From: Amycolatopsis sp. DSM 110486 | GTDB lineage: Bacteria > Actinomycetota > Actinomycetes > Mycobacteriales > Pseudonocardiaceae | Assembly: GCF_019468465.1 (NCBI RefSeq) | Contig: NZ_CP080519.1 | Span: 6,627,001 to 6,691,000 of the forward strand | Reading direction: 5' to 3' | DNA: 64,000 bases | Part shown: piece by piece, positions 1 through 64,000 of the stretch | Layout of the letters: each line of letters starts with the position of its first letter | Numbering within the stretch: the first letter of the stretch is position 1 | Notes under the pieces: model-generated | Told to the model about the DNA's origin: nothing | The model's database searches: none | The model's input: only the letters and a program-made list of their open reading frames with translations | Position numbers and translations under genes: made by a program

Positions 1-501
1 GCCGGCTCCACGGAGAATCTATCCGCCTTGCGTGCGGCGACCTCGCTTGCAGCATGCCCTTCGGGCGACGGGCAGGACGTTCACACACTTGAGGGTGTGC
101 TCACTACCTGTCTCGGCGACGGCAGTCGCGTTGAACTAGGCCAGGCGATCGCGGGGCGCGACACCCTCATCAACGTTTGGGCGCCGTGGTGCCAACCATG
201 CAAGACGGAGTTGCCCGTCCTAGCAAAATACGCAACCGAGCAACACTCTGTGCAAGTACTGCTGGTGGAGGTGGCCGGCTCGGAAGCTGACGGCCTTGCT
301 CTCCTCCAGAGCCTGGGAGTGCATTTGCCGTCTGTGTTCGACGGCGAAGGTGCGACCGGCCCGGTTCGAGAGAAGCTCACTGTGGCTCTCTTACCTTCGT
401 CCTACTTGATTACCGCCGACGGCCGAGTCCGTTATATACACAATCCGCCCGTTTTTACGAATTCGGACGCTATTCGGGCAGCTATCGACCACGTTCGGTA
501 A
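1..501 (+). CDS. TlpA/ResA-like thioredoxin-fold protein, 5' end cut by the window
   Basis: The reading frame is open from base 1, so the N-terminus lies outside the window. The protein has the thioredoxin signature WCQPC (CXXC) after a beta strand reading LINVWAPW. A later SSYLI segment fits the cis-proline region, although the usual Thr-Pro is not clear, and the C-terminus is helical. Members of this family act outside the membrane as thiol-disulfide oxidoreductases, for example in cytochrome maturation. The base composition is lower in GC than the rest, so this may be flanking chromosomal DNA or older cargo. The substrate cannot be told. Confidence 0.85.
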   Translation, partial: AGSTENLSALRAATSLAACPSGDGQDVHTLEGVLTTCLGDGSRVELGQAIAGRDTLINVWAPWCQPCKTELPVLAKYATEQHSVQVLLVEVAGSEADGLALLQSLGVHLPSVFDGEGATGPVREKLTVALLPSSYLITADGRVRYIHNPPVFTNSDAIRAAIDHVR

Positions 502-611
502 GAGACAAGTACTCTACGCGTCGCCCTGTTGGCGGTAAATCACGCCTCGGATTACTGACATGATCTTCCCTCGAAGGGTGATTCCGATTTCAGTAGGTCG
601 AGGAGATGTAC

Positions 612-920
612 GTGAAAAGATCCATTGCGACCATTGCCTGCGCATTGACCCTGGCGGCAGGATGTTCCTTCGCTATACAAGAGTCAGCTTCAGCGTCGCC
701 AAACGCAAACTGCGCAGTTGGCCGGGACGCCAATCTCGCGGGCGGCTTTTCCCAATGCTGGGAAACGAGTGGAACCCAGCAGGTAGTGCTGACTTGCAGC
801 AATGGTGCGTTGGTTTTCGGCCCGATGGTATCCGCGGTAGGAGGGGTAGTGTCTCACGCGGTTTGCCCCAGCGGTTCCTTGGTGAGCACAGTGGGCTTTC
901 GCTTCGACGTGTTACGTTAG
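612..920 (+). CDS. small secreted protein, function unknown
   Basis: About 102 residues. A signal peptide is clear: MKRSIATIACALTLAAG followed by a small-residue cleavage region ending ASASP. The mature part has four cysteines (NCAVG, QCWET, LTCSN, AVCPS) that could form two disulfides. The GTG at 612 is preferred to the ATG at 606 because the ribosome binding site GGAG (602-605) overlaps that ATG but lies 6 nt before the GTG. It is probably exported and folded outside the cell. No family is recognised. Confidence 0.7.
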   Translation: MKRSIATIACALTLAAGCSFAIQESASASPNANCAVGRDANLAGGFSQCWETSGTQQVVLTCSNGALVFGPMVSAVGGVVSHAVCPSGSLVSTVGFRFDVLR

Positions 921-1309
921 CCGTAAATCAATCCGGACATTGAATAGTCCAAAAGAAGCGTAAGTCTTTCCTTGTGTCGTGATTCTTCTTTTGCTACTTG
1001 CCTGCTCTTGAAAGCGGGCCTGCGCGAGTCGACCTGGCTGCGTCTGCAAAAAAGAAGCAGAAGTGGTCAGGTCGATTCCGGCACCGTCTTCCCAATGATC
1101 AGCAGTTGGTCCCAACTCACCCGAGCCAGGCGACAGTCAGGAGCCGGGCTTTGTCGTGTAACCGGGCTAGCCTCCTTCGGCCGCAGGCAGTCATGGGGTC
1201 ACCCGGATCGGGTACACAAACCACTCCGTTGGCATCGCTGCGAAACTCGTACTCACTCACCGCATACAGTTGCGGTGCGTTTCGTTACGAGTTTCGAGGG
1301 GTTTTCGGG
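921..1309. other. 389-bp stretch without a convincing gene
   Basis: No frame here looks coding. AAAAGAAG (951-958) is matched by CTTCTTTT (about 983-990), a possible weak terminator for the secreted-protein gene. Just upstream of the peroxidase, GTTGCGGTGCGTTTCGTTACGAG (about 1270-1292) resembles a promoter and shares its first 13 bases with a site at about 10572. Base composition changes near here, so an old junction is possible, but no repeat marks it. Confidence 0.45.
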
Positions 1310-2758
1310 ATGACTGCTGTATCGGTGGCTGCCGGGGTCAGCCAGTTCAACGACCAGCCGGCCGCGATGTACAACCGCATGTTCCCCCGGCTCACCCCGG
1401 CAACACCGCGCGGCGTCCGCGAAGCCGAAAAGCTCGGACTACCTGGCGGCCGGATGGACGGCGGCCCCACCACCGACAAGCAGGACAACAAAAACGTCCC
1501 AGCCGGGTTCGCCGTCTTCGGACAGTTCGTCACCCACGACGTCGCCGCGGACATGACCCCGATGCCGGACCACGCGATCCTCCCGGAGGGGCTCACGTCG
1601 TTCCGGTCGCCGCGGTTCGACCTGGACAACGTCTACGGCGGCGGCCCCGGGGTGATGCCGGCCCTGTACGCCAAGGCCGATCACCGCACCAAGTTCCTGA
1701 TCCCCGACGGCGGGCACGACATGCCCCGTGGTCTCGACGGCGCCATCGTCGCCCCGGACGCGCGCGACGACAACAACATGCCGCTGGCGCAACTGCATCT
1801 GGCATTCATGCGGTTCCACAACGCCGTCGTGGACGCCCTGACCGCTGGGGAGATCACCACCAGCGCCGGCGACGGGCTCGCCGCGTTCCCAGGGAACGAC
1901 GGCGCCACCGCGGACCCCAACGCCTCGCTCGGCGGGCTCCTGCGCACCGACGCCTACTGGAACCGGCTGTTCGAGCAGGCACAGCGGATCGTGGTGTGGC
2001 ACTACCAGTGGATCGTCCTGCACGAATACCTGCCGCTCGTGTGCGGTCAGGACCTCGTCGACGACGTGCTCACCAACGGGCCCCGCCACTACAAGCCCGG
2101 CCGGCACCCCTACATCCCCGTCGAGTTCGCTACCGGCGCGTTCCGCTATGCGCACGCGGTGATCCGCAGCGAGTACCAGGTCAACGACGGCCACACGTTC
2201 CCGATGTTCAGCACCGCCCCGGACGTGCCCGGCATGGAACGCGTGGACCTGCGCGGCGGGCCGGTGAAACCGGAGCACGCGATCGACTGGCGGTACTTCT
2301 TCCACGTCGACCGCGATCACAAGCCGCAGTACGAACGGCTCATCGGCACGACGATGTCCGGTCCGATCCTCGAGCTCCCGGTGTCGTCGGTCCCGGGCGC
2401 GAAGGCCGACGCGCTGTCCAAGCCGATGTCGTCGATGGCAATGCGGGACCTGTGCCGCTCGGAGGTGCACCAGCTCCCCAGCGGGCAGGACATCGCCCGC
2501 GCGATGGCGGTCGAGCCGCTCACCGACGAGCAGCTCGGGTTCGACGGTCCGTGCCCGCTGTTGTGGTACGTCCTGCGGGAGGCGGAAGTCCTCGCTGACG
2601 GCCACCACCTCGGGCCCGTGGGCGGCCGGATCGTCGCCGAGACGATCATCGGTCTGCTGCGCGCTGACCCGTTCTCGATCCGGCCGAGCTGGAAACCGAC
2701 GCTGGCCGGCGACGACGGCGACTTCACCATGGCGCACCTGCTCAGATTCGCCGCATGA
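1310..2758 (+). CDS. animal-type haem peroxidase family protein
   Basis: 482 residues from ATG 1310, preceded by GAGGGG. The fold is recognised from a distal motif FGQFVTHDV (family form WGQFxDHD, with distal His and Asp), the FMRFHNAVV helix, and a proximal region AFRYAHAVIRSEY (family form R-x-GHSxV). There is no signal peptide, so it is probably cytoplasmic. Family members oxidise small molecules or halides with hydrogen peroxide, or oxygenate lipids. The long upstream extension to 998 has poor coding character and was left out. Fatty-acid dioxygenase-like and classical peroxidase roles cannot be separated by eye. Confidence 0.85.
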   Translation: MTAVSVAAGVSQFNDQPAAMYNRMFPRLTPATPRGVREAEKLGLPGGRMDGGPTTDKQDNKNVPAGFAVFGQFVTHDVAADMTPMPDHAILPEGLTSFRSPRFDLDNVYGGGPGVMPALYAKADHRTKFLIPDGGHDMPRGLDGAIVAPDARDDNNMPLAQLHLAFMRFHNAVVDALTAGEITTSAGDGLAAFPGNDGATADPNASLGGLLRTDAYWNRLFEQAQRIVVWHYQWIVLHEYLPLVCGQDLVDDVLTNGPRHYKPGRHPYIPVEFATGAFRYAHAVIRSEYQVNDGHTFPMFSTAPDVPGMERVDLRGGPVKPEHAIDWRYFFHVDRDHKPQYERLIGTTMSGPILELPVSSVPGAKADALSKPMSSMAMRDLCRSEVHQLPSGQDIARAMAVEPLTDEQLGFDGPCPLLWYVLREAEVLADGHHLGPVGGRIVAETIIGLLRADPFSIRPSWKPTLAGDDGDFTMAHLLRFAA

Positions 2759-2763
2759 ACGGG

Positions 2764-2964
2764 CTACCGCAGGCCGCGCGCAATGTCATCGAGGATCGGG
2801 CCGAAAGTGGTTCGCAGCGTGCGCACCGGATGGCGCACCAGGTCGACGCACGCGCGCCCAAGTTCGGTGTCGGCTACGGCTCGCGCGATCTCGACGTTGG
2901 CCCGGACCGGGTGGCGCACAAGGTGGCGGAGTTCCTCGAACAGGTCATCATCCATGCTCGTCAT
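2764..2964 (-). CDS. small charged protein with a repeated RHPVR motif, unknown
   Basis: 66 residues, antisense to the gap after the peroxidase gene. The protein contains LVRHPVR twice, about 30 residues apart, between acidic and amphipathic helical segments. The start at 2964 has only a weak ribosome binding site; the ATG at 2955 is an alternative. The repeat suggests a short duplicated helix. The opposite strand is also open here, so the call rests on composition and is moderate. Confidence 0.5.
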   Translation of the reverse strand: MTSMDDDLFEELRHLVRHPVRANVEIARAVADTELGRACVDLVRHPVRTLRTTFGPILDDIARGLR

Positions 2965-3035
2965 CCTGTCAGTGCGGCCGTGGATCAGCGTGAACCGCGA
3001 TCAGCTCTCGCGGCCGCCCTCGTGAGGTTCGCGGC

Positions 3036-3416
3036 GTGACCGCGGGGGCCGTGGCGTTTGAACACGGCATGACCGAGTGCGTGTTCTGCTCCCGCATCGA
3101 GCACGGCCTGTTCGGACGCCACGACAAGTGGGCGGTGGCGTTCGAGCCGCTGAAGCCCGTCATCCGCGGCCGGCACATCCTGGTCGTCCCGCGCCGGCAC
3201 GCCCCGCACGCGGGTGCCGACCCCGACGGCGCTGCCGTGGCCATGCGGTTCGCCGCCACGCTGGCGGCCGAGATGGGCATGGACTTCAACATCATCACCA
3301 GCGCGGGCCCGGCCGCGACCCAGACCATCGAGCACACCCATCTGCACGTGCTGCTGAGGGAACCCGGCGACGGAATCACGCTGCCGTGGACAGTCCAGGA
3401 TCGGAGCGACCCATGA
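3036..3416 (+). CDS. HIT-family nucleotide hydrolase or transferase
   Basis: 126 residues. The histidine triad is present as HTHLHVLL (H100, H102, H104), with an N-terminal CVFC zinc-type pair and the RHILVVPRRH strand typical of the family. HIT proteins cleave or transfer nucleoside monophosphates from phosphoramidates and dinucleotides. The chosen start is GTG 3036 with GAGG upstream; ATG 3069 is possible. Its stop overlaps the next start (ATGA at 3413), so the two are translationally coupled. Confidence 0.9.
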   Translation: MTAGAVAFEHGMTECVFCSRIEHGLFGRHDKWAVAFEPLKPVIRGRHILVVPRRHAPHAGADPDGAAVAMRFAATLAAEMGMDFNIITSAGPAATQTIEHTHLHVLLREPGDGITLPWTVQDRSDP

Positions 3417-3724
3417 GCGACACGTACACCCTGCTGTGCCAAGGAGTGGGCGCCAACCCGAGGATTCCCGTCGCGGCGCGGCCGTGCGCCAGCTGCGGAA
3501 CTGGCCTGTGGGTCAGCAGCTCGATGGTGGCGCGCGTTGACGCCGGCGAGATCAAGACGTCGTGCTTCAACTGTACTCCCGGCCGGCTGTCCGAGGACGC
3601 CGTCGCGACGATCCACCCCGACCAGGTCAATGAACTCCGCGGTGCCGGCGTGCTCGACGCGGCTCGCGACCTGCTGATCGCGCTGAACACCGGCTACGAG
3701 CGGCCCGGCACACGGCCGCGTTGA
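3413..3724 (+). CDS. small protein with zinc-ribbon-like cysteine pairs
   Basis: 103 residues, starting on the ATGA overlap with the HIT gene. Two cysteine pairs, CASC near residue 23 and CFNC near residue 50, suggest one bound zinc. The C-terminal half is helical. Coupling to the HIT gene suggests related use, but no function is recognised. Confidence 0.7.
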   Translation: MSDTYTLLCQGVGANPRIPVAARPCASCGTGLWVSSSMVARVDAGEIKTSCFNCTPGRLSEDAVATIHPDQVNELRGAGVLDAARDLLIALNTGYERPGTRPR

Positions 3725-3737
3725 GAAACGAGGGCAC

Positions 3738-3920
3738 ATGTACGAATACGGTCTCGCCCCGGCAAGCACGAAGCGGTTCAACGACCACTCGCCGTGGGCG
3801 TCGTTCGGTTCCGGCGATGAGGGCCGCGCAGCCGCGTTGCGCCATCTCGAGCACGACCCTGCGAACCGCCTGGTGCGGAAGGCCAGTGAGGGCACCACGT
3901 GGGAAGAGTGCGACCGCTGA
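3738..3920 (+). CDS. 60-residue hypothetical protein
   Basis: ATG 3738 follows GAGGG with good spacing and lies 13 nt after the previous stop, so it is the last gene of the peroxidase-HIT run. The protein is hydrophilic with one helical segment (GRAAALRHLEHDP) and no cysteine pair or membrane segment. A strong hairpin follows. No family is recognised. Confidence 0.6.
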   Translation: MYEYGLAPASTKRFNDHSPWASFGSGDEGRAAALRHLEHDPANRLVRKASEGTTWEECDR

Positions 3921-3970
3921 GCACCAGCACCAGGTGCAGGACAATCGCTGCGTGAGCAGCCATATCGCCG

Positions 3971-4020
3971 CGATGGCGCCACGACCCCGGGTTCCCGCTG
4001 GGTCGTGGCGCCATCGTTCT
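3971..4020. terminator. bidirectional hairpin terminator
   Basis: A perfect 17-bp stem (3971-3987 with 4000-4016) is followed by GTTCTTG on the + strand. It sits between convergent genes ending at 3920 (+) and 4029 (-) and can serve both. Confidence 0.85.
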
Positions 4021-4028
4021 TGTTGGTG

Positions 4029-4547
4029 CTAGGCGATGACGAGCGACGCCGCGCCCATCGCGCGCGTCAAGCCACTGGGGGAGTTGCACTCCCGAGCGTC
4101 GTACGGGGCGAAGTTCAGCGTCAGCGAGTAGGAGTGTCCGGCGAACCGGCCGTCGAGGACGATGCCGGTCTCGACCGCGACGCCACCGATACCGCGGGCG
4201 GTCGCAGCCCCAGGCGTTTCAAGCTCGCTGGTGGTCTCGTCACCCCACACGACCCAGTAACGCGCGCCAGTGACGGCACCAGGGTCCAGACAGGACGTGT
4301 TCTCGGCGGTGGTGGACACCGTCGACACTGAGTAGGCGCCCGGGTCGGCCGCGTTGCACGACAGGTCGGTCTCGACGCGCGTGGTCGTGTCGCCCGCCCA
4401 GTCGTGGATGCCGGGGGAGTAGTCGACGGTCGTGAGGCCGTTGCACGTCGCGGACGCGGCCGTGGTCGTGGTGGCGGCGCTGGCGGCCGGCTCGGCACAC
4501 GCGAGGCACGCGGCGACGACGGTGAGGGCGAAAGCGGTACGGCGCAA
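4029..4547 (-). CDS. secreted protein of unknown function
   Basis: 172 residues from TTG 4547; GGGAG lies 7 nt upstream. The signal peptide begins RRTAFALTVVAACLACA and is followed by a Thr/Ala-rich linker. The exported part is rich in Thr, Ser and Gly with three well-spaced cysteines and a beta-strand pattern (GARYWVVWGDE, HSYSLTLNF). It starts 16 nt after the stop of the gene at 4563, so the two are co-transcribed. No catalytic motif is seen. Confidence 0.75.
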   Translation of the reverse strand: MRRTAFALTVVAACLACAEPAASAATTTTAASATCNGLTTVDYSPGIHDWAGDTTTRVETDLSCNAADPGAYSVSTVSTTAENTSCLDPGAVTGARYWVVWGDETTSELETPGAATARGIGGVAVETGIVLDGRFAGHSYSLTLNFAPYDARECNSPSGLTRAMGAASLVIA

Positions 4548-4562
4548 GGGTTGACTCCCTGG

Positions 4563-4733
4563 TCAGTTCGCGGTCTTGAGATGGCTGTAGACCCACAACG
4601 CCAGGCGCGCGATCGAGACATCCAGCTCTGACGCGATCCGCACGATGGCTTCCAGCTCGGTGCGGTACTGGTGCCTGCGCTCGACGTAGGCGGCGACGGC
4701 GTAGGCGCGGATCCGGCCCGGGGAGGGTGTCAC
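4563..4733 (-). CDS. 56-residue helical protein, unknown
   Basis: GTG 4733 is placed by GGAG 6 nt upstream. The protein is basic and helical (AAYVERRHQYRTELEAI, then SELDVSIARLALW), possibly a dimerising or DNA-binding helix pair. It is divergent from the HTH gene at 4863 across a short shared regulatory region, which hints at a regulatory role. That role is inference only. Confidence 0.6.
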   Translation of the reverse strand: MTPSPGRIRAYAVAAYVERRHQYRTELEAIVRIASELDVSIARLALWVYSHLKTAN

Positions 4734-4825
4734 GTTGTGCTCCGTTGCGGTGGCGTTGCGGTCACATTGGGCGACAACGTAGCAGGTCAAGGCCACTTTC
4801 GCGCTTGGGACAGTTGCGGTGGGTT

Positions 4826-4856
4826 TTGCCAGTTGCGCAACAGTGTGTGTATAGTC
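4826..4856 (+). promoter_or_regulatory. promoter P1 of the TATAGTC family
   Basis: TTGCCA (4826-4831), 18-bp spacer, TATAGTC (4850-4856). The palindrome GTTGCGCAAC (4832-4841) lies inside the spacer and could be an operator. The first gene starts at ATG 4863, only 7 nt past the -10 hexamer, so its mRNA should be leaderless. Confidence 0.9.
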
Positions 4857-4862
4857 AGTTTC

Positions 4863-5075
4863 ATGAACACGCGAACCGCCACCAACGACACCCCCAACGA
4901 CCCCCTGCTGACACCCGCACAGGTCGCCAAGATCTGCGGCGTCAGCCACACCACCGTGCAGAACTGGATCAACAAAGGCCAGCTGGCGTTCGTCCCCATG
5001 CCCAGCGGACGCAAGAAAGTCCGCCGCAGCGACCTCCCCAAGGCCCAGTACGCCGACGGCCGCACCACCGACTGA
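4863..5075 (+). CDS. excisionase/MerR-like helix-turn-helix protein
   Basis: 70 residues. The winged HTH_17 pattern is clear: LLTPAQVAKICGVSHTTVQN, then WINKGQLAF and a conserved arginine and basic wing (GRKKVRRSDL). Such proteins act as excisionases or as small repressors. Start ATG 4863 is set by promoter P1, which leaves no room for an upstream start. It is the first gene of the replication block, so control of replication or copy number is a likely job. No integrase is near, which argues against excision. Confidence 0.85.
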   Translation: MNTRTATNDTPNDPLLTPAQVAKICGVSHTTVQNWINKGQLAFVPMPSGRKKVRRSDLPKAQYADGRTTD

Positions 5076-5152
5076 CCACACCACCAGAAACGCTGAGGGG
5101 AAATCAGCACCATGAACAGCAACAACGCGGCCGTACCTGGGGAGGCGGCCCG

Positions 5153-6259
5153 ATGAGCTTCCAATCAGTGCAGTGGGCGCTGGAGTTCTCTCCGGTCGCC
5201 GACACCTACGAGCGGCTGATCCTCGCCGCCATGGCCACGGCATCCGACGACCTGGGCTGCGGCACCTGGCTGGGCTGGAAGAAGCTGTCCACGGCCGCCA
5301 TGTGCGACCGGACCACCCTCTACAAGCGCTTGAAGGCGATGGAAGAGCGCGGCGTGATCGCGCGCGGAGACCAGCGTCTCGCCGAGTACATCAACGCAGC
5401 CACGCGGCCTGTCGTGTGGGACATCATGATCCCTCGTTCGTGGTACTCGGACGCCCAGTGGGCGGAGTTCCAGCGGACCCGGACCGGGCGCGGCCTGGCG
5501 CCGGTCGACCCGGAAACCCGACCGGACATCGCCGCGCCGGAACAGGTTGGCCGACGCAAGCGCAGCGATGCCGGCAAGAGCCGGGAGAACCGCGAGGACG
5601 TTGCTACTAGCAACGGGGTTGCTAACAGCAACGGGTCACCCGAGGCGCCTGAAGGCGTTGCTAACAGCAACGGGGTTGCTAGTAGTGACCCGGAGACGTT
5701 GCTAATAGCGACAGAGGACGTCGCTAGTAGCAACCCGAATAAGTCATTTAAACCAATCATGTTTAACCAGTTAGAGAAAGAAGACTCGCGCCTCGGCGCG
5801 AGCGCGTCGACGACGCCTGTCGTTCGGGACTTGAACGAGGGCAGGGACGACGTCGAGCGCCTGTGCGAGCACCTGGCCAAGCGGATCGAGGAGCACGGCT
5901 CGAAGCGGCCGACGATCACGAAGGCGTGGCGTGACGCCGCCCGGCTGCTGCTGGATGCGGACGGCCGCACTGAGGAGCAGGTGCACACGGCGATCGACTG
6001 GTGCCAGGACGACGAGTTCTGGCGGGCGAACATCCTGTCGCTGCCGAAGCTGCGCACCCGCTACGACCAGTTGCGGCTCCAGGCGCAGCGGTCCGGGTTG
6101 CGGGTCGTCAACGGCGGTAAGCCATCGACGGACGACAAGGTGGGCGGTCTGCTGGCCCGTGCCGGTATGGATCTCGGGGCGCTCATGTCGGGCGACTCGA
6201 CGGCTCGTGTCATCCCGGGCGGCGAGCCGAGGCAGATTGCGGGAGGTGATATGCGGTGA
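5153..6259 (+). CDS. replication initiator, phage lambda O-like, with the origin inside the gene
   Basis: 368 residues from ATG 5153, with GGAGG at 5141. Residues 1-120 look like a winged-helix domain (DRTTLYKRLKAMEERGVIAR). Residues 149-212 are a low-complexity linker encoded by six iterons and an AT-rich stretch. Residues 230-300 form the helical C-terminal domain common in actinobacterial and phage initiators (TITKAWRDAARLLL, AIDWCQDDEFWRANILSL). The layout matches lambda O, where the N-terminal domain binds iterons located in its own gene and the C-terminal part recruits the helicase. A helicase gene follows. Confidence 0.85.
   Translation: MSFQSVQWALEFSPVADTYERLILAAMATASDDLGCGTWLGWKKLSTAAMCDRTTLYKRLKAMEERGVIARGDQRLAEYINAATRPVVWDIMIPRSWYSDAQWAEFQRTRTGRGLAPVDPETRPDIAAPEQVGRRKRSDAGKSRENREDVATSNGVANSNGSPEAPEGVANSNGVASSDPETLLIATEDVASSNPNKSFKPIMFNQLEKEDSRLGASASTTPVVRDLNEGRDDVERLCEHLAKRIEEHGSKRPTITKAWRDAARLLLDADGRTEEQVHTAIDWCQDDEFWRANILSLPKLRTRYDQLRLQAQRSGLRVVNGGKPSTDDKVGGLLARAGMDLGALMSGDSTARVIPGGEPRQIAGGDMR
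5600..5734. repeat. six palindromic iterons, putative origin
   Basis: Copies of GTTGCTANYAGCAAC lie at 5600-5614, 5618-5632, 5657-5671, 5675-5689, 5698-5712 and 5720-5734. Three are perfect matches and three differ by one or two bases in an arm. Start-to-start spacings are 18, 39, 18, 23 and 22 bp. In protein they read as variants of V-A-x-S-N, a disordered linker. Confidence 0.9.
5735..5790. other. AT-rich stretch beside the iterons, probable unwinding element
   Basis: About 56 bp of markedly AT-rich sequence (runs such as AATAAGTCATTTAAACC and TGTTTAACC) in an otherwise GC-rich region, directly next to iteron 6. Iterons plus a flanking AT-rich element is the standard layout of an iteron origin. 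Confidence 0.75.
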
Positions 6260-6642
6260 TGACCAAGGAGGAGACGGCCGCGCTGCTGGCGATCGTGACG
6301 TCGTTCGACCACCGCAATGCGGGCGAGAGCGACATCTGGGCCTGGACCAAGGCCGCCGAGGTCGCTGGTTGGTCGTTCGAGGAGGCGGCGGCCGTAGTGG
6401 TCGAACACCTCTCGGTCGGCACGCCGGGCAAGTTCCTGGAGCCTCGGTACGTCACCCAGCTCATTCGGGAGCGCCGAACGAAGCGGCTGCTTCCGGGGTG
6501 GTGTGGCGAGTGCGGGTCGGAGTTCCCGGACGAGCGAGCGAAGAAGAACCCGCGGTTTCGCTATCACACGAACCCGAAGACCGAGGAGCGTGTGATGTGC
6601 GCCTGCCACCCGAACCACCCGCAGCAGAAGCGTTTGCCCTGA
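6259..6642 (+). CDS. small replication-module protein with cysteine pairs
   Basis: 127 residues, starting on a TGATG overlap with the initiator. The N-terminal 75 residues are helical (EETAALLAIVTSFDHR, IWAWTKAAEVAGW). The C-terminus carries CGEC and a later CAC-H, a possible zinc site. Its position between initiator and helicase is that of helicase loaders or replisome organisers in phages, so an accessory replication role is inferred. No named family is recognised. Confidence 0.75.
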   Translation: MTKEETAALLAIVTSFDHRNAGESDIWAWTKAAEVAGWSFEEAAAVVVEHLSVGTPGKFLEPRYVTQLIRERRTKRLLPGWCGECGSEFPDERAKKNPRFRYHTNPKTEERVMCACHPNHPQQKRLP

Positions 6643-6652
6643 TACGAAAAGC

Positions 6653-6686
6653 GCCCCCGCCTAACTGGTCAGAGCTAGGCGGGGGC
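6653..6686 (+). terminator. strong hairpin between initiator operon and helicase
   Basis: An 11-bp stem (GCCCCCGCCTA with its complement) and a 12-nt loop. No T-run follows, so it may act as an attenuator or mRNA stability element that sets helicase dosage below initiator dosage. Confidence 0.65.
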
Positions 6687-6727
6687 AGCGAACACACGCG
6701 ATCCCACGGAAAGGAACCATTCAAACC

Positions 6728-8134
6728 GTGACACCGGAAGAGAGCATCGCACAGGACGGGTCGAGTGTCGACCCGGAGGGGTGGATGCCGAACGAAGCTG
6801 AGCGCGAGGCCGAGCAGATGGTGCTCGGCGCGATGATGAGCGCGTGGAGCCGCAAGACCAGCGACGGTGATTCGGTGCCGATGAACTCGGCCGCGATCTC
6901 CGAAGTCCAGCGGATCATCACAGCGGAGCAGATGTTCTCCGGCGCACATCAGGCGATCTTCACCGCCGTTGTGCGACTGGAGCAGGCCGGGGAGACCGGC
7001 ATCGACCCGGTGATGGTTATGGGCGAGCTCCAGCGGGTCGGGTTGCTCGGCAAGATCGAAGGCGCCTACCTGCACACGCTGTTCGCGCGGGTGACGACGG
7101 CGACGAACGCGACCTACTACGCCGAGAAGGTCAAGGGCGCCGCGGACCGGCGGGCGGCGTTCCAGTTCGCCGAGCGGGTGCGGCAGTTCGCGATCGGTGA
7201 CCCGGAGCGGCTGCAACAGGCGACCGATACCGCGTACACGGCGTTCATGCAGGAGATCGCAGGCTCGGCTGCGGATTCGTTGAAGTCAGTATCGGACGAC
7301 TCGTGGCTGCTCACGGACATCCTCGACACGTGGGGCCAGCAATCGCCGTCGGCCATGACCACGGGCCTGATCGACGTCGACGACCTGCTGAACGTCAACG
7401 TCGGTGGCCTGGTCGTCGTCGGTGCCCGCTCGGGTGTCGGCAAGAGCGTGTTCGCCGCGCAGCTCGCCCGGCACTACGTCTTCGACAAGGCGTTGCCGGC
7501 CGTGTTCTTCTCGCTCGAGATGACCCGTCGCCAGCTCTACGAGCGTGACCTTGCGGCGCTGGCCGGGGTGCCGCTCGGCTCGGCCGAGGGCAAGGTGTCA
7601 TTGGACGACTTCCAACGCCACAAGCTCGTCAAGGCCGCCGCCAAGTACGAGGCGGAGGGGGCGCTGCTGTTCTACGACGACACCCCGCACATCAGCCTGG
7701 CGCACATCCGCTCGACGCTGTCGCAGATGCGCCACCAGTGGGGGAACCCTGGTCTGGTTGTCGTCGACTACATCCAACTGATGGACCTGCCGCGCCGCGA
7801 TCGTGAGGACCAGGCCATCGGCGAGGTCACCACAGCGCTGAAGGAGATGGCGAACGAGTTCCAGTGCATCATCATCGCCGTCGCCCAGCTCAACCGTAAG
7901 GCTGAGGAACGCCCCGGCGGCGTGCCGCAGTCGTCCGACCTGCGCGGCTCCGGCCAGATCGAGCAGGACGCCGACGTCATCTTCCTGCTGCACGACGCCG
8001 GGAAGTACGACGAGGCGCGCACGGGCGAGGTGGACATCTGGCTGGCCAAACAGCGTAAGGGCCAATCCGGTGTTCCGGTGACGGTGGCGGACTACCGCAA
8101 CCAGGCGCAGTTCAAGAGCATGGCGAAGGAATGA
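6728..8134 (+). CDS. DnaB-type replicative DNA helicase
   Basis: 468 residues from GTG 6728. The N-terminal domain (about 22-130) matches DnaB (AEQMVLGAMMSA, ITAEQMFSGAHQAIF). The RecA-like domain has Walker A GARSGVGKS (232-240), Walker B VVVDYIQLM (D347), an LEMTRRQL helix, and a DLRGSGQIEQDADVI segment. It would unwind DNA ahead of the fork as a hexamer loaded at the iteron origin. The ribosome binding site AAGGA is rather far (about 12 nt). Its stop overlaps the next start (ATGA). Confidence 0.95.
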   Translation: MTPEESIAQDGSSVDPEGWMPNEAEREAEQMVLGAMMSAWSRKTSDGDSVPMNSAAISEVQRIITAEQMFSGAHQAIFTAVVRLEQAGETGIDPVMVMGELQRVGLLGKIEGAYLHTLFARVTTATNATYYAEKVKGAADRRAAFQFAERVRQFAIGDPERLQQATDTAYTAFMQEIAGSAADSLKSVSDDSWLLTDILDTWGQQSPSAMTTGLIDVDDLLNVNVGGLVVVGARSGVGKSVFAAQLARHYVFDKALPAVFFSLEMTRRQLYERDLAALAGVPLGSAEGKVSLDDFQRHKLVKAAAKYEAEGALLFYDDTPHISLAHIRSTLSQMRHQWGNPGLVVVDYIQLMDLPRRDREDQAIGEVTTALKEMANEFQCIIIAVAQLNRKAEERPGGVPQSSDLRGSGQIEQDADVIFLLHDAGKYDEARTGEVDIWLAKQRKGQSGVPVTVADYRNQAQFKSMAKE

Positions 8135-8346
8135 CCGGCGAGCAGTGGGTTCATCCGCCTCGTGCCCACATGGACCCGGAGGACGCCATCGCCGAATACT
8201 TGGCGTCCTCCGCGGTTCCCCGCCCGCGGCCGGCCGGTGACGACAAGTTGCGTTCCGCAACATCCGGTTTCACCCAGTGGCGCAACCGGGCGCCCCGCAC
8301 GGCGGCTGAAACCGCAACCGGGTTGTGGAACCTTCGGACCACGTGA
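8131..8346 (+). CDS. 71-residue hypothetical protein coupled to the helicase
   Basis: The start ATG 8131 overlaps the helicase stop. The protein has a short acidic helix (DPEDAIAEYLAS) and a basic, Thr-rich tail (FTQWRNRAPRTAAETA). No motif is recognised. The overlap with both neighbours argues that it is translated as part of the replication operon. Confidence 0.55.
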   Translation: MTGEQWVHPPRAHMDPEDAIAEYLASSAVPRPRPAGDDKLRSATSGFTQWRNRAPRTAAETATGLWNLRTT

Positions 8347-9242
8347 CCGAAACCCTGACTGCCGAGGCAGCCACTTTTCCCCGTATCTGTGTCCGCAAGC
8401 CCTACTACGCGTTGCGTGATCTCCGGATCGACGAACCCGGCACCGCGACCTGTGAGCTCCCGGTTGAGCAGCCGGTGACTGGTGTGGTGTCGCCGATCGG
8501 GTTGGGCGAGGCCGGGCGGCACATGGCCATTCTCGGGCTGTGTGCCGCCGCGTCCCTCGCACCGGACGACGCCCGCCGCTACTACCTCGCCCGCCGCGCC
8601 GAGATCACGTGGCTGCACCCCAAGCCGGCCGCCGCGGGCGGAGCGCTCACCGGCCGCCTCACCGCCGCCCTGCCCACGTCCAGGAAAGCGACCGCCGCAG
8701 GCCTCCTGCGCGCCGGCAGCGTCGCGCTCGCCGCGTTCTCCCTCTCCTACGACGTGCTCAAGGCGCCGGTGTTCGAGCGGATGTTCTCCCACATGCACCA
8801 CCCCGACACCGGGACTGAAACCGGGACTGAAACTGGTTCTAGTCCCTACGCGCGCGGACTGGAGCTGACCAGCGTGAACATCGGCGCCCAGTCGATCACC
8901 GCGACCGTCACCGCCAGCCCCGCGGACTGTGCCGGGCACTTCCCCGGCTACCCCGCGCTGCCAGTCGCCGTACTCGGCACCGCAATGGTCGACGCCACGA
9001 GCCGCCTGATCGAGGCCACCACGCACCGGCCGATGATGCGGTGGGTCCCGAAGGGCCGGCTGGTGTTCGAGGCCCACCGCCTCATCCAGGCCGGCACACC
9101 GGTCGAGATCGACGCGCGGATCGTGTCGAGCAATGGACCGCGGCGGACCATCCTCGTCACCGCATCCACCGGCGAGGAGACGGCCGCGTCGCTGTCGGTC
9201 AACGTCGTCACCGTCCACCCTGAGATGCTCCGCACCCCCTGA
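8343..9242 (+). CDS. hot-dog-fold (FabZ/AfsA-like) protein
   Basis: About 299 residues from GTG 8343, which overlaps the previous stop (GTGA); GTG 8325 is an alternative. The C-terminal half has AGHFPGYPALPVAVLGTAMV, close to the catalytic-helix motif of FabA/FabZ dehydratases (GHFPGxPxxPG), including the His. The N-terminal half looks like a second, diverged hot-dog unit (GEAGRHMAILGLCAAA). A TGTETGTETG repeat links them. Likely roles are acyl-thioester dehydration or signal-lactone-type synthesis. Why it follows a helicase gene is unclear. Confidence 0.7.
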   Translation: MTETLTAEAATFPRICVRKPYYALRDLRIDEPGTATCELPVEQPVTGVVSPIGLGEAGRHMAILGLCAAASLAPDDARRYYLARRAEITWLHPKPAAAGGALTGRLTAALPTSRKATAAGLLRAGSVALAAFSLSYDVLKAPVFERMFSHMHHPDTGTETGTETGSSPYARGLELTSVNIGAQSITATVTASPADCAGHFPGYPALPVAVLGTAMVDATSRLIEATTHRPMMRWVPKGRLVFEAHRLIQAGTPVEIDARIVSSNGPRRTILVTASTGEETAASLSVNVVTVHPEMLRTP

Positions 9243-9297
9243 CGCTGTGTGCGCGCCCGCCTGCGGGGCGCAACTGAGCGCAACCGATACTGACCCG

Positions 9298-10515
9298 GTG
9301 AGTCGTGAGGGGAAAACACCTGCTCCTGCCGTGCCAGCCCGGCATCTGGTGCTGATGCACCCGTTCGCCGGGGTCGACGGGGTCCGGGAGCTGAACCAGC
9401 GGGCCGGGATCCGCGTCGGCAACGACGCCGACGTGTCCGGCCCGATCACCGCCCGCCGCTCCTACCGGGCGTCACGCGGGTTCTACCTGTCCGATCTGGA
9501 CGTCGCCGTCGTCAACGCCGACCCGGACCAGGCCGCCGCGCTCGCCCGCGGCGCCCGGGAACCCGGGCCGATCGCGTTCATCGAGCCGGAACGCACCCTG
9601 CGCGTGCGCCCGGTCACGCCGCCAGCCACGGGGGCGGGGGAGGACAGCGGAGAGTTCCAGGTGCCGCACCTGCCCTTCACGTGGGGGTTGCAGGCCGTCG
9701 GCGCCGCCGCGACGCGCGCGACCGGCAAGGGCGTGCGGCTGGCCGTGCTGGACACCGGCATCGACATGGAGCACCCGGATTTCGTGCACAAGCTCGGGAT
9801 CGCGCAGTCGTTCGTGGCGGACGAGACCACGCAGGACGTCATCGGCCACGGCACTCACTGTGCCGGCATCGCGACCGGCCCCCGGACGCTCGAGGTTTTC
9901 CCCGGCTACGGGGTCGCGCCGGAGGCCAACCTGTACGTCGCGAAGACCGTCGACAAGGCAGGGGAGGGGCAGGACGGTGCGGTGCTGTCGGCGATCGCGT
10001 GGGCGGTGCGGCACAAGTGCGCCGTGGTGTCGATCTCCCTCGGGTCGCCTGTGCGGCCGGACGAGTTCTACTCCGTGGTGTTCGAGCAAGTCGCCGCGCG
10101 CGCCTTGCGGGCCGGAACGCTGATCGTCGCCGCGGCGGGGAACGACTCGGACCGGGTGAAGAACCTCGCCGCGCCGGTCGACCATCCGGCGAACTGCCCC
10201 AGCGTGCTCGCCGTCGGCGCGATCGGCCAAGACGACACGGTGGCGCCGTTCAGCAACATGACGGTGAACCTGTCCGGCGGCGCCGTGGACGTCGCCGCGC
10301 CCGGTGTAGACGTGTTCTCGGCCTGGATCGGCGGGTACCGGACGCTGTCGGGCACGTCGATGGCGACACCGCACGTCGCCGGGGTCGCGGCACTGCTGTC
10401 GCAGGCGACCGGCGCACGGGGTTGGGAGCTGTGGGCGCGGCTGCAAGGGTTCGCGCGCCGGCTGGAGGCGCCGTCTCGCGACGTCGGCGCCGGCCTGGTC
10501 CAGGCGCCCCGGTGA
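9298..10515 (+). CDS. subtilisin-family (S8) serine protease without signal peptide
   Basis: 405 residues. The catalytic triad is intact: D152 (LDTGID), H184 (GHGTHCAG), S354 (GTSMATPHVAG), with oxyanion N282. Residues 15-105 look like an inhibitor-type prodomain (HLVLMHPFAG, FIEPERTLRV). No export signal is present, so this is an intracellular or non-classically released protease. GATACT (9286-9291) lies 6 nt before GTG 9298, so the gene is probably leaderless and has its own promoter. A role in maturing or removing element proteins is possible. Confidence 0.9.
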   Translation: MSREGKTPAPAVPARHLVLMHPFAGVDGVRELNQRAGIRVGNDADVSGPITARRSYRASRGFYLSDLDVAVVNADPDQAAALARGAREPGPIAFIEPERTLRVRPVTPPATGAGEDSGEFQVPHLPFTWGLQAVGAAATRATGKGVRLAVLDTGIDMEHPDFVHKLGIAQSFVADETTQDVIGHGTHCAGIATGPRTLEVFPGYGVAPEANLYVAKTVDKAGEGQDGAVLSAIAWAVRHKCAVVSISLGSPVRPDEFYSVVFEQVAARALRAGTLIVAAAGNDSDRVKNLAAPVDHPANCPSVLAVGAIGQDDTVAPFSNMTVNLSGGAVDVAAPGVDVFSAWIGGYRTLSGTSMATPHVAGVAALLSQATGARGWELWARLQGFARRLEAPSRDVGAGLVQAPR

Positions 10516-10627
10516 CCGCAACCTGGACGCCCTCGGCCGGGTGAGGCGGTTGCGGCGCGCACGGTAGAGTTGCGGTGCGTTCCAGTGAGCGCGGACGTGA
10601 GGTGTTTCGGGTTCGTCCGTGTGGGGA

Positions 10628-10639
10628 CAGCTATAGCTG
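10628..10639. promoter_or_regulatory. 12-bp palindrome, possible operator
   Basis: CAGCTATAGCTG is a perfect palindrome in the noncoding gap 10516-10790. It is unlike the GTTGC-type sites elsewhere. Confidence 0.35.
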
Positions 10640-10774
10640 GTGGAGCTGTGAAGTGGGCCCGCATCCCTGGTGGGGGGTGTGGGCCTTTCCCATGCGTGCA
10701 GTGTCGATGAGCTGCACGTAGTAGGCGGCGATCCAGATGGTCACGGTGATGATGGTGTTGGCGACGGTTCACAT
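10631..10774 (-). pseudogene. possible small membrane protein gene killed at codon 2
   Basis: On the minus strand, GAGGGGAACCC precedes ATG 10774, but codon 2 is TGA. The same frame then continues as a membrane-helix-like peptide (NTIITVTIWIAAYYVQLID) with a basic tail to a stop at 10631. The strong ribosome binding site and the resemblance to the small membrane proteins near 48 kb suggest a nonsense-mutated relative. A shorter product from GTG 10744 is possible. Confidence 0.35.
10655..10686 (+). terminator. imperfect hairpin in the gap after the subtilase gene
   Basis: GGCCCGCATCCC pairs imperfectly with GGGGTGTGGGCC and is followed by TTTCCC. It lies about 140 bp past the protease stop. 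The rest of 10516-10790 shows no convincing gene on the + strand. Confidence 0.45.
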
Positions 10775-10790
10775 GGGTTCCCCTCAATCG

Positions 10791-10821
10791 TTGCAACAAA
10801 ACGCAACACGTGCGTATAGTC
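10791..10821 (+). promoter_or_regulatory. promoter P2 of the TATAGTC family
   Basis: TTGCAA (10791-10796), 18-bp spacer containing CGCAAC, TATAGTC (10815-10821). It drives the gene at 10861 with a normal leader of about 33 nt. Confidence 0.85.
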
Positions 10822-10860
10822 AGATGTCGCGAGGTGAACACCGCCACCGAAAGGACCCCC

Positions 10861-11763
10861 ATGCCCACCACACACCACCTGGCGTCCAACGCCGCACCCG
10901 TCCGCTTCGAGCTCGACTCCGGCACTGCCGAAGTCCAGATCATCACTTCGGATGCCCTCGACATCGCCGCCATCCGCATCGAGGCCGAGGGCCCGCAGGC
11001 CGAAGCCGCCGCGAAGAACGCCACCCTCATCGAGATCGGCGGCACCGTCCGTCTCCAGATCCCCGCTATGTCCGTAGTGACCTCGGGGAACAGCACCACC
11101 GTGATGTCCGGGAACGGCAATATCTACGTCAGGCAGACCGCCGATGTCGTCGACGGCGAGCTGACCGGCGTCACCATCGATGGCGACGGCAACGTGGCGA
11201 TCGGCGGCATGGTTGGCGGCGGCGCGTCGAACCGCATGCGCATCTCCGTCGCGCTGCCCAAGAACGCCGACGGCATCGGTCCCGTGGTGGGCGTCAAGTC
11301 CGCTACCGGCCCCGTGGCCATTTTTGGCGAGTACGCCCACGTCGTCGTGGAATCCCGCACCGGCAGTGTGTTCGTCGAGTCATCGGAACACGTCGAGATC
11401 ACCACGCAGACCGGCAGTGCCGAGATCGACAACGCGGGCTTCGCGAAGGTCGAAACCCGCACCGGCCGCGTGTCGCTCGGGACGGTGACTGGCAAGGCCG
11501 TCGTGCGCACACAGGTCGGAGCAGTGCGCGTGCGCTTGGCCGCTGACGCGCGCATCGAAACCAGGACCGGGCCGATCGACGTCGACATGGTCACCGTGGC
11601 CGGCAGCCTGGAAACCCAGACCGGTTCGATCCATGCCTGCACCTCCACGGCGAAGCTCTCGGCGAAGTCGCGGACGGGGCGGATCAGCGTGATCGCCGAC
11701 GCGGGCGTGGACAAGTCCCTCATCGTCGCGTCCTCGCGCACGGGCGGCGTCACCGTCCAGTAG
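10861..11763 (+). CDS. DUF4097-like repetitive beta-strand protein
   Basis: 300 residues from ATG 10861 behind GAAAGGA. After an N-terminal beta region, about 18-residue units recur with the core S/T-R/Q-T-G-x-V/I (ESRTGSVF, TTQTGSAEI, ETRTGRVSL, ETRTGPIDV, ETQTGSIHA, KSRTGRISV, SSRTGGVTV). This is the pattern of the putative-adhesin DUF4097 family, a right-handed beta-helix. No signal peptide is seen, so an intracellular scaffold is more likely than a surface adhesin. It has its own TATAGTC promoter. Confidence 0.8.
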   Translation: MPTTHHLASNAAPVRFELDSGTAEVQIITSDALDIAAIRIEAEGPQAEAAAKNATLIEIGGTVRLQIPAMSVVTSGNSTTVMSGNGNIYVRQTADVVDGELTGVTIDGDGNVAIGGMVGGGASNRMRISVALPKNADGIGPVVGVKSATGPVAIFGEYAHVVVESRTGSVFVESSEHVEITTQTGSAEIDNAGFAKVETRTGRVSLGTVTGKAVVRTQVGAVRVRLAADARIETRTGPIDVDMVTVAGSLETQTGSIHACTSTAKLSAKSRTGRISVIADAGVDKSLIVASSRTGGVTVQ

Positions 11764-11778
11764 TCGAGTTGCGCTGTG

Positions 11779-11809
11779 TTGCGCGTAGTTCGCGTGACTG
11801 TGTATAGTC
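11779..11809 (+). promoter_or_regulatory. promoter P3 of the TATAGTC family
   Basis: TTGCGC (11779-11784), 18-bp spacer, TATAGTC (11803-11809), with another TTGCGC exactly 10 bp upstream (11769). The ATG at 11810 touches the -10 box and cannot be in the transcript, which rules it out as a start. Confidence 0.9.
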
Positions 11810-11878
11810 ATGAACAGTGCCGCTGAAAGCCCCCCGACAGCGACACCCACCACCAACACACGCGAGAGGAGAGCACCA

Positions 11879-11906
11879 GCGGGGCGGGCACCAACGCCCG
11901 CCCCGC
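11879..11906 (+). other. GC hairpin in the leader of the 11945 gene
   Basis: An 11-bp perfect stem, GCGGGGCGGGC with its complement and a 6-nt loop, precedes AAGGA and the start codon. It is of the same kind as the hairpins between other genes of the element. Confidence 0.7.
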
Positions 11907-11944
11907 CGCTCACCTCTCCACACCGCGAAGGAACCAGCAACCCC

Positions 11945-12262
11945 ATGACCCAGCCCAAGGAAATGACCCCGCACGAGGCACTCGCCGCGTGGGTCAAGTT
12001 CGCCGACCTCTTCGACCAACTGGTCAACAACCTCGACGGGTACCTCCCCGCGATCGACGGCAAGCCCGCCATCGACAACGGCACCGGCGACGACGGCGAA
12101 GACGACAACGACCGCAAGACCGTGCTCGCCGCCATGAAGGACGCCCGCGCCGCCGCCGACTTCGTCGCCGGCCGCTACGCGCGCTACGCCTTCAACTCCC
12201 AGCCCCAGCCCGCTCAGCAGCCCGTCCACCAGCCCGCCCAGTACACCTACCCGCAGCAGTAA
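11945..12262 (+). CDS. small acidic protein with Gln/Pro-rich tail
   Basis: 105 residues. The helical first part (HEALAAWVKFADLFDQLVNN) is followed by an acidic GTGDDGEDDNDR patch and a QPQPAQQPVHQPAQ tail. The AAGGA site is 12 nt before ATG 11945. It is co-transcribed with the large basic membrane protein at 12296, and its acidic charge could offset or chaperone that partner. That is inference; no family is recognised. Confidence 0.7.
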   Translation: MTQPKEMTPHEALAAWVKFADLFDQLVNNLDGYLPAIDGKPAIDNGTGDDGEDDNDRKTVLAAMKDARAAADFVAGRYARYAFNSQPQPAQQPVHQPAQYTYPQQ

Positions 12263-12295
12263 CCCAGGAGCACCACCACGCCCCCAAGGAACCCG

Positions 12296-13927
12296 ATGTC
12301 CGACACCGCCAAGACCGGCGCCAACAGCAAGAACACCAAGCCCGAACCGAAGATCCCCACCCCGGACCAGCCCACCACCCCGGCCAAGCCGAAGATCTGG
12401 AAGTCCCCGCGCGCGCTCGCCGTCGCCGTCCCCGCCACCGTCGCCGGGGGCGCCACCATCGGCACCCAGTTCGGCCCCACCGGGCTCCTCGCGGCCGGAG
12501 CCATCACCGCCGGAACCGTCGGCGGCACCTACGCCGTCAAGAAGTTCGGCCCCGGCATCTCCGCCCGCCTCGGCCTCCGCCGGGCCGCCAACGCGCTCGG
12601 CAAGGCCGCCGACCGCTCCAAGGGCGGACGCGAACGCGACAAGATCCTCGGCTCGCGCCCCGGCAGCTCCCGCACCACCACCCGCCGCACCACCAGCAGC
12701 GGCGGAGGCGGGGGCGCGCGTCGCGGGGGACTGTCCGGCCTCGTCGGCAAGGGCAAGGGCGGCGGCATCGGCGGATCACGCGGACGCGCTGGAGGCTCCC
12801 TGTCCCGCATGCTCGGCGGCGGCCGTGGTGGCGGCAAGAAGACCGGCCTCGGCACTCGCCGTGCCGCAGCAGCCGCGATGCAGCGCTCCCGTGGCGGCGG
12901 CATCGCCTCCCAGCTCCGCTCCAAGCGCTCCGCCAACCCCCGCACGGCCGGAAGCACCAAGAGCAGCTCCCGCCCCGGCAGCGGCGCACCCAAGGGCCGC
13001 ACCACCGGCAGCAAGAACAGCAAGAGCCGAAGCGGCGGCCTCGCCGGGCTCATGGGACGCAGCACGAAAGGCCGCAGCACCGGCAGCGGCGCGGGACGCG
13101 GGACCGGACGCACCAACGGCCGCGGCAGCGGCGCCGGCCGCACCGGCGGCAAAGGCCTCCTCGGCGGCCTCGGCCGCAACCGCAACAACGGCACCGGACG
13201 CAACACCAAACGACGAGACACCAACACCACCGGCAAGAAGAACCCGAACAGCCAGAACACCAGCCGCAACCTCGGAGACCTCGCCGACAAACTCCGCAAC
13301 CTCCACAACCCCCGCCAGCCCAAGTGGACAAACGGCGACCCAGCCCGCCAACAGCACCCCAGCGCCAAGGCACTCCGCGACCTCGACAAGCTCGAACAAA
13401 ACACCGGAAAACATGGACAAACCGACAATGCAACTGAGTCGGACCGTCCTGATATCATGGTCACCAGGCCAAACGACACCAATTCCGCAGGAGCAACAGG
13501 AGAAACGACCATGGCCAGCAACTCCGGCAAGCACCGCGCATCCATCGTCCGCGCCAGCGACACCGCCGCCACCGGCACCGCAACCCGAGGCAACCGGTTC
13601 AACGGCATCATCGAGGCAACCGGCGCGCCGATGGACCACTTCGAGTCCGCGACCGAGCTGCACGACGGCATGGGTGACGCCGCGGTGGCCGTCGAGAACG
13701 TCGGCGGCATGCTCAAGCGGTTCGCCGACGCCGGCAAGGGCTCCGTCCGGCTCGCCCCGGGCATGAGCGACGTCCTCGACGAGTTCAACACCGCCGCGAA
13801 CGGTGTTGCCGAGTCCCTGCGTGAGGGTCAGACCACGTTCAAGCGGGTCCACGAGCAGGACTTCGAGCGGATCGAGCGTGGCGGCCAGCAGGAATTGGCG
13901 TGGGACGTCGGTCGCAACGCTCGGTAG
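12296..13927 (+). CDS. large basic membrane protein, possible conjugal spread (Spd-like) protein
   Basis: 543 residues. Residues 40-85 hold two glycine-rich membrane helices (RALAVAVPATVAGGAT, GLLAAGAITAGTVGGTY). Residues 95-340 are extremely rich in Gly, Arg, Ser and Lys, a likely DNA- or RNA-binding stretch. Residues 405-543 form an acidic helical C-terminus. Basic membrane proteins beside transfer genes are a feature of actinomycete conjugative elements, hence the tentative call. ATG 13511 inside the gene has an excellent ribosome binding site (AACAGGAGAAACGACC), so a separate 138-residue C-terminal product may also be made. Confidence 0.7.
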   Translation: MSDTAKTGANSKNTKPEPKIPTPDQPTTPAKPKIWKSPRALAVAVPATVAGGATIGTQFGPTGLLAAGAITAGTVGGTYAVKKFGPGISARLGLRRAANALGKAADRSKGGRERDKILGSRPGSSRTTTRRTTSSGGGGGARRGGLSGLVGKGKGGGIGGSRGRAGGSLSRMLGGGRGGGKKTGLGTRRAAAAAMQRSRGGGIASQLRSKRSANPRTAGSTKSSSRPGSGAPKGRTTGSKNSKSRSGGLAGLMGRSTKGRSTGSGAGRGTGRTNGRGSGAGRTGGKGLLGGLGRNRNNGTGRNTKRRDTNTTGKKNPNSQNTSRNLGDLADKLRNLHNPRQPKWTNGDPARQQHPSAKALRDLDKLEQNTGKHGQTDNATESDRPDIMVTRPNDTNSAGATGETTMASNSGKHRASIVRASDTAATGTATRGNRFNGIIEATGAPMDHFESATELHDGMGDAAVAVENVGGMLKRFADAGKGSVRLAPGMSDVLDEFNTAANGVAESLREGQTTFKRVHEQDFERIERGGQQELAWDVGRNAR

Positions 13928-13956
13928 AGGCTCTCCGGTTCTTCCGGGGATCGAGG

Positions 13957-13991
13957 CCCCCGCACCCCAGTCCACGGGGTGCGGGGGTTTT
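13957..13991 (+). terminator. rho-independent terminator
   Basis: A perfect 12-bp stem CCCCCGCACCCC/GGGGTGCGGGGG with a 7-nt loop, followed by TTTT. It ends the operon that starts at promoter P3. Confidence 0.95.
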
Positions 13992-14094
13992 CGTTTGTCG
14001 TGATCTTGGGAAACGTCTGCCCTGCACGGGATCCGGGCTGTGATGTGGTGCTCCGGTGGAGGGTGTCCACTGTGGGCGGTGTTCAATATGGCGC

Positions 14095-14586
14095 GTGAGG
14101 TTCGTTCGTCTGGCCCTGGTTGTCGGGGCGTGTGTCGCGCTCTCCGCGTGTAGCTCGGCGTTGCCGAGCCTGCCGGGGCTGCCGAGTGTCCCGCAGTTGC
14201 CTGTCCCGTCGTCGCTGCCCGGTCTGCCTGTGCCGGGCCTGCCGGGTGCTCCTGCCTCCTCGGGCGCACCCGCACCGGCGACGACGAGTGCCGCACCGTC
14301 CGCGCCGGCCGCGGGGGATCACCTCGCCGAGCTGAAGACGATGCTGGACAAGGCCGGCTGCAAGACGGCGCCGGCCGCGAAAGACGGAACCGCGGGCGCG
14401 GCGCGCTGCCAGGTTGGGGATGGCCTGGTGTACGTCGCGGTGTTCACCGATGCGGCGCAGAGGGACGCGTGGGTGAAGCAGTATCAGGCCGTTGGGCCGA
14501 CGCGGACGGGGGACGCCCCGGTGTTGTGGGGAGTTGCGGGGCTCGATGAAGGGTCTGTCGACACGTTCGCGAAGGCGCTGGGGTAG
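14095..14586 (+). CDS. small lipoprotein with proline-rich linker
   Basis: 163 residues from GTG 14095. The signal peptide VRFVRLALVVGACVALSAC ends in a lipobox cysteine. A Pro/Leu/Gly-rich linker of about 40 residues follows, then a small C-terminal domain (HLAELKTMLDKAGCK to AQRDAWVKQYQAVG). CAATAT (14084-14089) lies 5 nt before the start, so the gene is probably leaderless. It should sit on the outer face of the membrane. No family is recognised. Confidence 0.75.
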   Translation: MRFVRLALVVGACVALSACSSALPSLPGLPSVPQLPVPSSLPGLPVPGLPGAPASSGAPAPATTSAAPSAPAAGDHLAELKTMLDKAGCKTAPAAKDGTAGAARCQVGDGLVYVAVFTDAAQRDAWVKQYQAVGPTRTGDAPVLWGVAGLDEGSVDTFAKALG

Positions 14587-14604
14587 ACCGGCGGTCACAA
14601 AGGA

Positions 14605-14636
14605 ACGGCCCACCATCCAGTCGGATGGTGGGCCGT
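14605..14636. terminator. bidirectional hairpin terminator
   Basis: A 14-bp perfect stem ACGGCCCACCATCC with a 4-nt loop, followed by TGTGTTTG, between convergent genes ending at 14586 (+) and 14669 (-). Confidence 0.9.
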
Positions 14637-14668
14637 TGTGTTTGAGGCACGGCAGGAGTCGGCCGGAC

Positions 14669-15163
14669 TCACCGTGTAGGGGTGACCTCCGTGAACGGGC
14701 CTTCGGCGTCGAGCAGGAACGGCCAGACCTGGACGCCCGCGTAATCGTGGATGCTGTCCGCGTTCCTGCGGCGATCCTTCGAGCTCATGCGGTAGCACCC
14801 GTTCCCGGCCTGCTGGTGCATCCACACATCCCAGTCGAGGTCGGCCATTTTCGCGGGCGGCGGCGTCGGCAGCTCGTCGCCGGGCGCCCAGGTCCGGCGA
14901 TGCGGTTCCCGTACGCGTCGCAGGATCGCGATCAGCTGCCGCGCCACGATCGGCGGCTGCTCATCCGGCAACGACGTGCTCAGCGCGGACACAGTCGCGC
15001 CCCACAGCTGCGCGTCGTTGTCCGCTGGGGTGTTCGCTCGGCCGGCCTGCACCCGCTCGACGAAGTCCGCGGCCTGTTGCTCGGCATCAACCACGCCTGC
15101 GGTCCGCAGGTGCTCAAGAGCAAGTTCGCGCAGTCGGTCGTCGTAGGCGTTTGGTGTGGTCAA
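14669..15163 (-). CDS. hypothetical protein downstream of the methyltransferase
   Basis: 164 residues from TTG 15163, chosen because GGGAG lies 7 nt upstream. The first half is helical and acidic (DDRLRELALEHLRTAG, EQQAADFVERVQAG). The second half has aromatic segments (MADLDWDVWMHQQAG, IHDYAGVQVWPFLLD). It follows the methyltransferase by about 40 nt and is probably co-transcribed. No family is recognised. Confidence 0.65.
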   Translation of the reverse strand: MTTPNAYDDRLRELALEHLRTAGVVDAEQQAADFVERVQAGRANTPADNDAQLWGATVSALSTSLPDEQPPIVARQLIAILRRVREPHRRTWAPGDELPTPPPAKMADLDWDVWMHQQAGNGCYRMSSKDRRRNADSIHDYAGVQVWPFLLDAEGPFTEVTPTR

Positions 15164-15203
15164 CGTGAGCCTCCCGGGTTGTCCTGAGGAATTCGAGGTG
15201 GGT

Positions 15204-16336
15204 CTACAGTGCCGCGACCGCCGTCGATGGTTCGTCCAGCCACAGGGTGTGCTGTCCGTCGGCGGTGACGGTGAGGCCGTACCGGTCGGGATTGGGGCGG
15301 CCGTGCTGGTCCCACTCGGCCACGATGGCGCCCAGCTCGGCGTAGAGCCGACGCGGGCCATGCTCCACGAGTTCCGCGCCACCGTCGGCGCGTCGAGCAC
15401 GAGCCCAGGAGTCCGTGTTGGGATCGACGAGGAGCAGCTGCTCTCCGTCGGGGGCGTGGAGGGTCACGACCTTCACCGAGGGCATCTGGAGCTTCCGCAG
15501 GAACGCCACGGGTTCGGCGGTCGCGTGCTCGTGCCACGGGGCCAGCCACGCCGTCTCCGAGCTGTCGTCGAGGCAGGTGGCGAGGACATCGGCGGTGTTC
15601 GCGGCGACGTCGGTCGGGTCGTCGCGCATGGCCATGAACGCGGCGGTCTCCCCGAACTGTCCGGTGGCGGTTCCGTCGTCGGCGACGGTGAGGAGGATCA
15701 GCGCGAACGACAGGTTGACCAGGATCTTGCCGCCGGTCTGTACCTGCTGGAGCCACGCGGCGGGGACACGGTCGAGACCGCAGGTCGCGATGATCCGGTC
15801 GTACGGTGCTCGAGACGGGTATCCGAGGCGCCCGTCGGCGACGTCCACGTGCGGCCGGTGCCCGGCGGCGTCCAGCGCGGCGCGCGCGGTTGCGATGAGG
15901 TCCGGGTGGATGTCGATGCTGGTGACGTTCCCGCGCCGATGAAGTGCGACAGCAGGGCCGCGTTGTAGCCCGTGCCAGTGCCGACCTCCAGCACGGTGTG
16001 CCCGCCTTTGAGGTCGAGCTGGTGAAGCATGAGCGCCATCAGCGACGGTGCGGTGGAGGAGCTGGTGGCGGTGCCCCCGGCGTCGACCTGGGTGATGAGC
16101 GTGTTGTCGGTGTAGACGGCGGAGAGCGCGGTGCCGGCCTCGGCGGGGTCGGTCAGGTCGTAGTGGTGGAGCTGGCCGCCGCGGTGGGGGACGGTGAACG
16201 CTGTCACGAACGCTTCGCGCGGCACGGTGCGGAACGCGTCGAACCAGCGCGGGTTGTCGAGGTAGCCAGCGCGGGCGAGCCGGTCGGCGAACTCGCGCCG
16301 GAGGTAGTCGGCCTGGTTGCTGGTGGCTGTGGTCAT
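15204..16336 (-). pseudogene. protein-L-isoaspartate O-methyltransferase-like gene with a frameshift
   Basis: The N-terminal part starts at ATG 16336 and runs through the SAM-binding motif VLEVGTGTGYNAALL. Near 15930 the frame breaks. If one base is added in the GGCGCGGGA run, it continues as NVTSIDIHPDLIATARAALD and on through YDRIIATCGLDRVPAAW to a stop at 15204. The whole would be about 377 residues, like PCMT-type enzymes with an added C-terminal domain. It is either a real loss of function, a programmed shift, or a sequencing error. Confidence 0.8.
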
Positions 16337-16400
16337 GCCTGTCCTTCGGTGAGTTCGTCGGCGAGCGCCGTGGATTCCCTTGGTGGGTGTCGCGTTTCTG

Positions 16401-16445
16401 GAGGTCGCATCAGTCCCGCTCGGGTGATGGGACTGATGCGACCTC
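16401..16445 (-). terminator. 17-bp perfect inverted repeat
   Basis: GAGGTCGCATCAGTCCC (16401-16417) is repeated inverted at 16429-16445 around an 11-nt loop. It lies between the minus-strand genes at 16502 and 16336. No T-run is present; it could be a terminator or a protein site. Confidence 0.65.
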
Positions 16446-16501
16446 GTCCAGCCCCAGGAGGGGGAGAGCGGGGCTGGACCGCCGCGCAGGTCCGGCAGGA
16501 C

Positions 16502-16708
16502 TTACGCGGACGCCTTCTTCGCCTCGGCGTGGGCGCTCGTGAGCGCCTTCTTGAGGCGGTCTGTGCGGTTCAGCAGGTCGTCGATGTCGCCCGGGGCGAC
16601 GCCGCGCTTCGCACGCAGCTCACCGACCAGCTGCGCGACGGCGACGGTGAGGCCGTAGACGATCGCTTCGGCGTCGTCGAGCAGGTCACGCAGCTTCTTG
16701 TCAGCCAT
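16502..16708 (-). CDS. 68-residue helical protein
   Basis: ATG 16708 follows GGAGG at good spacing. The whole protein is helical (MADKKLRDLLDDAEAIVYGL, then LKKALTSAHAEAKKASA), probably a coiled-coil dimer. Its start overlaps the end of the upstream gene by 8 nt. No function is recognised. Confidence 0.7.
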   Translation of the reverse strand: MADKKLRDLLDDAEAIVYGLTVAVAQLVGELRAKRGVAPGDIDDLLNRTDRLKKALTSAHAEAKKASA

Positions 16709-16880
16709 GGAATGCCTCCAAGTGCGGGGTAGTCGGGACACCCGCACCCGGAGGCAGCTCGGGGCCGGCCTCCGGCCAGAACGAGACGAGCAGCCGCGGG
16801 GCTCGGGGGAGCCAGCGCGTGAGCTGGTCGTCGCACGTGTCGCGGGTGGTCTGGTCGGGGACGAGCAGTAATCGGGTCAT
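16701..16880 (-). CDS. 59-residue hypothetical protein
   Basis: It runs from ATG 16880 to a TGA at 16701 that overlaps the next start. The N-terminus (MTRLLLVPDQTTRDTCDDQL) is followed by a proline-rich tail. It sits 15 nt after the zinc-type gene at 16896 and fills the gap exactly. The ribosome binding site is weak, so translation probably depends on coupling. Confidence 0.55.
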   Translation of the reverse strand: MTRLLLVPDQTTRDTCDDQLTRWLPRAPRLLVSFWPEAGPELPPGAGVPTTPHLEAFHG

Positions 16881-16895
16881 GAGGTCACCGTGTGG

Positions 16896-17090
16896 TCAGT
16901 CGACGAGGCCGCTGGCCTGGAACCTGGCCATGCGGATGTCGCAGTTCGGGCAGATGCTGCCGGTGGGGACCGAGACCGCGGTGACGCGCCGGCCGCACAC
17001 GGTGCTGAACGCGGTGCCGGCCGGAAGCGGCTTGGAGTCGCGGCTGGCGCGTCCGTGGCGGCTCGGTTCGGCGTCCTGCCAGACGTACAT
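16896..17090 (-). CDS. small zinc-finger-like protein divergent from the XRE regulator
   Basis: 64 residues from ATG 17090 behind GAGGGG. One cysteine near VCGRR and a CPNC pair suggest a small zinc site. Its start faces the XRE gene across a 127-bp region with ATGCAT repeats, so it may be under that regulator's control. Confidence 0.65.
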   Translation of the reverse strand: MYVWQDAEPSRHGRASRDSKPLPAGTAFSTVCGRRVTAVSVPTGSICPNCDIRMARFQASGLVD

Positions 17091-17099
17091 CCGGAGCCC

Positions 17100-17217
17100 C
17101 CTCGTGAATGCATCAACGCTACGATTTGCGTGCATCACACTTGCCGATGCATGCATTCGGCGCAAGGGGTGCGTGCAGTCGTCACCTGAACGGGCCAAAT
17201 ACTCTAGGATCTGATGC
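17100..17217. promoter_or_regulatory. divergent control region with ATGCAT repeats
   Basis: The hexamer ATGCAT recurs near 17109, at 17148-17158 (as the palindrome ATGCATGCAT) and near 17214. TACTCT (17200-17205) is a plausible -10 for the XRE gene, 12 nt before its ATG. The palindromes are candidate autoregulatory operators for the XRE protein. Confidence 0.55.
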
Positions 17218-18057
17218 ATGTCCAGCACACGGGATACGCCTCGTCTCGTCGAACTCGGCCTGCTGTTGGCGAAGTTGCGGAAAGCCGCAGGTCTCGACCA
17301 GCGCGAAGCCGCCGAGCCGCTCGGGCGCGCTTCGTCGCACATCTCCCGATGGGAGAACGCGAAGCTGCGCCCCGAAGAGGAAGAGCTCGCGGACTACCTG
17401 CGGATGCTCGGCGCCACGAGCGAACAGACCGTCCTCGCGTTGAAGTTGTGGCGGGACGCAGCGGACCCCAACTTCCTCACACCCGGGATCGGGCGCGAAT
17501 ACGCCGTCGTCACGGAGTACGAACGGCTCGCCGAGCACATCACCAACTTCCAGCCGACGATGATCCCCGGCCCGTTGCAGACATGGGCGTACGCCCGATC
17601 CGTCATCGCCGCTGCTGGTGCAACAAGCGAACAGCAGGTCGAGGACTGGACGAACGTGCGAATGAAGCGTCGCGAGGCGGTGTTGGCAGGCCCCGTGCGG
17701 TACGAGGCGATCATCGGCGAGCACGCCCTGCGTTACCCCGCCTGCTCACGCGAAATCGCCATCCCGCAGTTGCACGACCTCATGCAGACGGCGGAGTTGC
17801 CGCACATGACGATCCGTGTGCTGCGATTCGGGTTCGGCTACGACCCTGGGCGCGAGGGCTCGTTCGTCTTGATTGAGGGCGACGAGTCCAAGCCGGTCGT
17901 GCATCTCGAGCAGTACCGGTCAGCCTCCACGCTCACGAACGCGCGAGACGTGAAGGACTACACAGACGCGGCGGAACGACTCCGCCGTGCCTCGATGAGC
18001 CCTGTGGCAGCAGTGAAGCTCATCGGGGAGATTGTCGATGAGATGGAGCGTACCTAA
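17218..18057 (+). CDS. XRE-family regulator with DUF5753 domain
   Basis: 279 residues. The HTH lies at about 15-70 (LGLLLAKLRKAAGL, LGRASSHISRWENAKL). The remainder is the DUF5753/Scr1-type domain (PTMIPGPLQTWAYARSVI, LRFGFGYDPGREGSFVLIE). In actinomycetes such genes occur in tens of copies, each paired with a DUF397 gene, and some pairs act like toxin-antitoxin or signalling modules. The stop overlaps the DUF397 start (TAATG). Confidence 0.95.
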   Translation: MSSTRDTPRLVELGLLLAKLRKAAGLDQREAAEPLGRASSHISRWENAKLRPEEEELADYLRMLGATSEQTVLALKLWRDAADPNFLTPGIGREYAVVTEYERLAEHITNFQPTMIPGPLQTWAYARSVIAAAGATSEQQVEDWTNVRMKRREAVLAGPVRYEAIIGEHALRYPACSREIAIPQLHDLMQTAELPHMTIRVLRFGFGYDPGREGSFVLIEGDESKPVVHLEQYRSASTLTNARDVKDYTDAAERLRRASMSPVAAVKLIGEIVDEMERT

Positions 18058-18224
18058 TGACGGAACCGCAGTGGCGAAAATCGTCCTACAGCGGTGGGCA
18101 AGGCGAGTGTGTCGAGGTGAAACCGGACCCCGAACTGGTCGAGGTCCGCGACACGAAGGACCGCGCCGGCGGGACACTCGCAGTAGACGGCGACGCGTGG
18201 ACGGCGTTCCTCGCCCGCATCTGA
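18057..18224 (+). CDS. DUF397 protein
   Basis: 55 residues with the family core WRKSSYSGGQGECVEV, VEVRDTKD and the C-terminal WTAFLARI. It is the usual partner of XRE-DUF5753 regulators and starts on the previous stop codon. Members are thought to bind their partner regulator and to have arisen as a toxin-like or signalling partner. Its promoter is shared with 17218. Confidence 0.95.
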   Translation: MTEPQWRKSSYSGGQGECVEVKPDPELVEVRDTKDRAGGTLAVDGDAWTAFLARI

Positions 18225-18237
18225 CGATCGACACAAC

Positions 18238-18272
18238 GGTGCCCCAACACCCGCTCGGGGGTGTTGGGGCAC
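18238..18272. terminator. bidirectional hairpin terminator
   Basis: A 15-bp stem GGTGCCCCAACACCC and complement with a 5-nt loop, between convergent genes ending at 18224 (+) and 18287 (-). Confidence 0.9.
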
Positions 18273-18286
18273 CCGTGTTTCCAGGG

Positions 18287-18535
18287 TCAGTTCGCGGCCG
18301 GCATCGGCCAATCAGCCAGCTCCGTCTTCGTGGCCGGCCGCCACGTCGGGTTCTCGCGCATCGTCTGCGGGTCGCGGATCACCGACGCCGTCGGCTGGTC
18401 GTCGCGGCTCTTCTGCCACCACACTCCGGCCTTGTCGGCCGGCACGAGCCACCGCCCACCCGCGACCGGACGCTCAGCGACCTCCACGAACACCGACGCC
18501 TTGCTGAAGTCCGGCACTGCCTGTTCCTCGGCCAT
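18287..18535 (-). CDS. 82-residue hypothetical protein
   Basis: ATG 18535 follows GGGAGGAG. The protein has beta-strand character (ASVFVEVAERPVAGGRWLV, GVWWQKSRDD) and no cysteines. It is the last gene of the operon that starts at P4 (20.6 kb). No family is recognised. Confidence 0.65.
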   Translation of the reverse strand: MAEEQAVPDFSKASVFVEVAERPVAGGRWLVPADKAGVWWQKSRDDQPTASVIRDPQTMRENPTWRPATKTELADWPMPAAN

Positions 18536-18611
18536 CGCGCTCCTCCCTCGCTGTTTCGCCTTGTCACGCTGCCACAGTGGGCACGGCCACTCGCCCTCGG
18601 GGCACTGCCGA

Positions 18612-19010
18612 TCAGTCGGTGACGGTGACCGACACAAACACCTGCTTCTCCACCCCCCGGTGTCCGCCGTCGACGAGGAAACCCGGGGAGCAGGGGCACA
18701 TGCCGCACCCGGCGAAGCGCGAGAACGTCCAGCCAAGCTCAGCGCTCCGGCCGCCGGCCTCGACGATCGCCGCGTTCACCTCGGCCTCGATCGCGAGGAC
18801 GGCGGCACGGGTCGTCGCGTTGGCATCCAAGATGGCGTGCTTGCCGTCCAGGGCGGTGGGCTCGAGGTGGATGCGGTGGCCACAGTGGGTGTAGTACGCG
18901 TGCGAAGCCGGGTCGAACTCGTCGTTGACGGCCTTGCGTTCGCGGTACTCGTTGTTGAGCTCGAACCGGTCGAGGTCGAGCGCCTTGACATCGGTGACGG
19001 TGAGCTTCAT
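18612..19010 (-). CDS. hypothetical protein with a cysteine cluster
   Basis: 132 residues from ATG 19010. A central helical stretch (TTRAAVLAIEAEVNAAIVE) is followed by GCGMCPCSPGF, three closely spaced cysteines that could bind metal together with THCGH further upstream. The C-terminus is a beta hairpin (KQVFVSVTVTD). It is part of the P4 operon. No family is recognised. Confidence 0.65.
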   Translation of the reverse strand: MKLTVTDVKALDLDRFELNNEYRERKAVNDEFDPASHAYYTHCGHRIHLEPTALDGKHAILDANATTRAAVLAIEAEVNAAIVEAGGRSAELGWTFSRFAGCGMCPCSPGFLVDGGHRGVEKQVFVSVTVTD

Positions 19011-19059
19011 CGGCAGTCGTCCCTTCGCGTGGGTGATGGATGGCAGGGCGGGCTTGCGG

Positions 19060-19299
19060 TCATTTCCAGTCGGTGATCTCGAACGGGAAGCCGACGACGC
19101 CTTTGCACGCTCGACATTCGTAATGGTCGGTCTCGAAGTGGGCGTCTCCGCCGCCCACAGAGATCACGTCACCCTGCTCGTCAACGTGGAGCTCGTTCCA
19201 ACGGATGGCGGAATCTACTTCGCGGATCTGGTCCACTGCCTGGCATCGCGGACAGACCAACGATCCGTCGCGCATCTGGACGGCGGGCAACTTGGACAT
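19060..19299 (-). CDS. small zinc-ribbon protein
   Basis: 79 residues from ATG 19299 behind GAAAGG. CPRC at about 17-20 and CRAC at about 63-66 form a four-cysteine zinc ribbon with an acidic region between. Zinc ribbons of this size often mediate nucleic-acid or protein contacts. It is in the P4 operon. Confidence 0.7.
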   Translation of the reverse strand: MSKLPAVQMRDGSLVCPRCQAVDQIREVDSAIRWNELHVDEQGDVISVGGGDAHFETDHYECRACKGVVGFPFEITDWK

Positions 19300-19466
19300 G
19301 CTGACGGCCTTTCGTCGTGGTCGGTGGGGGGCGGGCTTCTCCGCGCCTGTGCGGCGCTGCGCCAGAGGCATCCGGGATACCGTCCCCGGCCTGCCTACCC
19401 GCCTGCTGGTCTCCTACGTGGGCGCCGGGGCCTCGAACCCCGGGTGGCTTCCTGTCGCCCGCCTTG

Positions 19467-19673
19467 CTACTTGTCGTTCTTGTGCAGCCAGCGTTGGGCC
19501 GCGTGCCGCACGTCGATGGGCGCGTGTCCCGCCGCGAGCATGTCCGTGATCGCGGCGACGCTCGCGTTGAGCGGCTTCATTCGGTCGCCGTAGAGGTAGT
19601 GGTTGGCGGCGCCGGTGAACAGGTTGTTCAGTTCCCAGGTCTCGGTGTTGACGGGCGGGAAGTCGATCTGCAC
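19467..19673 (-). CDS. 68-residue hypothetical protein
   Basis: GTG 19673 is set by AAGGAG about 6 nt upstream. The protein contains NNLFTGAANHYLYGDR and a helical C-terminus (HAAQRWLHKNDK). Its last codons and downstream spacer belong to a 21-bp sequence that recurs at the end of the gene at 22683. The 167-bp gap to the next gene (19300-19466) has no gene; it holds a short T-arm-like hairpin (19425-19443). Confidence 0.65.
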   Translation of the reverse strand: MQIDFPPVNTETWELNNLFTGAANHYLYGDRMKPLNASVAAITDMLAAGHAPIDVRHAAQRWLHKNDK

Positions 19674-19723
19674 GGGTTCTCCTTGGTTGATGGGGTTGGG
19701 CTTCGACGTGCCGCGAGCCCGGC

Positions 19724-19987
19724 TCAGCCCAGGGGGACGGTGTCCGGCGCCTGCGCCTCCCGCAAATGCCTCTCCATCCGTTCGAACGCCTCGTCCCAGT
19801 CGGCGAACAAACCCGCGATGACCGGGTCGTACTTGCCGTCGGTGTCGCCGTCGAAGTCGTGCACCTCGACCACGATCACCTCACGGGCAGGGGTGTCGAA
19901 CGCGTAGATGCGGCCAACCAGGTCACCGAGGTCGTTGACGTACTCGCTCACGGAGCCGGAGAAACCTTGGATCTTGTCGAACTTCAT
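19724..19987 (-). CDS. 87-residue acidic hypothetical protein
   Basis: ATG 19987 follows GGGAG. The sequence alternates beta strands and an acidic loop (VIVVEVHDFDGDTDGKYDP) and ends in an amphipathic helix (WDEAFERMERHLREAQ). It is second in the P4 operon, after a 12-bp hairpin in the gap. No family is recognised. Confidence 0.65.
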   Translation of the reverse strand: MKFDKIQGFSGSVSEYVNDLGDLVGRIYAFDTPAREVIVVEVHDFDGDTDGKYDPVIAGLFADWDEAFERMERHLREAQAPDTVPLG

Positions 19988-20006
19988 GTGCTGCTCCCGG
20001 GTTTCG

Positions 20007-20036
20007 GGCCGGGCCGCCGCGGCTGGCGGCCCGGCC
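20007..20036 (-). other. intercistronic GC hairpin
   Basis: A perfect 12-bp stem (GGCCGGGCCGCC and complement) around GCGGCT, between the stop at 20044 and the start at 19987. Confidence 0.75.
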
Positions 20037-20043
20037 GGTGTGG

Positions 20044-20556
20044 TCAGCGGGTGACGGTGGCCGCGTGGCCGTTCTCGATGTGCTGGGCGCTCGTGCTGCC
20101 CGTCGCCTTGGCCATGCCGTAGGCGGCGCCGATCAGGGCGAGACACTCGGCGCAGTCGTCGTGCTCGGCGGTGTGCGTGACGGGGGCGAAGTAGGGGTTG
20201 TAGCCGCGGCGGTCGTCCTTGAGGACCATCGGCTGGCCGTTGAAGGTGACGATGTCGCCCTCGTTGAGCTCGATGACCTTCACCGGCCGCTTCTGCGAGT
20301 AAGCCGAGATCACCGGCGGGTGGGAGATGACGGCGACGTAGGGGCCGGGGAGGATGGGGCCACCGGACTCGTGACGGGCTTCGCCGTCGGGGCCGACGTA
20401 CATCAGGTCGGCGTTGAGGGTGCGGCGTTGGTAGCGGCTGTAGATGCGGTAGGTGACCCAGGTGCCGTCCGCGGCGGGGTTGTACTGACTGGGGGTGTCC
20501 CAGTAGTCGGCTTCGTTGTAGTGGCTGGCGACGAGGGTGGCGGTGTGGGTGGTCAC
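20044..20556 (-). CDS. first protein of the P4 operon, unknown
   Basis: 170 residues from GTG 20556 behind AGGAGG. Beta-rich middle (WVTYRIYSRYQRRTLNADL, PYVAVISHPPVI), a KVIELNEGDIVTFNGQPMVL strand pair, then H-DDCAECL, a possible metal site. It is the first gene after promoter P4. No family is recognised. Confidence 0.7.
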   Translation of the reverse strand: MTTHTATLVASHYNEADYWDTPSQYNPAADGTWVTYRIYSRYQRRTLNADLMYVGPDGEARHESGGPILPGPYVAVISHPPVISAYSQKRPVKVIELNEGDIVTFNGQPMVLKDDRRGYNPYFAPVTHTAEHDDCAECLALIGAAYGMAKATGSTSAQHIENGHAATVTR

Positions 20557-20593
20557 TGGGTTCCTCCTGGTGTCCCGTCCTGCTGTTGTTTGT

Positions 20594-20624
20594 GACTATA
20601 CACATAGACTGTAACCCGTGGCAA
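20594..20624 (-). promoter_or_regulatory. promoter P4 of the TATAGTC family
   Basis: On the minus strand: TTGCCA, 18-bp spacer, TATAGTC, then ACAAACAACAG at the expected start point. It drives six genes from 20556 down to 18287. Confidence 0.9.
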
Positions 20625-20645
20625 CAGCGCGTACGGGGCTTTGCG

Positions 20646-20855
20646 TCAGTGGAAGGAGTGCACGTAAGCCGTCATCGCGGCCTGCGCGGTGTTGGCCTTG
20701 CGCGCCTTGCCGATGGTGAGGTCGATCTCCCAGTCGCCCATCTCGTGGTGGACGTATTCCCAGTTGGCACGGTGGGCGTCGTCGTGGAAGGCCTGCCCGA
20801 GGGCGTAGTCACGCACGGCGTCGATCAGCTTCTGGCGGGCGGCGGTGGGCGCCAT
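20646..20855 (-). CDS. 69-residue helical protein
   Basis: ATG 20855 follows GGAGG. The protein is helical with many His and Trp residues (AFHDDAHRANWEYVHHEMGD). It is the second and last gene under promoter P5. No family is recognised. Confidence 0.65.
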   Translation of the reverse strand: MAPTAARQKLIDAVRDYALGQAFHDDAHRANWEYVHHEMGDWEIDLTIGKARKANTAQAAMTAYVHSFH

Positions 20856-20893
20856 GGTGGCCTCCGGGGGGTCGAGGGGTTGCGGGCCTTTCT

Positions 20894-20924
20894 GGCCGCG
20901 CCCCGGGGCTTCCGGGGCGCGGCC
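20894..20924 (-). other. intercistronic GC hairpin
   Basis: A perfect 13-bp stem GGCCGCGCCCCGG and complement with a 5-nt loop, between the genes at 20931 and 20855. Confidence 0.75.
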
Positions 20925-20930
20925 GGCGGA

Positions 20931-21182
20931 TCACTTGCCGAGTTCGGCGAGGGCGGCCTTCTCGCAGCTCTTGCAGAGCTTCCGTCCGCCGCGCAGGCGG
21001 GCGGTCTCGAGGATCTCGGTGAGGTTGTCGCTGGTGGGGCCGATGGCCCAGCGGACGGTGCGGGAGAGGGCCGAGCAGGCGTTGAGGGAGTAGTTGAGGC
21101 TGTCGTCCGAGCTGTGGGTCCGGATCTGGAGGCCGTCGATGTGGTTGGTGGTCCGGTTGTACTTGAGGGTGTAGGTGGCCAT
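20931..21182 (-). CDS. small protein ending in an LCKSC motif
   Basis: 83 residues from ATG 21182 behind GAGAGGA, first gene after P5. One cysteine near the middle (NACSALSRT) and a terminal RKLCKSCEKAA. The same order, a lone Cys followed some 35 residues later by R/K-L-C-x-x-C, is seen in the proteins at 27173 and 27465, which suggests a small zinc-binding family of the element. Confidence 0.7.
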   Translation of the reverse strand: MATYTLKYNRTTNHIDGLQIRTHSSDDSLNYSLNACSALSRTVRWAIGPTSDNLTEILETARLRGGRKLCKSCEKAALAELGK

Positions 21183-21211
21183 TTCGGTTCCTCTCTCGCG
21201 CTGTTGTTAAT

Positions 21212-21242
21212 GACTATACACAACACCAGCGCAACAGGGCAA
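21212..21242 (-). promoter_or_regulatory. promoter P5 of the TATAGTC family
   Basis: Minus strand: TTGCCC, 18-bp spacer holding TGTTGCG, TATAGTC, then ATTAACAACAGCG. It drives the genes at 20931 and 20646. Confidence 0.9.
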
Positions 21243-21258
21243 CGCGGGTGCGCACAGC

Positions 21259-21289
21259 AAAACGCCCTCGACCCAAACGGGTGAGGGCG
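21259..21289 (-). terminator. operon-end terminator
   Basis: CGCCCTC(G)ACCC pairs with GGGTGAGGGCG around AAAC, and the minus strand continues with TTTT. It ends the P6 operon. Confidence 0.85.
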
Positions 21290-21310
21290 TATGTGCGAGA
21301 ACTCGACCGG

Positions 21311-21931
21311 CTACCAGACGTTCACACGCAACGGGTACGCACGATCACCCACCCGCCAGCGCACACCACACCGAGGGCAACTCAACCGCGTACGCGGCGC
21401 ATACCGTGTGCGATCCCACGTCCGCACCGCATGACACTCCGGGCACCGCTGCGGCTTGTCGACGTTCCGCTGCACCCACCGGAACTCACGCCCCACCGCC
21501 GGCGCAGCAGGCGCCGGCACGTCACGCACCACGCACGGACCCACCGCATCCACCATCAACGCCACAGCCTCCGCGTGCCCACAGCGCGCCTCGTCCAATG
21601 ACCCGTACAGCCGCCGATCCAACCCGAAACCCTGGCCGAAGCGGGTCGCCACCGTGTCGAAGATCGTCGGATCGTCGCCGTGGAACGGGTTCGGGTCCGC
21701 GCCCAGCCACGACGTCCACACCTCCGCCATGGGCACGTTGCCGGCCACGGGCGTCACCGTCGTGTGCTGCACGATCCGATACGCGTCGTCGTTCTGCAGC
21801 TCCAGCCACTCGGTACGGCCGATCGCCCTGCCCTCGCGGTCGTAGTACATGCCACCGTCCCCGTCCGGCGCCGAAACTCGCTGTTGCGGAAAGTGTGCAT
21901 CACCGGTTGCGGTCGTGCGCGCCGAGCTCAT
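21311..21931 (-). CDS. protein with C-terminal zinc ribbon
   Basis: 206 residues; ATG 21931 overlaps the previ­ous stop (ATGA). The C-terminal 60 residues form a clear zinc ribbon (RCPECHAVRTW, then SCPRCGVRWRVGDRAYPL). The central part (WTSWLGADPNPFHGDDP, VATRFGQGFGLDRRLY) is unassigned. The ribbon resembles those that contact nucleic acid or the transcription machinery. It is last in the P6 operon. Confidence 0.7.
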   Translation of the reverse strand: MSSARTTATGDAHFPQQRVSAPDGDGGMYYDREGRAIGRTEWLELQNDDAYRIVQHTTVTPVAGNVPMAEVWTSWLGADPNPFHGDDPTIFDTVATRFGQGFGLDRRLYGSLDEARCGHAEAVALMVDAVGPCVVRDVPAPAAPAVGREFRWVQRNVDKPQRCPECHAVRTWDRTRYAPRTRLSCPRCGVRWRVGDRAYPLRVNVW

Positions 21932-22203
21932 CCGGCCGACGTGTCGTCCTTCGCGTGGGTGTCGAAGTTCCCCGCGGCGCGGATCAGGCCATCCAGCGCC
22001 ATGCCGGCCAAGCCGTTGTGGACCGCATGCACAACGCGCGCGGCGATCGAGCCGGCGGTAGGAACGCCGGGCGTGCCGATGCGGGCCACCGAGGCGCCGT
22101 CGCGTTCGATCTGGTCGGCCAGCTCGCGCAGCTGCGCGGCAGTCCTGTTGATGTTGCGCACGATCTCGTCGCCGAGGGCTTCGCGCATGGTCGGGCGGGG
22201 CAT
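21928..22203 (-). CDS. 91-residue helical protein
   Basis: ATG 22203 follows AGGAG. An amphipathic helix (MREALGDEIVRNINRTAAQL) leads into RELADQIERDG and a glycine-rich hydrophobic segment (GSIAARVVHAVHNGLAGMAL). It is coupled to the zinc-ribbon gene by a 4-nt overlap. No family is recognised. Confidence 0.65.
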   Translation of the reverse strand: MPRPTMREALGDEIVRNINRTAAQLRELADQIERDGASVARIGTPGVPTAGSIAARVVHAVHNGLAGMALDGLIRAAGNFDTHAKDDTSAG

Positions 22204-22250
22204 GACGGGCTCCTGTTCGGGGTGGTGGGTTCTGCTGGCGGGTGGGAGCG

Positions 22251-22637
22251 TCAGGGCTGGTCGGGGAGGGCCTGGAGTGCGGCGATCGCCGCGGCGCGGT
22301 TGGTGGCGGTCTTCTCGCGCTTCCACAGGTCGACAGCGTGCTCGGCACGGATCACGGCCTTGCGGTATTCGACGCCCGCGAGCGCGGCGCGGCCGGCTTC
22401 AGAGTCGAACGGGATGCAGTGGCGCGTCGCGCCCCACCGGCTCTTGCGGTTGGCGTAGATCTGGCCGTCGATCGAGAACCGCGGCTCGTTGGCGCTCTCG
22501 ACGTTGAACGACTGCTTGTTGACCTTGGTGATGGTCGTGACGACGACGCTGCCGGGTTCGCGGTGTCCGGGGTGGCTGCTGTAGAGGACGACCTTGGTGC
22601 CGGGGGTGATCCAGGCCGGGGGGCTGCTCTGGGACAT
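22251..22637 (-). CDS. 128-residue hypothetical protein
   Basis: ATG 22637 follows GGAAGGA. The N-terminal half is beta-rich, like a small barrel (GTKVVLYSSHPGHREPGSVV, VTTITKVNKQSFNVE). The C-terminal half is helical (YRKAVIRAEHAVDLWKREKT). It may be a KOW- or SH3-like fold plus helix, inferred from pattern only. P6 operon. Confidence 0.65.
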   Translation of the reverse strand: MSQSSPPAWITPGTKVVLYSSHPGHREPGSVVVTTITKVNKQSFNVESANEPRFSIDGQIYANRKSRWGATRHCIPFDSEAGRAALAGVEYRKAVIRAEHAVDLWKREKTATNRAAAIAALQALPDQP

Positions 22638-22682
22638 GGTGTTCCTTCCTGGACGGATGATTTCGTGGTGTCGCCCGCCTTG

Positions 22683-22868
22683 CTACTTGCGGATGGTCTT
22701 CAGCCCGTCGGTCAGCGCCTGGATCAGCTTGCGCGTCTGGGCGGGGTCCATCGGCAGCGCCTGGCCGGTGCCAGGGGTGAGAACCGTGACGGTGGCGTTG
22801 AGCTTGTCGACGCGGACGTCGATCCATTTGCCGTTGGTGGTCTTGGCGGCGGGGATCAAGTCGGACAT
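22683..22868 (-). CDS. 61-residue hypothetical protein
   Basis: ATG 22868 follows GAAAGGA. A beta strand pair (WIDVRVDKLNATVTVL) is followed by a helix (AQTRKLIQALTDGLKTI). Its end and downstream spacer carry the 21-bp sequence also found after the gene at 19467. P6 operon. Confidence 0.65.
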   Translation of the reverse strand: MSDLIPAAKTTNGKWIDVRVDKLNATVTVLTPGTGQALPMDPAQTRKLIQALTDGLKTIRK

Positions 22869-22895
22869 GGTCGGGTCCTTTCGTTGTGTCGGACG

Positions 22896-22918
22896 GGGGG
22901 CGCCGGTCTGGCGCCCCC
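22896..22918 (-). other. intercistronic GC hairpin
   Basis: A 9-bp stem GGGGGCGCC and complement with a 5-nt loop, between the genes at 22925 and 22868. Confidence 0.65.
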
Positions 22919-22924
22919 AGGGAG

Positions 22925-23287
22925 TCAGGCGGCCCGCTTGTGCTTGCGGAGGTTCATGGTCTTGGTCATCGAGACCTTGGTGGCGCCGCAGTCGCGGCAG
23001 GTGCCTCGGGGGTAGAGGAGGCGCGGGTTGTAGCTGCCGCGCACCGCGGACTTGTTCTCGCAGTAGACGTTGTCGCTGGCGGCCTTGGCCGACGCCTTGA
23101 GCTCCTGGTACGCCTTCATGGCTTCGGGGGTGCAGCACGCTTCACAGGGGGCCCAGTCGTTGACCTCGTTGGCGGGGATCGTGGTGATGTCGCCGGTGAA
23201 GATCGAGCGGCGGTAGTTGGCGCAGTGGGGGTTGGCGTGGCGGTGGCTGCCCTTGCCGGTGCGGTAGTAGGTGGTGGTGTCGGTCAT
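22925..23287 (-). CDS. Cys/His-rich small protein, first in the P6 operon
   Basis: 120 residues from ATG 23287 behind GAGGGG. H-R-H-A-N-P-H-C near the N-terminus, PCEACC in the middle and GTCRDCG near the C-terminus indicate two metal sites. The tail is basic (TKTMNLRKHKRAA). It may bind nucleic acid; no family is named. Confidence 0.7.
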   Translation of the reverse strand: MTDTTTYYRTGKGSHRHANPHCANYRRSIFTGDITTIPANEVNDWAPCEACCTPEAMKAYQELKASAKAASDNVYCENKSAVRGSYNPRLLYPRGTCRDCGATKVSMTKTMNLRKHKRAA

Positions 23288-23315
23288 CGTGTGCCCCTCC
23301 GTCGCTGTTGTAAAC

Positions 23316-23346
23316 GACTATACATCACGCGTCGCAACAGTGGCAA
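23316..23346 (-). promoter_or_regulatory. promoter P6 of the TATAGTC family
   Basis: Minus strand: TTGCCA, 18-bp spacer holding TGTTGCG, TATAGTC, then GTTTACAACAGCG. It drives five genes ending at 21311. Confidence 0.9.
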
Positions 23347-23472
23347 CCAGGTCTCTTGCCCCGTCATTTGCACCACCGAGCGACCCGCGCCACAACACCG
23401 CCAGCCGCCCGCCCACGACAAGCCCAAACGCCCCCGACCCTCATTTGCACACAAACCCTCACCCCGGACACG

Positions 23473-23502
23473 AAAAGGCCCCCTGGACGCAACCAGGGGG
23501 CC
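23473..23502 (-). terminator. operon-end terminator
   Basis: GGCCCCCTGG and complement around ACGCAA, followed on the minus strand by CCTTTTCG. It ends the operon 24696-23526, just upstream of promoter P6. Confidence 0.9.
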
Positions 23503-23525
23503 AAACGCACACCTACAGCGGACAC

Positions 23526-23699
23526 TCAGTCGAACGGCCGTCGAAGCATCGCCAACGCGTGCGCGCGGCCAGCCGCAGTCACCTGCTCCCGGGCATCCAT
23601 CCGCAACGCCCGCAACTCCCAGAACCGATCCGCCGCCGCCTGATCACCCTCGGCCGCGCGACGGAACAGCTCCGTCATCTCCTGGTCCAGCTCGGTCAC
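23526..23699 (-). CDS. 57-residue acidic/basic helical protein
   Basis: GTG 23699 overlaps the preceding stop (GTGA). The whole protein is helical (VTELDQEMTELFRRAAEGDQ, then ADRFWELRALRMDAREQV). It is coupled to 23696 and last in its operon. No family is recognised. Confidence 0.6.
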   Translation of the reverse strand: MTELDQEMTELFRRAAEGDQAAADRFWELRALRMDAREQVTAAGRAHALAMLRRPFD

Positions 23700-23980
23700 G
23701 CCGCCACCGCCGACATGAAGAAGAACATCTCCTGCGGGTCCGTCATCTGCTCGACGTCGATCGGCATACCGCGCACCCACGTCATCCCGTTCACCTTGGC
23801 GATCGTGCGGATCGTGCGCTGCTCGTCCTCGGTGAATGTCACCTCGTAGGCGGGTGCCGTGATCCGGATCGCGCCGTCGAGCGTGCCGCCGAACATGACC
23901 CGGCAGTGAGCCTTGATCTTGTGGTGCTTGAGACGGCCACGGAAGTGCTTGGCCATCTCGGTTGGCGTGTTGATCGCCAT
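23696..23980 (-). CDS. 94-residue hypothetical protein
   Basis: ATG 23980 follows GAAAGGA. It begins with a basic helix (MAKHFRGRLKHHKIKAHC) and continues with beta strands (GAIRITAPAYEVTFTEDEQ). No family is recognised. Its stop overlaps the next start. Confidence 0.65.
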   Translation of the reverse strand: MAINTPTEMAKHFRGRLKHHKIKAHCRVMFGGTLDGAIRITAPAYEVTFTEDEQRTIRTIAKVNGMTWVRGMPIDVEQMTDPQEMFFFMSAVAA

Positions 23981-24038
23981 GGTTGGTTCCTTTCGCGTGT
24001 GTGTCAGCAGAACTCGTGGCCCCGCGCCCAGCTCGCTC

Positions 24039-24470
24039 CTACGCGGCCGACGCCGGCCGCGGGACCTGGAACGCGTCGAACCGCTCGGACGACCCGTGGG
24101 ACCAGCTGAACCGGTCGGTTACGTCCTCAGGCGAACAATCCGTACGATCCCCAACGTGAAGCTGCTGGTCTGGGAACTTGTTCGGGTCCTCCTCATGCCC
24201 CTCCGCGAGCAAACACCGGTACGTCGCCGCCGCAACCTCAGGGCGCTTCGTCCTAGGGTTCGGCCGCACAGCCCAACGGCACCGCGACGCGGCCGGCTCA
24301 ACCCACTCGCCCGGCTCGTCCTGGAAGTCCGCCGGCCAGAACGCCTCGCACTGCTCGCAGTGCCAGCCGTCCTCCCACACCGTCGTTTCGCCGCACAGCG
24401 AGCAGTCGGGCGCGAGCGGTTCCAGCGGCGGGGGAGCCGGCCGCGACGCCGTGGCCTGATTCTCGTTCAA
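24039..24470 (-). CDS. zinc-ribbon protein with acidic C-terminus
   Basis: 143 residues from TTG 24470 behind GAAAGGA. A four-cysteine ribbon (CSLCGETTVW, HCEQCEAFWP) near residues 22-45 is followed by an acidic, Trp-containing tail. Such ribbons often serve protein or nucleic-acid binding. No named family. Confidence 0.65.
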   Translation of the reverse strand: MNENQATASRPAPPPLEPLAPDCSLCGETTVWEDGWHCEQCEAFWPADFQDEPGEWVEPAASRCRWAVRPNPRTKRPEVAAATYRCLLAEGHEEDPNKFPDQQLHVGDRTDCSPEDVTDRFSWSHGSSERFDAFQVPRPASAA

Positions 24471-24492
24471 CAGGGTTCCTTTCGGTCTGGGG

Positions 24493-24696
24493 TCACAGGT
24501 GGCGGTTCCACGGTGCGTGCGCGATCTGCTCGCCGTTCAGCACCAGCCGGAGCGCGGTAACCGGGATCTCGCCGGGTGCCGAGTAGTACCCGGTCATCCG
24601 GGCCAGCTCTGAGCGCAACTGAAGGTGTGCATTGCGTTCGTTGCTCAGCGACTCTTCGAGCGCCGCAACGCGCCGCGCCAACTCGGTTTGGTTCAC
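24493..24696 (-). CDS. 67-residue coiled-coil protein, probably leaderless
   Basis: GTG 24696 has no ribosome binding site, but TAACTT (24703-24708, minus) lies 6 nt upstream and fits a -10 box, so the mRNA would be leaderless. The first 40 residues form a coiled coil (LARRVAALEESLSNERNAHL). It heads a four-gene operon that does not use the TATAGTC promoter. Confidence 0.6.
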   Translation of the reverse strand: MNQTELARRVAALEESLSNERNAHLQLRSELARMTGYYSAPGEIPVTALRLVLNGEQIAHAPWNRHL

Positions 24697-24757
24697 CCGG
24701 GCAAGTTAGCTCAACCACTGCAACCACGCTCGGGTGATGGGTTGCGGTTGCAGGGTG

Positions 24758-24895
24758 TTACGAGGTTGCGGTCTCGTCGCCGTCCGGGTCCGACTCGGGC
24801 GCGTCCTGCCAGTCGCAGAACTCCGGGGCACAGGCGCACTCGTCGGGGCAGCACAACCCCGCGCAGCAGTGTTCGAGACAGCCGCAGTCGGGCAC
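24758..24895 (-). CDS. 45-residue cysteine-rich protein
   Basis: GTG 24895 follows GGGAG at 6 nt. Nine of the first 27 residues are cysteine (VPDCGCLEHCCAGLCCPDEC, then ACAPEFC), followed by an acidic tail. It has no signal peptide. A metal-binding, metallothionein-like or iron-sulfur role is possible. It is the last gene of the P7 operon, 10 bp after 24906. Confidence 0.65.
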   Translation of the reverse strand: MPDCGCLEHCCAGLCCPDECACAPEFCDWQDAPESDPDGDETATS

Positions 24896-24905
24896 GTCCG
24901 CTCCC

Positions 24906-25142
24906 TCAGTCGTCGGTGCCACAGTTGGGGCAGCCGTCGGTCAGGTTGTAGCCGTGGCCGCAGTCCGTCGTGCTCGCGACGGCCTGGCCGGGCCCGAGGA
25001 TGAAGTAATCCGGGTAGGCCTGGACGTCGGCGTAGGTGATCGTGCGGGCGAGAACGTCAGCCGGCGGGACGGGGGCGTTTGCGCCGCGGGCGTCGAGGAA
25101 CTTGCTGAGGCGGCTGGCGCCGTCGCGGAGGTTCTTGTCCAT
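24906..25142 (-). CDS. 78-residue protein with terminal cysteine pair
   Basis: ATG 25142 follows GAAAGGCCCAGGA. A helical N-terminus is followed by PPADVLARTITYADVQAYPD and a terminal DCGHGYNLTDGCPNCG zinc-type site. P7 operon. No family is recognised. Confidence 0.65.
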   Translation of the reverse strand: MDKNLRDGASRLSKFLDARGANAPVPPADVLARTITYADVQAYPDYFILGPGQAVASTTDCGHGYNLTDGCPNCGTDD

Positions 25143-25159
25143 CGTCCTGGGCCTTTCTA

Positions 25160-25187
25160 GGCGGGGCCGGAGTTGACCGGCCCCGCC
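25160..25187 (-). other. intercistronic GC hairpin
   Basis: An 11-bp perfect stem GGCGGGGCCGG and complement with a 6-nt loop, between the genes at 25205 and 25142. Confidence 0.7.
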
Positions 25188-25204
25188 CGGTTGGTGTTGG
25201 CGGG

Positions 25205-25384
25205 TCAGATGGCCTCTGCGATCTGTTCCACGCAGCTCGGGCAGAGCCACCGCATGACCGTGGTGTTGTAGACGTCTGCGTCGTAGGGATCTTCGACGAG
25301 GTCGACGTCGGTGTTGGTGCAGCTGCTGGTGCCGCCCTCACAGTTCGAGGCGGCGACGAACAGTTCTTTCCCGTGCCCGGTCAT
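25205..25384 (-). CDS. 59-residue protein with paired cysteines
   Basis: ATG 25384 overlaps the previous stop (ATGA). Cysteines lie at NCEGG, SSCTN and LCPSC, enough for one zinc. It is acidic and small. It is coupled to the C2H2 protein upstream, so the two products may work together. Confidence 0.6.
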   Translation of the reverse strand: MTGHGKELFVAASNCEGGTSSCTNTDVDLVEDPYDADVYNTTVMRWLCPSCVEQIAEAI

Positions 25385-25761
25385 CGTGTCTGCGCCCTCA
25401 GCGCGCGCAGCTTGTCCTCGGCGTCCAGTGCGCGGGCCTTCCACGCCTCCATGTCGGTGGTGAGCTTGTCGATCTGCGTGGCCGTCTCGAGCAGGTTCGC
25501 GAGCGTCATGTTGGCGGCCGAGGGCACGTGCGCCGAGTGAGGGCGACGGCGGTTGTGCTTCATGAGGTGCGGCCGGACGCTGTACTGGTTCGGGCTCGTG
25601 TAGTCGCAGTGCTGGCAGCCGTACACGGTGCGGCCGTCCTCCAGCCGCAGCGTGCGGGTCTGTTCCCAGACGACCGTCTTCTTGCCGCTGTTGGTCTTCA
25701 TCGGGGTCACGGTCGGCTCGTCGCCGACGACGAGTACTCCATCGACGTGGGTCGCGGTCAT
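25381..25761 (-). CDS. small protein with a C2H2-type zinc finger
   Basis: 126 residues from ATG 25761 behind AAGGAG. Residues 49-69 read C-x2-C-x12-H-x3-H (YGCQHCDYTS ... HLMKHN), a classical C2H2 finger that is rare in bacteria but known in Ros/MucR and mobile-element proteins. A coiled coil follows (LLETATQIDKLTTDMEAWKA). Probably a DNA- or protein-binding factor. Confidence 0.75.
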   Translation of the reverse strand: MTATHVDGVLVVGDEPTVTPMKTNSGKKTVVWEQTRTLRLEDGRTVYGCQHCDYTSPNQYSVRPHLMKHNRRRPHSAHVPSAANMTLANLLETATQIDKLTTDMEAWKARALDAEDKLRALRAQTR

Positions 25762-25791
25762 GGTTCTCCTTGTTTCGTGGGGAAGGGGTGG

Positions 25792-26055
25792 TCAGGCGGT
25801 GGTGGTGGGCTGGGGCAGGAGGTCGGCTTCGTACTTGGCGATGATCAGGGACTGCCATGCCTGGCGGGGGTTGGTGGGGGAGAGCTGGGTGGTGTGATCG
25901 GTGTCGAAGATGGCCCAGAGGCTGCGGTTCGGGTTGACCTTGCGGATCTGGCGGCCGTCGAAGTTCTCGTAGACGCCCTTGGCGACGCGGGTCCATTTGC
26001 CGGTGGCGTTGTCGAGGGTGTGCTGCTGGTTGGCGAGGACGGTCATGTGGGTCAT
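25792..26055 (-). CDS. 87-residue hypothetical protein, first in the P7 operon
   Basis: ATG 26055; a second ATG at 26046 is possible because GGGAG lies 12 nt from the first. Beta-strand pattern (KWTRVAKGVYENFDGRQIRK) then a helix (RQAWQSLIIAKYEADLL). No family is recognised. Confidence 0.65.
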   Translation of the reverse strand: MTHMTVLANQQHTLDNATGKWTRVAKGVYENFDGRQIRKVNPNRSLWAIFDTDHTTQLSPTNPRQAWQSLIIAKYEADLLPQPTTTA

Positions 26056-26093
26056 GGTCTGGCCTGGCTCCCGTGTTCGTCGTTGTTGTTATC

Positions 26094-26124
26094 GACTATA
26101 CACGTTGAGCAAAACAGAAGGCAA
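26094..26124 (-). promoter_or_regulatory. promoter P7 of the TATAGTC family
   Basis: Minus strand: TTGCCT, 18-bp spacer, TATAGTC, then GATAACAACAACG. It drives five genes down to 24758. Confidence 0.9.
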
Positions 26125-26232
26125 CACGACCTGGGCAACGTTGAGGACGCCACCCCGAAGGGTGAACCCAACCCCACGCCCACCCGCTACAGTCAGCCCA
26201 CGGGTGACCCGGGACAGAAGACTGGACAACCC

Positions 26233-26274
26233 AAAAAGACCCCGCAGGCAACCACACCGCCTGCGGGGGTCTTT
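26233..26274 (-). terminator. operon-end terminator
   Basis: A 15-bp stem AAAGACCCCGCAGGC and complement; the minus strand continues TTTTTGGG. It ends the P8 operon. Confidence 0.9.
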
Positions 26275-26281
26275 CACACTC

Positions 26282-26539
26282 TCAGCAATGCCAGCTAGCC
26301 ACCGCCACGGCACCGAACGTCCCCGCCGGCACAACCGCGAAGAGGTGCTCCTCGGCCCTCGCGTCGAACTTCGGCACAGACCACCACAGCCGTGGCTCAT
26401 CCGCGAGATCCGGGCCCCAGTCACCGAAGTCCTCGGCCAGCGCGTACCGCTCGGCCGTATCGCGAGCCCGCGCGACGTCATGCGTCCCGACCACGTACAC
26501 GTCACCGTCATCGTCCTGGAACACGTCGATGCCGATCAC
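26282..26539 (-). CDS. 85-residue protein with VGTHDVARAR motif
   Basis: GTG 26539 overlaps the previous stop (GTGA) and follows GGAGG. It contains VYVVGTHDVARARDTAERYA and WWSVP further on. The protein at 43905 has the matching IVMGTHDVEQARHLANQAI and WWLFG, so the two are diverged paralogues. Function unknown. Confidence 0.65.
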   Translation of the reverse strand: MIGIDVFQDDDGDVYVVGTHDVARARDTAERYALAEDFGDWGPDLADEPRLWWSVPKFDARAEEHLFAVVPAGTFGAVAVASWHC

Positions 26540-26796
26540 GCCCGCACCTCCAAGCTGTTCGCGAACTCGGCTGCGATCCGCAAGTCAGCCCGCGACGTCT
26601 GCTCGTCCCACCACTCCGGCGAACGCGGCCACGGGTTCGACGTCGGGAAGTTCCACATTCGCGCCGCCCAGTAGTGGGCCGGCCGGCGCGACGGCGTAGG
26701 ACGCGCACATTCGGAGCACAGCACGTCCGTACGCGGCAGCATCGTCACACCCCACGAATGGCCGCACTCGCGGCACTTCTCCCGCATGCCCGCCAT
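26536..26796 (-). CDS. small zinc-ribbon protein
   Basis: 86 residues; ATG 26796 overlaps the previous stop (TGATG). The ribbon reads KCRECGHSWG then LCSECARP. The remainder is Trp-rich (YWAARMWNFPTSNPWPR). It is coupled on both sides within the P8 operon. Confidence 0.65.
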   Translation of the reverse strand: MAGMREKCRECGHSWGVTMLPRTDVLCSECARPTPSRRPAHYWAARMWNFPTSNPWPRSPEWWDEQTSRADLRIAAEFANSLEVRA

Positions 26797-27176
26797 CAGC
26801 GCTCGTCCGGGTTCGGGGAGTGGTCGCCGCCCCAGATCTCGGCACCATCGATGTGGTACCAGTCCCCTTCGTCGTCGCGTCGCAACGGACGGCCGCACGA
26901 ACACAACGTGTCGCCCTCGGCCAGCGCATAGCGGATGGTCACGTCCACCCACGACGGCGCGGCCACCGTCACCTCGTCGTCGGTATGGATAGTGACCACC
27001 ACGGGGACTGGCTTCGATCCAGCTACCTCCGGTGCGCCGAGGTCACGGAGCATGTCCCGGATGGCCTCGGCAGCCGCCGGCGTAACCCACGACAGCCGCT
27101 CGAACCGATCCAACCGCTCCAGCGCGGTCCCAAGCCTCTGCGTCGGGCTCGTGTGCTGGATCGTCTCTTCCTTCAC
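26796..27176 (-). CDS. 126-residue hypothetical protein
   Basis: GTG 27176 overlaps the previous stop (GTGA). Helical first half (RLGTALERLDRFERLSWVTP, AAAEAIRDMLRDLG), then beta strands (VPVVVTIHTDDEVTV) and a CSCGRP cysteine pair. No family is recognised. Confidence 0.65.
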   Translation of the reverse strand: MKEETIQHTSPTQRLGTALERLDRFERLSWVTPAAAEAIRDMLRDLGAPEVAGSKPVPVVVTIHTDDEVTVAAPSWVDVTIRYALAEGDTLCSCGRPLRRDDEGDWYHIDGAEIWGGDHSPNPDER

Positions 27177-27448
27177 TGCTGGTTCTCCTTCGCGTGTTCG
27201 GCGATGTGGGCCTCGAAGCGGGCGCGGACGTGGTCGATGAAGCACCGGCGGCACAACCGGTCGGTGGTGGTGAAGCCGGCCTTCTCCAGCGCGGCGAAGA
27301 GGTCCGCCTCTGTGTGGCTGTTGACGTCGGCAAGATGGGTGGTGACGCGGGCGCGGGCGCAGTGGGACAAGCCGCTGGGCTCGAAGGCGCTGTGCACCCT
27401 CCCCGTGCTGGACGTGCCGATGATGGTCTTGATGCGGAAGTTGGGCAC
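27173..27448 (-). CDS. small protein with LCRRC motif, paralogue of 27465
   Basis: 91 residues from GTG 27448 behind GAGAGGGG. It contains IIGTSSTGRVHSAF, a lone Cys (SHCARAR) and RLCRRCFIDHVRARF. The neighbour at 27465 has the same order (VIGTATTRKVHMAW, ALCGGG, RLCGKCFYPRLRAIY), so this is a tandem duplication that has diverged. Probably one zinc. Confidence 0.7.
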   Translation of the reverse strand: MPNFRIKTIIGTSSTGRVHSAFEPSGLSHCARARVTTHLADVNSHTEADLFAALEKAGFTTTDRLCRRCFIDHVRARFEAHIAEHAKENQQ

Positions 27449-27464
27449 GGAACCCCTCTCGTGG

Positions 27465-27719
27465 TCAGCGGTTGTAGGTGGCCCGGTAGATGGCCCGCAA
27501 CCGCGGGTAGAAGCACTTGCCGCACAGTCGGGTCGGTGCGACCTTCGCGGCCAGTAGCGCGGCGATGGTGGTCTCTTGGCCATCGGCGAGGTCCCCGAGC
27601 GAGTCGGTGACCACGATCCCGCCGCCGCAGAGCGCGTTGCCGTTGTGGCCCCACGCCATGTGGACCTTGCGGGTGGTGGCGGTGCCGATGACGGTCCACG
27701 CGTCGCTGAGGCGTGCCAT
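27465..27719 (-). CDS. small protein with LCGKC motif, paralogue of 27173
   Basis: 84 residues from ATG 27719 behind AAGGAG. See the matching motifs listed for 27173. The lone central Cys plus terminal C-x-x-C suggest a small zinc-binding unit with a basic C-terminus (RLRAIYRATYNR). Confidence 0.7.
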   Translation of the reverse strand: MARLSDAWTVIGTATTRKVHMAWGHNGNALCGGGIVVTDSLGDLADGQETTIAALLAAKVAPTRLCGKCFYPRLRAIYRATYNR

Positions 27720-27749
27720 GGCGGGGCTCCTTGTCGTGGTTGTGGTCGA

Positions 27750-27780
27750 GGGGTGGACGCGCTCGGTGCGTGTCCACCCC
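27750..27780 (-). other. intercistronic GC hairpin
   Basis: A 9-bp stem GGGGTGGAC and complement with a 13-nt loop, between the genes at 27787 and 27719. Confidence 0.6.
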
Positions 27781-27786
27781 GGCGGG

Positions 27787-28089
27787 TCAGCTGAAGGTGA
27801 CGTCGTTGCGGCCGAGCTGGTCGCGGCACCAGTCGCGGATGGCGTTGTGGACGTCGTCGAGGGTGGTCGGGTCGACCACGACGATGCCGACGTTGTCGGT
27901 CATGGGCTGGTAGCCGCGGGACACGGCGGGGCTGTCGGGGGTCCAGGTGTCGAGGGGGATGCTGGCGATCTGGCCGTCGCCGTTGTAGGCGCGGAGGTTG
28001 CCGTCGTCCCCGCGGTGCGGCTCGAAGACGGTGTGGCGGGTCCAGGTGATGCGGTCGACGGTCTTGAAGGGGGTGAGGTCGAGGGCCAT
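27787..28089 (-). CDS. 100-residue hypothetical protein, first in the P8 operon
   Basis: ATG 28089 follows AGGAG. Beta-rich (DRITWTRHTVFEPHRGDDGN, DNVGIVVVDPTTLDD) with a terminal helix (VHNAIRDWCRDQLG). No family is recognised. Confidence 0.7.
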   Translation of the reverse strand: MALDLTPFKTVDRITWTRHTVFEPHRGDDGNLRAYNGDGQIASIPLDTWTPDSPAVSRGYQPMTDNVGIVVVDPTTLDDVHNAIRDWCRDQLGRNDVTFS

Positions 28090-28132
28090 TGTGTTCTCCT
28101 GGTGTCGGTCCCGGTGTTCCGTTGTTGCTTAC

Positions 28133-28163
28133 GACTATACACACATGGGTTGCGGTGTGGCAA
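28133..28163 (-). promoter_or_regulatory. promoter P8 of the TATAGTC family
   Basis: Minus strand: TTGCCA, 18-bp spacer, TATAGTC, then GTAAGCAACAACG. It drives six genes down to 26282. Confidence 0.9.
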
Positions 28164-28175
28164 CGGGAGACGACA

Positions 28176-28207
28176 CAAAAACGGGGGCCACCAAACGGCA
28201 GCCCCCG
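28176..28207 (-). terminator. operon-end terminator
   Basis: CGGGGGC pairs with GCCCCCG around 12 nt; the minus strand continues TTTTTG. It ends the P9 operon. Confidence 0.85.
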
Positions 28208-28225
28208 AACACCCACCACGGCCCG

Positions 28226-28714
28226 TCAAACGTCCCGGTCGCCGAGACGTCCACGCTCGTACAGATCGCAAGCCACACGCTCGATACGGCCCCAACTGCG
28301 CGACACAACCAGCGCCGCCTCGTCGCGGGCCTCGGCCTCGCTGTACCGGGTAAGCTTCCGCAACTTGCGGAAGTCCGCGCGATCGCGAGTACCGCCCACG
28401 CTCGCCCAGCGCCGAGCCTCGCGGCTGCCGTAACCGATGCCAGTCAGGAACCGGTACTGCGCTTCCTCTCCAGCGAGCAGCATGGCCACGAACCCCAGCT
28501 CCGACAGGCGTCCACCCGGTGACAGCTCCACGGTGTAGGTCACGCCATGGCCGCGGGCATCGAGAACGACCTTCCGGATCGTGCCCCCCGCGGCCTTGTG
28601 GGCGACCGCATGCCCGGCCTCGTGGTGCGCGGACACCGCCCGGGTCAACGCGGTATCCGCCGAGCGCTTCTCCCTCCCGGACAGCTGCCCGGCCGACAAC
28701 TGGAACCAGCTCAC
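28226..28714 (-). CDS. M41 (FtsH)-like zinc metallopeptidase domain protein
   Basis: 162 residues; GTG 28714 overlaps the previous stop (GTGA). HHEAGHAVAH gives the zinc motif HEAGH (H31, E32, H35), and MLLAGEEAQYRFLTG matches the family AGxxAE segment that follows. There is no AAA ATPase domain and no membrane helix. It resembles the stand-alone M41-like proteins of mobile elements. A second one lies at 32972. Confidence 0.85.
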   Translation of the reverse strand: MSWFQLSAGQLSGREKRSADTALTRAVSAHHEAGHAVAHKAAGGTIRKVVLDARGHGVTYTVELSPGGRLSELGFVAMLLAGEEAQYRFLTGIGYGSREARRWASVGGTRDRADFRKLRKLTRYSEAEARDEAALVVSRSWGRIERVACDLYERGRLGDRDV

Positions 28715-28971
28715 GTCAGGACCTCGACGTCGTCGTCCTCGCCCATCTCCAGCTGCTCAGCCGTCCACTTCAGCGACAACGCCGACCCGTCGGCCGACTT
28801 CCAGTCCAGCTCCACGTACGGGCCCACGCACGAGTCCGCCCACTCCAGCGCCTCACTCACCGTGAGGTTCTGTTCTCGCCACACCTTAGGCTCCTCGCCC
28901 GGCGTATGCGCGGTGAGCTTCCATTCGGAGTGGATCATGCTTTCCTTGCCCTGCAAGACGTAACGGATCAT
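28711..28971 (-). CDS. 86-residue hypothetical protein
   Basis: ATG 28971 overlaps the previous stop (TGATG). Alternating strands (VLQGKESMIHSEWKLTAH, PYVELDWKSADGSALSLKW) and a very acidic end (MGEDDDVEV). Coupled to the M41-like gene. No family is recognised. Confidence 0.65.
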   Translation of the reverse strand: MIRYVLQGKESMIHSEWKLTAHTPGEEPKVWREQNLTVSEALEWADSCVGPYVELDWKSADGSALSLKWTAEQLEMGEDDDVEVLT

Positions 28972-29354
28972 CAGTCGCTCTCCTTGGGTGTGTGCTGGCG
29001 GGTCAACTCGGTGTCGATGTCCTGGCGCAGGTCCAACGGCAGCTGAGGCATCGCGGAGTCGGTGGCCTGGACGCGGAACAACAGCAGCGACATGCGCGCG
29101 TGCGCGTCGCTGTCGGGCAGTGCAGGCCGGCTGGTAGCCAGCAGCCCGTGCGCGCGCTTCAACTCGGCGCCGCGGGCCTTCAGCTGCCGGCGCAGATCCT
29201 TGTTCTCGGCCGTGAGTTTCCGGCGCTCGGCTAAGACCACGATGAGGCTGCTGAAGCCCCGGCCGAAGAACTCGGCGATGCCCTCACCGAAGAAGAACAG
29301 GGCCACGAGCAGCAAGGCCCAGTTCTCGCCCAGGAAGTGCCAGAACTCGTTCAC
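28971..29354 (-). CDS. membrane-anchored coiled-coil protein
   Basis: 127 residues; GTG 29354 overlaps the previous stop. One membrane helix (ENWALLLVALFFFGEGI) is followed by a coiled coil (VVLAERRKLTAENKDLRRQL). The tail would lie in the cytoplasm. A scaffold or anchor role is likely. No family is recognised. Confidence 0.7.
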   Translation of the reverse strand: MNEFWHFLGENWALLLVALFFFGEGIAEFFGRGFSSLIVVLAERRKLTAENKDLRRQLKARGAELKRAHGLLATSRPALPDSDAHARMSLLLFRVQATDSAMPQLPLDLRQDIDTELTRQHTPKESD

Positions 29355-29536
29355 GAGACGCTCCTTGCCGCCCGGCGCGCGAGCATGCGCCGCTTGCGCT
29401 GCTCGTTGCTGGGCTCAATCCAGGTGTGCAGGCCGGTCCGCGTCACGCGGGTGAAGTGGGACTGCTGCTCGATGCCGCAGTCGGCGCAGCTGTTCGGCGG
29501 GTCGAGGTCCCGGTTGCGCGCAGTCGTGTCGCTCAC
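29351..29536 (-). CDS. 61-residue basic protein with CADC motif
   Basis: GTG 29536 overlaps the previous stop. CADCG near residue 17 and a very basic C-terminus (EQRKRRMLARRAARSVS). With only one cysteine pair a zinc site would need His or a partner. Coupled on both sides. Confidence 0.6.
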   Translation of the reverse strand: MSDTTARNRDLDPPNSCADCGIEQQSHFTRVTRTGLHTWIEPSNEQRKRRMLARRAARSVS

Positions 29537-29781
29537 CAGTCCTTCACCACCGCAGTGCCGGCCTCGGTCAGCTCCACCCGGTGCAACGGCACGCCGTCGG
29601 TGTCCGCACCCACCCAGTTCAGCCAGATCAAGCCCTGCTCGTAGAGCTCGTCCAACGCGGACGCATCGAGCATGTCCACCGCGGCGCCCTGGTCGGTCTT
29701 CCAGCCCCTCACGTAGCGGCGGCGGCCAGCCGCGACCTCCAGTAGCTGCAAGTTCTGGATCTTCGCCCAATCCACGGTCAC
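29533..29781 (-). CDS. 82-residue winged-helix-like protein
   Basis: GTG 29781 overlaps the previous stop. The pattern ALDELYEQGLIWLNWVGADT then VPLHRVELTEAGTAVVKDW resembles the end of a winged-helix domain, where LTEAG is a common closing turn. DNA binding is possible. Confidence 0.6.
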   Translation of the reverse strand: MTVDWAKIQNLQLLEVAAGRRRYVRGWKTDQGAAVDMLDASALDELYEQGLIWLNWVGADTDGVPLHRVELTEAGTAVVKDW

Positions 29782-30356
29782 CGCTCCTCGTGCTCGACAA
29801 CCACACCGGTGGCCGCGAACACCGCCAACATCCGCTGCCCCGACTCAAGAAGGCGGGCCACCAGCTCCAGCGCGTGCGCCGGCGATTCGGCGCGTGTGGT
29901 CATGTACGTGTAGTTCCCGCCACTGTCGCCGGGCGACAACGTCACCAGGTATTCGCACTCGGGGGCGGGAGCCTCGTCCGGACGTTCGGACGCAACCCCG
30001 CCCGTCGTCACGTCGGGTTCGCCGACGCGCAACGTCTCCGGCAGGACCGGGTACGGGCTATCTGGGTCGTTGATGGGCGCCACCCAGTGCTCCCCGTCGC
30101 TGTACTCGTACCGGCCGGTCAAAATGCGGCCGGAACCCACATGGCCGGTGATGACCTCGCCGTGCACGATCGGGGCGTCGGCGTAGCGGATCGCCATGAG
30201 GTCGGCGAGCGCCTGTTCCCCGCCGCGCGCCTCGACGTCGAGCAGCAGCTCCGACTTGCGGTAGCGGATCACGGGCCCCTGATTCGGGGCACAGCGCTCG
30301 AACAGTTGCAGGGCCTCGGCCTCGGTGACCGGGAAGTGCCGTTTGGTTGTCAGCAC
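29778..30356 (-). CDS. 192-residue hypothetical protein
   Basis: GTG 30356; its upstream site GAGAGCGAGA is weak. An N-terminal helix (VTEAEALQLFERCAPNQG) is followed by beta-rich segments with an acidic linker. No catalytic motif is seen. It is the largest unknown of the P9 operon and is coupled to 29533. Confidence 0.65.
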   Translation of the reverse strand: MLTTKRHFPVTEAEALQLFERCAPNQGPVIRYRKSELLLDVEARGGEQALADLMAIRYADAPIVHGEVITGHVGSGRILTGRYEYSDGEHWVAPINDPDSPYPVLPETLRVGEPDVTTGGVASERPDEAPAPECEYLVTLSPGDSGGNYTYMTTRAESPAHALELVARLLESGQRMLAVFAATGVVVEHEER

Positions 30357-30377
30357 GATTGGTGTCTCGCTCTCTCG

Positions 30378-30698
30378 TCAGGCCAGGTCTTCGGCGGGGA
30401 TGTTCGCGATCAGGACGGCGTCAAAGTCGAAGTCGAACTGTGCGGGGTCCGTGCCGTCCGGCGCCGCCTCGACCGCCGTCTCAAATTCGGCGAAAGCCGT
30501 GTCGAGAGCCTCGGACGCCTTGGGGTATCGCTCCTCCAGTGCCTCGCAGACCCAGGCGTGCACCAGCCGCTCCTCAGCACTGAGACTGTCGTCGGGCTTC
30601 GTCCTCAGCTCAAGCAGCGTGCCGACGAGGATTCTCGTGGGCTGGGCCGCGATGAGCGCCTTGCCCTTGGCGATCTTCTGCTCGCGGGTGGTGGTCAT
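30378..30698 (-). CDS. 106-residue acidic helical protein
   Basis: ATG 30698 follows GGAGGA and overlaps the previous stop (ATGA). Helical throughout (REQKIAKGKALIAAQPT, ASEALDTAFAEFETAVEAAP) with an acidic end (FDFDFDAVLI). No family is recognised. Confidence 0.65.
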   Translation of the reverse strand: MTTTREQKIAKGKALIAAQPTRILVGTLLELRTKPDDSLSAEERLVHAWVCEALEERYPKASEALDTAFAEFETAVEAAPDGTDPAQFDFDFDAVLIANIPAEDLA

Positions 30699-30886
30699 CG
30701 CGGGTCCTCCAGTTTCTTGACGGTGATGCGGAAGGCGTGTCCGTTGCCGTCGTAGTTGCGCAGGGTCAGGGTGTTGTCATCGACGTCCGCGAGGCCGTCG
30801 TGGAGGTCCTTCAGGCGCTCGTAGATCAGCCACAAGAGTTCTTCTTCGTGGAGGAACTCGCTGAGGTTGCGGTGTTTGGCCGCCAT
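30695..30886 (-). CDS. 63-residue helical protein
   Basis: ATG 30886 follows CGGAG. A helix (EFLHEEELLWLIYERLKDL) and a beta hairpin (NTLTLRNYDGNGHAFRIT). No family is recognised. Confidence 0.65.
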   Translation of the reverse strand: MAAKHRNLSEFLHEEELLWLIYERLKDLHDGLADVDDNTLTLRNYDGNGHAFRITVKKLEDPR

Positions 30887-30903
30887 GGTTTCTCCGTTCG
30901 TCG

Positions 30904-31161
30904 TCAGGCGGCGTCGGCGAGGACGTTCCGGGCGGTGTGGGTCCAGTCCTTGACGGCCCAGTGGGGGCGCATCTCGGTGCGAAGCTTCTTGGCCTCGTCA
31001 AGGCGGAAGTCGTCGAGGGCCTCAGCGATCTGGGTCTGGTAGCGGTCGATGTGTGCGGCGGCTTCGGCCCAGATGGCGTCGACGCGGGCAGCGAACGTGG
31101 GGAAGACCCCGTGGTGGGCGGCGGTGTAGGTGGCGATGGTGGTTTCGACGGTGTCAGGCAT
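30904..31161 (-). CDS. 85-residue helical protein, first in the P9 operon
   Basis: ATG 31161 follows GAGGGAG. Helical (ARVDAIWAEAAAHIDRYQTQ, DDFRLDEAKKLRTEMR). It heads nine minus-strand genes. No family is recognised. Confidence 0.7.
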   Translation of the reverse strand: MPDTVETTIATYTAAHHGVFPTFAARVDAIWAEAAAHIDRYQTQIAEALDDFRLDEAKKLRTEMRPHWAVKDWTHTARNVLADAA

Positions 31162-31192
31162 GTGGTGTGTCTCCCTCAGGCGTGTTGTGATC

Positions 31193-31222
31193 GACTATAC
31201 GCAACGGAGCGCAACAGAGCAA
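31193..31222 (-). promoter_or_regulatory. promoter P9 of the TATAGTC family
   Basis: Minus strand: TTGCTC, 17-bp spacer holding TGTTGCG, TATAGTC, then GATCACAACACG. It is divergent from P10, with only about 60 bp between the -10 boxes. Confidence 0.9.
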
Positions 31223-31236
31223 CACACGTTCGGGTC

Positions 31237-31267
31237 AGCGACTGACTCGCGACCTCTGTGTATAGTC
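31237..31267 (+). promoter_or_regulatory. promoter P10 of the TATAGTC family
   Basis: TATAGTC (31261-31267) then AAATACAACAACG. The -35 region lacks the usual TTGC; this is the only member of the family without it. Confidence 0.75.
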
Positions 31268-31295
31268 AAATACAACAACGCGAGAGAGGCCCCGC

Positions 31296-31559
31296 ATGAA
31301 CATCAACGCCCACCTCAAAGGCCAGCGAGTCGCCACCCTGCCCACCGCTCGCGGCCGGCGCCTCGCCAAGGACTTCCCCGGCTGGGGCGCCGACAACGCC
31401 ACCGACTTCCTCCTCCCGCAGGAACCCGGACTCGAAGGCGAAATCACCTCCGTCACCTCACATGGCAGCCACCCCTACACCCGCTACGTCGTCCGCTTCG
31501 ACGACGGCAGCCGCAACATCGAAGCCGTCCTCGGCGAGGACATCGAACTCACCTACTGA
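31296..31559 (+). CDS. 87-residue beta-rich protein, first in the P10 operon
   Basis: ATG 31296 follows GAGAGAGG. A basic N-terminus is followed by strands (LEGEITSVTSHGSHPYTRYV, VRFDDGSRNIEAVLGED) that look like a small barrel. No family is recognised. Confidence 0.7.
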   Translation: MNINAHLKGQRVATLPTARGRRLAKDFPGWGADNATDFLLPQEPGLEGEITSVTSHGSHPYTRYVVRFDDGSRNIEAVLGEDIELTY

Positions 31560-31617
31560 CCACCCGGGGCCTGGCGGAACCCCCGCCGGGTCCCGTCGAA
31601 GGGAAGGGCAGCAACCG

Positions 31618-31980
31618 ATGGTCACCGCCGCAACTGTCGCCAACGCGGCCGGAATCGCACCCCGCACCAAGCACTACGTCCTCCGCGACGAGTACGGGAT
31701 CGCCTACGACGGCAACCGATCCACACACGTTCTCGCAGCCCTCCAGCGCTCCGACCGGACACCCGATCTCGACCACGCCGTCCGTATCGCCGCTATGGGC
31801 CTCTACAAGGCGTTCACGACCGGCCGGATGAACATCCACCTCGCCCGCCGCGTCCGCGAGCAGTACAGCCCGTACCAGCTGTGCGCGCTGGTCGCGCGGA
31901 TCGCGAACGAAGCCGGACCCGACGCCACGATCGGCTACCTCGCCGACCACTGGATCAACCAGCACGCCGACAACCTGTAA
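31618..31980 (+). CDS. 120-residue helical protein
   Basis: ATG 31618 follows GAAGGGAAGGG. Helical throughout (HAVRIAAMGLYKAFTTGRMN, PYQLCALVARIANEAG). It stands just before the DUF3560 gene. No family is recognised. Confidence 0.65.
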   Translation: MVTAATVANAAGIAPRTKHYVLRDEYGIAYDGNRSTHVLAALQRSDRTPDLDHAVRIAAMGLYKAFTTGRMNIHLARRVREQYSPYQLCALVARIANEAGPDATIGYLADHWINQHADNL

Positions 31981-31989
31981 GGAACCACC

Positions 31990-32985
31990 TTGTCCATCGC
32001 GATCACCCACACCTACGCCGAAGGCACCCTCCTTGACGGCACCACCCGCGCGGAAGGCGTCAAGGGCACGCCCACGCGCGCCGTGCTCGACCGCTACGGC
32101 TGGAAGTGGGGCCGCTCCATCGACTGCTGGTTCCGGCGCAACAGCCGCGACCAGCCGGCCGTGCGCGCCACCATCGACGCCACCGCCGAGGCGCTGCGCG
32201 AGCTGGGCCACGACGTCACGGTGAACATCGACAACACCCCGCGCGACATGGCCACCGCCGAGGCTGAACGCGCTGCCCACATGGACGATCGCGTCGAGGC
32301 GATCAGCGACAAGGCTCAGCGGCGCGCCCGGGAAGCCGAGGGGCACCAGAAAGCCGCGGACCAGTTCTTCGACAACATTCCGCTTGGGCAGCCTGATCTG
32401 GTCGACCACTACTCCTACCCGAAGATCAAGCGCCAGCGCGAGCGTGCGACGGGGCACGACGACAAGGCGCGGGAGCTGCGCAGCGCTGCGGAGTATCACG
32501 CCACCCGCGCCGACACTGCCTCGCAGCACATGGACCGCCGCTACGCACCAATCACGGTCGCGAACCGCATCGAGAAGCTGGAGGCCGATCTGCGGCAGCG
32601 GTCGCTGGCCCCTGAGTGGCGCGCGAAGTACGAGACCGACCTGACGTACTGGCGTGGTGTTCGTGAGCAGCAGATCGCCGACGGTGTGGCCACGAACTAC
32701 AGCCGCGACACCATCGGCAAGGGCGACTTCGTGCGGTACGGCGGCACTTGGTACCCGGTGATGCGGGTCAACGACAAGTCGGTGTCGATCCCGTCCATTG
32801 TGGGCGGTACGTGGTCGGACACGGCGAAGTATCACGAGCTGCGCGACCACGCGCCGCGCGACACGGAGCGCTGGCGGCAGGCGGTGGCGTTGCTGCGGGT
32901 GCAGATGGAGAAGGTGGTGGCGTCGGGGAGGAAGGAGCACCCGGGGATCGTGAAGTTTCTGGAGCTGCACGATGGCACGCCGTAA
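31990..32985 (+). CDS. DUF3560-family protein
   Basis: 331 residues from TTG 31990 behind TAAGGA. The N-terminus (GTTRAEGVKGTPTRAVLDRY, then GWKWGRSIDCWF) and the central helical repeat region (QRRAREAEGHQKAADQFFDN, IPLGQPDLVDHYS, RRDR-like KIKRQRERATGHDDK) match DUF3560, a family common on actinobacterial plasmids. The C-terminal region is a small beta domain (GDFVRYGGTWYPVMRVND). Function unknown. Its 3' end overlaps the next gene. Confidence 0.8.
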   Translation: MSIAITHTYAEGTLLDGTTRAEGVKGTPTRAVLDRYGWKWGRSIDCWFRRNSRDQPAVRATIDATAEALRELGHDVTVNIDNTPRDMATAEAERAAHMDDRVEAISDKAQRRAREAEGHQKAADQFFDNIPLGQPDLVDHYSYPKIKRQRERATGHDDKARELRSAAEYHATRADTASQHMDRRYAPITVANRIEKLEADLRQRSLAPEWRAKYETDLTYWRGVREQQIADGVATNYSRDTIGKGDFVRYGGTWYPVMRVNDKSVSIPSIVGGTWSDTAKYHELRDHAPRDTERWRQAVALLRVQMEKVVASGRKEHPGIVKFLELHDGTP

Positions 32986-33391
32986 TCCCAAGGATCGTGG
33001 CCAGCAGCGCGCGGCGTGGCACGAGCTCGGCCACGCGCTGGTTGACGACGAGCTGGGCCTGCGTGTCGTCAAGATCGTGCTGGAGATCGACTTCGGTTAC
33101 ACCCGCGTACACGCGGATGACCATCAGTGGCGCGAGTATGCGATCGCCTGCATGGCTGGGTGGGAGGCTGAAAAGCTCTGGGAGAAGCACCACAACGGTT
33201 GGTTTGGCTGCAAGAGCCCCAGCCAGCGTGACTACGAGCTTTTCCGTGAGGCGGTGCAGGGTCGTCGTTTCTCCGAAGAGCAGGCGCAGGCGGCGGCGCG
33301 GAAGATCCTTCGACGGAAGCGTGACGTACTGGAGGAGCTTGCGCCGCGACTGATCGTGGAGGGGGGCCTCATGGGCAGGGATCTGCGGTGA
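32972..33391 (+). CDS. second M41 (FtsH)-like zincin
   Basis: 139 residues from ATG 32972, overlapping the DUF3560 gene by 14 nt. AWHELGHALVDD gives HELGH (H17, E18, H21), and CMAGWEAEKLW is the AGxxAE segment. It is diverged from the copy at 28226 and shorter. It has no ATPase domain. Confidence 0.8.
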   Translation: MARRNPKDRGQQRAAWHELGHALVDDELGLRVVKIVLEIDFGYTRVHADDHQWREYAIACMAGWEAEKLWEKHHNGWFGCKSPSQRDYELFREAVQGRRFSEEQAQAAARKILRRKRDVLEELAPRLIVEGGLMGRDLR

Positions 33392-33429
33392 GGTTCCTGG
33401 CGGAGGTGGCGTGACGCGACACCCTCGTG

Positions 33430-33459
33430 TTGCCCTGGGTTGTGGTGATGTGTATAGTC
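33430..33459 (+). promoter_or_regulatory. promoter P11 of the TATAGTC family
   Basis: TTGCCC (33430-33435), 17-bp spacer, TATAGTC (33453-33459), then GTAAACAACAGG. It drives six genes to 35756. Confidence 0.9.
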
Positions 33460-33507
33460 GTAAACAACAGGACGACGAGCCCAACACCACAACCCCAGGA
33501 GGACCCC

Positions 33508-34032
33508 ATGGCCACCACGACCACCCACGAGGCCACCACCTTCGTCGTCCGCGACTACTTCAACGAGCGCGACACCAGCACCGGCTTCTCCACCATCCAC
33601 CACTACAACTGCGACATCCTTTCCACACCGGCACGCACCGCGTCCTACAACCTCGGCAGCTGCTGGTACGTCATGGACACCACCTACCCCCGCTTCCCTG
33701 GCACTACCGGAAGCCTCGACCAGATCGAGCGCAACTACCGCGCCCGCTGGACCGTGCCCATCACCATCAACCGCTGCACCTGCCTCGACCACTTCACCGA
33801 ACCGTTCGTCGTCATCCCGGACGGGGCGACCGTCGAATACCGGGGGAGCCTCGACGCCCTGCACGGCACCTACCGGGTGTTTGAGCAGTGCGAGTGCGAA
33901 GGGTGCGACGTCGAAGACGACGAGCGCCGCCGCCTCGGCCTCTACCCGACCACCGCGGACATCCGCTACGTCCTCGTCGGAAACGGCAAGCGCATCCACC
34001 ACGTGCGGCGCTCCTCCATCATCGCCGCCTGA
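33508..34032 (+). CDS. 174-residue Cys-containing protein, first in the P11 operon
   Basis: ATG 33508 follows AGGAGG. Beta-rich N-terminus with many Tyr and Thr, then RCTCLDHF and QCECEGCDVEDDERRR, a cluster of cysteines before an acidic-basic helix. The C-terminus reads IRYVLVGNGKRIHHVRR. Likely one or two metal sites. No family is recognised. Confidence 0.7.
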   Translation: MATTTTHEATTFVVRDYFNERDTSTGFSTIHHYNCDILSTPARTASYNLGSCWYVMDTTYPRFPGTTGSLDQIERNYRARWTVPITINRCTCLDHFTEPFVVIPDGATVEYRGSLDALHGTYRVFEQCECEGCDVEDDERRRLGLYPTTADIRYVLVGNGKRIHHVRRSSIIAA

Positions 34033-34040
34033 CCCACCAC

Positions 34041-34071
34041 GGCGGGGGCGGCCACCACAGCCGCCCCCGCC
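34041..34071 (+). other. intercistronic GC hairpin
   Basis: A 12-bp perfect stem GGCGGGGGCGGC and complement with a 7-nt loop, immediately before AGAAAGGA and the next start. Confidence 0.75.
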
Positions 34072-34087
34072 AGAAAGGACCACCACT

Positions 34088-34288
34088 GTGGACTTCCGCC
34101 CAGGGATCATCTCCCGCCACCCGGTCATCGCAGCCGCCCAACGCGCCGCCGCAGCAGCCGACGCGGAGGTCTACCAGCTCCGCTGCGCCTGGGCCGACCG
34201 CGAATCGATCATGGCCGCCGAAGACCGAGCCGACGTGCTCCGAGCCAAGGCCAACACCCTGCTCTCCACCCCTCGCGCCACCTACTGA
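34088..34288 (+). CDS. 66-residue helical protein
   Basis: GTG 34088 follows GAAAGGA. One long helix pair (AAAQRAAAAADAEVYQLRCA, MAAEDRADVLRAKANTLL). No family is recognised. Confidence 0.65.
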   Translation: MDFRPGIISRHPVIAAAQRAAAAADAEVYQLRCAWADRESIMAAEDRADVLRAKANTLLSTPRATY

Positions 34289-34329
34289 CGACCGACCCCA
34301 ACCACCCCAATAACGAAGGGATCCTCGCC

Positions 34330-34788
34330 ATGTGGATCGAGTACAAGTCCGGCGGCCCCAAGGCGAAACCCACCGGCCGCACCCTGCCTGACAGCGGCAT
34401 TGCCGCCCGCCTGAAGCTCTGGGACGTCGAGCCCGGGAACCTGTGGTACCGGGACCGCGAGACCGGCGACGTCATCTGCATGAGCCGCGACGGCCGTCCC
34501 CTCGCCGTGTACCGCCACGACGGCACCAGCGACAGCGACGACAGCTCGGCGGAGATGGCCGGCGGGACCGTCGTCCACGTCCGGGAAGCCCTCGCGCACG
34601 TCGAGCAGTGGCAGAACCGCCACCTCAACGTCGCCGACTACAGGGTGACCGGCGCGATGCAGTACCTGCGTGCCGCCGCGCACATGCTCAGCTACCTGAC
34701 CGGCGAGGAGACCGACCGGGCCTTCGAGAGCGCCATGAAGGCGTTCCGCGAGGCGCACCCCGCCGAGGAGACGGACGCCCGCGCGTGA
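34330..34788 (+). CDS. 152-residue hypothetical protein
   Basis: ATG 34330 follows GAAGGGA. An N-terminal beta half (LKLWDVEPGNLWYRDRETGD, ICMSRDGRPLAVYRHDG) and a helical second half (GAMQYLRAAAHMLSYLTGEE, AFESAMKAFREAHP). No family is recognised. Confidence 0.65.
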   Translation: MWIEYKSGGPKAKPTGRTLPDSGIAARLKLWDVEPGNLWYRDRETGDVICMSRDGRPLAVYRHDGTSDSDDSSAEMAGGTVVHVREALAHVEQWQNRHLNVADYRVTGAMQYLRAAAHMLSYLTGEETDRAFESAMKAFREAHPAEETDARA

Positions 34789-34856
34789 CATCGGCGCGGC
34801 ACGGTCCCACGGGAGCGTGCCGACGCCGTGACCGCACGGACATGAAAGGACCAGCC

Positions 34857-35171
34857 ATGGACTTCGTTCCCGGCAACGAGCTGTACCCCGGCGTCGTCAT
34901 CAAGAGCGTCTCGCCGTTGACACCCGACGAGCGGATGGCGCAGTGCTTCACCTGTGACGTGTTCCAGGACAAAGGGGAGATGACCGTTCGGGCGTACGCC
35001 GTCGGCGACGACCCGAACTCACTCCAGTACTTCCACCTCCGCTGCGCGGAGTCGGAGGTGGTCCACGTCCAGGGCCGCAAGGTCACGGTGTTCGTGGGCG
35101 CCGACGGAAACGTCCGCGTCGAGGCACCCGAGGACGTGACGGTGAACGTGGTCCGCGAGGACCTCGGTTAG
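34857..35171 (+). CDS. 104-residue protein with CFTC pair
   Basis: ATG 34857 follows GAAAGGA; ATG 34842 is possible. QCFTCDVF and a later LRCAE may form a metal site. The rest is beta-rich (RKVTVFVGADGNVRVEAPED). No family is recognised. Confidence 0.65.
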   Translation: MDFVPGNELYPGVVIKSVSPLTPDERMAQCFTCDVFQDKGEMTVRAYAVGDDPNSLQYFHLRCAESEVVHVQGRKVTVFVGADGNVRVEAPEDVTVNVVREDLG

Positions 35172-35297
35172 CCCGCGTGGTCGCGGTCGTCTCCGCCCCT
35201 TGGCTGGACGGCGGCGGCCGGGACCGCGCGGACAACCCGAGCGGCACAAGCACCACCAACCGAGAACAACCCAGCGACACACGCCCGAAAGGAACCC

Positions 35298-35540
35298 ATG
35301 CCCGCCCTCACCTACGACGACAAGCTCTTCGCCGAGTTCTACTCCGCCAACCACGACGTCCTGTACGTGACGCGCTCTGGGCGCTACCCCGGGATGCTCG
35401 ACGCCTTCGCCGACAAGGAGGGGGCTGACAAGGTCGACGCCATCAACGAGAACATCCTTGCCCACCTGGCCCGCAGTCGTGAGGTCAAGGTGTTGCGCCT
35501 GGACAACGGCAAGTCGTGGAGCCCCGGGAAGAAGTGCTGA
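35298..35540 (+). CDS. 80-residue hypothetical protein
   Basis: ATG 35298 follows GAAAGGA. Mixed helix and strand (DDKLFAEFYSANHDVLYV, INENILAHLARSREVKVLRL). No family is recognised. The 126-bp gap before it holds no gene. Confidence 0.65.
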   Translation: MPALTYDDKLFAEFYSANHDVLYVTRSGRYPGMLDAFADKEGADKVDAINENILAHLARSREVKVLRLDNGKSWSPGKKC

Positions 35541-35579
35541 GACCCGTTCGGTAGAGACCTACACCCTGGAAGGAAACTG

Positions 35580-35756
35580 ATGGCAAAGAAGGACCACAAG
35601 GTCGCGACCTGGAACATGCTCGGCCAGAAGACCGGCGACAGCTGGGCTACCGCTGAAGAGGCTCGCAAGGCCGAAGACCTGACGTTCGTCGACGACGAAG
35701 ACGTGCCGTTTGACGACAGGGTGAGCATCACCCGCGTGACTCCGCCTCGTCGGTAA
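35580..35756 (+). CDS. 58-residue acidic protein
   Basis: ATG 35580 follows GGAAGGA. The protein reads MAKKDHKVATWNMLGQKTGD then a helix (SWATAEEARKAEDL) and an acidic turn before a beta end (VSITRVTP). Last gene of the P11 operon. Confidence 0.65.
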   Translation: MAKKDHKVATWNMLGQKTGDSWATAEEARKAEDLTFVDDEDVPFDDRVSITRVTPPRR

Positions 35757-35775
35757 GGAACCGCGGCAAGGTACG

Positions 35776-35813
35776 AACGAAGCCCCCCAGCCAGCCTGGC
35801 TGGGGGGCTTCGT
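35776..35813. terminator. perfect 38-bp palindrome, bidirectional terminator
   Basis: AACGAAGCCCCCCAGCCAG (35776-35794) is directly followed by its exact reverse complement. It lies between convergent genes ending at 35756 (+) and 35819 (-). Confidence 0.9.
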
Positions 35814-35818
35814 TGTCG

Positions 35819-36130
35819 TCAGAAGATGAACAGGACCTGCTGGTCGTCGTCGATGTAGGTCAGGCCGCGGGCTCGCCGGCACTTCATGCACGTGACGGGG
35901 AAGCGGGTGGGTAGCAGCTCCCCGTGTGCGCCGGTGCCTGAGTAGCCCTGGTGACAGGCGGGGGAGGGGAGTTCCAGGTTGTCGAGCCAGGGAACCCACC
36001 CGACCGCGTGGACGACGCCGGAGCGCCCGACGTGCAGGTTGCTGTCGGAGAAGAGGGTGTGTTGCGCCGCGGCGAATCGCGCGGCGTCGATCGTGGGGCC
36101 GCGTGGGATGGGGATGGTTGCGGTGGTCAC
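35819..36130 (-). CDS. 103-residue protein, leaderless
   Basis: GTG 36130 lies 6 nt after AACGAT of a consensus-type promoter, so the mRNA is leaderless. The protein begins MTTATIPIPRGPTIDAARFA, has WVPWLDNLELP, and a CMKCRR pair near the C-terminus with another Cys upstream. Single-gene transcript. No family is recognised. Confidence 0.7.
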   Translation of the reverse strand: MTTATIPIPRGPTIDAARFAAAQHTLFSDSNLHVGRSGVVHAVGWVPWLDNLELPSPACHQGYSGTGAHGELLPTRFPVTCMKCRRARGLTYIDDDQQVLFIF

Positions 36131-36136
36131 GGAGCC

Positions 36137-36165
36137 ATCGTTCGTCGCTGTTTGCCTGGTGTCAA
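36137..36165 (-). promoter_or_regulatory. consensus-type promoter giving a leaderless mRNA
   Basis: Minus strand: TTGACA, 17-bp spacer, AACGAT, then GGCTCC and the GTG start. Its -35 is the classical one, unlike the TTGC family next to it. Confidence 0.8.
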
Positions 36166-36193
36166 GTTCTGATTGCCCAGGTCATGCCGCGAG

Positions 36194-36224
36194 TTGCCAG
36201 GCCTCGCGCGTGTTGTGTATAGTC
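36194..36224 (+). promoter_or_regulatory. promoter P12 of the TATAGTC family
   Basis: TTGCCA (36194-36199), 18-bp spacer, TATAGTC (36218-36224), then AGAAACAACAGCG. Confidence 0.9.
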
Positions 36225-36256
36225 AGAAACAACAGCGACGAGACAGGGGAAACACC

Positions 36257-36592
36257 ATGACCGACCTCAACACCTACCTCCAGGAACTCCAGATCACCGA
36301 CGACCCCGCCACTGTCCGCAAGGACAAGGTCGGCTCCCTGCTCATCTCCGCCATCTACGAACTGGACAGCCTGCGCAAGTCGATCGACGCCGAAGGCCGA
36401 GCCCTCACCGAGGAACTCCAGCGCGTCGACAACGGATTCACCCGCACCGCCCTGCCCGTGCTCAACCACGCCGGCGAACTCCAGGCCAAGGCACACCGCT
36501 ACGACCTCGCGTGCGCCCGGTTCGCCTCGATGTCCAACCACCTGCGCAACATCGCCGTCGTCTACACCCTCACCCGCACGACCACGGCCTGA
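36257..36592 (+). CDS. 111-residue helical protein, first in the P12 operon
   Basis: ATG 36257 follows AGGGGA. Helical throughout (ISAIYELDSLRKSIDAEGRA, LTEELQRVDNGF, LQAKAHRYDLACARFASM). Probably a helical bundle. No family is recognised. Confidence 0.7.
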   Translation: MTDLNTYLQELQITDDPATVRKDKVGSLLISAIYELDSLRKSIDAEGRALTEELQRVDNGFTRTALPVLNHAGELQAKAHRYDLACARFASMSNHLRNIAVVYTLTRTTTA

Positions 36593-36600
36593 CCACCCGG

Positions 36601-36629
36601 TCCCCGGGCGTCACCACGACGCCCGGGGA
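36601..36629 (+). other. intercistronic GC hairpin
   Basis: A 12-bp perfect stem TCCCCGGGCGTC and complement with a 5-nt loop, before CGAAAGGA and the next start. Confidence 0.75.
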
Positions 36630-36655
36630 ACCCCACCTCCGAAAGGACGCCGAAC

Positions 36656-37234
36656 ATGCTGAATCCGACCAGCACCAAGGATCTGCCGGCCGACGTGCAC
36701 CGGGCCGTCGCCACGTTCCTCGACGCTCAGCCCAGCGTCCGCATCTGGCAGGCCTTTCCCGACGTCACCGAAGCCGAGTACGACCAGCTCGACAGCTGGG
36801 AATGCCTGCACGTGGCAGAGGAGTTCGCCCGCCACCTCGCGGCAGCGGGCGTCTGGCGCGTCGAGCTGGTCAAGGCCGAGCACAGCGAACACCCTCTCGC
36901 CGGCTTCCACGCCTGGACCCGCGCCGTCACCGACAACGCCACGCACATCAACATCGACTGGACCGCGCGGCAGTTCTACAACCTGGAGACCCCGACCGCG
37001 CCGCGACACCTGGACATCCCTGCCCCGCTGCTGTGGGAGACCGGATACCAGTTCGGGCGCCACGTCCACCCCGTCGCGGGCAGGTTCGGAGAAGTCACCA
37101 CGCACGCGGCCGTTCCGTGCGCCTACTGCCGGACGCTCATCGTCGAACCCAAAATCCGCCGCCGGGTGTGGCGCTGGCAGGGAAAGGGCATCGTCTCCAC
37201 CTGCACCAGCTGCGCCCACACGCAAGCCGCCTGA
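36656..37234 (+). CDS. candidate papain-like fold protein with zinc ribbon
   Basis: 192 residues from ATG 36656 behind GAAAGGA. C50 begins a long helix (ECLHVAEEFARHLAAAG), H85 lies in GFHAWTRAV and D101 in INIDWTARQF. This Cys-His-Asp order and spacing is that of papain-like or transglutaminase-like enzymes. A C-terminal zinc ribbon (CAYC ... CTSC) follows. It could be a deamidase, protease or inactive relative; this is inferred from motifs only. Confidence 0.6.
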   Translation: MLNPTSTKDLPADVHRAVATFLDAQPSVRIWQAFPDVTEAEYDQLDSWECLHVAEEFARHLAAAGVWRVELVKAEHSEHPLAGFHAWTRAVTDNATHINIDWTARQFYNLETPTAPRHLDIPAPLLWETGYQFGRHVHPVAGRFGEVTTHAAVPCAYCRTLIVEPKIRRRVWRWQGKGIVSTCTSCAHTQAA

Positions 37235-37382
37235 CGCCGGCCGGGCCGACACGCTCACGCGACCAGCCAACCACGCACCCAGCGTGACGGCTGGTCGCGC
37301 GTTGTGCAGGATGATCTCCGGTTGCGCAACCGAGCCACACACGCGGCTCCGGTCACGACGCGCACCGGAAAGGACTCCACCG

Positions 37383-37793
37383 ATGACCGCGGTCGACCCC
37401 AGCCCCATCGCCGACATGCTCACCGAGGCCGAGATCGCCGACGTCGCCGAACTCGCCCACAAGCTCCACCAGTCCGAAGAGACCGCCCGAGTGTGGCGGG
37501 CCCGCGGCGACGAAGCCCACGAGGAACACGTCTCGTCCCCGTCTCTGCCGGAGATCCACGGCGAGGACACCGAGATCTACGCCGGTGGCTCCCCGGTCCC
37601 GTGGCGCATCAAAGAGCTCGTGCTGGAGACCATGCGGGGCCTGTCGGACGTCTCCTACATCGTCTCCGGCCACTACGCCCGCCAGGCCGAGCACATCGCG
37701 GCCCAGATCGCGACCCGCTACGGGCAGCGCTGGCGCGAAGTCATCGAGATCGCCCTCCAGCTGCACGTCCCCCACAACGGCGAAGGCGAATAG
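37383..37793 (+). CDS. 136-residue helical protein
   Basis: ATG 37383 follows GAAAGGA. Helical (ADMLTEAEIADVAELAHKLH, YARQAEHIAAQIATRYG, WREVIEIALQLHV). No cysteines and no membrane segment. The gap 37235-37382 contains the palindrome GTTGCGCAAC (37321-37330), a possible operator. Confidence 0.65.
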   Translation: MTAVDPSPIADMLTEAEIADVAELAHKLHQSEETARVWRARGDEAHEEHVSSPSLPEIHGEDTEIYAGGSPVPWRIKELVLETMRGLSDVSYIVSGHYARQAEHIAAQIATRYGQRWREVIEIALQLHVPHNGEGE

Positions 37794-37801
37794 CCCCCCG
37801 G

Positions 37802-37996
37802 TCACTGCGGGCCGGCGCAGTTGCGGGTACGTCCCCGCTTGTCGCGCGGTTCCATGTGCCGCTCCGGGCCGTCCACGTACCAGCGCACCCCCTTGCCGCA
37901 CACGGGACACGGCACCCGATCACCCGCTGTTGCGCTCGCAGTGACCGCGGCGACGTGCCAACCCGCTCGGCGAGACTCCCACCCCCGTGAACCCAT
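37802..37996 (-). CDS. 64-residue antisense-oriented zinc-finger-like protein
   Basis: ATG 37996 on the minus strand inside a plus-strand run. It contains PCPVCGKGVRWYVDGP and a later NCAGP. No ribosome binding site is clear; TAGCGT lies about 8 nt upstream, so it may be leaderless. Moderate confidence. Confidence 0.5.
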   Translation of the reverse strand: MGSRGWESRRAGWHVAAVTASATAGDRVPCPVCGKGVRWYVDGPERHMEPRDKRGRTRNCAGPQ

Positions 37997-38139
37997 GCGG
38001 CCGGACGCTACCCAACCGGCCGCGACAAGCCCATACGGCGGACACACGAACCCGCCGGATGGGCCAACCCGATCACACGACCGCCGTACAACCCACCACA
38101 ACCGGCCGGCGACCGGATCCACCACCGAAAGGGAACCCC

Positions 38140-38673
38140 GTGACCGAGTCATCGTTCCTGAAAGCCCTCGAAACGGGCCTGAGTTGGCTGTACCGCACCG
38201 AACAGCCCCCGGGCGGTGTCATCACCCACCACGGCATCATCACCGGCGCCCTGAACGACCGCCGATACACCTTCGTCCCCTGCGGCCCGAAAGACCTCCC
38301 GCTGGTGATCGTGAACGTCGTGCGCCGCGAGTACGACGAGAACGGGTTCCTCCTCTCCGCCCTGGATGAGAACGAGCTGGAGGAGCTGACCGCGATCCTG
38401 CGGATGATGGGATCCTTCTACGGCTACCCCGTCGTCGAACGCTGGAACGGGCACCCCTTCGAGACCGGCACCGTGCAGCTCGGCAGCCCCGTCCACCCGA
38501 CCCTGCTCGCCGCGGTCAACACCTACCGCGCCGGATGCCCCGCCCACCCCGACGCCGGCGTCCTGTGTGCCTGCGGCTGGTACCGCGACGGCTACCAGCG
38601 CATGACCATCCCCGACTTCGGCGGCTTCGACTCGGCCAGCACCCACCACCGCGTCCCCGTCGCCGCGCACTGA
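38140..38673 (+). CDS. 177-residue protein with CACG motif
   Basis: GTG 38140 follows GAAAGGGA. Strands and helices alternate (RRYTFVPCGPKDLPLVIVNV, ENELEELTAILRMMGSFYG); AGCPAHPDAGVLCACGWYRD looks like a metal-binding loop. No family is recognised. It ends before a strong terminator. Confidence 0.65.
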   Translation: MTESSFLKALETGLSWLYRTEQPPGGVITHHGIITGALNDRRYTFVPCGPKDLPLVIVNVVRREYDENGFLLSALDENELEELTAILRMMGSFYGYPVVERWNGHPFETGTVQLGSPVHPTLLAAVNTYRAGCPAHPDAGVLCACGWYRDGYQRMTIPDFGGFDSASTHHRVPVAAH

Positions 38674-38686
38674 CCCCCTGACACGC

Positions 38687-38730
38687 GACAGCGGCCCCCA
38701 CCCCTTCCCGGGTGAGGGCCGCTGTCGTTT
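38687..38730. terminator. hairpin terminator
   Basis: GACAGCGGCC pairs with GGCCGCTGTC and is followed by GTTT. It lies between convergent genes ending at 38673 (+) and 38746 (-). Confidence 0.85.
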
Positions 38731-38745
38731 CCGCGCCCAGTGAGG

Positions 38746-38853
38746 TCATTCGGTCGGCAGGACCAGCCACGCGACCCACAACGCGAAGAACACCCCCGCA
38801 GACATCGTGCCGACGATCCAACGCGCCAGCGGCACGCCGTCAATCCACCTCAT
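38746..38853 (-). CDS. 35-residue single-pass membrane peptide
   Basis: ATG 38853 follows GGGAG at 6 nt and starts inside the last codons of the gene at 38840. The peptide reads MRWIDGVPLARWIVGTMSAG then VFFALWVAWLVLP, one membrane helix. Too short for a family call, but the ribosome binding site and clean helix support it. Confidence 0.6.
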   Translation of the reverse strand: MRWIDGVPLARWIVGTMSAGVFFALWVAWLVLPTE

Positions 38854-39718
38854 GCAGTGCTCCCACAAGCTCCTCGGCGTCATCGTCGGCCACCTCCTCG
38901 CGGGCGGCGAACAACGCCTTCTCGAGCACGGTCACCAGTCCGTCGCCGCGGCGGTCATGCCCGACCACCGTGCCGGTCACCTCGACGCGGTCGCCCGCGC
39001 GCAGCAAACACGCTCCGAGCGTCGCCGAGACCGTCGCCACCGTCACCCCGTCATCACGCCCGCTGCCGGCGATCGTGAGCGCCACCTGACGCGGTTTGCC
39101 CGCGCGCCCGTACTTCAACGGCTTCGACGACGTCACCACGCCGAGCATCGTCACCGGGAACCCGACGGTGCCCGCGTGCCGGCGCCCGGACATCATCGAC
39201 CGTTCCTCGTCATGGTCGACCAGCAGCCGCGCCGCTTCGGTGGTCTCGACGTGCGTCAACGCCTGCCCCGCCGCGACCTTCAGCGCGTACCCGTACAGGC
39301 GCAGGTTGACGTCGGGATCGACACCGGCGGCGAGGGGGTAGAGCTTGAGGGCAAGGTGCGGGTGCAGCTCGCGCCAGTGCTCGCCGGTGTTGAGGCGAGT
39401 GGTCGAGCGGACCGACGCGAGCGCCGCGAGGCGCTGCGACGAGGCCCAGTTCGCGCGCTCCAGCACGATCGCCTTCTCCAAGCGCCCCACGCGGTACCCG
39501 AGGCCGGTGCCGGCGCAGCGGTCACAGTCCGGCAGCGTGCGCGACCGTTTCCCACAGCCGGTGCACGGGCGGAACAGGTCATCGTCGGAGAGCTCGTAGA
39601 ACAGGCGCTCGCGGTCCCCGATGGTGATGGTGACGAGCCGGACAGACCGGCGCGCGTGGTTCACGCCGATGGTCATCCATCCGCGGTCGTCGACGACTGG
39701 ATCGGGCTGGTTGGGCAT
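38840..39718 (-). CDS. zinc finger plus OB-fold-like protein, paralogue of 41446
   Basis: 292 residues. Residues 52-72 hold CTGC and CDRCAGTGLG, a DnaJ-like CxxCxGxG element. A helical middle follows. The C-terminal 90 residues have OB-fold character (KPRQVALTIAGSGRDDGV, AGDRVEVTGTVVGHDRRGDG). The protein at 41446 shares the same order and length, so they are paralogues. A nucleic-acid-binding role is likely. Upstream, TTGCGC-17-TACCGT with a TTGCG 10 bp before it is a variant promoter. Confidence 0.75.
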   Translation of the reverse strand: MPNQPDPVVDDRGWMTIGVNHARRSVRLVTITIGDRERLFYELSDDDLFRPCTGCGKRSRTLPDCDRCAGTGLGYRVGRLEKAIVLERANWASSQRLAALASVRSTTRLNTGEHWRELHPHLALKLYPLAAGVDPDVNLRLYGYALKVAAGQALTHVETTEAARLLVDHDEERSMMSGRRHAGTVGFPVTMLGVVTSSKPLKYGRAGKPRQVALTIAGSGRDDGVTVATVSATLGACLLRAGDRVEVTGTVVGHDRRGDGLVTVLEKALFAAREEVADDDAEELVGALHEVD

Positions 39719-39827
39719 AGGCGGGACTCCGTCACGTTCGGGCTGGTTCCTTCCAGCCCGCACGGTACGAACGCCACCACGGTTGCGCAACTCAACGCAA
39801 CCGCACGTTCGGGTGCAGTGTGGACAG

Positions 39828-40310
39828 TCACCCACGCGCGGTCGCGCGGTAGAACTCGCCGGCCTCGTCAGCCAGCACCTGCCACCCGAGGAACCGCGGC
39901 TCTGCCATCACGAGCGCCAGGCGCGGGAACTCCAGGCGCGCCGGCCGTCCCTGCACATCGCAGTCCACGAGCAGCCGGATCACACGGCCGCTCCACTGCG
40001 ACATGAGCTCCAGCGCGGCCGGCGGCGCGTTGTCCAGATCGGCGAAAACATCGTTAGCCACCACGGAAAACCGCGTCTCCGGCTCGATGCTCGGCACCTC
40101 GGGGAACTCGTGATCGAGCGAAAGCACCGTCCCGCCCGCCTCCTGCCACCCGACCTTCGCCACGCGCGCCGGGTCCGGAGCTGGGCACGCGACGGGAAAC
40201 CTCGACAGCATCGGATGGCTGAGCAACGGATCGAACACCAGGCCGGTGACAGGCATGACGAAAGGCGGCATGGCCGCCAGCATCCCCCACGGGCCGGCAA
40301 CGGCTGTCAC
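39828..40310 (-). CDS. 160-residue hypothetical protein
   Basis: GTG 40310 is used, but ATG 40283 and 40271 are alternatives because no ribosome binding site is strong. It has hydrophobic strands (VMPVTGLVFDPLL, LARLEFPRLALVMAE-like) and a Trp-rich end. No family is recognised. Confidence 0.6.
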   Translation of the reverse strand: MTAVAGPWGMLAAMPPFVMPVTGLVFDPLLSHPMLSRFPVACPAPDPARVAKVGWQEAGGTVLSLDHEFPEVPSIEPETRFSVVANDVFADLDNAPPAALELMSQWSGRVIRLLVDCDVQGRPARLEFPRLALVMAEPRFLGWQVLADEAGEFYRATARG

Positions 40311-40327
40311 GACCCGTCGATCTGTCG

Positions 40328-40816
40328 CTACGCTCCGAGGTCAGCCCTGATCAGGTCGAGGAGCTTCTGGTGGGTCTTGCTGTACTCCTTCACCACCGCA
40401 ACCAGCGCTGGCTCGTCCCATACCGTGTAGGGATCCAAGCCGGTAGCCAACAATGTGAGCGTGCGCTTGTTTCCGACGTCCGTAATCAGTTCGATGAGCT
40501 GGTTGACCGTCCTCTGAACTGCCATGGGCGCTTGAACTTGTAGGTCGAAGTACCAGGGAACAAACGTCTTGTGCCGTCCAAACTTCTCCGGGTCCTTCGC
40601 GAAAGCTGACATGGTCGGGCTGCCTGCCTTCTGGGATACATTCAGCTCGTCGAGGTGTTCGAGAAGCGCCGCATACATCTTGGCCTTGGCCTCGTAGTTC
40701 CGGGCTGTACGTTCACGCCGGCCGGTCATCCACCCGGTTACCATCGTGCCCAGCAACGTGCCCGTGCCACCGAGCACCGCGCCGATGAAAGCCGCCAACG
40801 TCGTGTTCATGTTCAT
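40328..40816 (-). CDS. membrane-anchored helical protein
   Basis: 162 residues from ATG 40816 (or 40810). An N-terminal membrane helix (TLAAFIGAVLGGTGTLLGT) is followed by a basic patch (GRRERTARNYEAKAKMYAAL) and a helical cytoplasmic part. This type is common next to phage and plasmid genes. Function unknown. Confidence 0.7.
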   Translation of the reverse strand: MNMNTTLAAFIGAVLGGTGTLLGTMVTGWMTGRRERTARNYEAKAKMYAALLEHLDELNVSQKAGSPTMSAFAKDPEKFGRHKTFVPWYFDLQVQAPMAVQRTVNQLIELITDVGNKRTLTLLATGLDPYTVWDEPALVAVVKEYSKTHQKLLDLIRADLGA

Positions 40817-40889
40817 GCCCGCTCACCCCTCCACACACCGCTGATCGTTTCACCAGTTGGCGGGGGAGAGGTAAGCGGACCCCGGGGTT

Positions 40890-41351
40890 TCAGCTCCCGG
40901 CGCTGCCTCCGCTGGACTTGGCGCCGATGCCCGACGTCGACCCGGACTTGATGCCAAACCCACCGCGCTGAACGGTCTTCATCGACTGCCCACCCTTCGG
41001 CGGAACGCCCTTCGAGATCGGTGTCCCGGCCGGAACGGTGCGAGTGCCGGCCTTCGTGTCGACGCGCTGCCCCACCGACGGGACCGAATACCGGTCGTTG
41101 TCGGTTGGCATCCACATCCAGTACGACCCGACGCCCGAGCCGATGCCGCGGTCGTCGAAGTCGCCGCACCGGTCATCGGGCAGGCGCTGCTGTGTCCGTT
41201 GGTCCACGCAGACACCGCCGTAGGTGGCGTCCGGGCTGTCGAACACGTCGCAACCTGCCAACGCGCCGCCGGCGATGAACGCGGCTGCGATCAGCGGCAC
41301 GTACGTCAGGATCGGCGGGCGCCCGATCTTCGAGCTCGACTCTGTGGTCAT
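40890..41351 (-). CDS. secreted or lipid-anchored protein with Gly/Ser-rich tail
   Basis: 153 residues from ATG 41351 behind CGAGGAG. A basic N-terminus and membrane helix (TYVPLIAAAFIAGGALAGC) end in a lipobox-like LAGC. Two further cysteines (GVCVDQ, RCGDF) could form a disulfide. The tail is Gly/Ser/Lys-rich and unstructured. No family is recognised. Confidence 0.7.
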   Translation of the reverse strand: MTTESSSKIGRPPILTYVPLIAAAFIAGGALAGCDVFDSPDATYGGVCVDQRTQQRLPDDRCGDFDDRGIGSGVGSYWMWMPTDNDRYSVPSVGQRVDTKAGTRTVPAGTPISKGVPPKGGQSMKTVQRGGFGIKSGSTSGIGAKSSGGSAGS

Positions 41352-41409
41352 CGGTTCTCCTCGGTGGTGTCGTCACGGGTGGGGTGTTCGAAGGCGCGGG
41401 CGGTGGTTG

Positions 41410-41440
41410 GGTGGGGGCGCCCGCTGTGGGCGCCCCCACC
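41410..41440 (-). other. intercistronic GC hairpin
   Basis: A 13-bp perfect stem GGTGGGGGCGCCC and complement with a 5-nt loop, between the genes at 41446 and 41351. Confidence 0.75.
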
Positions 41441-41445
41441 CGGGG

Positions 41446-42339
41446 TCACTTGGCGGGCTCGGTCTCGACCTTGCTGACGGTCACGAACGTGCAGCGCCCG
41501 CCGAGCTTGGTCTGGGGGACGTCGTCGCGGGTGTCGTGCTTCTTCACCGCGCCAGTGATGGTCATGACGTCGCCGCGCTGGGCATCAAACGCGGCCTTCG
41601 CGGAGGAGCTGACCGTCACGACCACGCCTTCGTCGGCGCCGGTTCCCTCGACGACCAGGAACATGCTGGCGCTGCGGGGGCCGTAGGGGCCGTAGCCGCC
41701 TTCGTTGAAGCTGGTGACGACGACCTTGCCGGTCACGGTGACCCTGTCGCCGATCACCCCGGCGTAGCGGCAGGTGGCGGCGTAGGCGGCGTGCGCCTTC
41801 TCCTCGTCGATCAGGCGCTGCGCGTAAGCGGCCTGCTTGGCGGTGAGCGGCTGGCGCTGCGACTTGTAGGCCAGTTCGTAGAGGTGCCCGTCCACGGCGG
41901 AGGGGTCGTTCTGGGTGGCTTCGACGATGGCGTCCAGCTCGCGGGCGAGCTCCGGGTTGGCGGCCTTCCAGGTGACGAGCTCGGCGGCAGCGGCGGCGGC
42001 TTGCTCGGCGACCTTCTGCTCGCGGCGGCGGTCGGCCTTCCAGTTGGTGCGTTCGCGCTTCTTGGCCTGCTCGATACCGTCCTTGAAGGCGAGGCGAACG
42101 GCGGTGCCGTGGCAGTAGTAGCAGATGCCGCCGTGGATGCCCATGTACTCCCAGCGGGTGCCGTTCTCGCAGCGGTCACACCCGTCGTAGATGACGCCGT
42201 TGCGGCCTTCGAACAGGACGCGCTTGCGGGTGCCGGTGGTGAGGGTGATCGGCCGGGCGGTGCGCTGGCATTCGATGCGGCCGATGGTGGTCCACTCGCC
42301 GGTCTCGATGGTCTGGGTGGGGGTGGCGGTGGTGTTCAT
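41446..42339 (-). CDS. zinc finger plus OB-fold-like protein, paralogue of 38840
   Basis: 297 residues from ATG 42339 behind AGGAGGAG, first gene after P13. CDRC (54-57) and CYYCHGTA (73-80) form the zinc element. A helical, basic middle follows (EQAKKRERTNWKADRRREQK). The C-terminal OB-like region includes GDRVTVTGKVVVTSFNEGG and GDVMTITGAVKKHD. The two GDxVxVTG units suggest a nucleic-acid-binding barrel such as a single-strand binding protein. Confidence in the binding role is moderate. Confidence 0.75.
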   Translation of the reverse strand: MNTTATPTQTIETGEWTTIGRIECQRTARPITLTTGTRKRVLFEGRNGVIYDGCDRCENGTRWEYMGIHGGICYYCHGTAVRLAFKDGIEQAKKRERTNWKADRRREQKVAEQAAAAAAELVTWKAANPELARELDAIVEATQNDPSAVDGHLYELAYKSQRQPLTAKQAAYAQRLIDEEKAHAAYAATCRYAGVIGDRVTVTGKVVVTSFNEGGYGPYGPRSASMFLVVEGTGADEGVVVTVSSSAKAAFDAQRGDVMTITGAVKKHDTRDDVPQTKLGGRCTFVTVSKVETEPAK

Positions 42340-42368
42340 CGGGCTCCTCCTGCGTCGCTGTTGTAAAT

Positions 42369-42398
42369 GACTATACATACGCGATCGCAACACGGCAA
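42369..42398 (-). promoter_or_regulatory. promoter P13 of the TATAGTC family
   Basis: Minus strand: TTGCCG, 17-bp spacer holding TGTTGCG, TATAGTC, then ATTTACAACAGCG. Confidence 0.9.
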
Positions 42399-42436
42399 CA
42401 CTGGGCGGAACCCGCCGCAACTCACCCCTGAGTACA

Positions 42437-42473
42437 ACAAAGGCCCCGCCGGTGTCACGCACCGACGGGGCCC
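42437..42473 (-). terminator. operon-end terminator
   Basis: GGCCCCG and complement closing an imperfect hairpin; the minus strand continues CCTTTGTTG. It ends the P14 operon. Confidence 0.8.
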
Positions 42474-42487
42474 CACGGTTGCCCGAC

Positions 42488-42868
42488 CTACAGGTGATTG
42501 CTCCCATGGTTTGCCCCACCACACGAGCATTCGCACGACGGGCCCGACGCGGACATGCACACCCCGTTGCACACCCTCTCCGGGTTGAACGTGAACCGGC
42601 CGCCGACGAACCACACGATCCGGTCGTGCTCCGGGCACACAAGTCCCGCCGCGCGCATCGCCGTGTTGTGGTCCCGGTCGCCCATCTCGTAGAGCGGCCA
42701 GTCTCGCCCGGCCTCGGCCATCAGTACCAGAACCTCGCCGCGCCCAAACCCGTGCGGCACACGCGCAACCTGGGGGTGGCTTCCCTGCTCGACCACGCGC
42801 CGGTGCTTGCACCCCTTCGTGGGGCAGCGGCCGAAGTAACGCAGGACCTTCGCCTCAGTGCTCGTCAT
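42488..42868 (-). CDS. cysteine-rich small protein
   Basis: 126 residues; ATG 42868 overlaps the previous stop (ATGA). RCPTKGCKHRR near the N-terminus, VCPEHD in the middle, and a terminal CNGVCMSASGPSCECSCGG give about nine cysteines and at least two metal sites. No family is recognised. Confidence 0.7.
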   Translation of the reverse strand: MTSTEAKVLRYFGRCPTKGCKHRRVVEQGSHPQVARVPHGFGRGEVLVLMAEAGRDWPLYEMGDRDHNTAMRAAGLVCPEHDRIVWFVGGRFTFNPERVCNGVCMSASGPSCECSCGGANHGSNHL

Positions 42869-43182
42869 CGCGCGACGTTCTTGAGCAGGCGCACGATCAG
42901 CGCGGCGACCTCGGCGTCCGTGGTTGCGCCCAGTGTGGCGACTGCCTCGCAGTCGGCTCCGCTGGTGGACTCGGGGTAGGCGTAGAAGTCGCCCGGGTTG
43001 CCGAACGGCACGTCATCGATCCACTCTCCGGGACCGGCGACGATGGCGTAGTAGCCGTCCTCGTCGACCGGACCGGCGGCGATGATCGGTTCACGCGTGG
43101 CGTCGGCCATCTCCGCAGGAAAGCCTTGTTCTCGAACGAGCTCGACGACCTTGATCATGCTGATGGTGTAGGGCTCGGCCAT
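42865..43182 (-). CDS. 105-residue hypothetical protein, first in the P14 operon
   Basis: ATG 43182 follows GGAGGA. Helix (ISMIKVVELVREQGFPAEM), then beta strands with acidic loops (DEDGYYAIVAGPGEWIDDV). No family is recognised. Confidence 0.65.
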   Translation of the reverse strand: MAEPYTISMIKVVELVREQGFPAEMADATREPIIAAGPVDEDGYYAIVAGPGEWIDDVPFGNPGDFYAYPESTSGADCEAVATLGATTDAEVAALIVRLLKNVAR

Positions 43183-43216
43183 GGTTCCTCCGGGTGTCTC
43201 GCGTGCTGTTGTGAAC

Positions 43217-43246
43217 GACTATACGAACCGTCGCGCACGCTGGCAA
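43217..43246 (-). promoter_or_regulatory. promoter P14 of the TATAGTC family
   Basis: Minus strand: TTGCCA, 17-bp spacer, TATAGTC, then GTTCACAACAGCA. Confidence 0.9.
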
Positions 43247-43265
43247 CGGGACCGGTTGCGATGGC

Positions 43266-43652
43266 TCATGCGACACCCGTCAACCCGATCGCGGCGCGCA
43301 GTCGTGCGACCTCGCTCTCCGAGAGGGGCGTTGGGCGCGGTGCCGGGTGGACATCGTCACGATGTGTGCGACGGATCCGGCCCGCTTCGATCCGGTCATC
43401 AGATCGCCCCACCTCGCCGCACGTATCGCAGACAACGACGTGCACGGTTACGACTCGCGGCCGGCGGGGCTTCAACGGTGGGAGGGTCCCGTTCGCTCGA
43501 GCGTGCTGGCCACACGTGAGGCACATGCCGCGTCCGCCGTGCCGCACGAACCCCTGGTTTCGCAGATGCGGGTGTCGGTCGTAGGCGCCCGAAGTGACCA
43601 TGCGGCGCTGGCAGTCGCGGCAGGGGCCCCGGTGGTAGGTGACGTCAGTCAT
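43266..43652 (-). CDS. double zinc-ribbon protein, last gene of the 17-gene operon
   Basis: 128 residues; ATG 43652 overlaps the upstream gene by 8 nt. PCRDCQRR ... MCLTCGQHAR forms one ribbon and a later VCDTCGE part of another. The C-terminus is a helix (LSESEVARLRAAIGLTG). Probably a nucleic-acid or protein binder. Confidence 0.7.
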   Translation of the reverse strand: MTDVTYHRGPCRDCQRRMVTSGAYDRHPHLRNQGFVRHGGRGMCLTCGQHARANGTLPPLKPRRPRVVTVHVVVCDTCGEVGRSDDRIEAGRIRRTHRDDVHPAPRPTPLSESEVARLRAAIGLTGVA

Positions 43653-43908
43653 CGTGGTGTGCACCGTCCTGTTCCTGACTACGCCGACGGTCGGCCTCGA
43701 CCAGCACTTCGGGGTGTTCCTCACCGGGATCGATGGACCGGTACAGCAGCTCGGCAACCGAGTAGAGCGACTCGGAGAAGCTGAACTCGCTCCAGTTGAA
43801 GCGTTCCCCGTCGGTGTGAATGTCGCCGGGGTGGCCGGCGCTCAAGACGCACAGAGCGTCGGCGTCCACGGAGAAGCCTCCGCAGGTTTTCCTCGGTGGT
43901 TCGGTCAT
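43645..43908 (-). CDS. 87-residue acidic protein
   Basis: ATG 43908 overlaps the previous stop (ATGA). It has two cysteines (TCGGF, LCVLSAGHPGDIH) and a helix (SEFSFSESLYSVAELLYRSI). The segment C-x-L-x-x-G-H-P-G-D-I-H recalls a motif seen in other small actinobacterial phage proteins, but the function is unknown. Confidence 0.65.
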   Translation of the reverse strand: MTEPPRKTCGGFSVDADALCVLSAGHPGDIHTDGERFNWSEFSFSESLYSVAELLYRSIDPGEEHPEVLVEADRRRSQEQDGAHHDD

Positions 43909-44234
43909 GACTGTTGCTCCTTGGGCTCAGCGGTGAACAGGACGCCTTCACGTCCCTTTTCGGGGTCGTTCAGCCACGCCAGGACGCCGGAGCATTCGCC
44001 GAAGAGCCACCAACCTCGCTCCGGACGGCGCGCGGCCAGATCGGAACCGAACCAGGCGCAGATCGCCTGGTTCGCAAGGTGCCGGGCCTGCTCTACGTCG
44101 TGGGTGCCCATCACGATGGCGCCGCGGCCGGCATCGAGCAGATCTTCGTTGTCCCAACGGCTGGCGATCAACCCGTCGTCTACGTAGGCGGTGTCCGCCG
44201 ACGGGACGCGTGGCGGTAGTCGCGTCTCAGCCAC
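43905..44234 (-). CDS. 109-residue protein with MGTHDVEQAR motif, paralogue of 26282
   Basis: GTG 44234 lies 8 nt inside the upstream gene. AIVMGTHDVEQARHLANQAI and RGWWLFGECSGVL align in order with the protein at 26282. Function unknown; the conserved THDV-x-x-AR turn may be a binding site. Confidence 0.65.
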   Translation of the reverse strand: MAETRLPPRVPSADTAYVDDGLIASRWDNEDLLDAGRGAIVMGTHDVEQARHLANQAICAWFGSDLAARRPERGWWLFGECSGVLAWLNDPEKGREGVLFTAEPKEQQS

Positions 44235-44424
44235 GGGTCTGCTCCTCGTCCGGGCCCCGCCGCGTCAGGTTCTGTGCGTCGGAGACCCGGTAGTGGCAAA
44301 CCCAGCCATCCGCGTCCGTGAGGTGACCGAGTGGGTTGAAGTCGAAACGGCCGCCCATTTCCGCCGCCTCGGCGAAGATCTCCGCATCAGTGTCGTCGTC
44401 GAACTCGACCACGAACCGCTTCAT
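44227..44424 (-). CDS. 65-residue hypothetical protein
   Basis: ATG 44424 follows AAGGAG and overlaps the previous stop. A ferredoxin-like strand-helix start (KRFVVEFDDDTDAEIFAEAA) and a later WVCHYRVSD strand. No family is recognised. Confidence 0.6.
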   Translation of the reverse strand: MKRFVVEFDDDTDAEIFAEAAEMGGRFDFNPLGHLTDADGWVCHYRVSDAQNLTRRGPDEEQTRG

Positions 44425-44684
44425 CGCTGCTCCTTACTGTCCGTCTGGGTGGCCACGGTGTCGAGTTCGTCCGCCATGCGATCCAATGGGATGCCGGCCC
44501 AGTGGTTGGCGTTACCGTCCGTTTCGGACGCGTGTCGGGCGGCGTGGAGTTGAGCGAGTCGGAGCGCTACGGGTTCACCGGCGGACCGGGCGAAGCCGAA
44601 GACCTTCGCCCACCCGCATTCGCAGGATGCGGACGCGACCCGCGCGGCAGCGTCAGACCCGACCTCGGTGGCGTGCATGGTCAT
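44421..44684 (-). CDS. 87-residue protein with CECG motif
   Basis: ATG 44684 overlaps the previous stop. ASCECGWAKVFGFARS is followed by a His-containing helix (LRLAQLHAARHASETD), a C-x-C ... H-x3-H arrangement that could bind zinc. Coupled on both sides. Confidence 0.65.
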   Translation of the reverse strand: MTMHATEVGSDAAARVASASCECGWAKVFGFARSAGEPVALRLAQLHAARHASETDGNANHWAGIPLDRMADELDTVATQTDSKEQR

Positions 44685-45070
44685 GACCCGCCTTCCGTCT
44701 GGGTGGTCACAGGGGCGGTGAGTGCGGCCCTCAGCCGGTCGCGTGCGTAGCCGGGGATCGGGTGTTCACGGATCGATGTCGGCTGCGGGTGGAACAGCTC
44801 GACGCCTTCGGGGCCGCACAGTGCGAGTGCCGCGTCGATTCGGGCCTGCTGCTCTTCGCATCGCCTCCACAGGGCGTCGCGCTCGCGCTGCACCTCAGCC
44901 GGGAAGTGCGTGAGAACCTTCTCGAACATCGACCAGGACATGCGGAGACGTTCATCGATCTGTCCAAAGACGACGCCGCGGACCACCTCGCGGAACCTTT
45001 TCTCAGCGTCCACCGGGAGGTAGTACGCCTGGCCCTCTTCGTGCTGGGTTGTCTGGTCCTGCTCAGTCAC
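44681..45070 (-). CDS. 129-residue helical protein
   Basis: GTG 45070 overlaps the previous stop. Helical (AEKRFREVVRGVVFGQIDER, QRERDALWRRCEEQQARID) with a basic-proline end. No family is recognised. Confidence 0.65.
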   Translation of the reverse strand: MTEQDQTTQHEEGQAYYLPVDAEKRFREVVRGVVFGQIDERLRMSWSMFEKVLTHFPAEVQRERDALWRRCEEQQARIDAALALCGPEGVELFHPQPTSIREHPIPGYARDRLRAALTAPVTTQTEGGS

Positions 45071-45291
45071 AAGATCACGACCTCTCGTGTCATGTCACCG
45101 TTGCGCAGCAACACCTCGCTACCGTCGACCTTCACCGCGTGCATCACGACGTCACCGATTCCGATGAGGCGACGTACTGCCTCGGTCACGCTCACCTTGT
45201 CGCGGCCAACGGTGCGAAGGATGGCCTCCACGGTCTCGGGGTTCACCGCAACGTTGATCCGTTTGGGCAATGCCGGCTCCTGTCCGGTCAC
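45067..45291 (-). CDS. ribbon-helix-helix DNA-binding protein
   Basis: 74 residues; GTG 45291 overlaps the previous stop. KRINVAVNPETVEAILRTVG then VSVTEAVRRLIGIGDVVM is a ribbon-helix-helix domain (one strand, two helices), as in Arc/CopG repressors and antitoxins. It is the clearest DNA-binding protein of the 17-gene operon and could be its regulator. No toxin partner is evident beside it. Confidence 0.75.
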   Translation of the reverse strand: MTGQEPALPKRINVAVNPETVEAILRTVGRDKVSVTEAVRRLIGIGDVVMHAVKVDGSEVLLRNGDMTREVVIL

Positions 45292-45482
45292 GAGGCCCCC
45301 TCCGGCTGGTGCGGTTCAGGCCGGCTCATCACTTGCGACCACACCACCGCGTGACCGGACCGCACCTGACAGAAGCACTCTTCGTCTGCCGACACGTCTT
45401 CCGACCGTGCACAGCCGATATCCCACTTCAGGGACACGATCAGCTGCAAGGCGGCGCCTCGTGGACCTTGCGGCATGCTCAC
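45288..45482 (-). CDS. 64-residue hypothetical protein
   Basis: GTG 45482 overlaps the previous stop (GTGA). Strands (AALQLIVSLKWDIG) and three cysteines (GCARS, ECFCQV). Coupled to the ribbon-helix-helix gene. No family is recognised. Confidence 0.6.
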   Translation of the reverse strand: MSMPQGPRGAALQLIVSLKWDIGCARSEDVSADEECFCQVRSGHAVVWSQVMSRPEPHQPEGAS

Positions 45483-46048
45483 GATTCGCTGCCCGGCTGG
45501 TGCTCCACGACGCGGCCGTGACGGTGGCGGGTCAAGAACGCGCCAGCGGCGTGCATCGCGTTCGGGTAGTCGATGTCGTCGCGGAAATGGACGTTGCACG
45601 TGATGCACAGCGCCCAGGACCGGTTCCCATTGATCTCGAACTCGATGTGCTCGGGCACGGTCCAGCCGAGCAGGGTGCGGGGCGCGGACGTCTCAATCAT
45701 CCCCCGGGGGTAGTGCTTCGCTCGGCATGAGTCGCACACCGCGTAGCCCTTCGCGCAGTCGCACGGATTCGGCTCCTCGCGGGGTGTTTCCCGTCCCACG
45801 ATGGCGCGGACCGACTCCACGATGAAGAAGTTCGCGTCGTCGATCGAGCCTTCCCGCTTCGTGGCCAGCACCTCGCGGATCTGGCGCTTCAGCGCGTCCA
45901 GCTCGGCGCGTGCGGCGTCGCGTTCACGTCCGCGCCGCTCCACCAGCCTTTGCGCCATGCCGAGGTAGTCGCGAAATTTCTCGACATCGGCACGAGCCTC
46001 GTCGAGCTCTTCGCTCGGGACCACGATGCGGGGCGTCTGGTCGCTCAC
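45479..46048 (-). CDS. coiled-coil protein with two cysteine clusters
   Basis: 189 residues; GTG 46048 overlaps the previous stop. A long coiled coil (SEELDEARADVEKFRDYLGM, ERDAARAELDALKRQIREVL) is followed by PCDCAKGYAVCDSCRAKHYP, a zinc element, and CITCNVHFRDDID. No family is recognised. Confidence 0.7.
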   Translation of the reverse strand: MSDQTPRIVVPSEELDEARADVEKFRDYLGMAQRLVERRGRERDAARAELDALKRQIREVLATKREGSIDDANFFIVESVRAIVGRETPREEPNPCDCAKGYAVCDSCRAKHYPRGMIETSAPRTLLGWTVPEHIEFEINGNRSWALCITCNVHFRDDIDYPNAMHAAGAFLTRHRHGRVVEHQPGSES

Positions 46049-46263
46049 AGGTCGTATCCCTTCGGCTTGGGGATCTCGTGGTTAGTGCCCTTCAGCTCCT
46101 CGTAGCACCAGGAGCAGTCCTTGACCTGGTCGACCATGTGCCAGAAGTGAGTGTTGGCTTCGAGGTCCATGTAGCGGCTGTTCAACAGCCAGTCGATGGC
46201 GTCGTTCCAACCCTCGCCGTCGCCGGCGTCGCGGGCATCCTGGTGGTGCTTCTCGATGCTCAC
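46045..46263 (-). CDS. 72-residue hypothetical protein
   Basis: GTG 46263 overlaps the previous stop. His- and Trp-rich (HFWHMVDQVKDCSWCYEELK) with one C-x-x-C. No family is recognised. Confidence 0.6.
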   Translation of the reverse strand: MSIEKHHQDARDAGDGEGWNDAIDWLLNSRYMDLEANTHFWHMVDQVKDCSWCYEELKGTNHEIPKPKGYDL

Positions 46264-46751
46264 CAGTCCTCCCCTGCGGATTCGATCAACGAGGCCGGGT
46301 CTTCGCCGCCGTCGACGATCGTGCGGATTCGGTCAAGCTGGCCGATGGACTTGTATCGCTCGGCGAGCACCTCGCGGATCCCGTCGAGTTGTCGCACTAC
46401 ACCGAGCCCGGACTTGATTGCTTCGTCGCGCTGTGACTGCATGGCGCGCAGGTTCGCGCGGAGCCGTTCGATCTCGCGCACGTCGTGGAGGTTGTGCGTC
46501 ATGCCGTGCAGTGGCACGGCGTCGTCGGGCAACTCGTCCTCGTAGAGGTCTTCGCCGTCGGCGCGCTCGAAGGCAGTCCACAGGCCGTTCACGGCGTCGT
46601 GGACGTAGGCGCTGTCCGTCGATTCGGCGTACAGGTCGCCGTAGTGGCTGCCATTCGGCCGCTCGTCGGCGGAGAGAGTCGGCAGGTCGGCCGCGGGGGC
46701 CCGGTGGTGGTCCATTCCGAGGATGTCCCGGTCAAACTCGGCCAGGTTCAT
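46260..46751 (-). CDS. 163-residue acidic coiled-coil protein
   Basis: ATG 46751 overlaps the previous stop (ATGA). Acidic first half, then a coiled coil (VREIERLRANLRAMQSQRDE, LDGIREVLAERYKSIGQLDR). No family is recognised. Confidence 0.65.
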   Translation of the reverse strand: MNLAEFDRDILGMDHHRAPAADLPTLSADERPNGSHYGDLYAESTDSAYVHDAVNGLWTAFERADGEDLYEDELPDDAVPLHGMTHNLHDVREIERLRANLRAMQSQRDEAIKSGLGVVRQLDGIREVLAERYKSIGQLDRIRTIVDGGEDPASLIESAGEDW

Positions 46752-46834
46752 CGCTGCCCCGCCTTGGGCGGTCCGTCGCGGCGGATGAGTTCTTCCAGGA
46801 TCTCTTCATCAGTTCGGGTGTCGGGGTCGGCCAT
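46748..46834 (-). CDS. 28-residue acidic peptide
   Basis: ATG 46834 follows GAAAGGA and the stop overlaps the next start, so it is translated in line with its neighbours. The peptide begins MADPDTRTDEEILEELIRRD, one acidic helix. Translational-coupling leader or true micro-protein. Confidence 0.55.
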   Translation of the reverse strand: MADPDTRTDEEILEELIRRDGPPKAGQR

Positions 46835-46856
46835 GATCGGTTCCTTTCTCTGTGGG

Positions 46857-47429
46857 TCAGGTGTTCCGTTGCTCGGGTGAGTCGTCGGTGTGGTCGTTGT
46901 TGCAGCCGACGTCGGCGCAGCCGTAGTCGGGGTGGGCGACGATGTGGCCGACCGAGCAGCAGTCCTCGCAGTGCCCGGGGTCGCCGACGCTCTGGCGTTC
47001 GGAGTTGCTGCCGCAGTACGGGTGCGGATGCTGGCGGTAGGGGAACCCGCCGGGGCCGGGCAGTTCCGGCTCCTCGTCAGCGTCCGGCGTATAGCGCGCC
47101 GGGCCGCTGGCGTACGGCACCAGCTCCCGAACCCGCCGACACCGGGATCCCTCGTCCTGGCCACCCTCGTAAATCACGGTGCGGACCGCCGCGAGCTTGG
47201 CCAGTGCCGCGTCACGCTCGACCGCCAACCGCGCCACGGTCGCGTTGAGCTGCCGTGCCCAATCCGCAGCGTTCGCCCACGGGTTGTTGCCATTGGAGTG
47301 CTCGCCTCGCACAAAGGCGGGAGCGATCGCAGCGGCGAGCCGGTCGGACCACGCCTCGGCCTCGTCGCGTTCCTGGATTACGCCGAGTATTTCCTGCTCA
47401 TGCCTGTCGTAGGGCACTTGCGCAGTCAC
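46857..47429 (-). CDS. 190-residue coiled-coil protein with C-terminal cysteines
   Basis: GTG 47429 overlaps the previous stop. A helical first half (EQEILGVIQERDEAEAWSDR, LNATVARLAVERDAALAKLA) leads to a C-terminal region with HCEDCCSVGH and DVGCNND, likely metal-binding. No family is recognised. Confidence 0.65.
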   Translation of the reverse strand: MTAQVPYDRHEQEILGVIQERDEAEAWSDRLAAAIAPAFVRGEHSNGNNPWANAADWARQLNATVARLAVERDAALAKLAAVRTVIYEGGQDEGSRCRRVRELVPYASGPARYTPDADEEPELPGPGGFPYRQHPHPYCGSNSERQSVGDPGHCEDCCSVGHIVAHPDYGCADVGCNNDHTDDSPEQRNT

Positions 47430-47908
47430 GGCTGGGCCTCCGTCCACCGGCCATTCGCACGCGTCAGCGCGAGCTTCTCGAATGCTTCGGTGTTGCCCGG
47501 CCACCGCGTATCCCGAGGCCGCCCGATCGCGTGGAGGATCGCGCCGTGCAGCGCCTCGATCTGTCGCGTGTTGAAGTCGAGGGTCTGGACTGCCATCTTC
47601 TCCATGCCCGCCAGTTCCTTACGCAGGCGCACAACCTCGGCCTCCAGCTCGTTCCGCTCGTCCCGGAGTTCGGGGTCAGCGAGCAGGCCGGCGTCCGTGA
47701 TGGCTTCAACGGTGGCGCGTACCGAGTTGCGGTCGAGGTCCTTGGCGGCTTCGGACAGCTGGCCGTAGGGGACCATCAGCTCCTCGCCGGTTTCCGAGAA
47801 GCGCGAGGCGATGCCCTGGGAACGCTTGGTCTCCATCCAGCGCTCGTGTACCCGGGACGACGCGAGTTCTACAGCCCGCTCAATCAGTTGCTCGTTCTGC
47901 TTGGTCAT
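47426..47908 (-). CDS. RyR-domain protein
   Basis: 160 residues from ATG 47908 behind AGGA. Residues 8-75 match the RyR domain: ELASSRVHERWMETKRSQG, then MVPYGQLSEAAKDLDRNSVR. A coiled coil follows (ERNELEAEVVRLRKELAGME). Bacterial RyR domains occur in phage and plasmid proteins and probably bind nucleotide-type or other small ligands. Their role is not settled. Confidence 0.8.
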   Translation of the reverse strand: MTKQNEQLIERAVELASSRVHERWMETKRSQGIASRFSETGEELMVPYGQLSEAAKDLDRNSVRATVEAITDAGLLADPELRDERNELEAEVVRLRKELAGMEKMAVQTLDFNTRQIEALHGAILHAIGRPRDTRWPGNTEAFEKLALTRANGRWTEAQP

Positions 47909-47931
47909 CTCTCGTTTCCTGGTTGGTTGGG

Positions 47932-48162
47932 TCATGCGGGTGTCAGGGTGTCGAGGTCGAACAGTGCGAGGGGTTCGGGTTCGCGGCGCCCGGGGGTGAG
48001 GGGGCCATCGACGCGCAGCAGCTCGGGCCAGTGATAAATAAGGCCTCCGCTGGCGGGGTACCAGAAGTAGCCGTACTGGCTGAGCTTGTAGTGGGTTCCG
48101 CTGCGGCCGGTGCATTCGCGGAGCCCCTTTGGTTCAGGCGATCCGCTGCTGTACAGGGTCAT
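47932..48162 (-). CDS. 76-residue hypothetical protein
   Basis: ATG 48162 overlaps the previous stop (ATGA). Tyr- and Trp-rich strands (THYKLSQYGYFWYPASGGLI). No family is recognised. Confidence 0.6.
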   Translation of the reverse strand: MTLYSSGSPEPKGLRECTGRSGTHYKLSQYGYFWYPASGGLIYHWPELLRVDGPLTPGRREPEPLALFDLDTLTPA

Positions 48163-48356
48163 CGATCGGTGTCTCCGTCGTCGTGGACCGGGATCACGGT
48201 GTTGGTGGGGATGAGGCGTCGCGTCGCGCCGGTCTCCGGGCGTCGGAGGGTGAGCCACTCGCCGTAGTTGCCGTTGAGGCCAACCACGTTCCACACGGCG
48301 CCGTGTTCGGTGAGGCGCACGCGGTCGCCGTAGGCAGCCATGTAGTCGTCGCTCAT
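48159..48356 (-). CDS. 65-residue beta-rich protein
   Basis: ATG 48356 overlaps the previous stop (TGATG). A small beta barrel is likely (GDRVRLTEHGAVWNVVGLNG, GEWLTLRRPETGATRRLIP), of the kind seen in short phage proteins. No function can be given. Confidence 0.6.
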   Translation of the reverse strand: MSDDYMAAYGDRVRLTEHGAVWNVVGLNGNYGEWLTLRRPETGATRRLIPTNTVIPVHDDGDTDR

Positions 48357-48529
48357 CAGAGGTTCTGGTTGATGACGTTGCCGATGAAGGCGGCGATGGC
48401 CTCGGCGCCGTCGCGGAGGAAGTCGATGATGTTGGTGACGAGGTGGGATGCGCCTGCGGGGTTGTCGATGACGTAGATGAGCGCGATGGCGATGGGGGCG
48501 AAGACGAAGAAGATGCGGCGCCAGTTCAT
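48356..48529 (-). CDS. 57-residue membrane protein, first in the P15 operon
   Basis: ATG 48529 follows AGGAG. One membrane helix (RIFFVFAPIAIALIYVI), then DNPAGASHLVTNIIDFL and an amphipathic helix. It resembles the protein at 48741 in order and length, so the two are paralogues. It heads a 17-gene minus-strand operon. Confidence 0.7.
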   Translation of the reverse strand: MNWRRIFFVFAPIAIALIYVIDNPAGASHLVTNIIDFLRDGAEAIAAFIGNVINQNL

Positions 48530-48563
48530 GGGGTTGCTCCTGGTGGTTGCGTGCGTTGTTTCG

Positions 48564-48594
48564 GACTATACGGCCGCGATGCAACGAAGCGCAA
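48564..48594 (-). promoter_or_regulatory. promoter P15 of the TATAGTC family
   Basis: Minus strand: TTGCGC, 18-bp spacer with TTGC, TATAGTC, then CGAAACAACGCA. It probably drives 17 genes from 48529 to 43266; no terminator is visible in between. Confidence 0.85.
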
Positions 48595-48689
48595 CACCGG
48601 GGGTTGGCGTCCACCGGTCGGGTCACGGTTCGCGCAACATCACCACAACCCCGATACGCTGACGTCGGTCCTGGGGATCCGGGATGACG

Positions 48690-48730
48690 AAGGCCCCGCC
48701 GAAGTCGCACACTCCCGGCGGGGCCTTTTT
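48690..48730. terminator. hairpin terminator
   Basis: AAGGCCCCGCCG and complement with a 14-nt loop, then TTTTT on the + strand. It ends the minus-strand pair 49094-48741 and insulates P15. Confidence 0.85.
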
Positions 48731-48740
48731 GCGTCCCGGG

Positions 48741-48908
48741 CTAGCTCATGTTCCGGGCCACGCCCCGGAAGAACAGCATGAGCTGCTCCGCCCACCGTGT
48801 CGCCGCCGTGAGCAGGTGCGAGACCGTGTCTGCCGCGCTGTTCGGGCTCTTCACGATGTAGATCAGCAGCGCGAGCAGCACGATGATGGCGATCGCTTTC
48901 GCGTTCAC
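48741..48908 (-). CDS. 55-residue membrane protein, paralogue of 48356
   Basis: GTG 48908 follows GAGGGGG. Membrane helix (AIAIIVLLALLIYIV), KSPNSAADTVSHLL and a second amphipathic helix (WAEQLMLFFRGV). Same layout as 48356. Pairs of such small membrane proteins may help mating or exclusion at the membrane; that is speculation. Confidence 0.65.
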   Translation of the reverse strand: MNAKAIAIIVLLALLIYIVKSPNSAADTVSHLLTAATRWAEQLMLFFRGVARNMS

Positions 48909-48938
48909 GTCACCCCCTCAGGTTGCAGCCCGGCCGGC

Positions 48939-49094
48939 TCACCGTGCCGGCGGCGGCGCGGTCACCGTCACGGTTGCGGGCGGGTCGTCGTGGAACAGCT
49001 TGCCGATCTCGTGTACGCCGCACGCGGCCATGGTCAGGAACAGCAGTACGACGACCAGGACGCCGATACCCAGGATCCGCAGGATTGCGGCCAT
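48939..49094 (-). CDS. 51-residue membrane or lipoprotein peptide
   Basis: ATG 49094 follows GAGGGG. A hydrophobic helix (ILGIGVLVVVLLFLTM) ends in AAC, a possible lipobox, then a polar proline-rich tail. GATAAT-like sequence upstream (about 49147-49153) may be its promoter. Confidence 0.6.
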   Translation of the reverse strand: MAAILRILGIGVLVVVLLFLTMAACGVHEIGKLFHDDPPATVTVTAPPPAR

Positions 49095-49202
49095 GTCTTA
49101 CCCCTCAGCCCCGGTTCCCCCACTCGGCCGCTGTGGTGCCTCGATTATCTCACCCGCGTGAGCGCGGTTCGGGTGCGCGACGCACCGGAACACAACTTCG
49201 TG

Positions 49203-49233
49203 TTGCGCAGTGTTGCGTCAAGTGCGTATAGTC
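49203..49233 (+). promoter_or_regulatory. promoter P16 of the TATAGTC family
   Basis: TTGCGC (49203-49208), second TTGCG 10 bp later, 18-bp spacer, TATAGTC (49227-49233), then GAGAACAACGG. It drives nine genes to 53021. Confidence 0.9.
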
Positions 49234-49275
49234 GAGAACAACGGAAGGAACCACAGACCTGAAGGAGCCGCACCG

Positions 49276-49503
49276 ATGGCCATCACCCGGACCGAGAACA
49301 CCGACGACGCGGACACCGTCGTCACCACCATCGGCCTCGTGACCATCCACCGCACCTACCACCGCAACGGCACCGGCAGCGTCCACGCCTACGACAACAC
49401 TCCCGGCACCAAGAGCCCGTACATCGCCTTCAAGGGCCTCCAACGGGGCGCCGCCGACCGCAAGTTCCAGCAGCTCGCCGAACGCGCTGCGCACGCCAAA
49501 TAG
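49276..49503 (+). CDS. 75-residue hypothetical protein, first in the P16 operon
   Basis: ATG 49276 follows GAAGGAG. Beta strands (TVVTTIGLVTIHRTYHRNGT) and a helix (DRKFQQLAERAAHA). No family is recognised. Confidence 0.65.
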   Translation: MAITRTENTDDADTVVTTIGLVTIHRTYHRNGTGSVHAYDNTPGTKSPYIAFKGLQRGAADRKFQQLAERAAHAK

Positions 49504-49513
49504 CCCCACAACC

Positions 49514-49542
49514 GGCCGGGGCGGCACACCTCCGCCCCGGCC
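49514..49542 (+). other. intercistronic GC hairpin
   Basis: An 11-bp perfect stem GGCCGGGGCGG and complement with a 7-nt loop, before AGAAAGGA and the next start. Confidence 0.75.
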
Positions 49543-49558
49543 AGAAAGGACACCAACG

Positions 49559-49804
49559 ATGTCGTCCCTCACCGCATCCGGACGCTACGTCGAAACCCTC
49601 GTCGACGCCGGGCGCTGCCTGTTCACCATCCCGTTCCGCGTCGTCCCGAACGCCGCCCCGCGCCGCGTCATCGGCGAGGTCAAGAGCCGCAGCGGCGACT
49701 ACGACAACCAGTGGAACCTCCTGATCACCCACCCCGACACCAAGCGCCCCGAGTGGGTCAAGGCGTGGGCCGACGAGATGGAACCCGTCGGCCAGCCGAA
49801 GTAG
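49559..49804 (+). CDS. 81-residue hypothetical protein
   Basis: ATG 49559 follows GAAAGGA. Beta-rich (GRYVETLVDAGRCLFTIPFR, YDNQWNLLITHP). A 15-bp-scale hairpin (about 49821-49865) lies after it. No family is recognised. Confidence 0.65.
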   Translation: MSSLTASGRYVETLVDAGRCLFTIPFRVVPNAAPRRVIGEVKSRSGDYDNQWNLLITHPDTKRPEWVKAWADEMEPVGQPK

Positions 49805-49907
49805 CCCACCCCCTGATCTTCCGGGCGGCACGGGATCGAGCCCCGACCTCTCCCGCGCCGCCCGGACACCACCCGCCACCCGCCACGCACAGCCCAGGAG
49901 CCCCGGA

Positions 49908-50333
49908 ATGACCAGCAAGCGCACCCCCGTCCGCTACGGCGACACCACCGTCTCCTACAAGATGACCGCCTACGCCCCGAACGACCGCGTCATGGCCGAC
50001 GGGCAGGCATGGGCCAACGCCGACACCGTCGAAGGCGCCCGCGAGACGGCCAACCGGTGGCTGGCCAAGGGCTACATGGGGCGCCCGGTCGCGTACGTGG
50101 AGATCTCCGGCGGCGAATACGTCTTCAAGGGCTCCGGCTGGGCGATGACCCACAACCGCGAGCACAACTTCTTCGAGCGGATCGAGCGCACCACGCCGCT
50201 CCCGTTCACCGCCGCCGACCGTGCGAGGACCTGCTACGACACGATGGTCTTCGACGTCTTCGAGACCGTGCACGAGCGCCGTTCCGATGGCTCGTGCCGC
50301 TGCGGCAAGCACGCCAGCCGGTTCGGGAACTGA
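49908..50333 (+). CDS. 141-residue hypothetical protein
   Basis: ATG 49908 follows AGGAG. Mixed strands and helices (VEGARETANRWLAKGYMGRP, VAYVEISGGEYVFKGSGW), ending SCRCGKHA. The P16 operon's third gene. No family is recognised. Confidence 0.65.
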   Translation: MTSKRTPVRYGDTTVSYKMTAYAPNDRVMADGQAWANADTVEGARETANRWLAKGYMGRPVAYVEISGGEYVFKGSGWAMTHNREHNFFERIERTTPLPFTAADRARTCYDTMVFDVFETVHERRSDGSCRCGKHASRFGN

Positions 50334-50346
50334 CGGGGTGGCCGCC

Positions 50347-51018
50347 GTGACCACTCGCGTCCACAGGACTGTCCTGGCCGTCGTGCTCGCGCTCGCCGTC
50401 GCTGTCGTCGCGACCGCCTGCAACCCGGGCCACGCGACCACAACCGCCACCGACGTCTGGGCGGCCCCGACCTCCGCGAGCACCGCACGCGCCCAGCTCG
50501 AGAAGCTCACCGTCGCCGTCGAGGACACCGGCAACCACTACAACCGCGAAGCCGACTGGCCCCACTGGGACACCGCGCGCGACGCCGGCCGCGGCTGCGA
50601 CATCCGCGACAAGGTCCTCCAGCAGCAGGGCCACAACATCCACACCAGCACCGACGGCAGCTGCACCATCACCGGCACCTGGACCAGCCCCTACGACGGA
50701 CTCAACGCCACCCGCACCTCGCAGATCCAGATCGACCACATGGTCCCGCTCAAGGAAGCCGCCCAGTCCGGCACCCGCAGCTGGTCGCGCGCCGACCGGG
50801 AACGGTTCGCGAACGACACCCGCTTCCTCGTCGCCGCCAGCGTCCACAGCAACGAGCAGAAGTCCGACGGCGACCCGGCCGACTGGCAGCCGCTGCTGCG
50901 CACCAGCTGGTGCACCTACGCCGTGCTGTGGATCACCGACAAGACCACCTATCACCTGACTGTCGACCGCGCCGAGAAAAGCGCGCTCGTCTCCATGCTC
51001 GCGACCTGCACGCGATGA
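50347..51018 (+). CDS. exported DUF1524/HNH-like nuclease lipoprotein
   Basis: 223 residues from GTG 50347. Signal peptide and lipobox (LAVAVVATAC). The C-terminal domain has QIDHMVPLKEAAQSG, FANDTRFLVAA, SNEQKSDGDPADW and a WC-YA end, the His-Asn-type motif set of DUF1524 (GmrSD C-terminal) endonucleases. It would degrade DNA outside the cell membrane. Related secreted nucleases in actinomycetes scavenge or defend. Confidence 0.85.
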   Translation: MTTRVHRTVLAVVLALAVAVVATACNPGHATTTATDVWAAPTSASTARAQLEKLTVAVEDTGNHYNREADWPHWDTARDAGRGCDIRDKVLQQQGHNIHTSTDGSCTITGTWTSPYDGLNATRTSQIQIDHMVPLKEAAQSGTRSWSRADRERFANDTRFLVAASVHSNEQKSDGDPADWQPLLRTSWCTYAVLWITDKTTYHLTVDRAEKSALVSMLATCTR

Positions 51019-51047
51019 ACCGCCACACCACAACGAAGGAGAACACC

Positions 51048-51491
51048 ATGCCTGAACGGATCACCCTCGCCTCCGACGTCGCCCTGTTCGCACCCAACAA
51101 GGCCGGCACCCTCCACGTGCTGCTCGTGCGCCGCGGCTGGGACCCCGACAAGGGGAAGTTCGCGCTGCCCGGCGGGAAGGTGGAACCGGGGGAGTGGAGC
51201 CTGGACGCCGCCGTCCGCGAACTCGCCGAAGAGACCACCGTGGAGGTGCCAGCCAAGTCGCTCACCCAGGTCGGCGCGTGGGACAAGCCCGGCCGTGACG
51301 CCCGCGGGCGCTTCGTCGCCATCGTCTACACCGCGACGCTGCCGCGCATGGTCCCCGCGACCGCCGCCGACGACGCCGTGGAAGCCGTGTGGGTCCCGGT
51401 CAAGGTCGCGATCGGCATGGACCTGGCGTTCGACCACAAGGACATCCTGCTGGCCACCCTCCGCCTGCTCGGCCTCGGAGGCACGCGATGA
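51048..51491 (+). CDS. Nudix hydrolase
   Basis: 147 residues from ATG 51048 behind GAAGGAG. The Nudix box starts at G43 (GGKVEPGEWSLDAAVRELAE) and continues with EET; the usual Gly near its end is Thr (T64). Catalytic glutamates E61 and E62 are present. Such enzymes hydrolyse nucleoside diphosphate derivatives. Coupled to 51488 by ATGA. Confidence 0.9.
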   Translation: MPERITLASDVALFAPNKAGTLHVLLVRRGWDPDKGKFALPGGKVEPGEWSLDAAVRELAEETTVEVPAKSLTQVGAWDKPGRDARGRFVAIVYTATLPRMVPATAADDAVEAVWVPVKVAIGMDLAFDHKDILLATLRLLGLGGTR

Positions 51492-51685
51492 GCAGCCGCA
51501 CCACCGGCATCAAGAAGCGCCTGCGCGGCGACTGCCGCTGCCGCGAGTACGCGGGCGGGCGCGCCAAAACCCACCTGTACGGCGTCAGCGGCTGCGTGAA
51601 CGAGCAGCGCGCCGCGGCGCAGCTGGCCGCCGAGAGCGACGACGTCCCCGTCGGCTACGTGCCGTGGGCGTTCGCCGGCCGCTGA
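51488..51685 (+). CDS. 65-residue basic protein
   Basis: ATG 51488 overlaps the Nudix stop. A basic start (IKKRLRGDCRCREYAGGRAK) with C-x-C and a later Cys. No family is recognised. Confidence 0.6.
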   Translation: MSSRTTGIKKRLRGDCRCREYAGGRAKTHLYGVSGCVNEQRAAAQLAAESDDVPVGYVPWAFAGR

Positions 51686-51739
51686 CCCAGCCCAGCTCGA
51701 CGTTCCAACACCACACAACCCGAGGGAGAACACCCGATC

Positions 51740-51946
51740 ATGCACCTCACCCGCGCCGTCAAGATCGTCGCCGACCACACCCGCGAGTGCACCGACCCCA
51801 AGATGGACGACCGCGCCGCGATCACCTGCGCTCGTACTCAGATGTCCAGGTCGGACCTCAGCGTCGTCGACAGCCGGCAGGTACGCCAGGCGTACGTGAC
51901 CGTCCTGGACGCCAGCGACGACGACATCGCCGCCGCCCTGCACTGA
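51740..51946 (+). CDS. 68-residue hypothetical protein
   Basis: ATG 51740 follows GAGGGAG. Helix (TRAVKIVADHTRECTD) and strands (VRQAYVTVLDASDDDI). No family is recognised. Confidence 0.6.
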   Translation: MHLTRAVKIVADHTRECTDPKMDDRAAITCARTQMSRSDLSVVDSRQVRQAYVTVLDASDDDIAAALH

Positions 51947-51956
51947 CCACCACAAC

Positions 51957-51992
51957 CGGCAGCTCCCCGCCACGCACGGCGGGGAGCTGCCG
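51957..51992 (+). other. intercistronic GC hairpin
   Basis: A 15-bp perfect stem CGGCAGCTCCCCGCC and complement with a 6-nt loop, between the genes at 51946 and 52052. Confidence 0.8.
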
Positions 51993-52051
51993 TATCTCGA
52001 CCGCTCAAACCACCCGACGACAACCCCGTCCACCTCTGAAGGAGACACACG

Positions 52052-52255
52052 ATGTCGAAGTACCTCGCCAAGGCCGCCGAACTGCTGGAGCGCGCCGCCG
52101 ACAGCAACGAGAAGACGAACCGGGACTACTCCAGCACCCTGTACAACCAGCGGATGGCGATCGCAGACGCGTACGCCAAGCTCGCCGCGGTCGACAAGGG
52201 CCTGATGCCCGCCGAGATCGCCGAGCAGGTCTACCGCCAGTTCGGGGGCGAGTAG
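52052..52255 (+). CDS. 67-residue helical protein
   Basis: ATG 52052 follows GAAGGAG. Helical (MSKYLAKAAELLERAADSNE, MAIADAYAKLAAVDKG). No family is recognised. It precedes the membrane hydrolase by 4 nt. Confidence 0.65.
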   Translation: MSKYLAKAAELLERAADSNEKTNRDYSSTLYNQRMAIADAYAKLAAVDKGLMPAEIAEQVYRQFGGE

Positions 52256-52259
52256 CCCC

Positions 52260-53021
52260 ATGATGGGACGCACCCACGCACTGTCCGGCTGGTGTATCGG
52301 CCTCGCCACCGCGCCGGTTGTCGGGCTGACGTCGATCGGGGACGCCCTGCTGTACGCCACCGTCACGACCGGTGCCGCGCTGCTGCCGGACTTCGACCAC
52401 CCCAACGCCCGCGCCACGAAGTTCCTCGGCAGGATCACTGGCGCCGTCTCTAAGCGGCTGCGTGGCCTGTCCCGCTTCGCCTACAACCACACCGCGAGCG
52501 TCCACGACTCGAACCGGCGCGACGCGCACCGCACCCTCACCCACACGATCGCCTTCGCGATCGTCCTCGGCCTGATCGTCGGCGGGTGCGCGTCGGCGTT
52601 CGACTGGCCGGTGACGCTGGGGATCGTCGTCTTCCTCATCGCGCTCGGCAGCGACGCGCTCGGCCGGTGGATGCTGCTCGTCGCCGCGGCCGGCGCGATC
52701 GGCTGGGCGATTGGCGACGAGGGGTTGAGCGGGGTGTCGTGGCGCCTCGGTGTCGCGGTCACCATCGGGTGCGTCACGCACATCCTGGGGGACTGGGTGA
52801 CCGAAGCGCCGGTGCCGATGCTGTGGCCCATCCCCATCAACGGCCGACGCTGGTACCCGACCCACGCGCCGGAGTACCTGCGGTTCCCCGTGGACGGGTG
52901 GATCGAGCACAAGATCGTGTGGCGCCTGTTCAAGGTGCTGGCCGTGGCCTTGATCCCCGGTGTGCTGCCGCTGGTGATCGGTGCTGTTGGCGCGCTGTCA
53001 CAGGTCGGGTCGTCCAGCTGA
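52260..53021 (+). CDS. YdjM-like membrane-bound metal-dependent hydrolase
   Basis: 253 residues from ATG 52260. The family motifs are present: RTHALSGW near the start, LLPDFDHPNA, a DAHRTLTHT segment, and GDWVTEAPVPMLWP near residue 180, with several membrane helices. This family (PF04307 type) is regulated by LexA in some bacteria. The metal ligands are the His and Asp residues named. The substrate is unknown. Last gene of the P16 operon. Confidence 0.9.
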   Translation: MMGRTHALSGWCIGLATAPVVGLTSIGDALLYATVTTGAALLPDFDHPNARATKFLGRITGAVSKRLRGLSRFAYNHTASVHDSNRRDAHRTLTHTIAFAIVLGLIVGGCASAFDWPVTLGIVVFLIALGSDALGRWMLLVAAAGAIGWAIGDEGLSGVSWRLGVAVTIGCVTHILGDWVTEAPVPMLWPIPINGRRWYPTHAPEYLRFPVDGWIEHKIVWRLFKVLAVALIPGVLPLVIGAVGALSQVGSSS

Positions 53022-53040
53022 TTTATCGACGCAAGACAGG

Positions 53041-53073
53041 AGAGGCCCCGTCGGATCGCTCGACGGGGCCTCT
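53041..53073 (+). terminator. operon-end terminator
   Basis: A 13-bp perfect stem AGAGGCCCCGTCG and complement with a 7-nt loop, 19 bp after the YdjM-like gene. Confidence 0.85.
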
Positions 53074-53257
53074 CGCACTTTCAGGTGTGCTCTCTGCCGT
53101 GTTGCGGCCGGGTGTTTGGCCTGTTGCGGTACGCACCGTCGACACCCCGTCGCCCACACGGGTTGATCAACTGGTCCGGCCGTGTCACGCGCGCTCCATC
53201 CCAACCCGCCGCCGATACCGTGTCCTGCGGCACAACCGAACGAAAGGAACCGCAACC

Positions 53258-53602
53258 ATGCGTCGAACAATCGCCGGCATCGCGTCTGCTGCACTCGCCG
53301 TGGCTGGCCTCGCCATCGCCGGCACCACGATCACCACTGGCAGCGCGAACGCGGCACCTGGCCAGGCCTCCGGCCAGCCGTACGCGTGTGACGCTGTGGT
53401 GGCCACCAACGACCCAAAGGTGGTCCAGATCGCAGAAAAGCTTGGCATCGCGCTGCCCGAGATCGGTCTTGCGGGCCTCAATTGCTCGAACCCGACCGGC
53501 GAAGGCGGCGAACATCCCCTCGCGAACGTGCTGTGCACCGGCAATAACAACTTCGGCGGTTTGATCATCCTGGGCTGCGAGCACATCGACCCGGTTGGGT
53601 AA
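53258..53602 (+). CDS. secreted small protein
   Basis: 114 residues from ATG 53258 behind GAAAGGA. Signal peptide (AGIASAALAVAGLAIAGT) with a cleavage site near ANAAPG. The mature part has four cysteines (YACDAV, LNCSNP, VLCTGN, LGCEHI) and hydrophobic strands, like a small surface protein. No family is named. Confidence 0.75.
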   Translation: MRRTIAGIASAALAVAGLAIAGTTITTGSANAAPGQASGQPYACDAVVATNDPKVVQIAEKLGIALPEIGLAGLNCSNPTGEGGEHPLANVLCTGNNNFGGLIILGCEHIDPVG

Positions 53603-53628
53603 CAAGCTGTCGTGCCTGACCAGGTATG

Positions 53629-53662
53629 GAAGGGGCGCTACCGATGCCGGTGGCGCCCCTTC
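53629..53662 (+). terminator. hairpin terminator
   Basis: A 15-bp stem GAAGGGGCGCTACCG with one G-T pair and a 4-nt loop, followed by TGCATG. It closes the secreted-protein gene. Confidence 0.85.
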
Positions 53663-53758
53663 TGCATGTGCTGATCCCGGTTGCGGCTTCAGCGTGACGA
53701 CGGGTTGCGCCCGGTTACGCTCACCAGGTTTGGCTCGACGACGAGAGGGAGTCTCGAC

Positions 53759-53989
53759 ATGGGCTATCTGGTGTTGTTCGGCCTGTTCGCGTTGGCCGGC
53801 TACCTCGTCCACTGCGCACGGTTCAAGAAGAAGACGTGCGGACGCTGCAAGGGCACGGGCCAGCGGCCTCGGAAGTTCCGCCGGGGCTCGCTGGTGTGCT
53901 CGAAGTGCGGCGGCGAGGGCAACCACGACCGGGCCGGGACCCGGCTGGTCGCGGCCTACCGGGCAGGGCGCGCGCGCCGGCACCCGTGA
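53759..53989 (+). CDS. membrane-anchored DnaJ-type zinc-finger protein
   Basis: 76 residues from ATG 53759 behind GAGAGGGAG. One membrane helix (LVLFGLFALAGYLVHCA) then CGRCKGTG and CSKCGGEG, two DnaJ-type CxxCxGxG modules that bind one zinc. No J domain. It may act as a scaffold or chaperone at the membrane. Confidence 0.75.
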   Translation: MGYLVLFGLFALAGYLVHCARFKKKTCGRCKGTGQRPRKFRRGSLVCSKCGGEGNHDRAGTRLVAAYRAGRARRHP

Positions 53990-54006
53990 CGTGGGCTCCG
54001 ATGGGT

Positions 54007-54317
54007 GTGCAACCTAGTGCAACCTGTGCAACCGCGCGGGTTACATCCGCTGGTGGGAGGGGGTGCCGGGGTGCGACCTGCGGAAACGATCGGCCGGCGG
54101 GGTCCGGCATCCCGGGGGTAGCACAGGGTTGCACTGGTAGCACTGCGAGCTGTTTCCGCAGGTGGCGGCTTGCACGGGGGTTGCACGAGGGGTAGCAGAG
54201 GGGGTTGCACGGCCGTTTTGGCAGTGCAACCAGGGCCTCTCGAAGCCCCTTTCGGGGTTGCACTGGGGTTGCACGAGGTTGCATTTCCGCAGGTCAGACG
54301 TTGCATAGAGGTAGCAC
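54007..54317. repeat. noncoding array of GGTWGCAC octamers
   Basis: Twelve exact copies of GGTTGCAC or GGTAGCAC occur on both strands (reverse at 54007, 54017, 54026, 54224; forward at 54117, 54127, 54136, 54179, 54203, 54256, 54267, 54310) plus five near-matches. Three copies of TTTCCGCAGGT lie between (54076-54087 inverted, 54152-54163, 54284-54294). No gene is present in 53990-54448. Candidate transfer, partition or origin site. Confidence 0.85.
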
Positions 54318-54350
54318 TGGCGCACATATCGCCACAATCACCACACGAAG

Positions 54351-54395
54351 AAGGGGCCCGCCTCGCGACTGCGAGACGGGCCCCTTCGTTTTCGC
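54351..54395. terminator. hairpin terminator
   Basis: AAGGGGCCCG and complement closing a long stem with an inner CTCGC/GCGAG pair, then CGTTTTCG on the + strand. It lies downstream of the minus-strand gene at 54449 and after the octamer array. Confidence 0.8.
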
Positions 54396-54448
54396 CCCAA
54401 CACCGGCCCGGCTACCACACCGGACCCACTCACCTCAGCTCGAGAACC

Positions 54449-56377
54449 TCACCGACCGGCCGCGTGCGGGTCCGGGTGCTTGCCTTTCTCGCACTCCCTC
54501 CATACCCGGCGAACAGTGCCCGGCGCGAGATCCAGATGGCGAGCGACGTCGGCCAGGTTGACGTCTTTGAAGACGATCTCAGGGGTCTTCTTCAGCGCCC
54601 AGTAGTGCTCCACGACCCGGTCCGTTTTCGACCGTTCGTCGACACCGTTCGCGGACGCCGTGCGGGTGCTCGCCCGGTGTTCGCTCGACTGTTCGCGCGG
54701 GGTGTTCGCTGGGCGCTGGGCGCCCCGCCCGCGAGTGTTCGCCGGACCATTCGCGGCAGTGTTCGCGCGAGCGTTCGCGGGGTGTTCGCCGGACCGTTCG
54801 CGAGCGTTCGCGGCCGAGTGTTCGCTGGTGTTCGTCGAGTGTTCGCCCCCAGTGTTCGCGGGGGTGTTCGCACCGTTCGTCGAGTGTTCGTCCGAGTGTT
54901 CGCGGGGGTGTTCGCCCCGAGTGTTCGCACCGTTCGCGAGTGTTCGCCCGGGGTGTTCGCCCCCAGTGTTCGCGGTGTTCGCCTCCGGGTGTTCGGAGTG
55001 TTCGCCGCTGGTCAGAGGGTGCGAACGGTCCCCGGTGAACGCTTCCTCCATCTGCTTGTTGAGGAGCGCGAACAGTTCGGTGATCTCCGGGTCGAACGCC
55101 GGGTCAGGGAACACCGACGAACGCTTCGGCGAACGCTCGGGCGAACGGTCCTGCTCGTCGGGCGAACGCTCCTCGGCGACCTCCGGCGAACGGTCCGAAC
55201 GGTCCTCCGAACGCTCCTGTGAACGGTCTTCGTCGAGCTCCTGTGAACGCTCGGACGAACGCTCCTCGGAGGCCTCCGGCGAACGCTCCGGACCCTTCGC
55301 CTCGGACGCCATCTCGGGGTCGGTGTTCGTCCCGGGAGCGCCGCTCTCGGCGGCGTCGTCTGGACCGTTCGCCGGCGCGCCGCCTTCGTGGGTCGCCCCC
55401 TTGCCCGCGGCCTTCTTCTTCGGCTCCTCGTCGGCCCCCTTCGTCGCCTTCTTCTTCGGCTCCTCGTCGGCCCCCTTCGTCGCCTTCTTCTTCGGCTCGT
55501 CGGTGGCGTACAGCTTCGCCGTCAGCTTCATCCGCCACCGGCGGGACGCGACGATCCGCGCCTGCCGGTAGGTGGCGCCGGTGAGGCCCTGCCGGATGGA
55601 CAGGGCGGTGAACGAGATCACCGGGTGGAACACGAACTGGGCGATCACGTCGAGCACGGCCACCGCGGTCGCGCCGAGCGTGCGCCAGCGGACAGCGATC
55701 TCCAGGCGCGCTTCGGTGAGCGTCTTGCCGGTGCGGACGTGGCGGACCCACAAGATGAACAGGTGGACCATGAACGGTCCGGCGATGGACAGGCCGCCCT
55801 TGACGACGCCGCCGAGGAAGTCGCCGTCGTCCTGGATCGCGTGGAAGGTGTTGACGAACGCGGCGATCCCGGAGAACAGCCACATCGCGCGGGTCCACAT
55901 CGCCGAGGAGCGGTTGAGCAGGACCAGCACGACGGCCATCAGGGTGCAGGCCCACACGACGCCTTCGGTGGCGATCGGGGTGAACGTCGGCAGGTCAAGC
56001 GTCTGCTGGATGCCGAGACCCGAGAAGTCGACGGTGGGGACCTTCATCTGGGCGCGGTAGAACGCGATCTGAGTGCCGATGACGACGGTGGCGATCACGG
56101 CGGCGACGCCGAGCACGACGACAGCGGTGAAGCTGATCAGCAGCCGCGTGGCGAGCGGGAGCGCGTCGTCGTCGGTAGTGGCCGGCGTGGGCGGCTCATC
56201 CTTCGCGAGGTAGGCGCGCAGCACGTGCCGGTTGCGCTGGGCTTCGGTGTCGAGGTTCATCGCGTGGGCGCCTTCGGCCTTGCGCTGGGCTCGCCGGCTG
56301 CGCCACTTCGCAGGGTCTGGGTCGACCTGGGGCGGGTCGGGTGCGTGGTGTTTGGCCATTTCGGGTTCCTGGTTCAT
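54449..56377 (-). CDS. DUF2637 (SpdB2-like) membrane protein with repeat region and C-terminal HTH
   Basis: 642 residues from ATG 56377 behind GCGAGGA (ATG 56359 is possible). Residues 65-310 contain several membrane helices of the DUF2637 type (LLISFTAVVVLGVAAVIAT, ACTLMAVVLVLLN, GLSIAGPFMVHLFILWV). Three KKKATKGADEEP units follow, then Glu/Arg/Ser repeats and an A-N-T / G-E-H repeat region. The C-terminus is a helix-turn-helix (LADVARHLDLAPGTVRRVW). DUF2637 proteins accompany transfer genes on actinomycete plasmids. Confidence 0.85.
   Translation of the reverse strand: MNQEPEMAKHHAPDPPQVDPDPAKWRSRRAQRKAEGAHAMNLDTEAQRNRHVLRAYLAKDEPPTPATTDDDALPLATRLLISFTAVVVLGVAAVIATVVIGTQIAFYRAQMKVPTVDFSGLGIQQTLDLPTFTPIATEGVVWACTLMAVVLVLLNRSSAMWTRAMWLFSGIAAFVNTFHAIQDDGDFLGGVVKGGLSIAGPFMVHLFILWVRHVRTGKTLTEARLEIAVRWRTLGATAVAVLDVIAQFVFHPVISFTALSIRQGLTGATYRQARIVASRRWRMKLTAKLYATDEPKKKATKGADEEPKKKATKGADEEPKKKAAGKGATHEGGAPANGPDDAAESGAPGTNTDPEMASEAKGPERSPEASEERSSERSQELDEDRSQERSEDRSDRSPEVAEERSPDEQDRSPERSPKRSSVFPDPAFDPEITELFALLNKQMEEAFTGDRSHPLTSGEHSEHPEANTANTGGEHPGRTLANGANTRGEHPREHSDEHSTNGANTPANTGGEHSTNTSEHSAANARERSGEHPANARANTAANGPANTRGRGAQRPANTPREQSSEHRASTRTASANGVDERSKTDRVVEHYWALKKTPEIVFKDVNLADVARHLDLAPGTVRRVWRECEKGKHPDPHAAGR
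54647..55005 (+). repeat. polarised GTGTTCGC octamer array inside the DUF2637 gene
   Basis: Seventeen exact GTGTTCGC copies lie in 54677-55005, all on the + strand, and about 23 copies of the core GTTCGC. The inverse core was not seen. Read on the coding strand the octamer appears in two frames, as A-N-T and as G-E-H. Confidence 0.85.
55021..55285 (-). repeat. GCGAACG-type repeats in the opposite orientation
   Basis: About a dozen GAACGSTC elements, six with the full core GCGAAC on the + strand, encode Glu/Asp-Arg-Ser repeats. The core GTTCGC therefore flips strand at about 55005-55021 relative to the neighbouring array. Confidence 0.65.
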
Positions 56378-56420
56378 GGGGTGGTGGGTCCTCGCCGGTG
56401 AGTGTGTCGGGTTGCGGTGG

Positions 56421-56483
56421 GTTGCGCTAAGCCTAGCGCAACAACGGCGAACATGGTGAAGATATCGCCACCAGTTGCGCAAC
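56421..56483. promoter_or_regulatory. divergent control region with GTTGCGC palindromes
   Basis: GTTGCGCTA-AGCC-TAGCGCAAC (56421-56442) is a perfect 9-bp inverted repeat, and GTTGCGCAAC (56474-56483) is a perfect palindrome. They lie between the divergent DUF2637 gene and the HTH-translocase operon and are probable operators for both. Confidence 0.7.
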
Positions 56484-56525
56484 ATGGCTAGCGTGAGTTG
56501 CGGTGAGTGTGGCAATATCCTCGCC

Positions 56526-56825
56526 ATGCCGACCATGTACCTCGCGCAATGGGCGAAAGCGCAGAACCCGCCTGTTGCGACCTCCACCGCCTACCGGTGG
56601 TTCCGGGAGGGCAAGTTGCCTCCTGGTGTCAACGCACGCAAACAGCAGTCGGGAACCATCGTCGTCGAGCCCGTAGACCCGCTCGCCGAAATCGACCCCG
56701 AAGCGCTCGTGCGTCGCCTCGCCGAAGCCGGGTACGTGGTCCTCACCCGAGAGCAAGTAAGGAGCATCGACGAGTCCCTGTGCGTCGATCGCAACGACGC
56801 CCACCAGGAGACCCCACCGTCATGA
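56526..56825 (+). CDS. MerR-like HTH regulator upstream of the translocase
   Basis: 99 residues from ATG 56526. CAATAT (56513-56518) lies 7 nt upstream, so the mRNA is probably leaderless. The domain YLAQWAKAQNPPVATSTAYR then WFREGKLPPGVNARKQQ is a MerR/excisionase-type HTH. It overlaps the translocase start (ATGA) and is a likely autoregulator acting at the GTTGCGC palindromes. Confidence 0.75.
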   Translation: MPTMYLAQWAKAQNPPVATSTAYRWFREGKLPPGVNARKQQSGTIVVEPVDPLAEIDPEALVRRLAEAGYVVLTREQVRSIDESLCVDRNDAHQETPPS

Positions 56826-59428
56826 GCGCCCCCACCGAACCCGACATCATCGACGCCGAGATCGTCGACGAACACACCACCGAAGCGTGGAACCCAGACA
56901 TCCGGTGGTTCCACCCCGCCGTCACCGGCCTGTGCGTGTACGGCATGGGTTTCATCCCCCACTGGATGAACCTCTCCGGCCTCGTCATGCTCCCCACCGG
57001 CCTCGCCCTCACCGCCGCCGGCATGGTCGCCACACGGTGGGCCATCGACGAAGGCACCTACGGCGCCCGGCACGAGAAGCACGGCATCTACCTCGCCGCC
57101 GCGGCCGGCGCGAGCGCCACCGCGTGGCTCGTGTGGCTCAACGGCGAGAAGCCGTTCACCCCGACCGCCCTGGGCGCCCTCGTCATGTGGATCATGACCT
57201 TCGGCGTCCTCTACGCCCTGTTCCGCTCCAAGGAGCCGCAGCGCAAGGCCGCGCGCGCGATGAAGGACGAGGAAACCCGAGTCCAGACAGAGGAGTACAT
57301 CGCCGAGGTCGCCCGGGAACGGCGCGTCAGCGGCTACCTCGAACTGTGGGAGCCGTGGCTGCGCAAGGCCGGGGTCAAGGGCATCGACGTCGAGGACGGT
57401 ATCGAGACCAAGGCCGGGTACACGCTCACCCTGGCCGCTGACCTGGTCGAGGACACCAAGGGCAACACCACCATCCCCACGACGGCAACCCTCCTCAACG
57501 CCATCGAACCTCTCGCGATCCTTGCGTCGAAGCACTACAAGAAGGAGGGAATCGAGGTCGGTGTGAACCAGCTCCGCCTCGAAGAGACCACGACCGCGCA
57601 CGAATGGCTGCTGCACGTCTCGACGAAGCAGCCGCTGAAGAAGTCGATCCCGCACCCGGGGCCGCGTGAGCCACGGTCGATCAACGAAGAGGCTGAGCCG
57701 GGCATCTTCGAGGACGGTCATCCGATCAAGCTGTCGCTGCTCGGCCGGCACGTGTTCCTGCTCGGCGGGACGGGTTCGGGCAAGTCGGTGTGGGCGCACA
57801 ACCTGATCGACAACGTCTTGGCGCCTGTCGACAGCTTGGCGTGGTTGTGCGGGGTGAAGAAGATCCTCCCGCTGGTGGGCCCGTGGCTGTACCCGTGGCT
57901 GACGGGGCAGACCGACCGGCCGGTGATCGACCGTATCGGCGGCGAGAACGTCGACGAGGTTCTGCTGATGCTGGCGGACTTCTACATGATCTGCTCGTTG
58001 CAGAACAAGCGGAACGGGTTCGAGTCGAAACGGAAGGTCGGCCGCGAGGAACCGGCGATCACGCTGTTCATCGACGAGTCGTCGTCGTTGTGCCGCATCA
58101 AGGAACCGAAGGTCACGACCTTCGACGGGCAGACGTGGACCGCGTCGGAGCTGATCAACGCGATCTGCGAGGTGGCTCGTTCATCGGGGAACGGGGTGGT
58201 GCTGATCAGTCAGCACGGGCTGGTCGACGCGCTGGGCGAGCAGGGCACGAAGATCCTGCGAAACGTGACGATCCGCATCGTGGGCAAGACCAACACGGCC
58301 CACGACGGCCAGTACACGCTGAACGGGATCCGGAACGTCGACACCACTCAGCTGTACAACAACACCGCGTACGTGCAGCCCGACCAGGAGAGGCCGCGGG
58401 CGATCCCGTCGAAGGCTTTGTACTTGGACGAGCCGGAGCAGATCGCTCCGTTGGCTGTGGCGTACACCGCTCGGCGGCCGTCGATGCCGAAGTGGCTTGT
58501 CGAGGAGATGGGCGAGTCGTACACGGGCCGGTGGGACAAGGACCGGCAGCAGGACCTCGCCGACTTCCTGGAATTCAAGGGCCTGTCGTACCCGCACGTG
58601 CGTGCGGACGTGTCGGGTGTTGCGCTGCTCGGTGAGGGTGGTTCTGGCGCGGTTGCGGCCAGTGATTCCCCAGGTGAGTTGACCGGTTCCGCTGATCGGG
58701 GGACACTGCCGGTTGTGCGAACCAATACGGCCGGGCAGGTCAACCCTCCTGCCGGGGTCGCTCACCAGGAGGTTTCGATGGGTAGCGCCATTGTGCATGG
58801 CAACCCCGTGAAGGACAGTCTCGCTCGGTTGAAGGAGAAGGCCGAGGCCGCGCGGGAGCAGCAGCAGCGGTTCTTGGACCTGCGCTCGAAAGTTCTGCAC
58901 GCCATCACCGCGTCGAACGCGCCCGCGTGGATGCCGGCAGGGATGCTGGCGATCGCGTCGAAGCTCGCGGCTCCGGACGTGTCCGACGAGGAGTTGGATG
59001 CTGTCGTGCAGGAACTGGTGGAGTACTACTCCGACGAGGCTTTCGACGCGCCACCGGAGACGCGAGACGGCAAGCTGGGCTGGGACCGTGAGGTGCTGAA
59101 GGCGGCGATCCGCCGGCAGCTCGAGGAGGAGCGCGACGGCGTGCCGGAGCAGCGCACCGGCGACGACGTCGAGGCCACGCCGGTGGTCGTCGCTGACGTG
59201 CTGGGCGCGATCGGCGAGTACGGCGAGGACGATTGGGTTCTGGTCGGCGAGCTGGGCGGCATGGTCGGCGCGGTGCAGGCCGGGGAGGACCCGCGTCTGG
59301 CGGCGGCTCGGTTCGGCCAGTCGCTTCGCGTGGCGCCGTGGGACCTGCCGGAGGAGGCGTTCAAGCGCTCGGCCAACGGCAAGATGGTGTCGGTGCGCGA
59401 GCTGCGGAAGGCGGCGCTCACGCGCTGA
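56822..59428 (+). CDS. FtsK/TraB-type DNA translocase for conjugation
   Basis: 868 residues, starting on the previous stop. Two to four membrane helices lie in residues 33-135. The motor domain has Walker A GGTGSGKS (315-322), Walker B ITLFIDESSS and an RSSGNGVVLISQHGL segment. The C-terminal 250 residues are helical and include a coiled coil and a possible winged-helix region. This is the TraB/TraSA class, which moves double-stranded plasmid DNA between mycelia without a relaxase by recognising short repeats. Confidence 0.9.
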   Translation: MSAPTEPDIIDAEIVDEHTTEAWNPDIRWFHPAVTGLCVYGMGFIPHWMNLSGLVMLPTGLALTAAGMVATRWAIDEGTYGARHEKHGIYLAAAAGASATAWLVWLNGEKPFTPTALGALVMWIMTFGVLYALFRSKEPQRKAARAMKDEETRVQTEEYIAEVARERRVSGYLELWEPWLRKAGVKGIDVEDGIETKAGYTLTLAADLVEDTKGNTTIPTTATLLNAIEPLAILASKHYKKEGIEVGVNQLRLEETTTAHEWLLHVSTKQPLKKSIPHPGPREPRSINEEAEPGIFEDGHPIKLSLLGRHVFLLGGTGSGKSVWAHNLIDNVLAPVDSLAWLCGVKKILPLVGPWLYPWLTGQTDRPVIDRIGGENVDEVLLMLADFYMICSLQNKRNGFESKRKVGREEPAITLFIDESSSLCRIKEPKVTTFDGQTWTASELINAICEVARSSGNGVVLISQHGLVDALGEQGTKILRNVTIRIVGKTNTAHDGQYTLNGIRNVDTTQLYNNTAYVQPDQERPRAIPSKALYLDEPEQIAPLAVAYTARRPSMPKWLVEEMGESYTGRWDKDRQQDLADFLEFKGLSYPHVRADVSGVALLGEGGSGAVAASDSPGELTGSADRGTLPVVRTNTAGQVNPPAGVAHQEVSMGSAIVHGNPVKDSLARLKEKAEAAREQQQRFLDLRSKVLHAITASNAPAWMPAGMLAIASKLAAPDVSDEELDAVVQELVEYYSDEAFDAPPETRDGKLGWDREVLKAAIRRQLEEERDGVPEQRTGDDVEATPVVVADVLGAIGEYGEDDWVLVGELGGMVGAVQAGEDPRLAAARFGQSLRVAPWDLPEEAFKRSANGKMVSVRELRKAALTR

Positions 59429-59450
59429 GGTAGAGCTCGACTGCTTTTCG

Positions 59451-59485
59451 GAGGCCGTCCCGGTGTTACGCCGGGGCGGCCTCTT
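59451..59485 (+). terminator. hairpin terminator after the translocase
   Basis: GAGGCCGTCCCGG pairs with CCGGGGCGGCCTC (one wobble) around 7 nt, followed by TTG. Confidence 0.8.
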
Positions 59486-59555
59486 GCTGTGTCCGGTTCG
59501 GGTACGATTTGCCTGCGCGGTTTGGGGGAACCGGCGTTGTGGAGGAGATTGCCCG

Positions 59556-59927
59556 GTGGGCATCGCGAAGAAGGTTGCGGCTGTGGCCGCGCTCGGTGCG
59601 GCTGCTGTGGTCGTGACCGCGGGTACGGCGTCGGCGGCCGAGGTTGGCCAGTCCGGCAGCTACACCCAGTCAGTCGTCAAGGAGACCAGCTCGTACACCA
59701 AGACGGTGGAGCAGGAGACCGCGACGTACACGAAGGTGCTGGTGCGCGAGGGTAAGTGCTACCTGGTGCAGCCGGCTGGTGGTCTGCTCTACGTGGGCGA
59801 CTTCCAGGATGGCCACATCGTGCACCCGGGCGGCAAGGGCACGCTGCTGGACCTGAACCTGGGTCTGGACCTGCGTGTGCTCCAGCAGCCGAACGGCGAC
59901 AGTCTGATCAAGGTGGCGACGCACTGA
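59556..59927 (+). CDS. secreted protein with three Y-T-K/Q repeats
   Basis: 123 residues from GTG 59556 behind GGAGGAG. A signal peptide ends near TASAAE. The mature start has three similar units (GSYTQSVVKETS, SSYTKTVEQETA, ATYTKVLVRE), then a beta domain (CYLVQPAGGLLYVGDFQDG). TACGAT at 59503-59508 may be its -10. No family is recognised. Confidence 0.7.
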   Translation: MGIAKKVAAVAALGAAAVVVTAGTASAAEVGQSGSYTQSVVKETSSYTKTVEQETATYTKVLVREGKCYLVQPAGGLLYVGDFQDGHIVHPGGKGTLLDLNLGLDLRVLQQPNGDSLIKVATH

Positions 59928-59944
59928 TCGGGTAGCGCCTGGAT

Positions 59945-59974
59945 AACCCCCGTCCTTCATGGGCGGGGGTTTTC
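59945..59974 (+). terminator. rho-independent terminator
   Basis: AACCCCCG pairs with CGGGGGTT around 11 nt, followed by TTTTC. It lies just before promoter P17. Confidence 0.9.
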
Positions 59975-59989
59975 TTATGCCTTCACGTG

Positions 59990-60020
59990 TTGCGCTGAGT
60001 TGCGCAACTCGCGTATAGTC
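59990..60020 (+). promoter_or_regulatory. promoter P17 of the TATAGTC family
   Basis: TTGCGC (59990-59995), second TTGCGC 10 bp later within the palindrome GTTGCGCAAC (59999-60008), 18-bp spacer, TATAGTC (60014-60020). It drives the WhiB operon. Confidence 0.9.
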
Positions 60021-60065
60021 ACATGTGACGAACACGCACGGAACCACTGAAAAGGAGGGAACACC

Positions 60066-60290
60066 ATGACGCACTGGATGGAAAGGACCAACTGCGGGGG
60101 CACCGACCCGGAGGTGTTTCACCCGCTGGCCGAGATCGGCACCCGCGCCTACCGCAACCAGGTCGCCAAGGCCAAGAGCATCTGCAAGCCCTGCCCCGTC
60201 AAGCCCGAGTGCATCGAGTTCCGGCGCGACGACCCGCACTCCATCGCCGGCGGCCTCACCGCCGAAGAGCGGCGCGCCCACGCCCACTGA
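60066..60290 (+). CDS. WhiB-family iron-sulfur regulator
   Basis: 74 residues from ATG 60066 behind AAGGAGG. Four cysteines (C10, C40, C43, C49; spacing C-x29-C-x2-C-x5-C) bind a [4Fe-4S] cluster. The usual G-[IV]-W-G-G turn is reduced to AGGLTAEER. WhiB proteins bind sigma factor region 4 and change promoter choice, so this one could favour the TATAGTC promoters (inference). Confidence 0.9.
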   Translation: MTHWMERTNCGGTDPEVFHPLAEIGTRAYRNQVAKAKSICKPCPVKPECIEFRRDDPHSIAGGLTAEERRAHAH

Positions 60291-60320
60291 CCACCCACAA
60301 CACCAGGAAGGAACCAGGCC

Positions 60321-60420
60321 GGCGCTGTCGTCCAATCGGCAGGACACCCACTTTGCTCAGGCCACTGTTCGCCCATCGGCCTGGAGTGGGAGATGCAGGG
60401 TTCGAATCCCGCCAGCGCCC
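60321..60420 (+). tRNA. tRNA-like element with an extended anticodon arm
   Basis: A perfect 7-bp acceptor stem (60321-60327 with 60413-60419), a 4-bp D stem GTCC/GGAC with an 8-nt loop, and a TTCGAAT T-loop. The anticodon stem CCCAC/GTGGG (60347-60351 with 60386-60390) encloses 34 nt instead of 7, with an inner CAGGCC/GGCCTG pair. The T stem has two mismatches or a bulged A. No anticodon can be assigned. It lies inside the WhiB transcript. Confidence 0.5.
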
Positions 60421-60466
60421 CGCAGAAGGCCACATGAGCACCCACTCAGCACCCGAAAGGACTCTC

Positions 60467-60817
60467 ATGGTTTCCCTGTATGACCTGATCCTCGGCGAGG
60501 CCGAGGTTCCGGCCGACCTGGACAGGACGTTCCTGCTCGACCTGCACACTGCGCTCCTGACCCGCGCCGAAGCGCATTCCGCCTACGACACGGCCAAGCG
60601 GGCACTGGACGCCTCCGTCATCATCGCTCGCGCCGAAAGGGCCGCGCGCCGGCAGGACGATCCCGGCGCGATCACGGAACCCCTGCGCATGGCGGTCAAG
60701 GCAGTCATCGCAGGCCTGCAAGACGAGTACAAGCCCCAGCAAGAAATCGACCGCGACTTCAAGCGCGCTAACGCCTGGCTCGACAACGCCAACATGCAGC
60801 TCAACCACCAGAGCTGA
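60467..60817 (+). CDS. 116-residue helical protein
   Basis: ATG 60467 follows GAAAGGA; an in-frame ATG lies at 60434. Helical throughout (LDLHTALLTRAEAHSAYDTA, VKAVIAGLQDEYKPQQEID). No family is recognised. Operon of WhiB and the tRNA-like element. Confidence 0.65.
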   Translation: MVSLYDLILGEAEVPADLDRTFLLDLHTALLTRAEAHSAYDTAKRALDASVIIARAERAARRQDDPGAITEPLRMAVKAVIAGLQDEYKPQQEIDRDFKRANAWLDNANMQLNHQS

Positions 60818-60889
60818 CCCGCACACCCCGCTGACTTCCCCTTCCCTTCACGGAACTCGAGAACACACCGCAACCACTGGAGCCACACC

Positions 60890-61198
60890 GTGAACCACAC
60901 CACCAGCCCCACCATCGATCACCAGCCCACCGTCACCCGCTGCCGGTTCGACGACCACCCGATCCTCGACAACGAGACCTGCCCGTTCGGGCCGCACGAC
61001 GCCCATACCGTCACCCTCTCGGCCCGTCGTCTCACCCTGATCGGCGAGGAGATCAACGGCGCCTTGAACATCCTCGACGGCAAAGAGTCCCGCACCTTCG
61101 ATCTGCCCGACGGCGGCGAGGTCGACCTCCTGATCCTCCAGCTGGAGGCAGCGCAGCACTTGCTCCGCAAGGCCCTGACGGGGCAGGTCGCACAGTGA
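60890..61198 (+). CDS. 102-residue protein with paired cysteines
   Basis: GTG 60890 follows GGAG. TRCRFDDHP and ETCPFGPHD carry two Cys and two His, a possible zinc site. The rest is helical (GGEVDLLILQLEAAQHLLRK). Coupled to 61195. Confidence 0.65.
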   Translation: MNHTTSPTIDHQPTVTRCRFDDHPILDNETCPFGPHDAHTVTLSARRLTLIGEEINGALNILDGKESRTFDLPDGGEVDLLILQLEAAQHLLRKALTGQVAQ

Positions 61199-61335
61199 CC
61201 ACCACCGAACCCACCCTGACCGACATCAACACGATCGTCGTGGCCGACCTGATCAGCCGCTGCAACGCCCACCTCGCGCAGGTCCGCAAGCCCAAGAAGG
61301 TCGCCAAGCCCGCCGCCAAGAAGGACGGCAAGTGA
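61195..61335 (+). CDS. 46-residue protein with lysine-alanine tail
   Basis: GTG 61195 overlaps the previous stop (GTGA). Helix (DINTIVVADLISRCNAHLAQ) then a KPKKVAKPAAKKDGK tail like those of DNA-binding histone-like proteins. Its stop overlaps the second WhiB start. Confidence 0.65.
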   Translation: MTTTEPTLTDINTIVVADLISRCNAHLAQVRKPKKVAKPAAKKDGK

Positions 61336-61706
61336 TGGGCAAACCTGCGTTGTCGCTCGACCGGGATGCCGCGTGCAGCGACGAGGACCCTGAGCTGTTC
61401 TTCGCCGGCATCGACTCCGACGCGGAGGCCGAGGCGAAAGCGGTCTGCGCCCGCTGCCCGGTCCAGGACCTCTGCCTTGAGGAGGCGAACAGCCTCGACG
61501 TGCCCCCCGGCGTGTGGGGCGGCCTGAACTACCGCGAACGGCGAAACGGTCATGCCCCGTATCAGGCCTCGTGGCCCCTGGTCAACCGCATCGCCCGGCT
61601 CACGGCGGCCGGGTGGACGGCCCGGGAGATCGCCCAGGAGGTCGAAGTCGCGGAGCGGACCGTGCAGCGCCACCGCGCGAAGGCCCGTGGAAAGGCTACG
61701 GCGTGA
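61335..61706 (+). CDS. second WhiB protein, with added HTH tail
   Basis: 123 residues; ATG 61335 overlaps the previous stop. C14, C38, C41 and C47 (C-x23-C-x2-C-x5-C), followed by GVWGGLNYRERR, the standard WhiB turn. Residues 78-120 form a helix-turn-helix (LTAAGWTAREIAQEVEVAER) and a basic tail, so this one may bind DNA on its own. Compare the shorter copy at 60066. Confidence 0.9.
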   Translation: MGKPALSLDRDAACSDEDPELFFAGIDSDAEAEAKAVCARCPVQDLCLEEANSLDVPPGVWGGLNYRERRNGHAPYQASWPLVNRIARLTAAGWTAREIAQEVEVAERTVQRHRAKARGKATA

Positions 61707-61873
61707 GCGCGGCAATCGTGGTCGTCGGTTGGATCTGCATGATCTTCGCCGCGCTGGTCGTGTTCGTTGCGATCGTGGCCGGAGCGCTGTACTTGTCCCT
61801 GCGGGGCTGGTATCGGCGGCGCGCGGAGCAGTCGAGGGTCCGGATCCGGGTTCGGTACGGCCGGCACCCCTGA
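61703..61873 (+). CDS. 56-residue single-pass membrane protein
   Basis: GTG 61703 overlaps the WhiB stop. One membrane helix (MIFAALVVFVAIVAGALYLS) and a basic end (RVRIRVRYGRHP). No family is recognised. Confidence 0.65.
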   Translation: MSAAIVVVGWICMIFAALVVFVAIVAGALYLSLRGWYRRRAEQSRVRIRVRYGRHP

Positions 61874-61893
61874 CAGTCCAACGACATCGGCGC

Positions 61894-61928
61894 AACGGCG
61901 CTCCAGCGGTCTGCTGGAGCGCCGTTTT
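61894..61928 (+). terminator. rho-independent terminator
   Basis: A 14-bp perfect stem AACGGCGCTCCAGC and complement with a 5-nt loop, followed by TTTT. It ends the WhiB operon. Confidence 0.95.
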
Positions 61929-62038
61929 CGTGCGCGCGGCCAGGCTCTGTTTCGGCAGGCATCCGCACGTAACGACGTGTGCGCTCGGAACGACATAGGC
62001 GTGCCGGCCCGTGACACCGCGGGGATGCCAGAGACGAG

Positions 62039-62893
62039 GTGCCACCAGCTGTGCTGTTCGATTTTGGGGACTTCACACAAATCTCCGCGGGTCTTGGAAC
62101 GCTGCTATCTGCCACCGCCGTAGCGGCGTCCACTACTTACCTCGTTCGTTCAAAGAGAACCAGTGACGAGATCAAGTCCGGGACCGCCAACGAGCTTCGC
62201 AAGGAAGCCGAGCAAGTCGAAGCCGAGGCGAAGGCCGCGGCCCACCCGGAGCCTCAGGACGAAGGGGACACCGAAGAAGGCGGCCCGAAGGCCGAACGCG
62301 ACCCCGTCGCTGCGCGTGGCCGGGTCATTGACCTCACTGACGTCCAGAACGTCGCCGAGGACGGGTTGCTCAGTGAGTTGCTTCGCCGGAATGGGCTCGC
62401 ACGTGCGCGGGAGGCCCGACTTAGCTCGCAGATCTCCGCGTCGCGTGACGCCAAGCTCTATGTGAAGTACGCCGAAGAGGCGATCAAGCGCTCGCAGAGG
62501 TCCTTCTACACCGCTGTGGTTCTCGGTGCCGTCGGGTTCGTCGCAGTGATCCTCACGGTGGTGTTTGCAGTCGCCGGCGGTGTCAGCGAAGCCGTCGCGT
62601 CGGGGTTTGCCACGATGATCACAGGCTCGGCATCCGGGCTGCTCTACCGCGCATCGGACAGCGCCGATAAGCGCTCCACCCACTGGTTTGGCCAGGCGGC
62701 AACGAACCTGGACAAGGCTGACAGCCTAGGACGGGCACTGGACGTGCTCGCGTCAGTGGACGGGAGAGCTGCGCGAGATCGTCTTCGGTCCATCGCCAGC
62801 ATGAAGCAGCTCTTCCCTGAGGAAGGGATCGAGACGATCGCTCGCGCGCTCGAAGGGAACACCTCGACAGGTGCGGCGGATGCCGTCAGCTGA
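62039..62893 (+). CDS. membrane protein with coiled coil
   Basis: 284 residues from GTG 62039 (GTG 62051 possible). A short N-terminal hydrophobic part, an acidic coiled coil (RKEAEQVEAEAKAAAHPEPQ), then two membrane helices (AVVLGAVGFVAVILTVVFAV, AVASGFATMITGSASGLLY). The last part resembles the membrane domain found with TRADD-N-type proteins, which is uncertain. It overlaps the mIHF gene by 8 nt, tail to tail. Confidence 0.65.
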   Translation: MPPAVLFDFGDFTQISAGLGTLLSATAVAASTTYLVRSKRTSDEIKSGTANELRKEAEQVEAEAKAAAHPEPQDEGDTEEGGPKAERDPVAARGRVIDLTDVQNVAEDGLLSELLRRNGLARAREARLSSQISASRDAKLYVKYAEEAIKRSQRSFYTAVVLGAVGFVAVILTVVFAVAGGVSEAVASGFATMITGSASGLLYRASDSADKRSTHWFGQAATNLDKADSLGRALDVLASVDGRAARDRLRSIASMKQLFPEEGIETIARALEGNTSTGAADAVS

Positions 62894-63263
62894 CGCCCGC
62901 CGGCACGTCGGTGTCCGGTGAGGTCATCGGTTCTGTCCGGCACACGGATGTTGCGTTGATGAGGGTGCGCCACTGTTTGTAGCCGAGCCCTCGGAGCCGT
63001 CGCTGTGGCCGGATGCGCGCGGTCGCGATAATCTCGCGGGCCTTGACCTCGCCAATGCCGGGGAGCGCGGTGAGCAGGTCGATGGGGCGCATGCGCGCGG
63101 CGGGGCTGTCGGGGAGGGTCTGGACGACGTCGCGGACGGTGGAGATGGTGGCGGCGCCGCAGCGGAGCTGCCGGCGGAGCTCGGCCCGGTCGACGCGGTA
63201 CTGCACGGCCTTCTGGATGGCCTCGCGTCGCTGGTCGTTGGTCAGTGCCGGAACGGTACCCAT
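62886..63263 (-). CDS. mihF: actinobacterial integration host factor (mIHF)-like protein
   Basis: 125 residues from ATG 63263 behind GAGGGGG. ALTNDQRREAIQKAVQYRVD and a helix-two-turns-helix core (TALPGIGEVKAREIIATARI) with RRLRGLGYKQW closing match mIHF. These nucleoid proteins bend DNA and help origin firing, recombination and long-range repression. An element-borne copy could act at the iteron origin or octamer arrays. Confidence 0.9.
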   Translation of the reverse strand: MGTVPALTNDQRREAIQKAVQYRVDRAELRRQLRCGAATISTVRDVVQTLPDSPAARMRPIDLLTALPGIGEVKAREIIATARIRPQRRLRGLGYKQWRTLINATSVCRTEPMTSPDTDVPAGVS

Positions 63264-63301
63264 TGAAACCCCCTCAACCCCGAGAACAAGATCATCACTC
63301 A

Positions 63302-63336
63302 CTGTTGCGCCATGGTGCCAAACAGTGGCGCAACAG
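63302..63336. promoter_or_regulatory. inverted repeat between mIHF and lipoprotein genes
   Basis: CTGTTGCGCCA (63302-63312) is repeated inverted at 63326-63336. A further GGCGCAAC follows. Same GTTGCG half-site as the operators elsewhere; it can serve both divergent genes. Confidence 0.6.
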
Positions 63337-63360
63337 GGCGCAACGCCCATACTGACCGAC

Positions 63361-63972
63361 ATGGGTAAACAAGCCGTCGACCAGGGGGAACCTGGCACAA
63401 CCGTCGGTAGCACCGGTCCTCACCTTGGAGTGCCACCCACTCGGGTGAACCTGCGTAACAGCTTCGTCGCGGGGGTGATTGTGCTCGCCGGCGCGGTCGT
63501 CGCGGGCTGCTCCGCTCCAGCGCCCACGATGGGCACTGGCCAGATGGCCGGTACTGGCCCGGGACCATCTCCGCAGGTGGCCGCCAGTACGCCACAACCC
63601 AAGAGCTACCAGTGGGGCCAGAAGCACGACGACGCGATCACCACAACCGTCGCCGCGCCGACCGCGTTCACCACGGGCCTGGCGGCGTCGCCGAAGTCGA
63701 ACGCCGCGGCGTGGAGGACCGAGATCACCTTCACCAACACCACCACACAGCCGTTCCCGCTGGTGGTCCTCCAGATCTCGGCCGCCGTCGACGGGCACTC
63801 GGCGGAAGAGGTGTTCGACGACGGGCTCCAGTTCGACCGGCCCACCCTCACGCCCGGCCAGAGCGTCACGATCAGCAGCGGGTGGATCGGCAAGGGTTCC
63901 AAGTACGAGGTGACCGTGGCGTCGGCCGACGGGTCGCAGGCGTACACGTGGAGCGGCCAACTGGGCAAATAG
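63361..63972 (+). CDS. membrane-anchored or lipoprotein with beta domain
   Basis: 203 residues from ATG 63361. CATACT (63348-63353) lies 7 nt upstream, so it is probably leaderless. A 30-residue polar N-terminus precedes a membrane helix (FVAGVIVLAGAVVAGC) with a lipobox-like end and a Pro/Thr linker. The outer domain is a beta sandwich (AAWRTEITFTNTTTQPFPLV, GQSVTISSGWIGKGSKYEV). No family is recognised. Confidence 0.7.
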   Translation: MGKQAVDQGEPGTTVGSTGPHLGVPPTRVNLRNSFVAGVIVLAGAVVAGCSAPAPTMGTGQMAGTGPGPSPQVAASTPQPKSYQWGQKHDDAITTTVAAPTAFTTGLAASPKSNAAAWRTEITFTNTTTQPFPLVVLQISAAVDGHSAEEVFDDGLQFDRPTLTPGQSVTISSGWIGKGSKYEVTVASADGSQAYTWSGQLGK

Positions 63973-64000
63973 CTCGAACACGTGGGCTAGACTGCGGAAA

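Follow-up and report, generated by a model that had tools for sequence, protein, structure and literature searches.

Control systems of described actinophages

The Streptomyces phage phiC31 has several very similar early promoters together with dispersed repressor sites; its early promoters carry conserved inverted repeats, and its operators are palindromic. By this description, the locus analysed here shares with phiC31 the set of similar early promoters, but its motif is a different one and the palindromic operators set phiC31 apart. In phage L5 (cluster A), a 183-residue repressor with an N-terminal HTH has about 24 dispersed, mostly intergenic sites, according to the accessible parts of the reports (PMC9283540, PMC5712189), and the accessible part of a further account gives 25 sites for the cluster CA phage Rasputin (PMC13313380). 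The L5 sites are described there as 13-bp asymmetric stoperators (GGTGGc/aTGTCAAG), with a consensus that varies among cluster A phages (PMC9283540, PMC5712189). The present locus may resemble this arrangement in carrying candidate GTTGC pairs at dispersed intergenic sites. However, stoperators are proposed, in the same parts of these reports, to halt elongation without the need for a promoter, whereas a predicted promoter is present at every site here. Nothing in the element matches the L5 consensus with zero or one mismatch; with two mismatches there are 11 matches, compared with 5 in one shuffle.

A third comparison is with cluster K phages, whose start-associated sequences also place repeated short elements before many small non-structural genes. 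The accessible part of their description puts them typically 3–7 bp from start codons and proposes a role in translation initiation (PMC3203893). The initial annotation likened the present sites to start-associated repeats of some actinophages, apparently meaning these. This likeness does not hold, since both the position and the proposed role are different, and the consensus GGGATAGGAGCCC is absent from the element at up to two mismatches.

An integrated tailed prophage

The window (the whole 64,000-nt stretch analysed, in whose coordinates all positions of the prophage are given) lies within a tailed prophage that is integrated in the chromosome, is about 128.6 kb long and reaches from about −10.6 to +118.0 kb. 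Its genes include matches to terminase, portal, major head protein, tape measure, tail, endolysin, integrase, RecE-like and RecT-like proteins. At four loci of the same genus the chromosome is continuous across the insertion place (an empty site), and the comparison puts the breakpoints near −10.57 and 118.0 kb. The mating setting first assumed, with a plasmid or conjugative element, is ruled out: read together with its flanks, the element carries phage structural, lysis, RecE/RecT and integrase genes, and the insertion place is empty in relatives. Among several 12–14 bp repeats at the two ends, the 13-bp repeat GACCGGCGCCGCT (−10592 and 118020) is a probable but unproven core. A megablast search of window positions 1–24000 against phages gave no match.

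A promoter family confined to the prophage

The window contains 17 copies of TATAGTC, whereas 100 shuffles gave 0.35 on average and never more than 3. The family noted initially is therefore real, and it is larger than first described: beyond the ends of the window there are five more copies of GTATAGTC, near −8.7, −5.2, +70.8, +71.7 and +109.6 kb, so the reported 55-kb spread is too small. A G precedes TATAGTC at all 17 aligned window sites. Of these, 16 have TTGC at −35, as had been stated; prophage-wide it is 21 of 22 sites, with a spacer of 18 bp in 16 cases and 17 bp in five. ACAAC, initially counted at 13 predicted start points, is exact at 12 of the 17, the thirteenth (28139) reading GCAAC; the prophage-wide count is 15 of 22. 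A second TTGC lies in the spacer, 7–10 bp below the first, at 11 of 22 sites. The −10 element is invariant, with 22 exact copies of GTATAGTC in the prophage compared with eight copies having one mismatch, none of which has TTGC at −35. A dyad at −10 (GTA...TAC), judged by eye and kept at few sites of this prophage, was dropped.

The expectation that the motif would be nearly absent from the rest of the host was borne out. All 20 matches to GTTGCN{17,21}GTATAGT in the 11-Mb genome fall inside the prophage, the reversed-pattern control giving none, and of the 37 genomic copies of GTATAGTC, 22 are prophage copies. The three inspected among the 15 other copies all read CTGTATAGTCCA, two of them within GGACTGTATAGTCCA, and sit in a chromosomal stretch near 220–234 kb with several TetR-like genes. 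Host sites with a perfect TTGACA are followed by many different −10 words, and TATAGT occurs at none of 54 in a list read by eye. A host origin of the motif is ruled out by these host sites and by the prophage-confined matches. In public viral contigs, a looser pattern matched at least 120 stretches and a stricter one 16; the stricter pattern matched at least 118 stretches of public genome contigs. Those listed in each scan had one match each. We took these matches as chance, the 80 genome titles listed being of unrelated organisms.

None of the 22 sites lies inside a gene in our own gene calls, and relative to the next start codon on the same strand the predicted start points fall between 1 nt inside and 129 nt upstream (Table 1). 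The non-structural arm contains 21 of the sites, all between −8.7 and 71.7 kb; none occurs from 71.7 to 109.5 kb, and the structural module has 0 of 22. Thus, the predicted promoters form a family confined to the prophage, outside called genes and close upstream of start codons. The gene at 10861–11763, called DUF4097-like in the initial annotation, has no Pfam match at E 0.001. The start point was predicted from genes that begin exactly at TATAGT-N7-ATG with an open frame, which suggests that transcription starts at the A after TATAGT-N7. There are six such sites: one in this genome, two in a genome with a relative prophage (G113) and three in Saccharomonospora phage PIS 136, the doubtful one being PIS 136 44372, at an IS200-like gene and not GGTATAGT.

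Table 1. Predicted promoters and associated genes in window coordinates (−10, position of the first T)
Feature	Coordinates	Strand	−10	Remarks
Candidate HTH repressor	−9627 to −9109			divergent from RecE/RecT operon; assigned by homology and position
Promoter	4826..4866	+	4850	predicted start 4863 coincides with the start codon (ATG) of a predicted leaderless HTH_17 gene; replication genes follow
O-like replication initiation protein	5153..6259	+		operon of site 4850
Promoter	10791..10831	+	10815	heads 10861–11763
Promoter	11779..11819	+	11803	heads 11945–12262, 12296–13927; alternative start at 11810 possible
Promoter	20584..20624	−	20600	heads 20044–20556 and next small genes
Promoter	21202..21242	−	21218	heads 20931–21182
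Promoter	23306..23346	−	23322	heads 22925–23287
Promoter	26084..26124	−	26100	heads 25792–26055; orthologue in G113 also site-headed
Promoter	28123..28163	−	28139	heads 27787–28089; orthologue site-headed in G113, not in PIS 136
Promoter	31183..31223	−	31199	heads 30904–31161; divergent from 31261
Promoter	31237..31277	+	31261	heads 31296–31559; alone among the 22 in lacking TTGC at −35
Promoter	33429..33469	+	33453	heads 33508–34032
Promoter	36194..36234	+	36218	heads 36257–36592
Promoter	42359..42399	−	42375	heads 41446–42339
Promoter	43207..43247	−	43223	heads 42865–43182
Promoter	48554..48594	−	48570	heads 48356–48529 and a run of small genes
Promoter	49203..49243	+	49227	heads 49276–49503 and a run of small genes
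FtsK/SpoIIIE-like protein	56822..59428	+		query for finding relatives
Promoter	59990..60030	+	60014	with GTTGCGCAAC palindrome; heads WhiB operon
WhiB protein, 74 aa	60066..60290	+		G113 and PIS 136 orthologues also headed by a site; candidate activator under the alternative model
WhiB domain then HTH, 123 aa	61335..61706	+		WhiB operon of site 60014

Related phages and conserved membership

Searches with the FtsK-like protein at E 1e-30 found relatives in 9 of 390 genomes of the family, including the genome studied here and G113. The G113 prophage has its own version of the promoter at 10 sites, a count that covers the part read from 540 kb upward. Six of the first genes headed by a site in our prophage have an orthologue there, and four of these are site-headed there too. 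This conserved membership, together with the confinement of the set to the element, supports the earlier proposal of one common regulon. The second relative, PIS 136 (JX006077.1), is an isolated and distantly related phage with 42 reciprocal best protein pairs. Its FtsK-like protein is 41% identical, it encodes a WhiB protein, a phage-type endonuclease and DnaB, and its homologue of the repressor has the corresponding position. It carries 16 GGTATAGT promoters, with none in its first 33 kb. However, its genome is 94.9 kb compared with about 128.6 kb for the prophage, its consensus is CGGTATAGTAGACAACA, and its information profile has no fixed −35 element.

None of the other seven genomes with FtsK-like relatives showed a dispersed TATAGT family in the stretches covered, several of which are short, making this a weak absence. 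TATAGT was counted 0 times in 41.8 kb (G542), 140 kb (G006), 20.7 kb (G005), 20 kb (G180) and 20 kb (G010), three times in 75.9 kb of G524, all in one 40-bp palindromic spot, and once in 6.5 kb of G154. By word counts, these stretches have different repeated words. Alignment searches of a viral contig collection with the FtsK-like and repressor proteins found no relative.

A candidate repressor and GTTGC half-sites

The protein encoded divergently from the early RecE/RecT operon is homologous to annotated HTH immunity repressors. It is 31% identical to PIS_098 over 96%, and its residues 9–81 are 46.6% identical to two Gordonia phage proteins annotated as immunity repressors; the homology to Gordonia and Mycobacterium phages is limited to the N-terminal HTH part. 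Immunity repressor is the name on 13 of the best 20 of 103 records of homologues. The gene keeps the same divergent position in our prophage, G113 and PIS 136. The G113 copy scores above the HTH_3 cut-off. Our copy has no Pfam match even at E 0.1 and a single weak regulator match in PHROGs, and a sequence search against solved structures gave weak matches, the best being HTH proteins.

Both the promoters and the repressor side of the repressor control region are enriched in GTTGC. We counted GTTGC/GCAAC per 100 bp, with the −35 element masked, at promoter sites and at other intergenic gene starts. The values are 1.45 versus 0.75 in our prophage (bootstrap P 0.003), 1.20 versus 0.66 in G113 (P 0.04) and 1.06 versus 0.46 in PIS 136 (P 0.002). 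In the gap between repressor and promoter, with the promoter excluded, there are 5, 4 and 2 half-sites in the same order compared with 1.3, 1.3 and 0.7 expected; including the promoter stretch, the counts are 9, 6 and 3. Some of this enrichment is background, since GTTGC is about twice as dense throughout the prophage as it is in the flanking chromosomal DNA. PIS 136 also differs from our prophage in that about half of its half-sites lie downstream: in 130-bp windows, 14 of 25 are downstream of the −10 start, 13 of them GCAAC, and the 100 bp counted contain no half-site at about 38% of the 16 sites. Occlusion of the −35 element therefore fits PIS 136 poorly. In three phages with homologous repressors, two of them (Wocket and Azula) close kin, the repressor–cro gap contains TTTGCC, a word resembling GTTGC, 3, 2 and 3 times compared with 0.06, 0.02 and 0.08 expected. 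GTTGC/GCAAC itself occurs 0, 0 and 1 times in these Gordonia and Mycobacterium phage gaps, and TATAGT was not found in the stretches of these phages that were read.

Proposed regulation and alternatives

We consider that the sites are probably early lytic promoters of the prophage, read by host RNA polymerase and silenced jointly by one repressor. Each site would be a sigma-70-type promoter (TTGC, 17–18 bp, TATAGTC) with a predicted start at the A after TATAGT-N7. On infection or induction, host RNA polymerase with its main sigma factor would read the sites. In the lysogen, one HTH repressor would keep the early arm silent by binding GTTGC half-sites, which overlap both the spacer and the −35 element; its loss would let all operons fire together. 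This model fails to explain the invariant TATAGT, in view of the eight one-mismatch copies without TTGC.

The invariant −10 element bears on a second explanation, also suggested initially, in which a WhiB protein of the phage would attach to the host sigma factor and direct RNA polymerase to the TATAGTC promoters, its own operon forming a positive loop that switches on the entire set. The WhiB operon is promoter-headed in all three phages, and the extra HTH of the second WhiB protein, with matches to HTH_23, GerE, Sigma70_r4_2 and HTH_38 all under their cut-offs, could read DNA. The −10 element behaves as all-or-none, and TATAGT is not among the −10 words of the host TTGACA sites, so that a phage factor may be involved. 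However, the WhiB operon is only one of 22 and itself first needs such a promoter, and the RecE/RecT and replication operons would have to be read before WhiB exists. Moreover, both promoter elements look like ordinary sigma-70 elements, and WhiB proteins act at the −35 side of promoters, whereas the invariant part here is the −10. We therefore regard WhiB activation as possible but unlikely.

Less likely still, the sites may be strong host-type promoters near the optimum of the phage, without a shared regulator, where GTTGC reflects −35 elements and background. TTGC-17/18-TATAGT is indeed near a sigma-70 promoter and GTTGC is elevated prophage-wide, but degenerate members are absent, the three phages conserve sequence beyond the sigma elements, and second half-sites occur in the spacer and beside the repressor. 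Lastly, a dedicated phage sigma factor, as proposed initially, would suit a uniform motif restricted to the element, but we set it aside as very improbable, since none of the 86 Sigma70_r2 matches of the genome lies in the prophage (the Pfam scan covered part of the prophage proteins, and a very divergent sigma factor would escape detection) and the motif is sigma-70-like.

Implications

Under joint repression, as under WhiB activation, the locus offers a direct test case for one regulator, a repressor or an activator, over some 20 dispersed promoters, and the isolated relative PIS 136 may make such tests practical. A more speculative and rather doubtful proposal is that in large temperate actinomycete phages a factor, perhaps the WhiB pair, makes host RNA polymerase demand an exact TATAGT. 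If true, some 20 dispersed operons would share an all-or-none promoter code that is almost unused by the host and in which TATAGT was kept while the remaining promoter drifted between phages. The promoter signature serves to find and order the early genes of little-known large actinophages, which have many small genes of unknown function.

The promoter-bearing element is a prophage

The element around the window is a prophage, because it carries PHROG matches to phage genes (terminase, portal, major head protein, tape measure, endolysin, integrase, RecE-like exonuclease and RecT-like protein), its flanks join in relatives, and a 13-bp repeat, one among several short repeats detected, stands at both of its ends. 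The window occupies bases 6,627,001-6,691,000 of a 10.96 Mb contig, of which we read a further 40 kb on its left side and 100 kb on its right. The left-flank query was matched in 59 of 60 same-genus genomes, some of these matches being weak. The left and right flanks overlap or meet within about 50 bp in two of the four compared loci and lie 0.15-0.3 kb apart in the other two.

Features of the element and related loci (plain numbers are window coordinates, negative values lying to the left; L handles are stretches of the source genome, G000)
Feature	Position	Remark
Single element (prophage)	about -10.6 to +118.0 kb	
HTH protein, candidate repressor, 172 aa	-9627 to -9109	divergent from RecE/RecT operon
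723-aa protein	L009:2717-4888 (-), outside window	TerD-domain match just under cut-off; counterpart in G113 prophage, 57% identity
Peroxidase-like and subtilisin-like protease genes	1310-2758 and 9355-10515	in prophage; judged by eye
Single protein joining WhiB domain and C-terminal HTH	61335-61706	
Major head protein in 1538-aa frame	L010:1426-6042 (about 85.4-90.0 kb), outside window	PHROG match limited to residues 3-588
Three GTATAGTC copies outside prophage, reading CTGTATAGTCCA	G000:C1:219853-233858 (L338, L339)	two of three within GGACTGTATAGTCCA; several TetR-like genes around them (by eye)
Queuosine/7-deazaguanine pathway-like genes	G113:C1:540009-543349	edge of stretch read beside related prophage; by eye
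Face-to-face promoter pair	PIS 136 38248-38253	overlapping in palindrome ACTATACCGGTATAGT
Three GTATAGT copies in one 40-bp palindromic spot	G524:C28:111213-111250	genome with FtsK-like relative

Promoter family and its specificity

The initial annotation had counted 17 TATAGTC sites in the window, and this number holds against an expected 0.35 and a maximum of 3 in 100 shuffles. Alignment likewise gives 16 of them a TTGC in the -35 position and a spacer of 17 or 18 bp, and the ACAAC reported for 13 is exact in 12 and reads GCAAC in one more. Genome-wide, GTATAGTC has 37 copies, 22 of which fall inside the prophage (1.2% of the genome). The predicted near absence from the host core genome is borne out, as GTTGC located 17-21 bases upstream of GTATAGT gives 20 matches, all in the prophage, and the reversed control pattern gives 0. 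The 54 host sites with perfect TTGACA and TANNNT all lie outside the prophage, and none was seen to carry TATAGT at -10 when the list was judged by reading. The GTTGC-GTATAGT pattern is present in 27 of 397 genomes of the order, with more than two matches only in the source genome (20) and G113 (4). The CTGTATAGTCCA copies outside the prophage may be operators of host regulators.

By our own simple gene caller, none of the 22 prophage sites falls in a called gene; their predicted start points lie up to 129 nt ahead of a start codon on the same strand, or at most 1 nt inside it. The non-structural arm, between -8.7 and 71.7 kb, holds 21 sites; the last, at 109.6 kb, is without ACAAC. The -35 hexamer TTGCNN stands at a spacer of 18 in 16 sites and 17 in five, and is absent in one. 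The family is all-or-none, since TTGC occupies the -35 place in none of the eight one-mismatch GTATAGTC copies. An open-frame ATG falls exactly at TATAGT-N7 at one site in the source genome, at two in G113 and at three in PIS 136, an isolated Saccharomonospora phage (JX006077.1; one of the three doubtful). This placement suggests the A at TATAGT-N7 as the transcription start, so that ACAAC would straddle it (AC|AAC); ACA is the consensus at this place in all three phages.

The G113 genome, of the same, apparently Pseudonocardiaceae-like family, carries a relative of this prophage in which GGGTATAGTC occurs at 10 sites, and PIS 136 has 17 TATAGT, 16 in the form GGTATAGT (consensus CGGTATAGTAGACAACA). 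Reciprocal best protein pairs with the source prophage number 27 in the G113 stretch read and 42 in PIS 136. Four of the six site-headed first genes with a G113 orthologue are also site-headed there, against 0 of 21 other pairs (hypergeometric 0.0009); for PIS 136 the figures are 2 of 3 and 1 of 39 (0.01). WhiB is site-headed in both sets.

Regulation of the promoter set

The candidate repressor has counterparts at the same place in the G113 prophage and PIS 136. Its matches with E < 0.01 comprise 103 phage records; among the best 20, 13 are annotated as immunity repressor and four as transcriptional repressor. Over residues 9-81 it is 46.6% identical to its matches in the Gordonia phages Wocket and KappaFarmDelta, and a solved-structure profile search returned HTH matches, all weak, such as 434 Cro (E 0.14). 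Counted on both strands and with the -35 masked, GTTGC is over-represented at the promoters of all three phages; in the source prophage it is also enriched within the spacer, at -18 to -15. Between repressor and promoter there are 5, 4 and 2 half-sites (expected 1.3, 1.3 and 0.7) in the source genome, G113 and PIS 136, respectively, and TTTGCC copies occur in the repressor-cro gap of three phages with homologous repressors. We read this as one repressor family with related, putative half-sites, GTTGC and TTTGCC. Against this reading, the counts are small, the G113 enrichment is modest (P 0.04), 14 of 25 PIS 136 half-sites lie downstream of the point where the -10 begins, and GTTGC is raised over the whole prophage.

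Most likely, host RNA polymerase would read the 22 promoters, and one repressor would shut them off jointly during lysogeny. Switching on by WhiB appears improbable, yet it keeps some weight because the repressor model leaves the invariant -10 unexplained. A dedicated sigma factor, also proposed initially, finds no Sigma70_r2 match inside the element.

A literature search, with most subscription journals outside it and partly confined to the best 20 of 1,586, found neither this promoter family nor the promoters of PIS 136 described. The nearest known functional parallel is phiC31. L5-type phages are described as having a repressor and about 24 dispersed sites (PMC9283540, PMC5712189), and the cluster CA phage Rasputin as having 25 (PMC13313380). 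The L5 consensus has no match in the prophage at 0-1 mismatch and, unlike the L5-type phages, the prophage has a promoter at every site.
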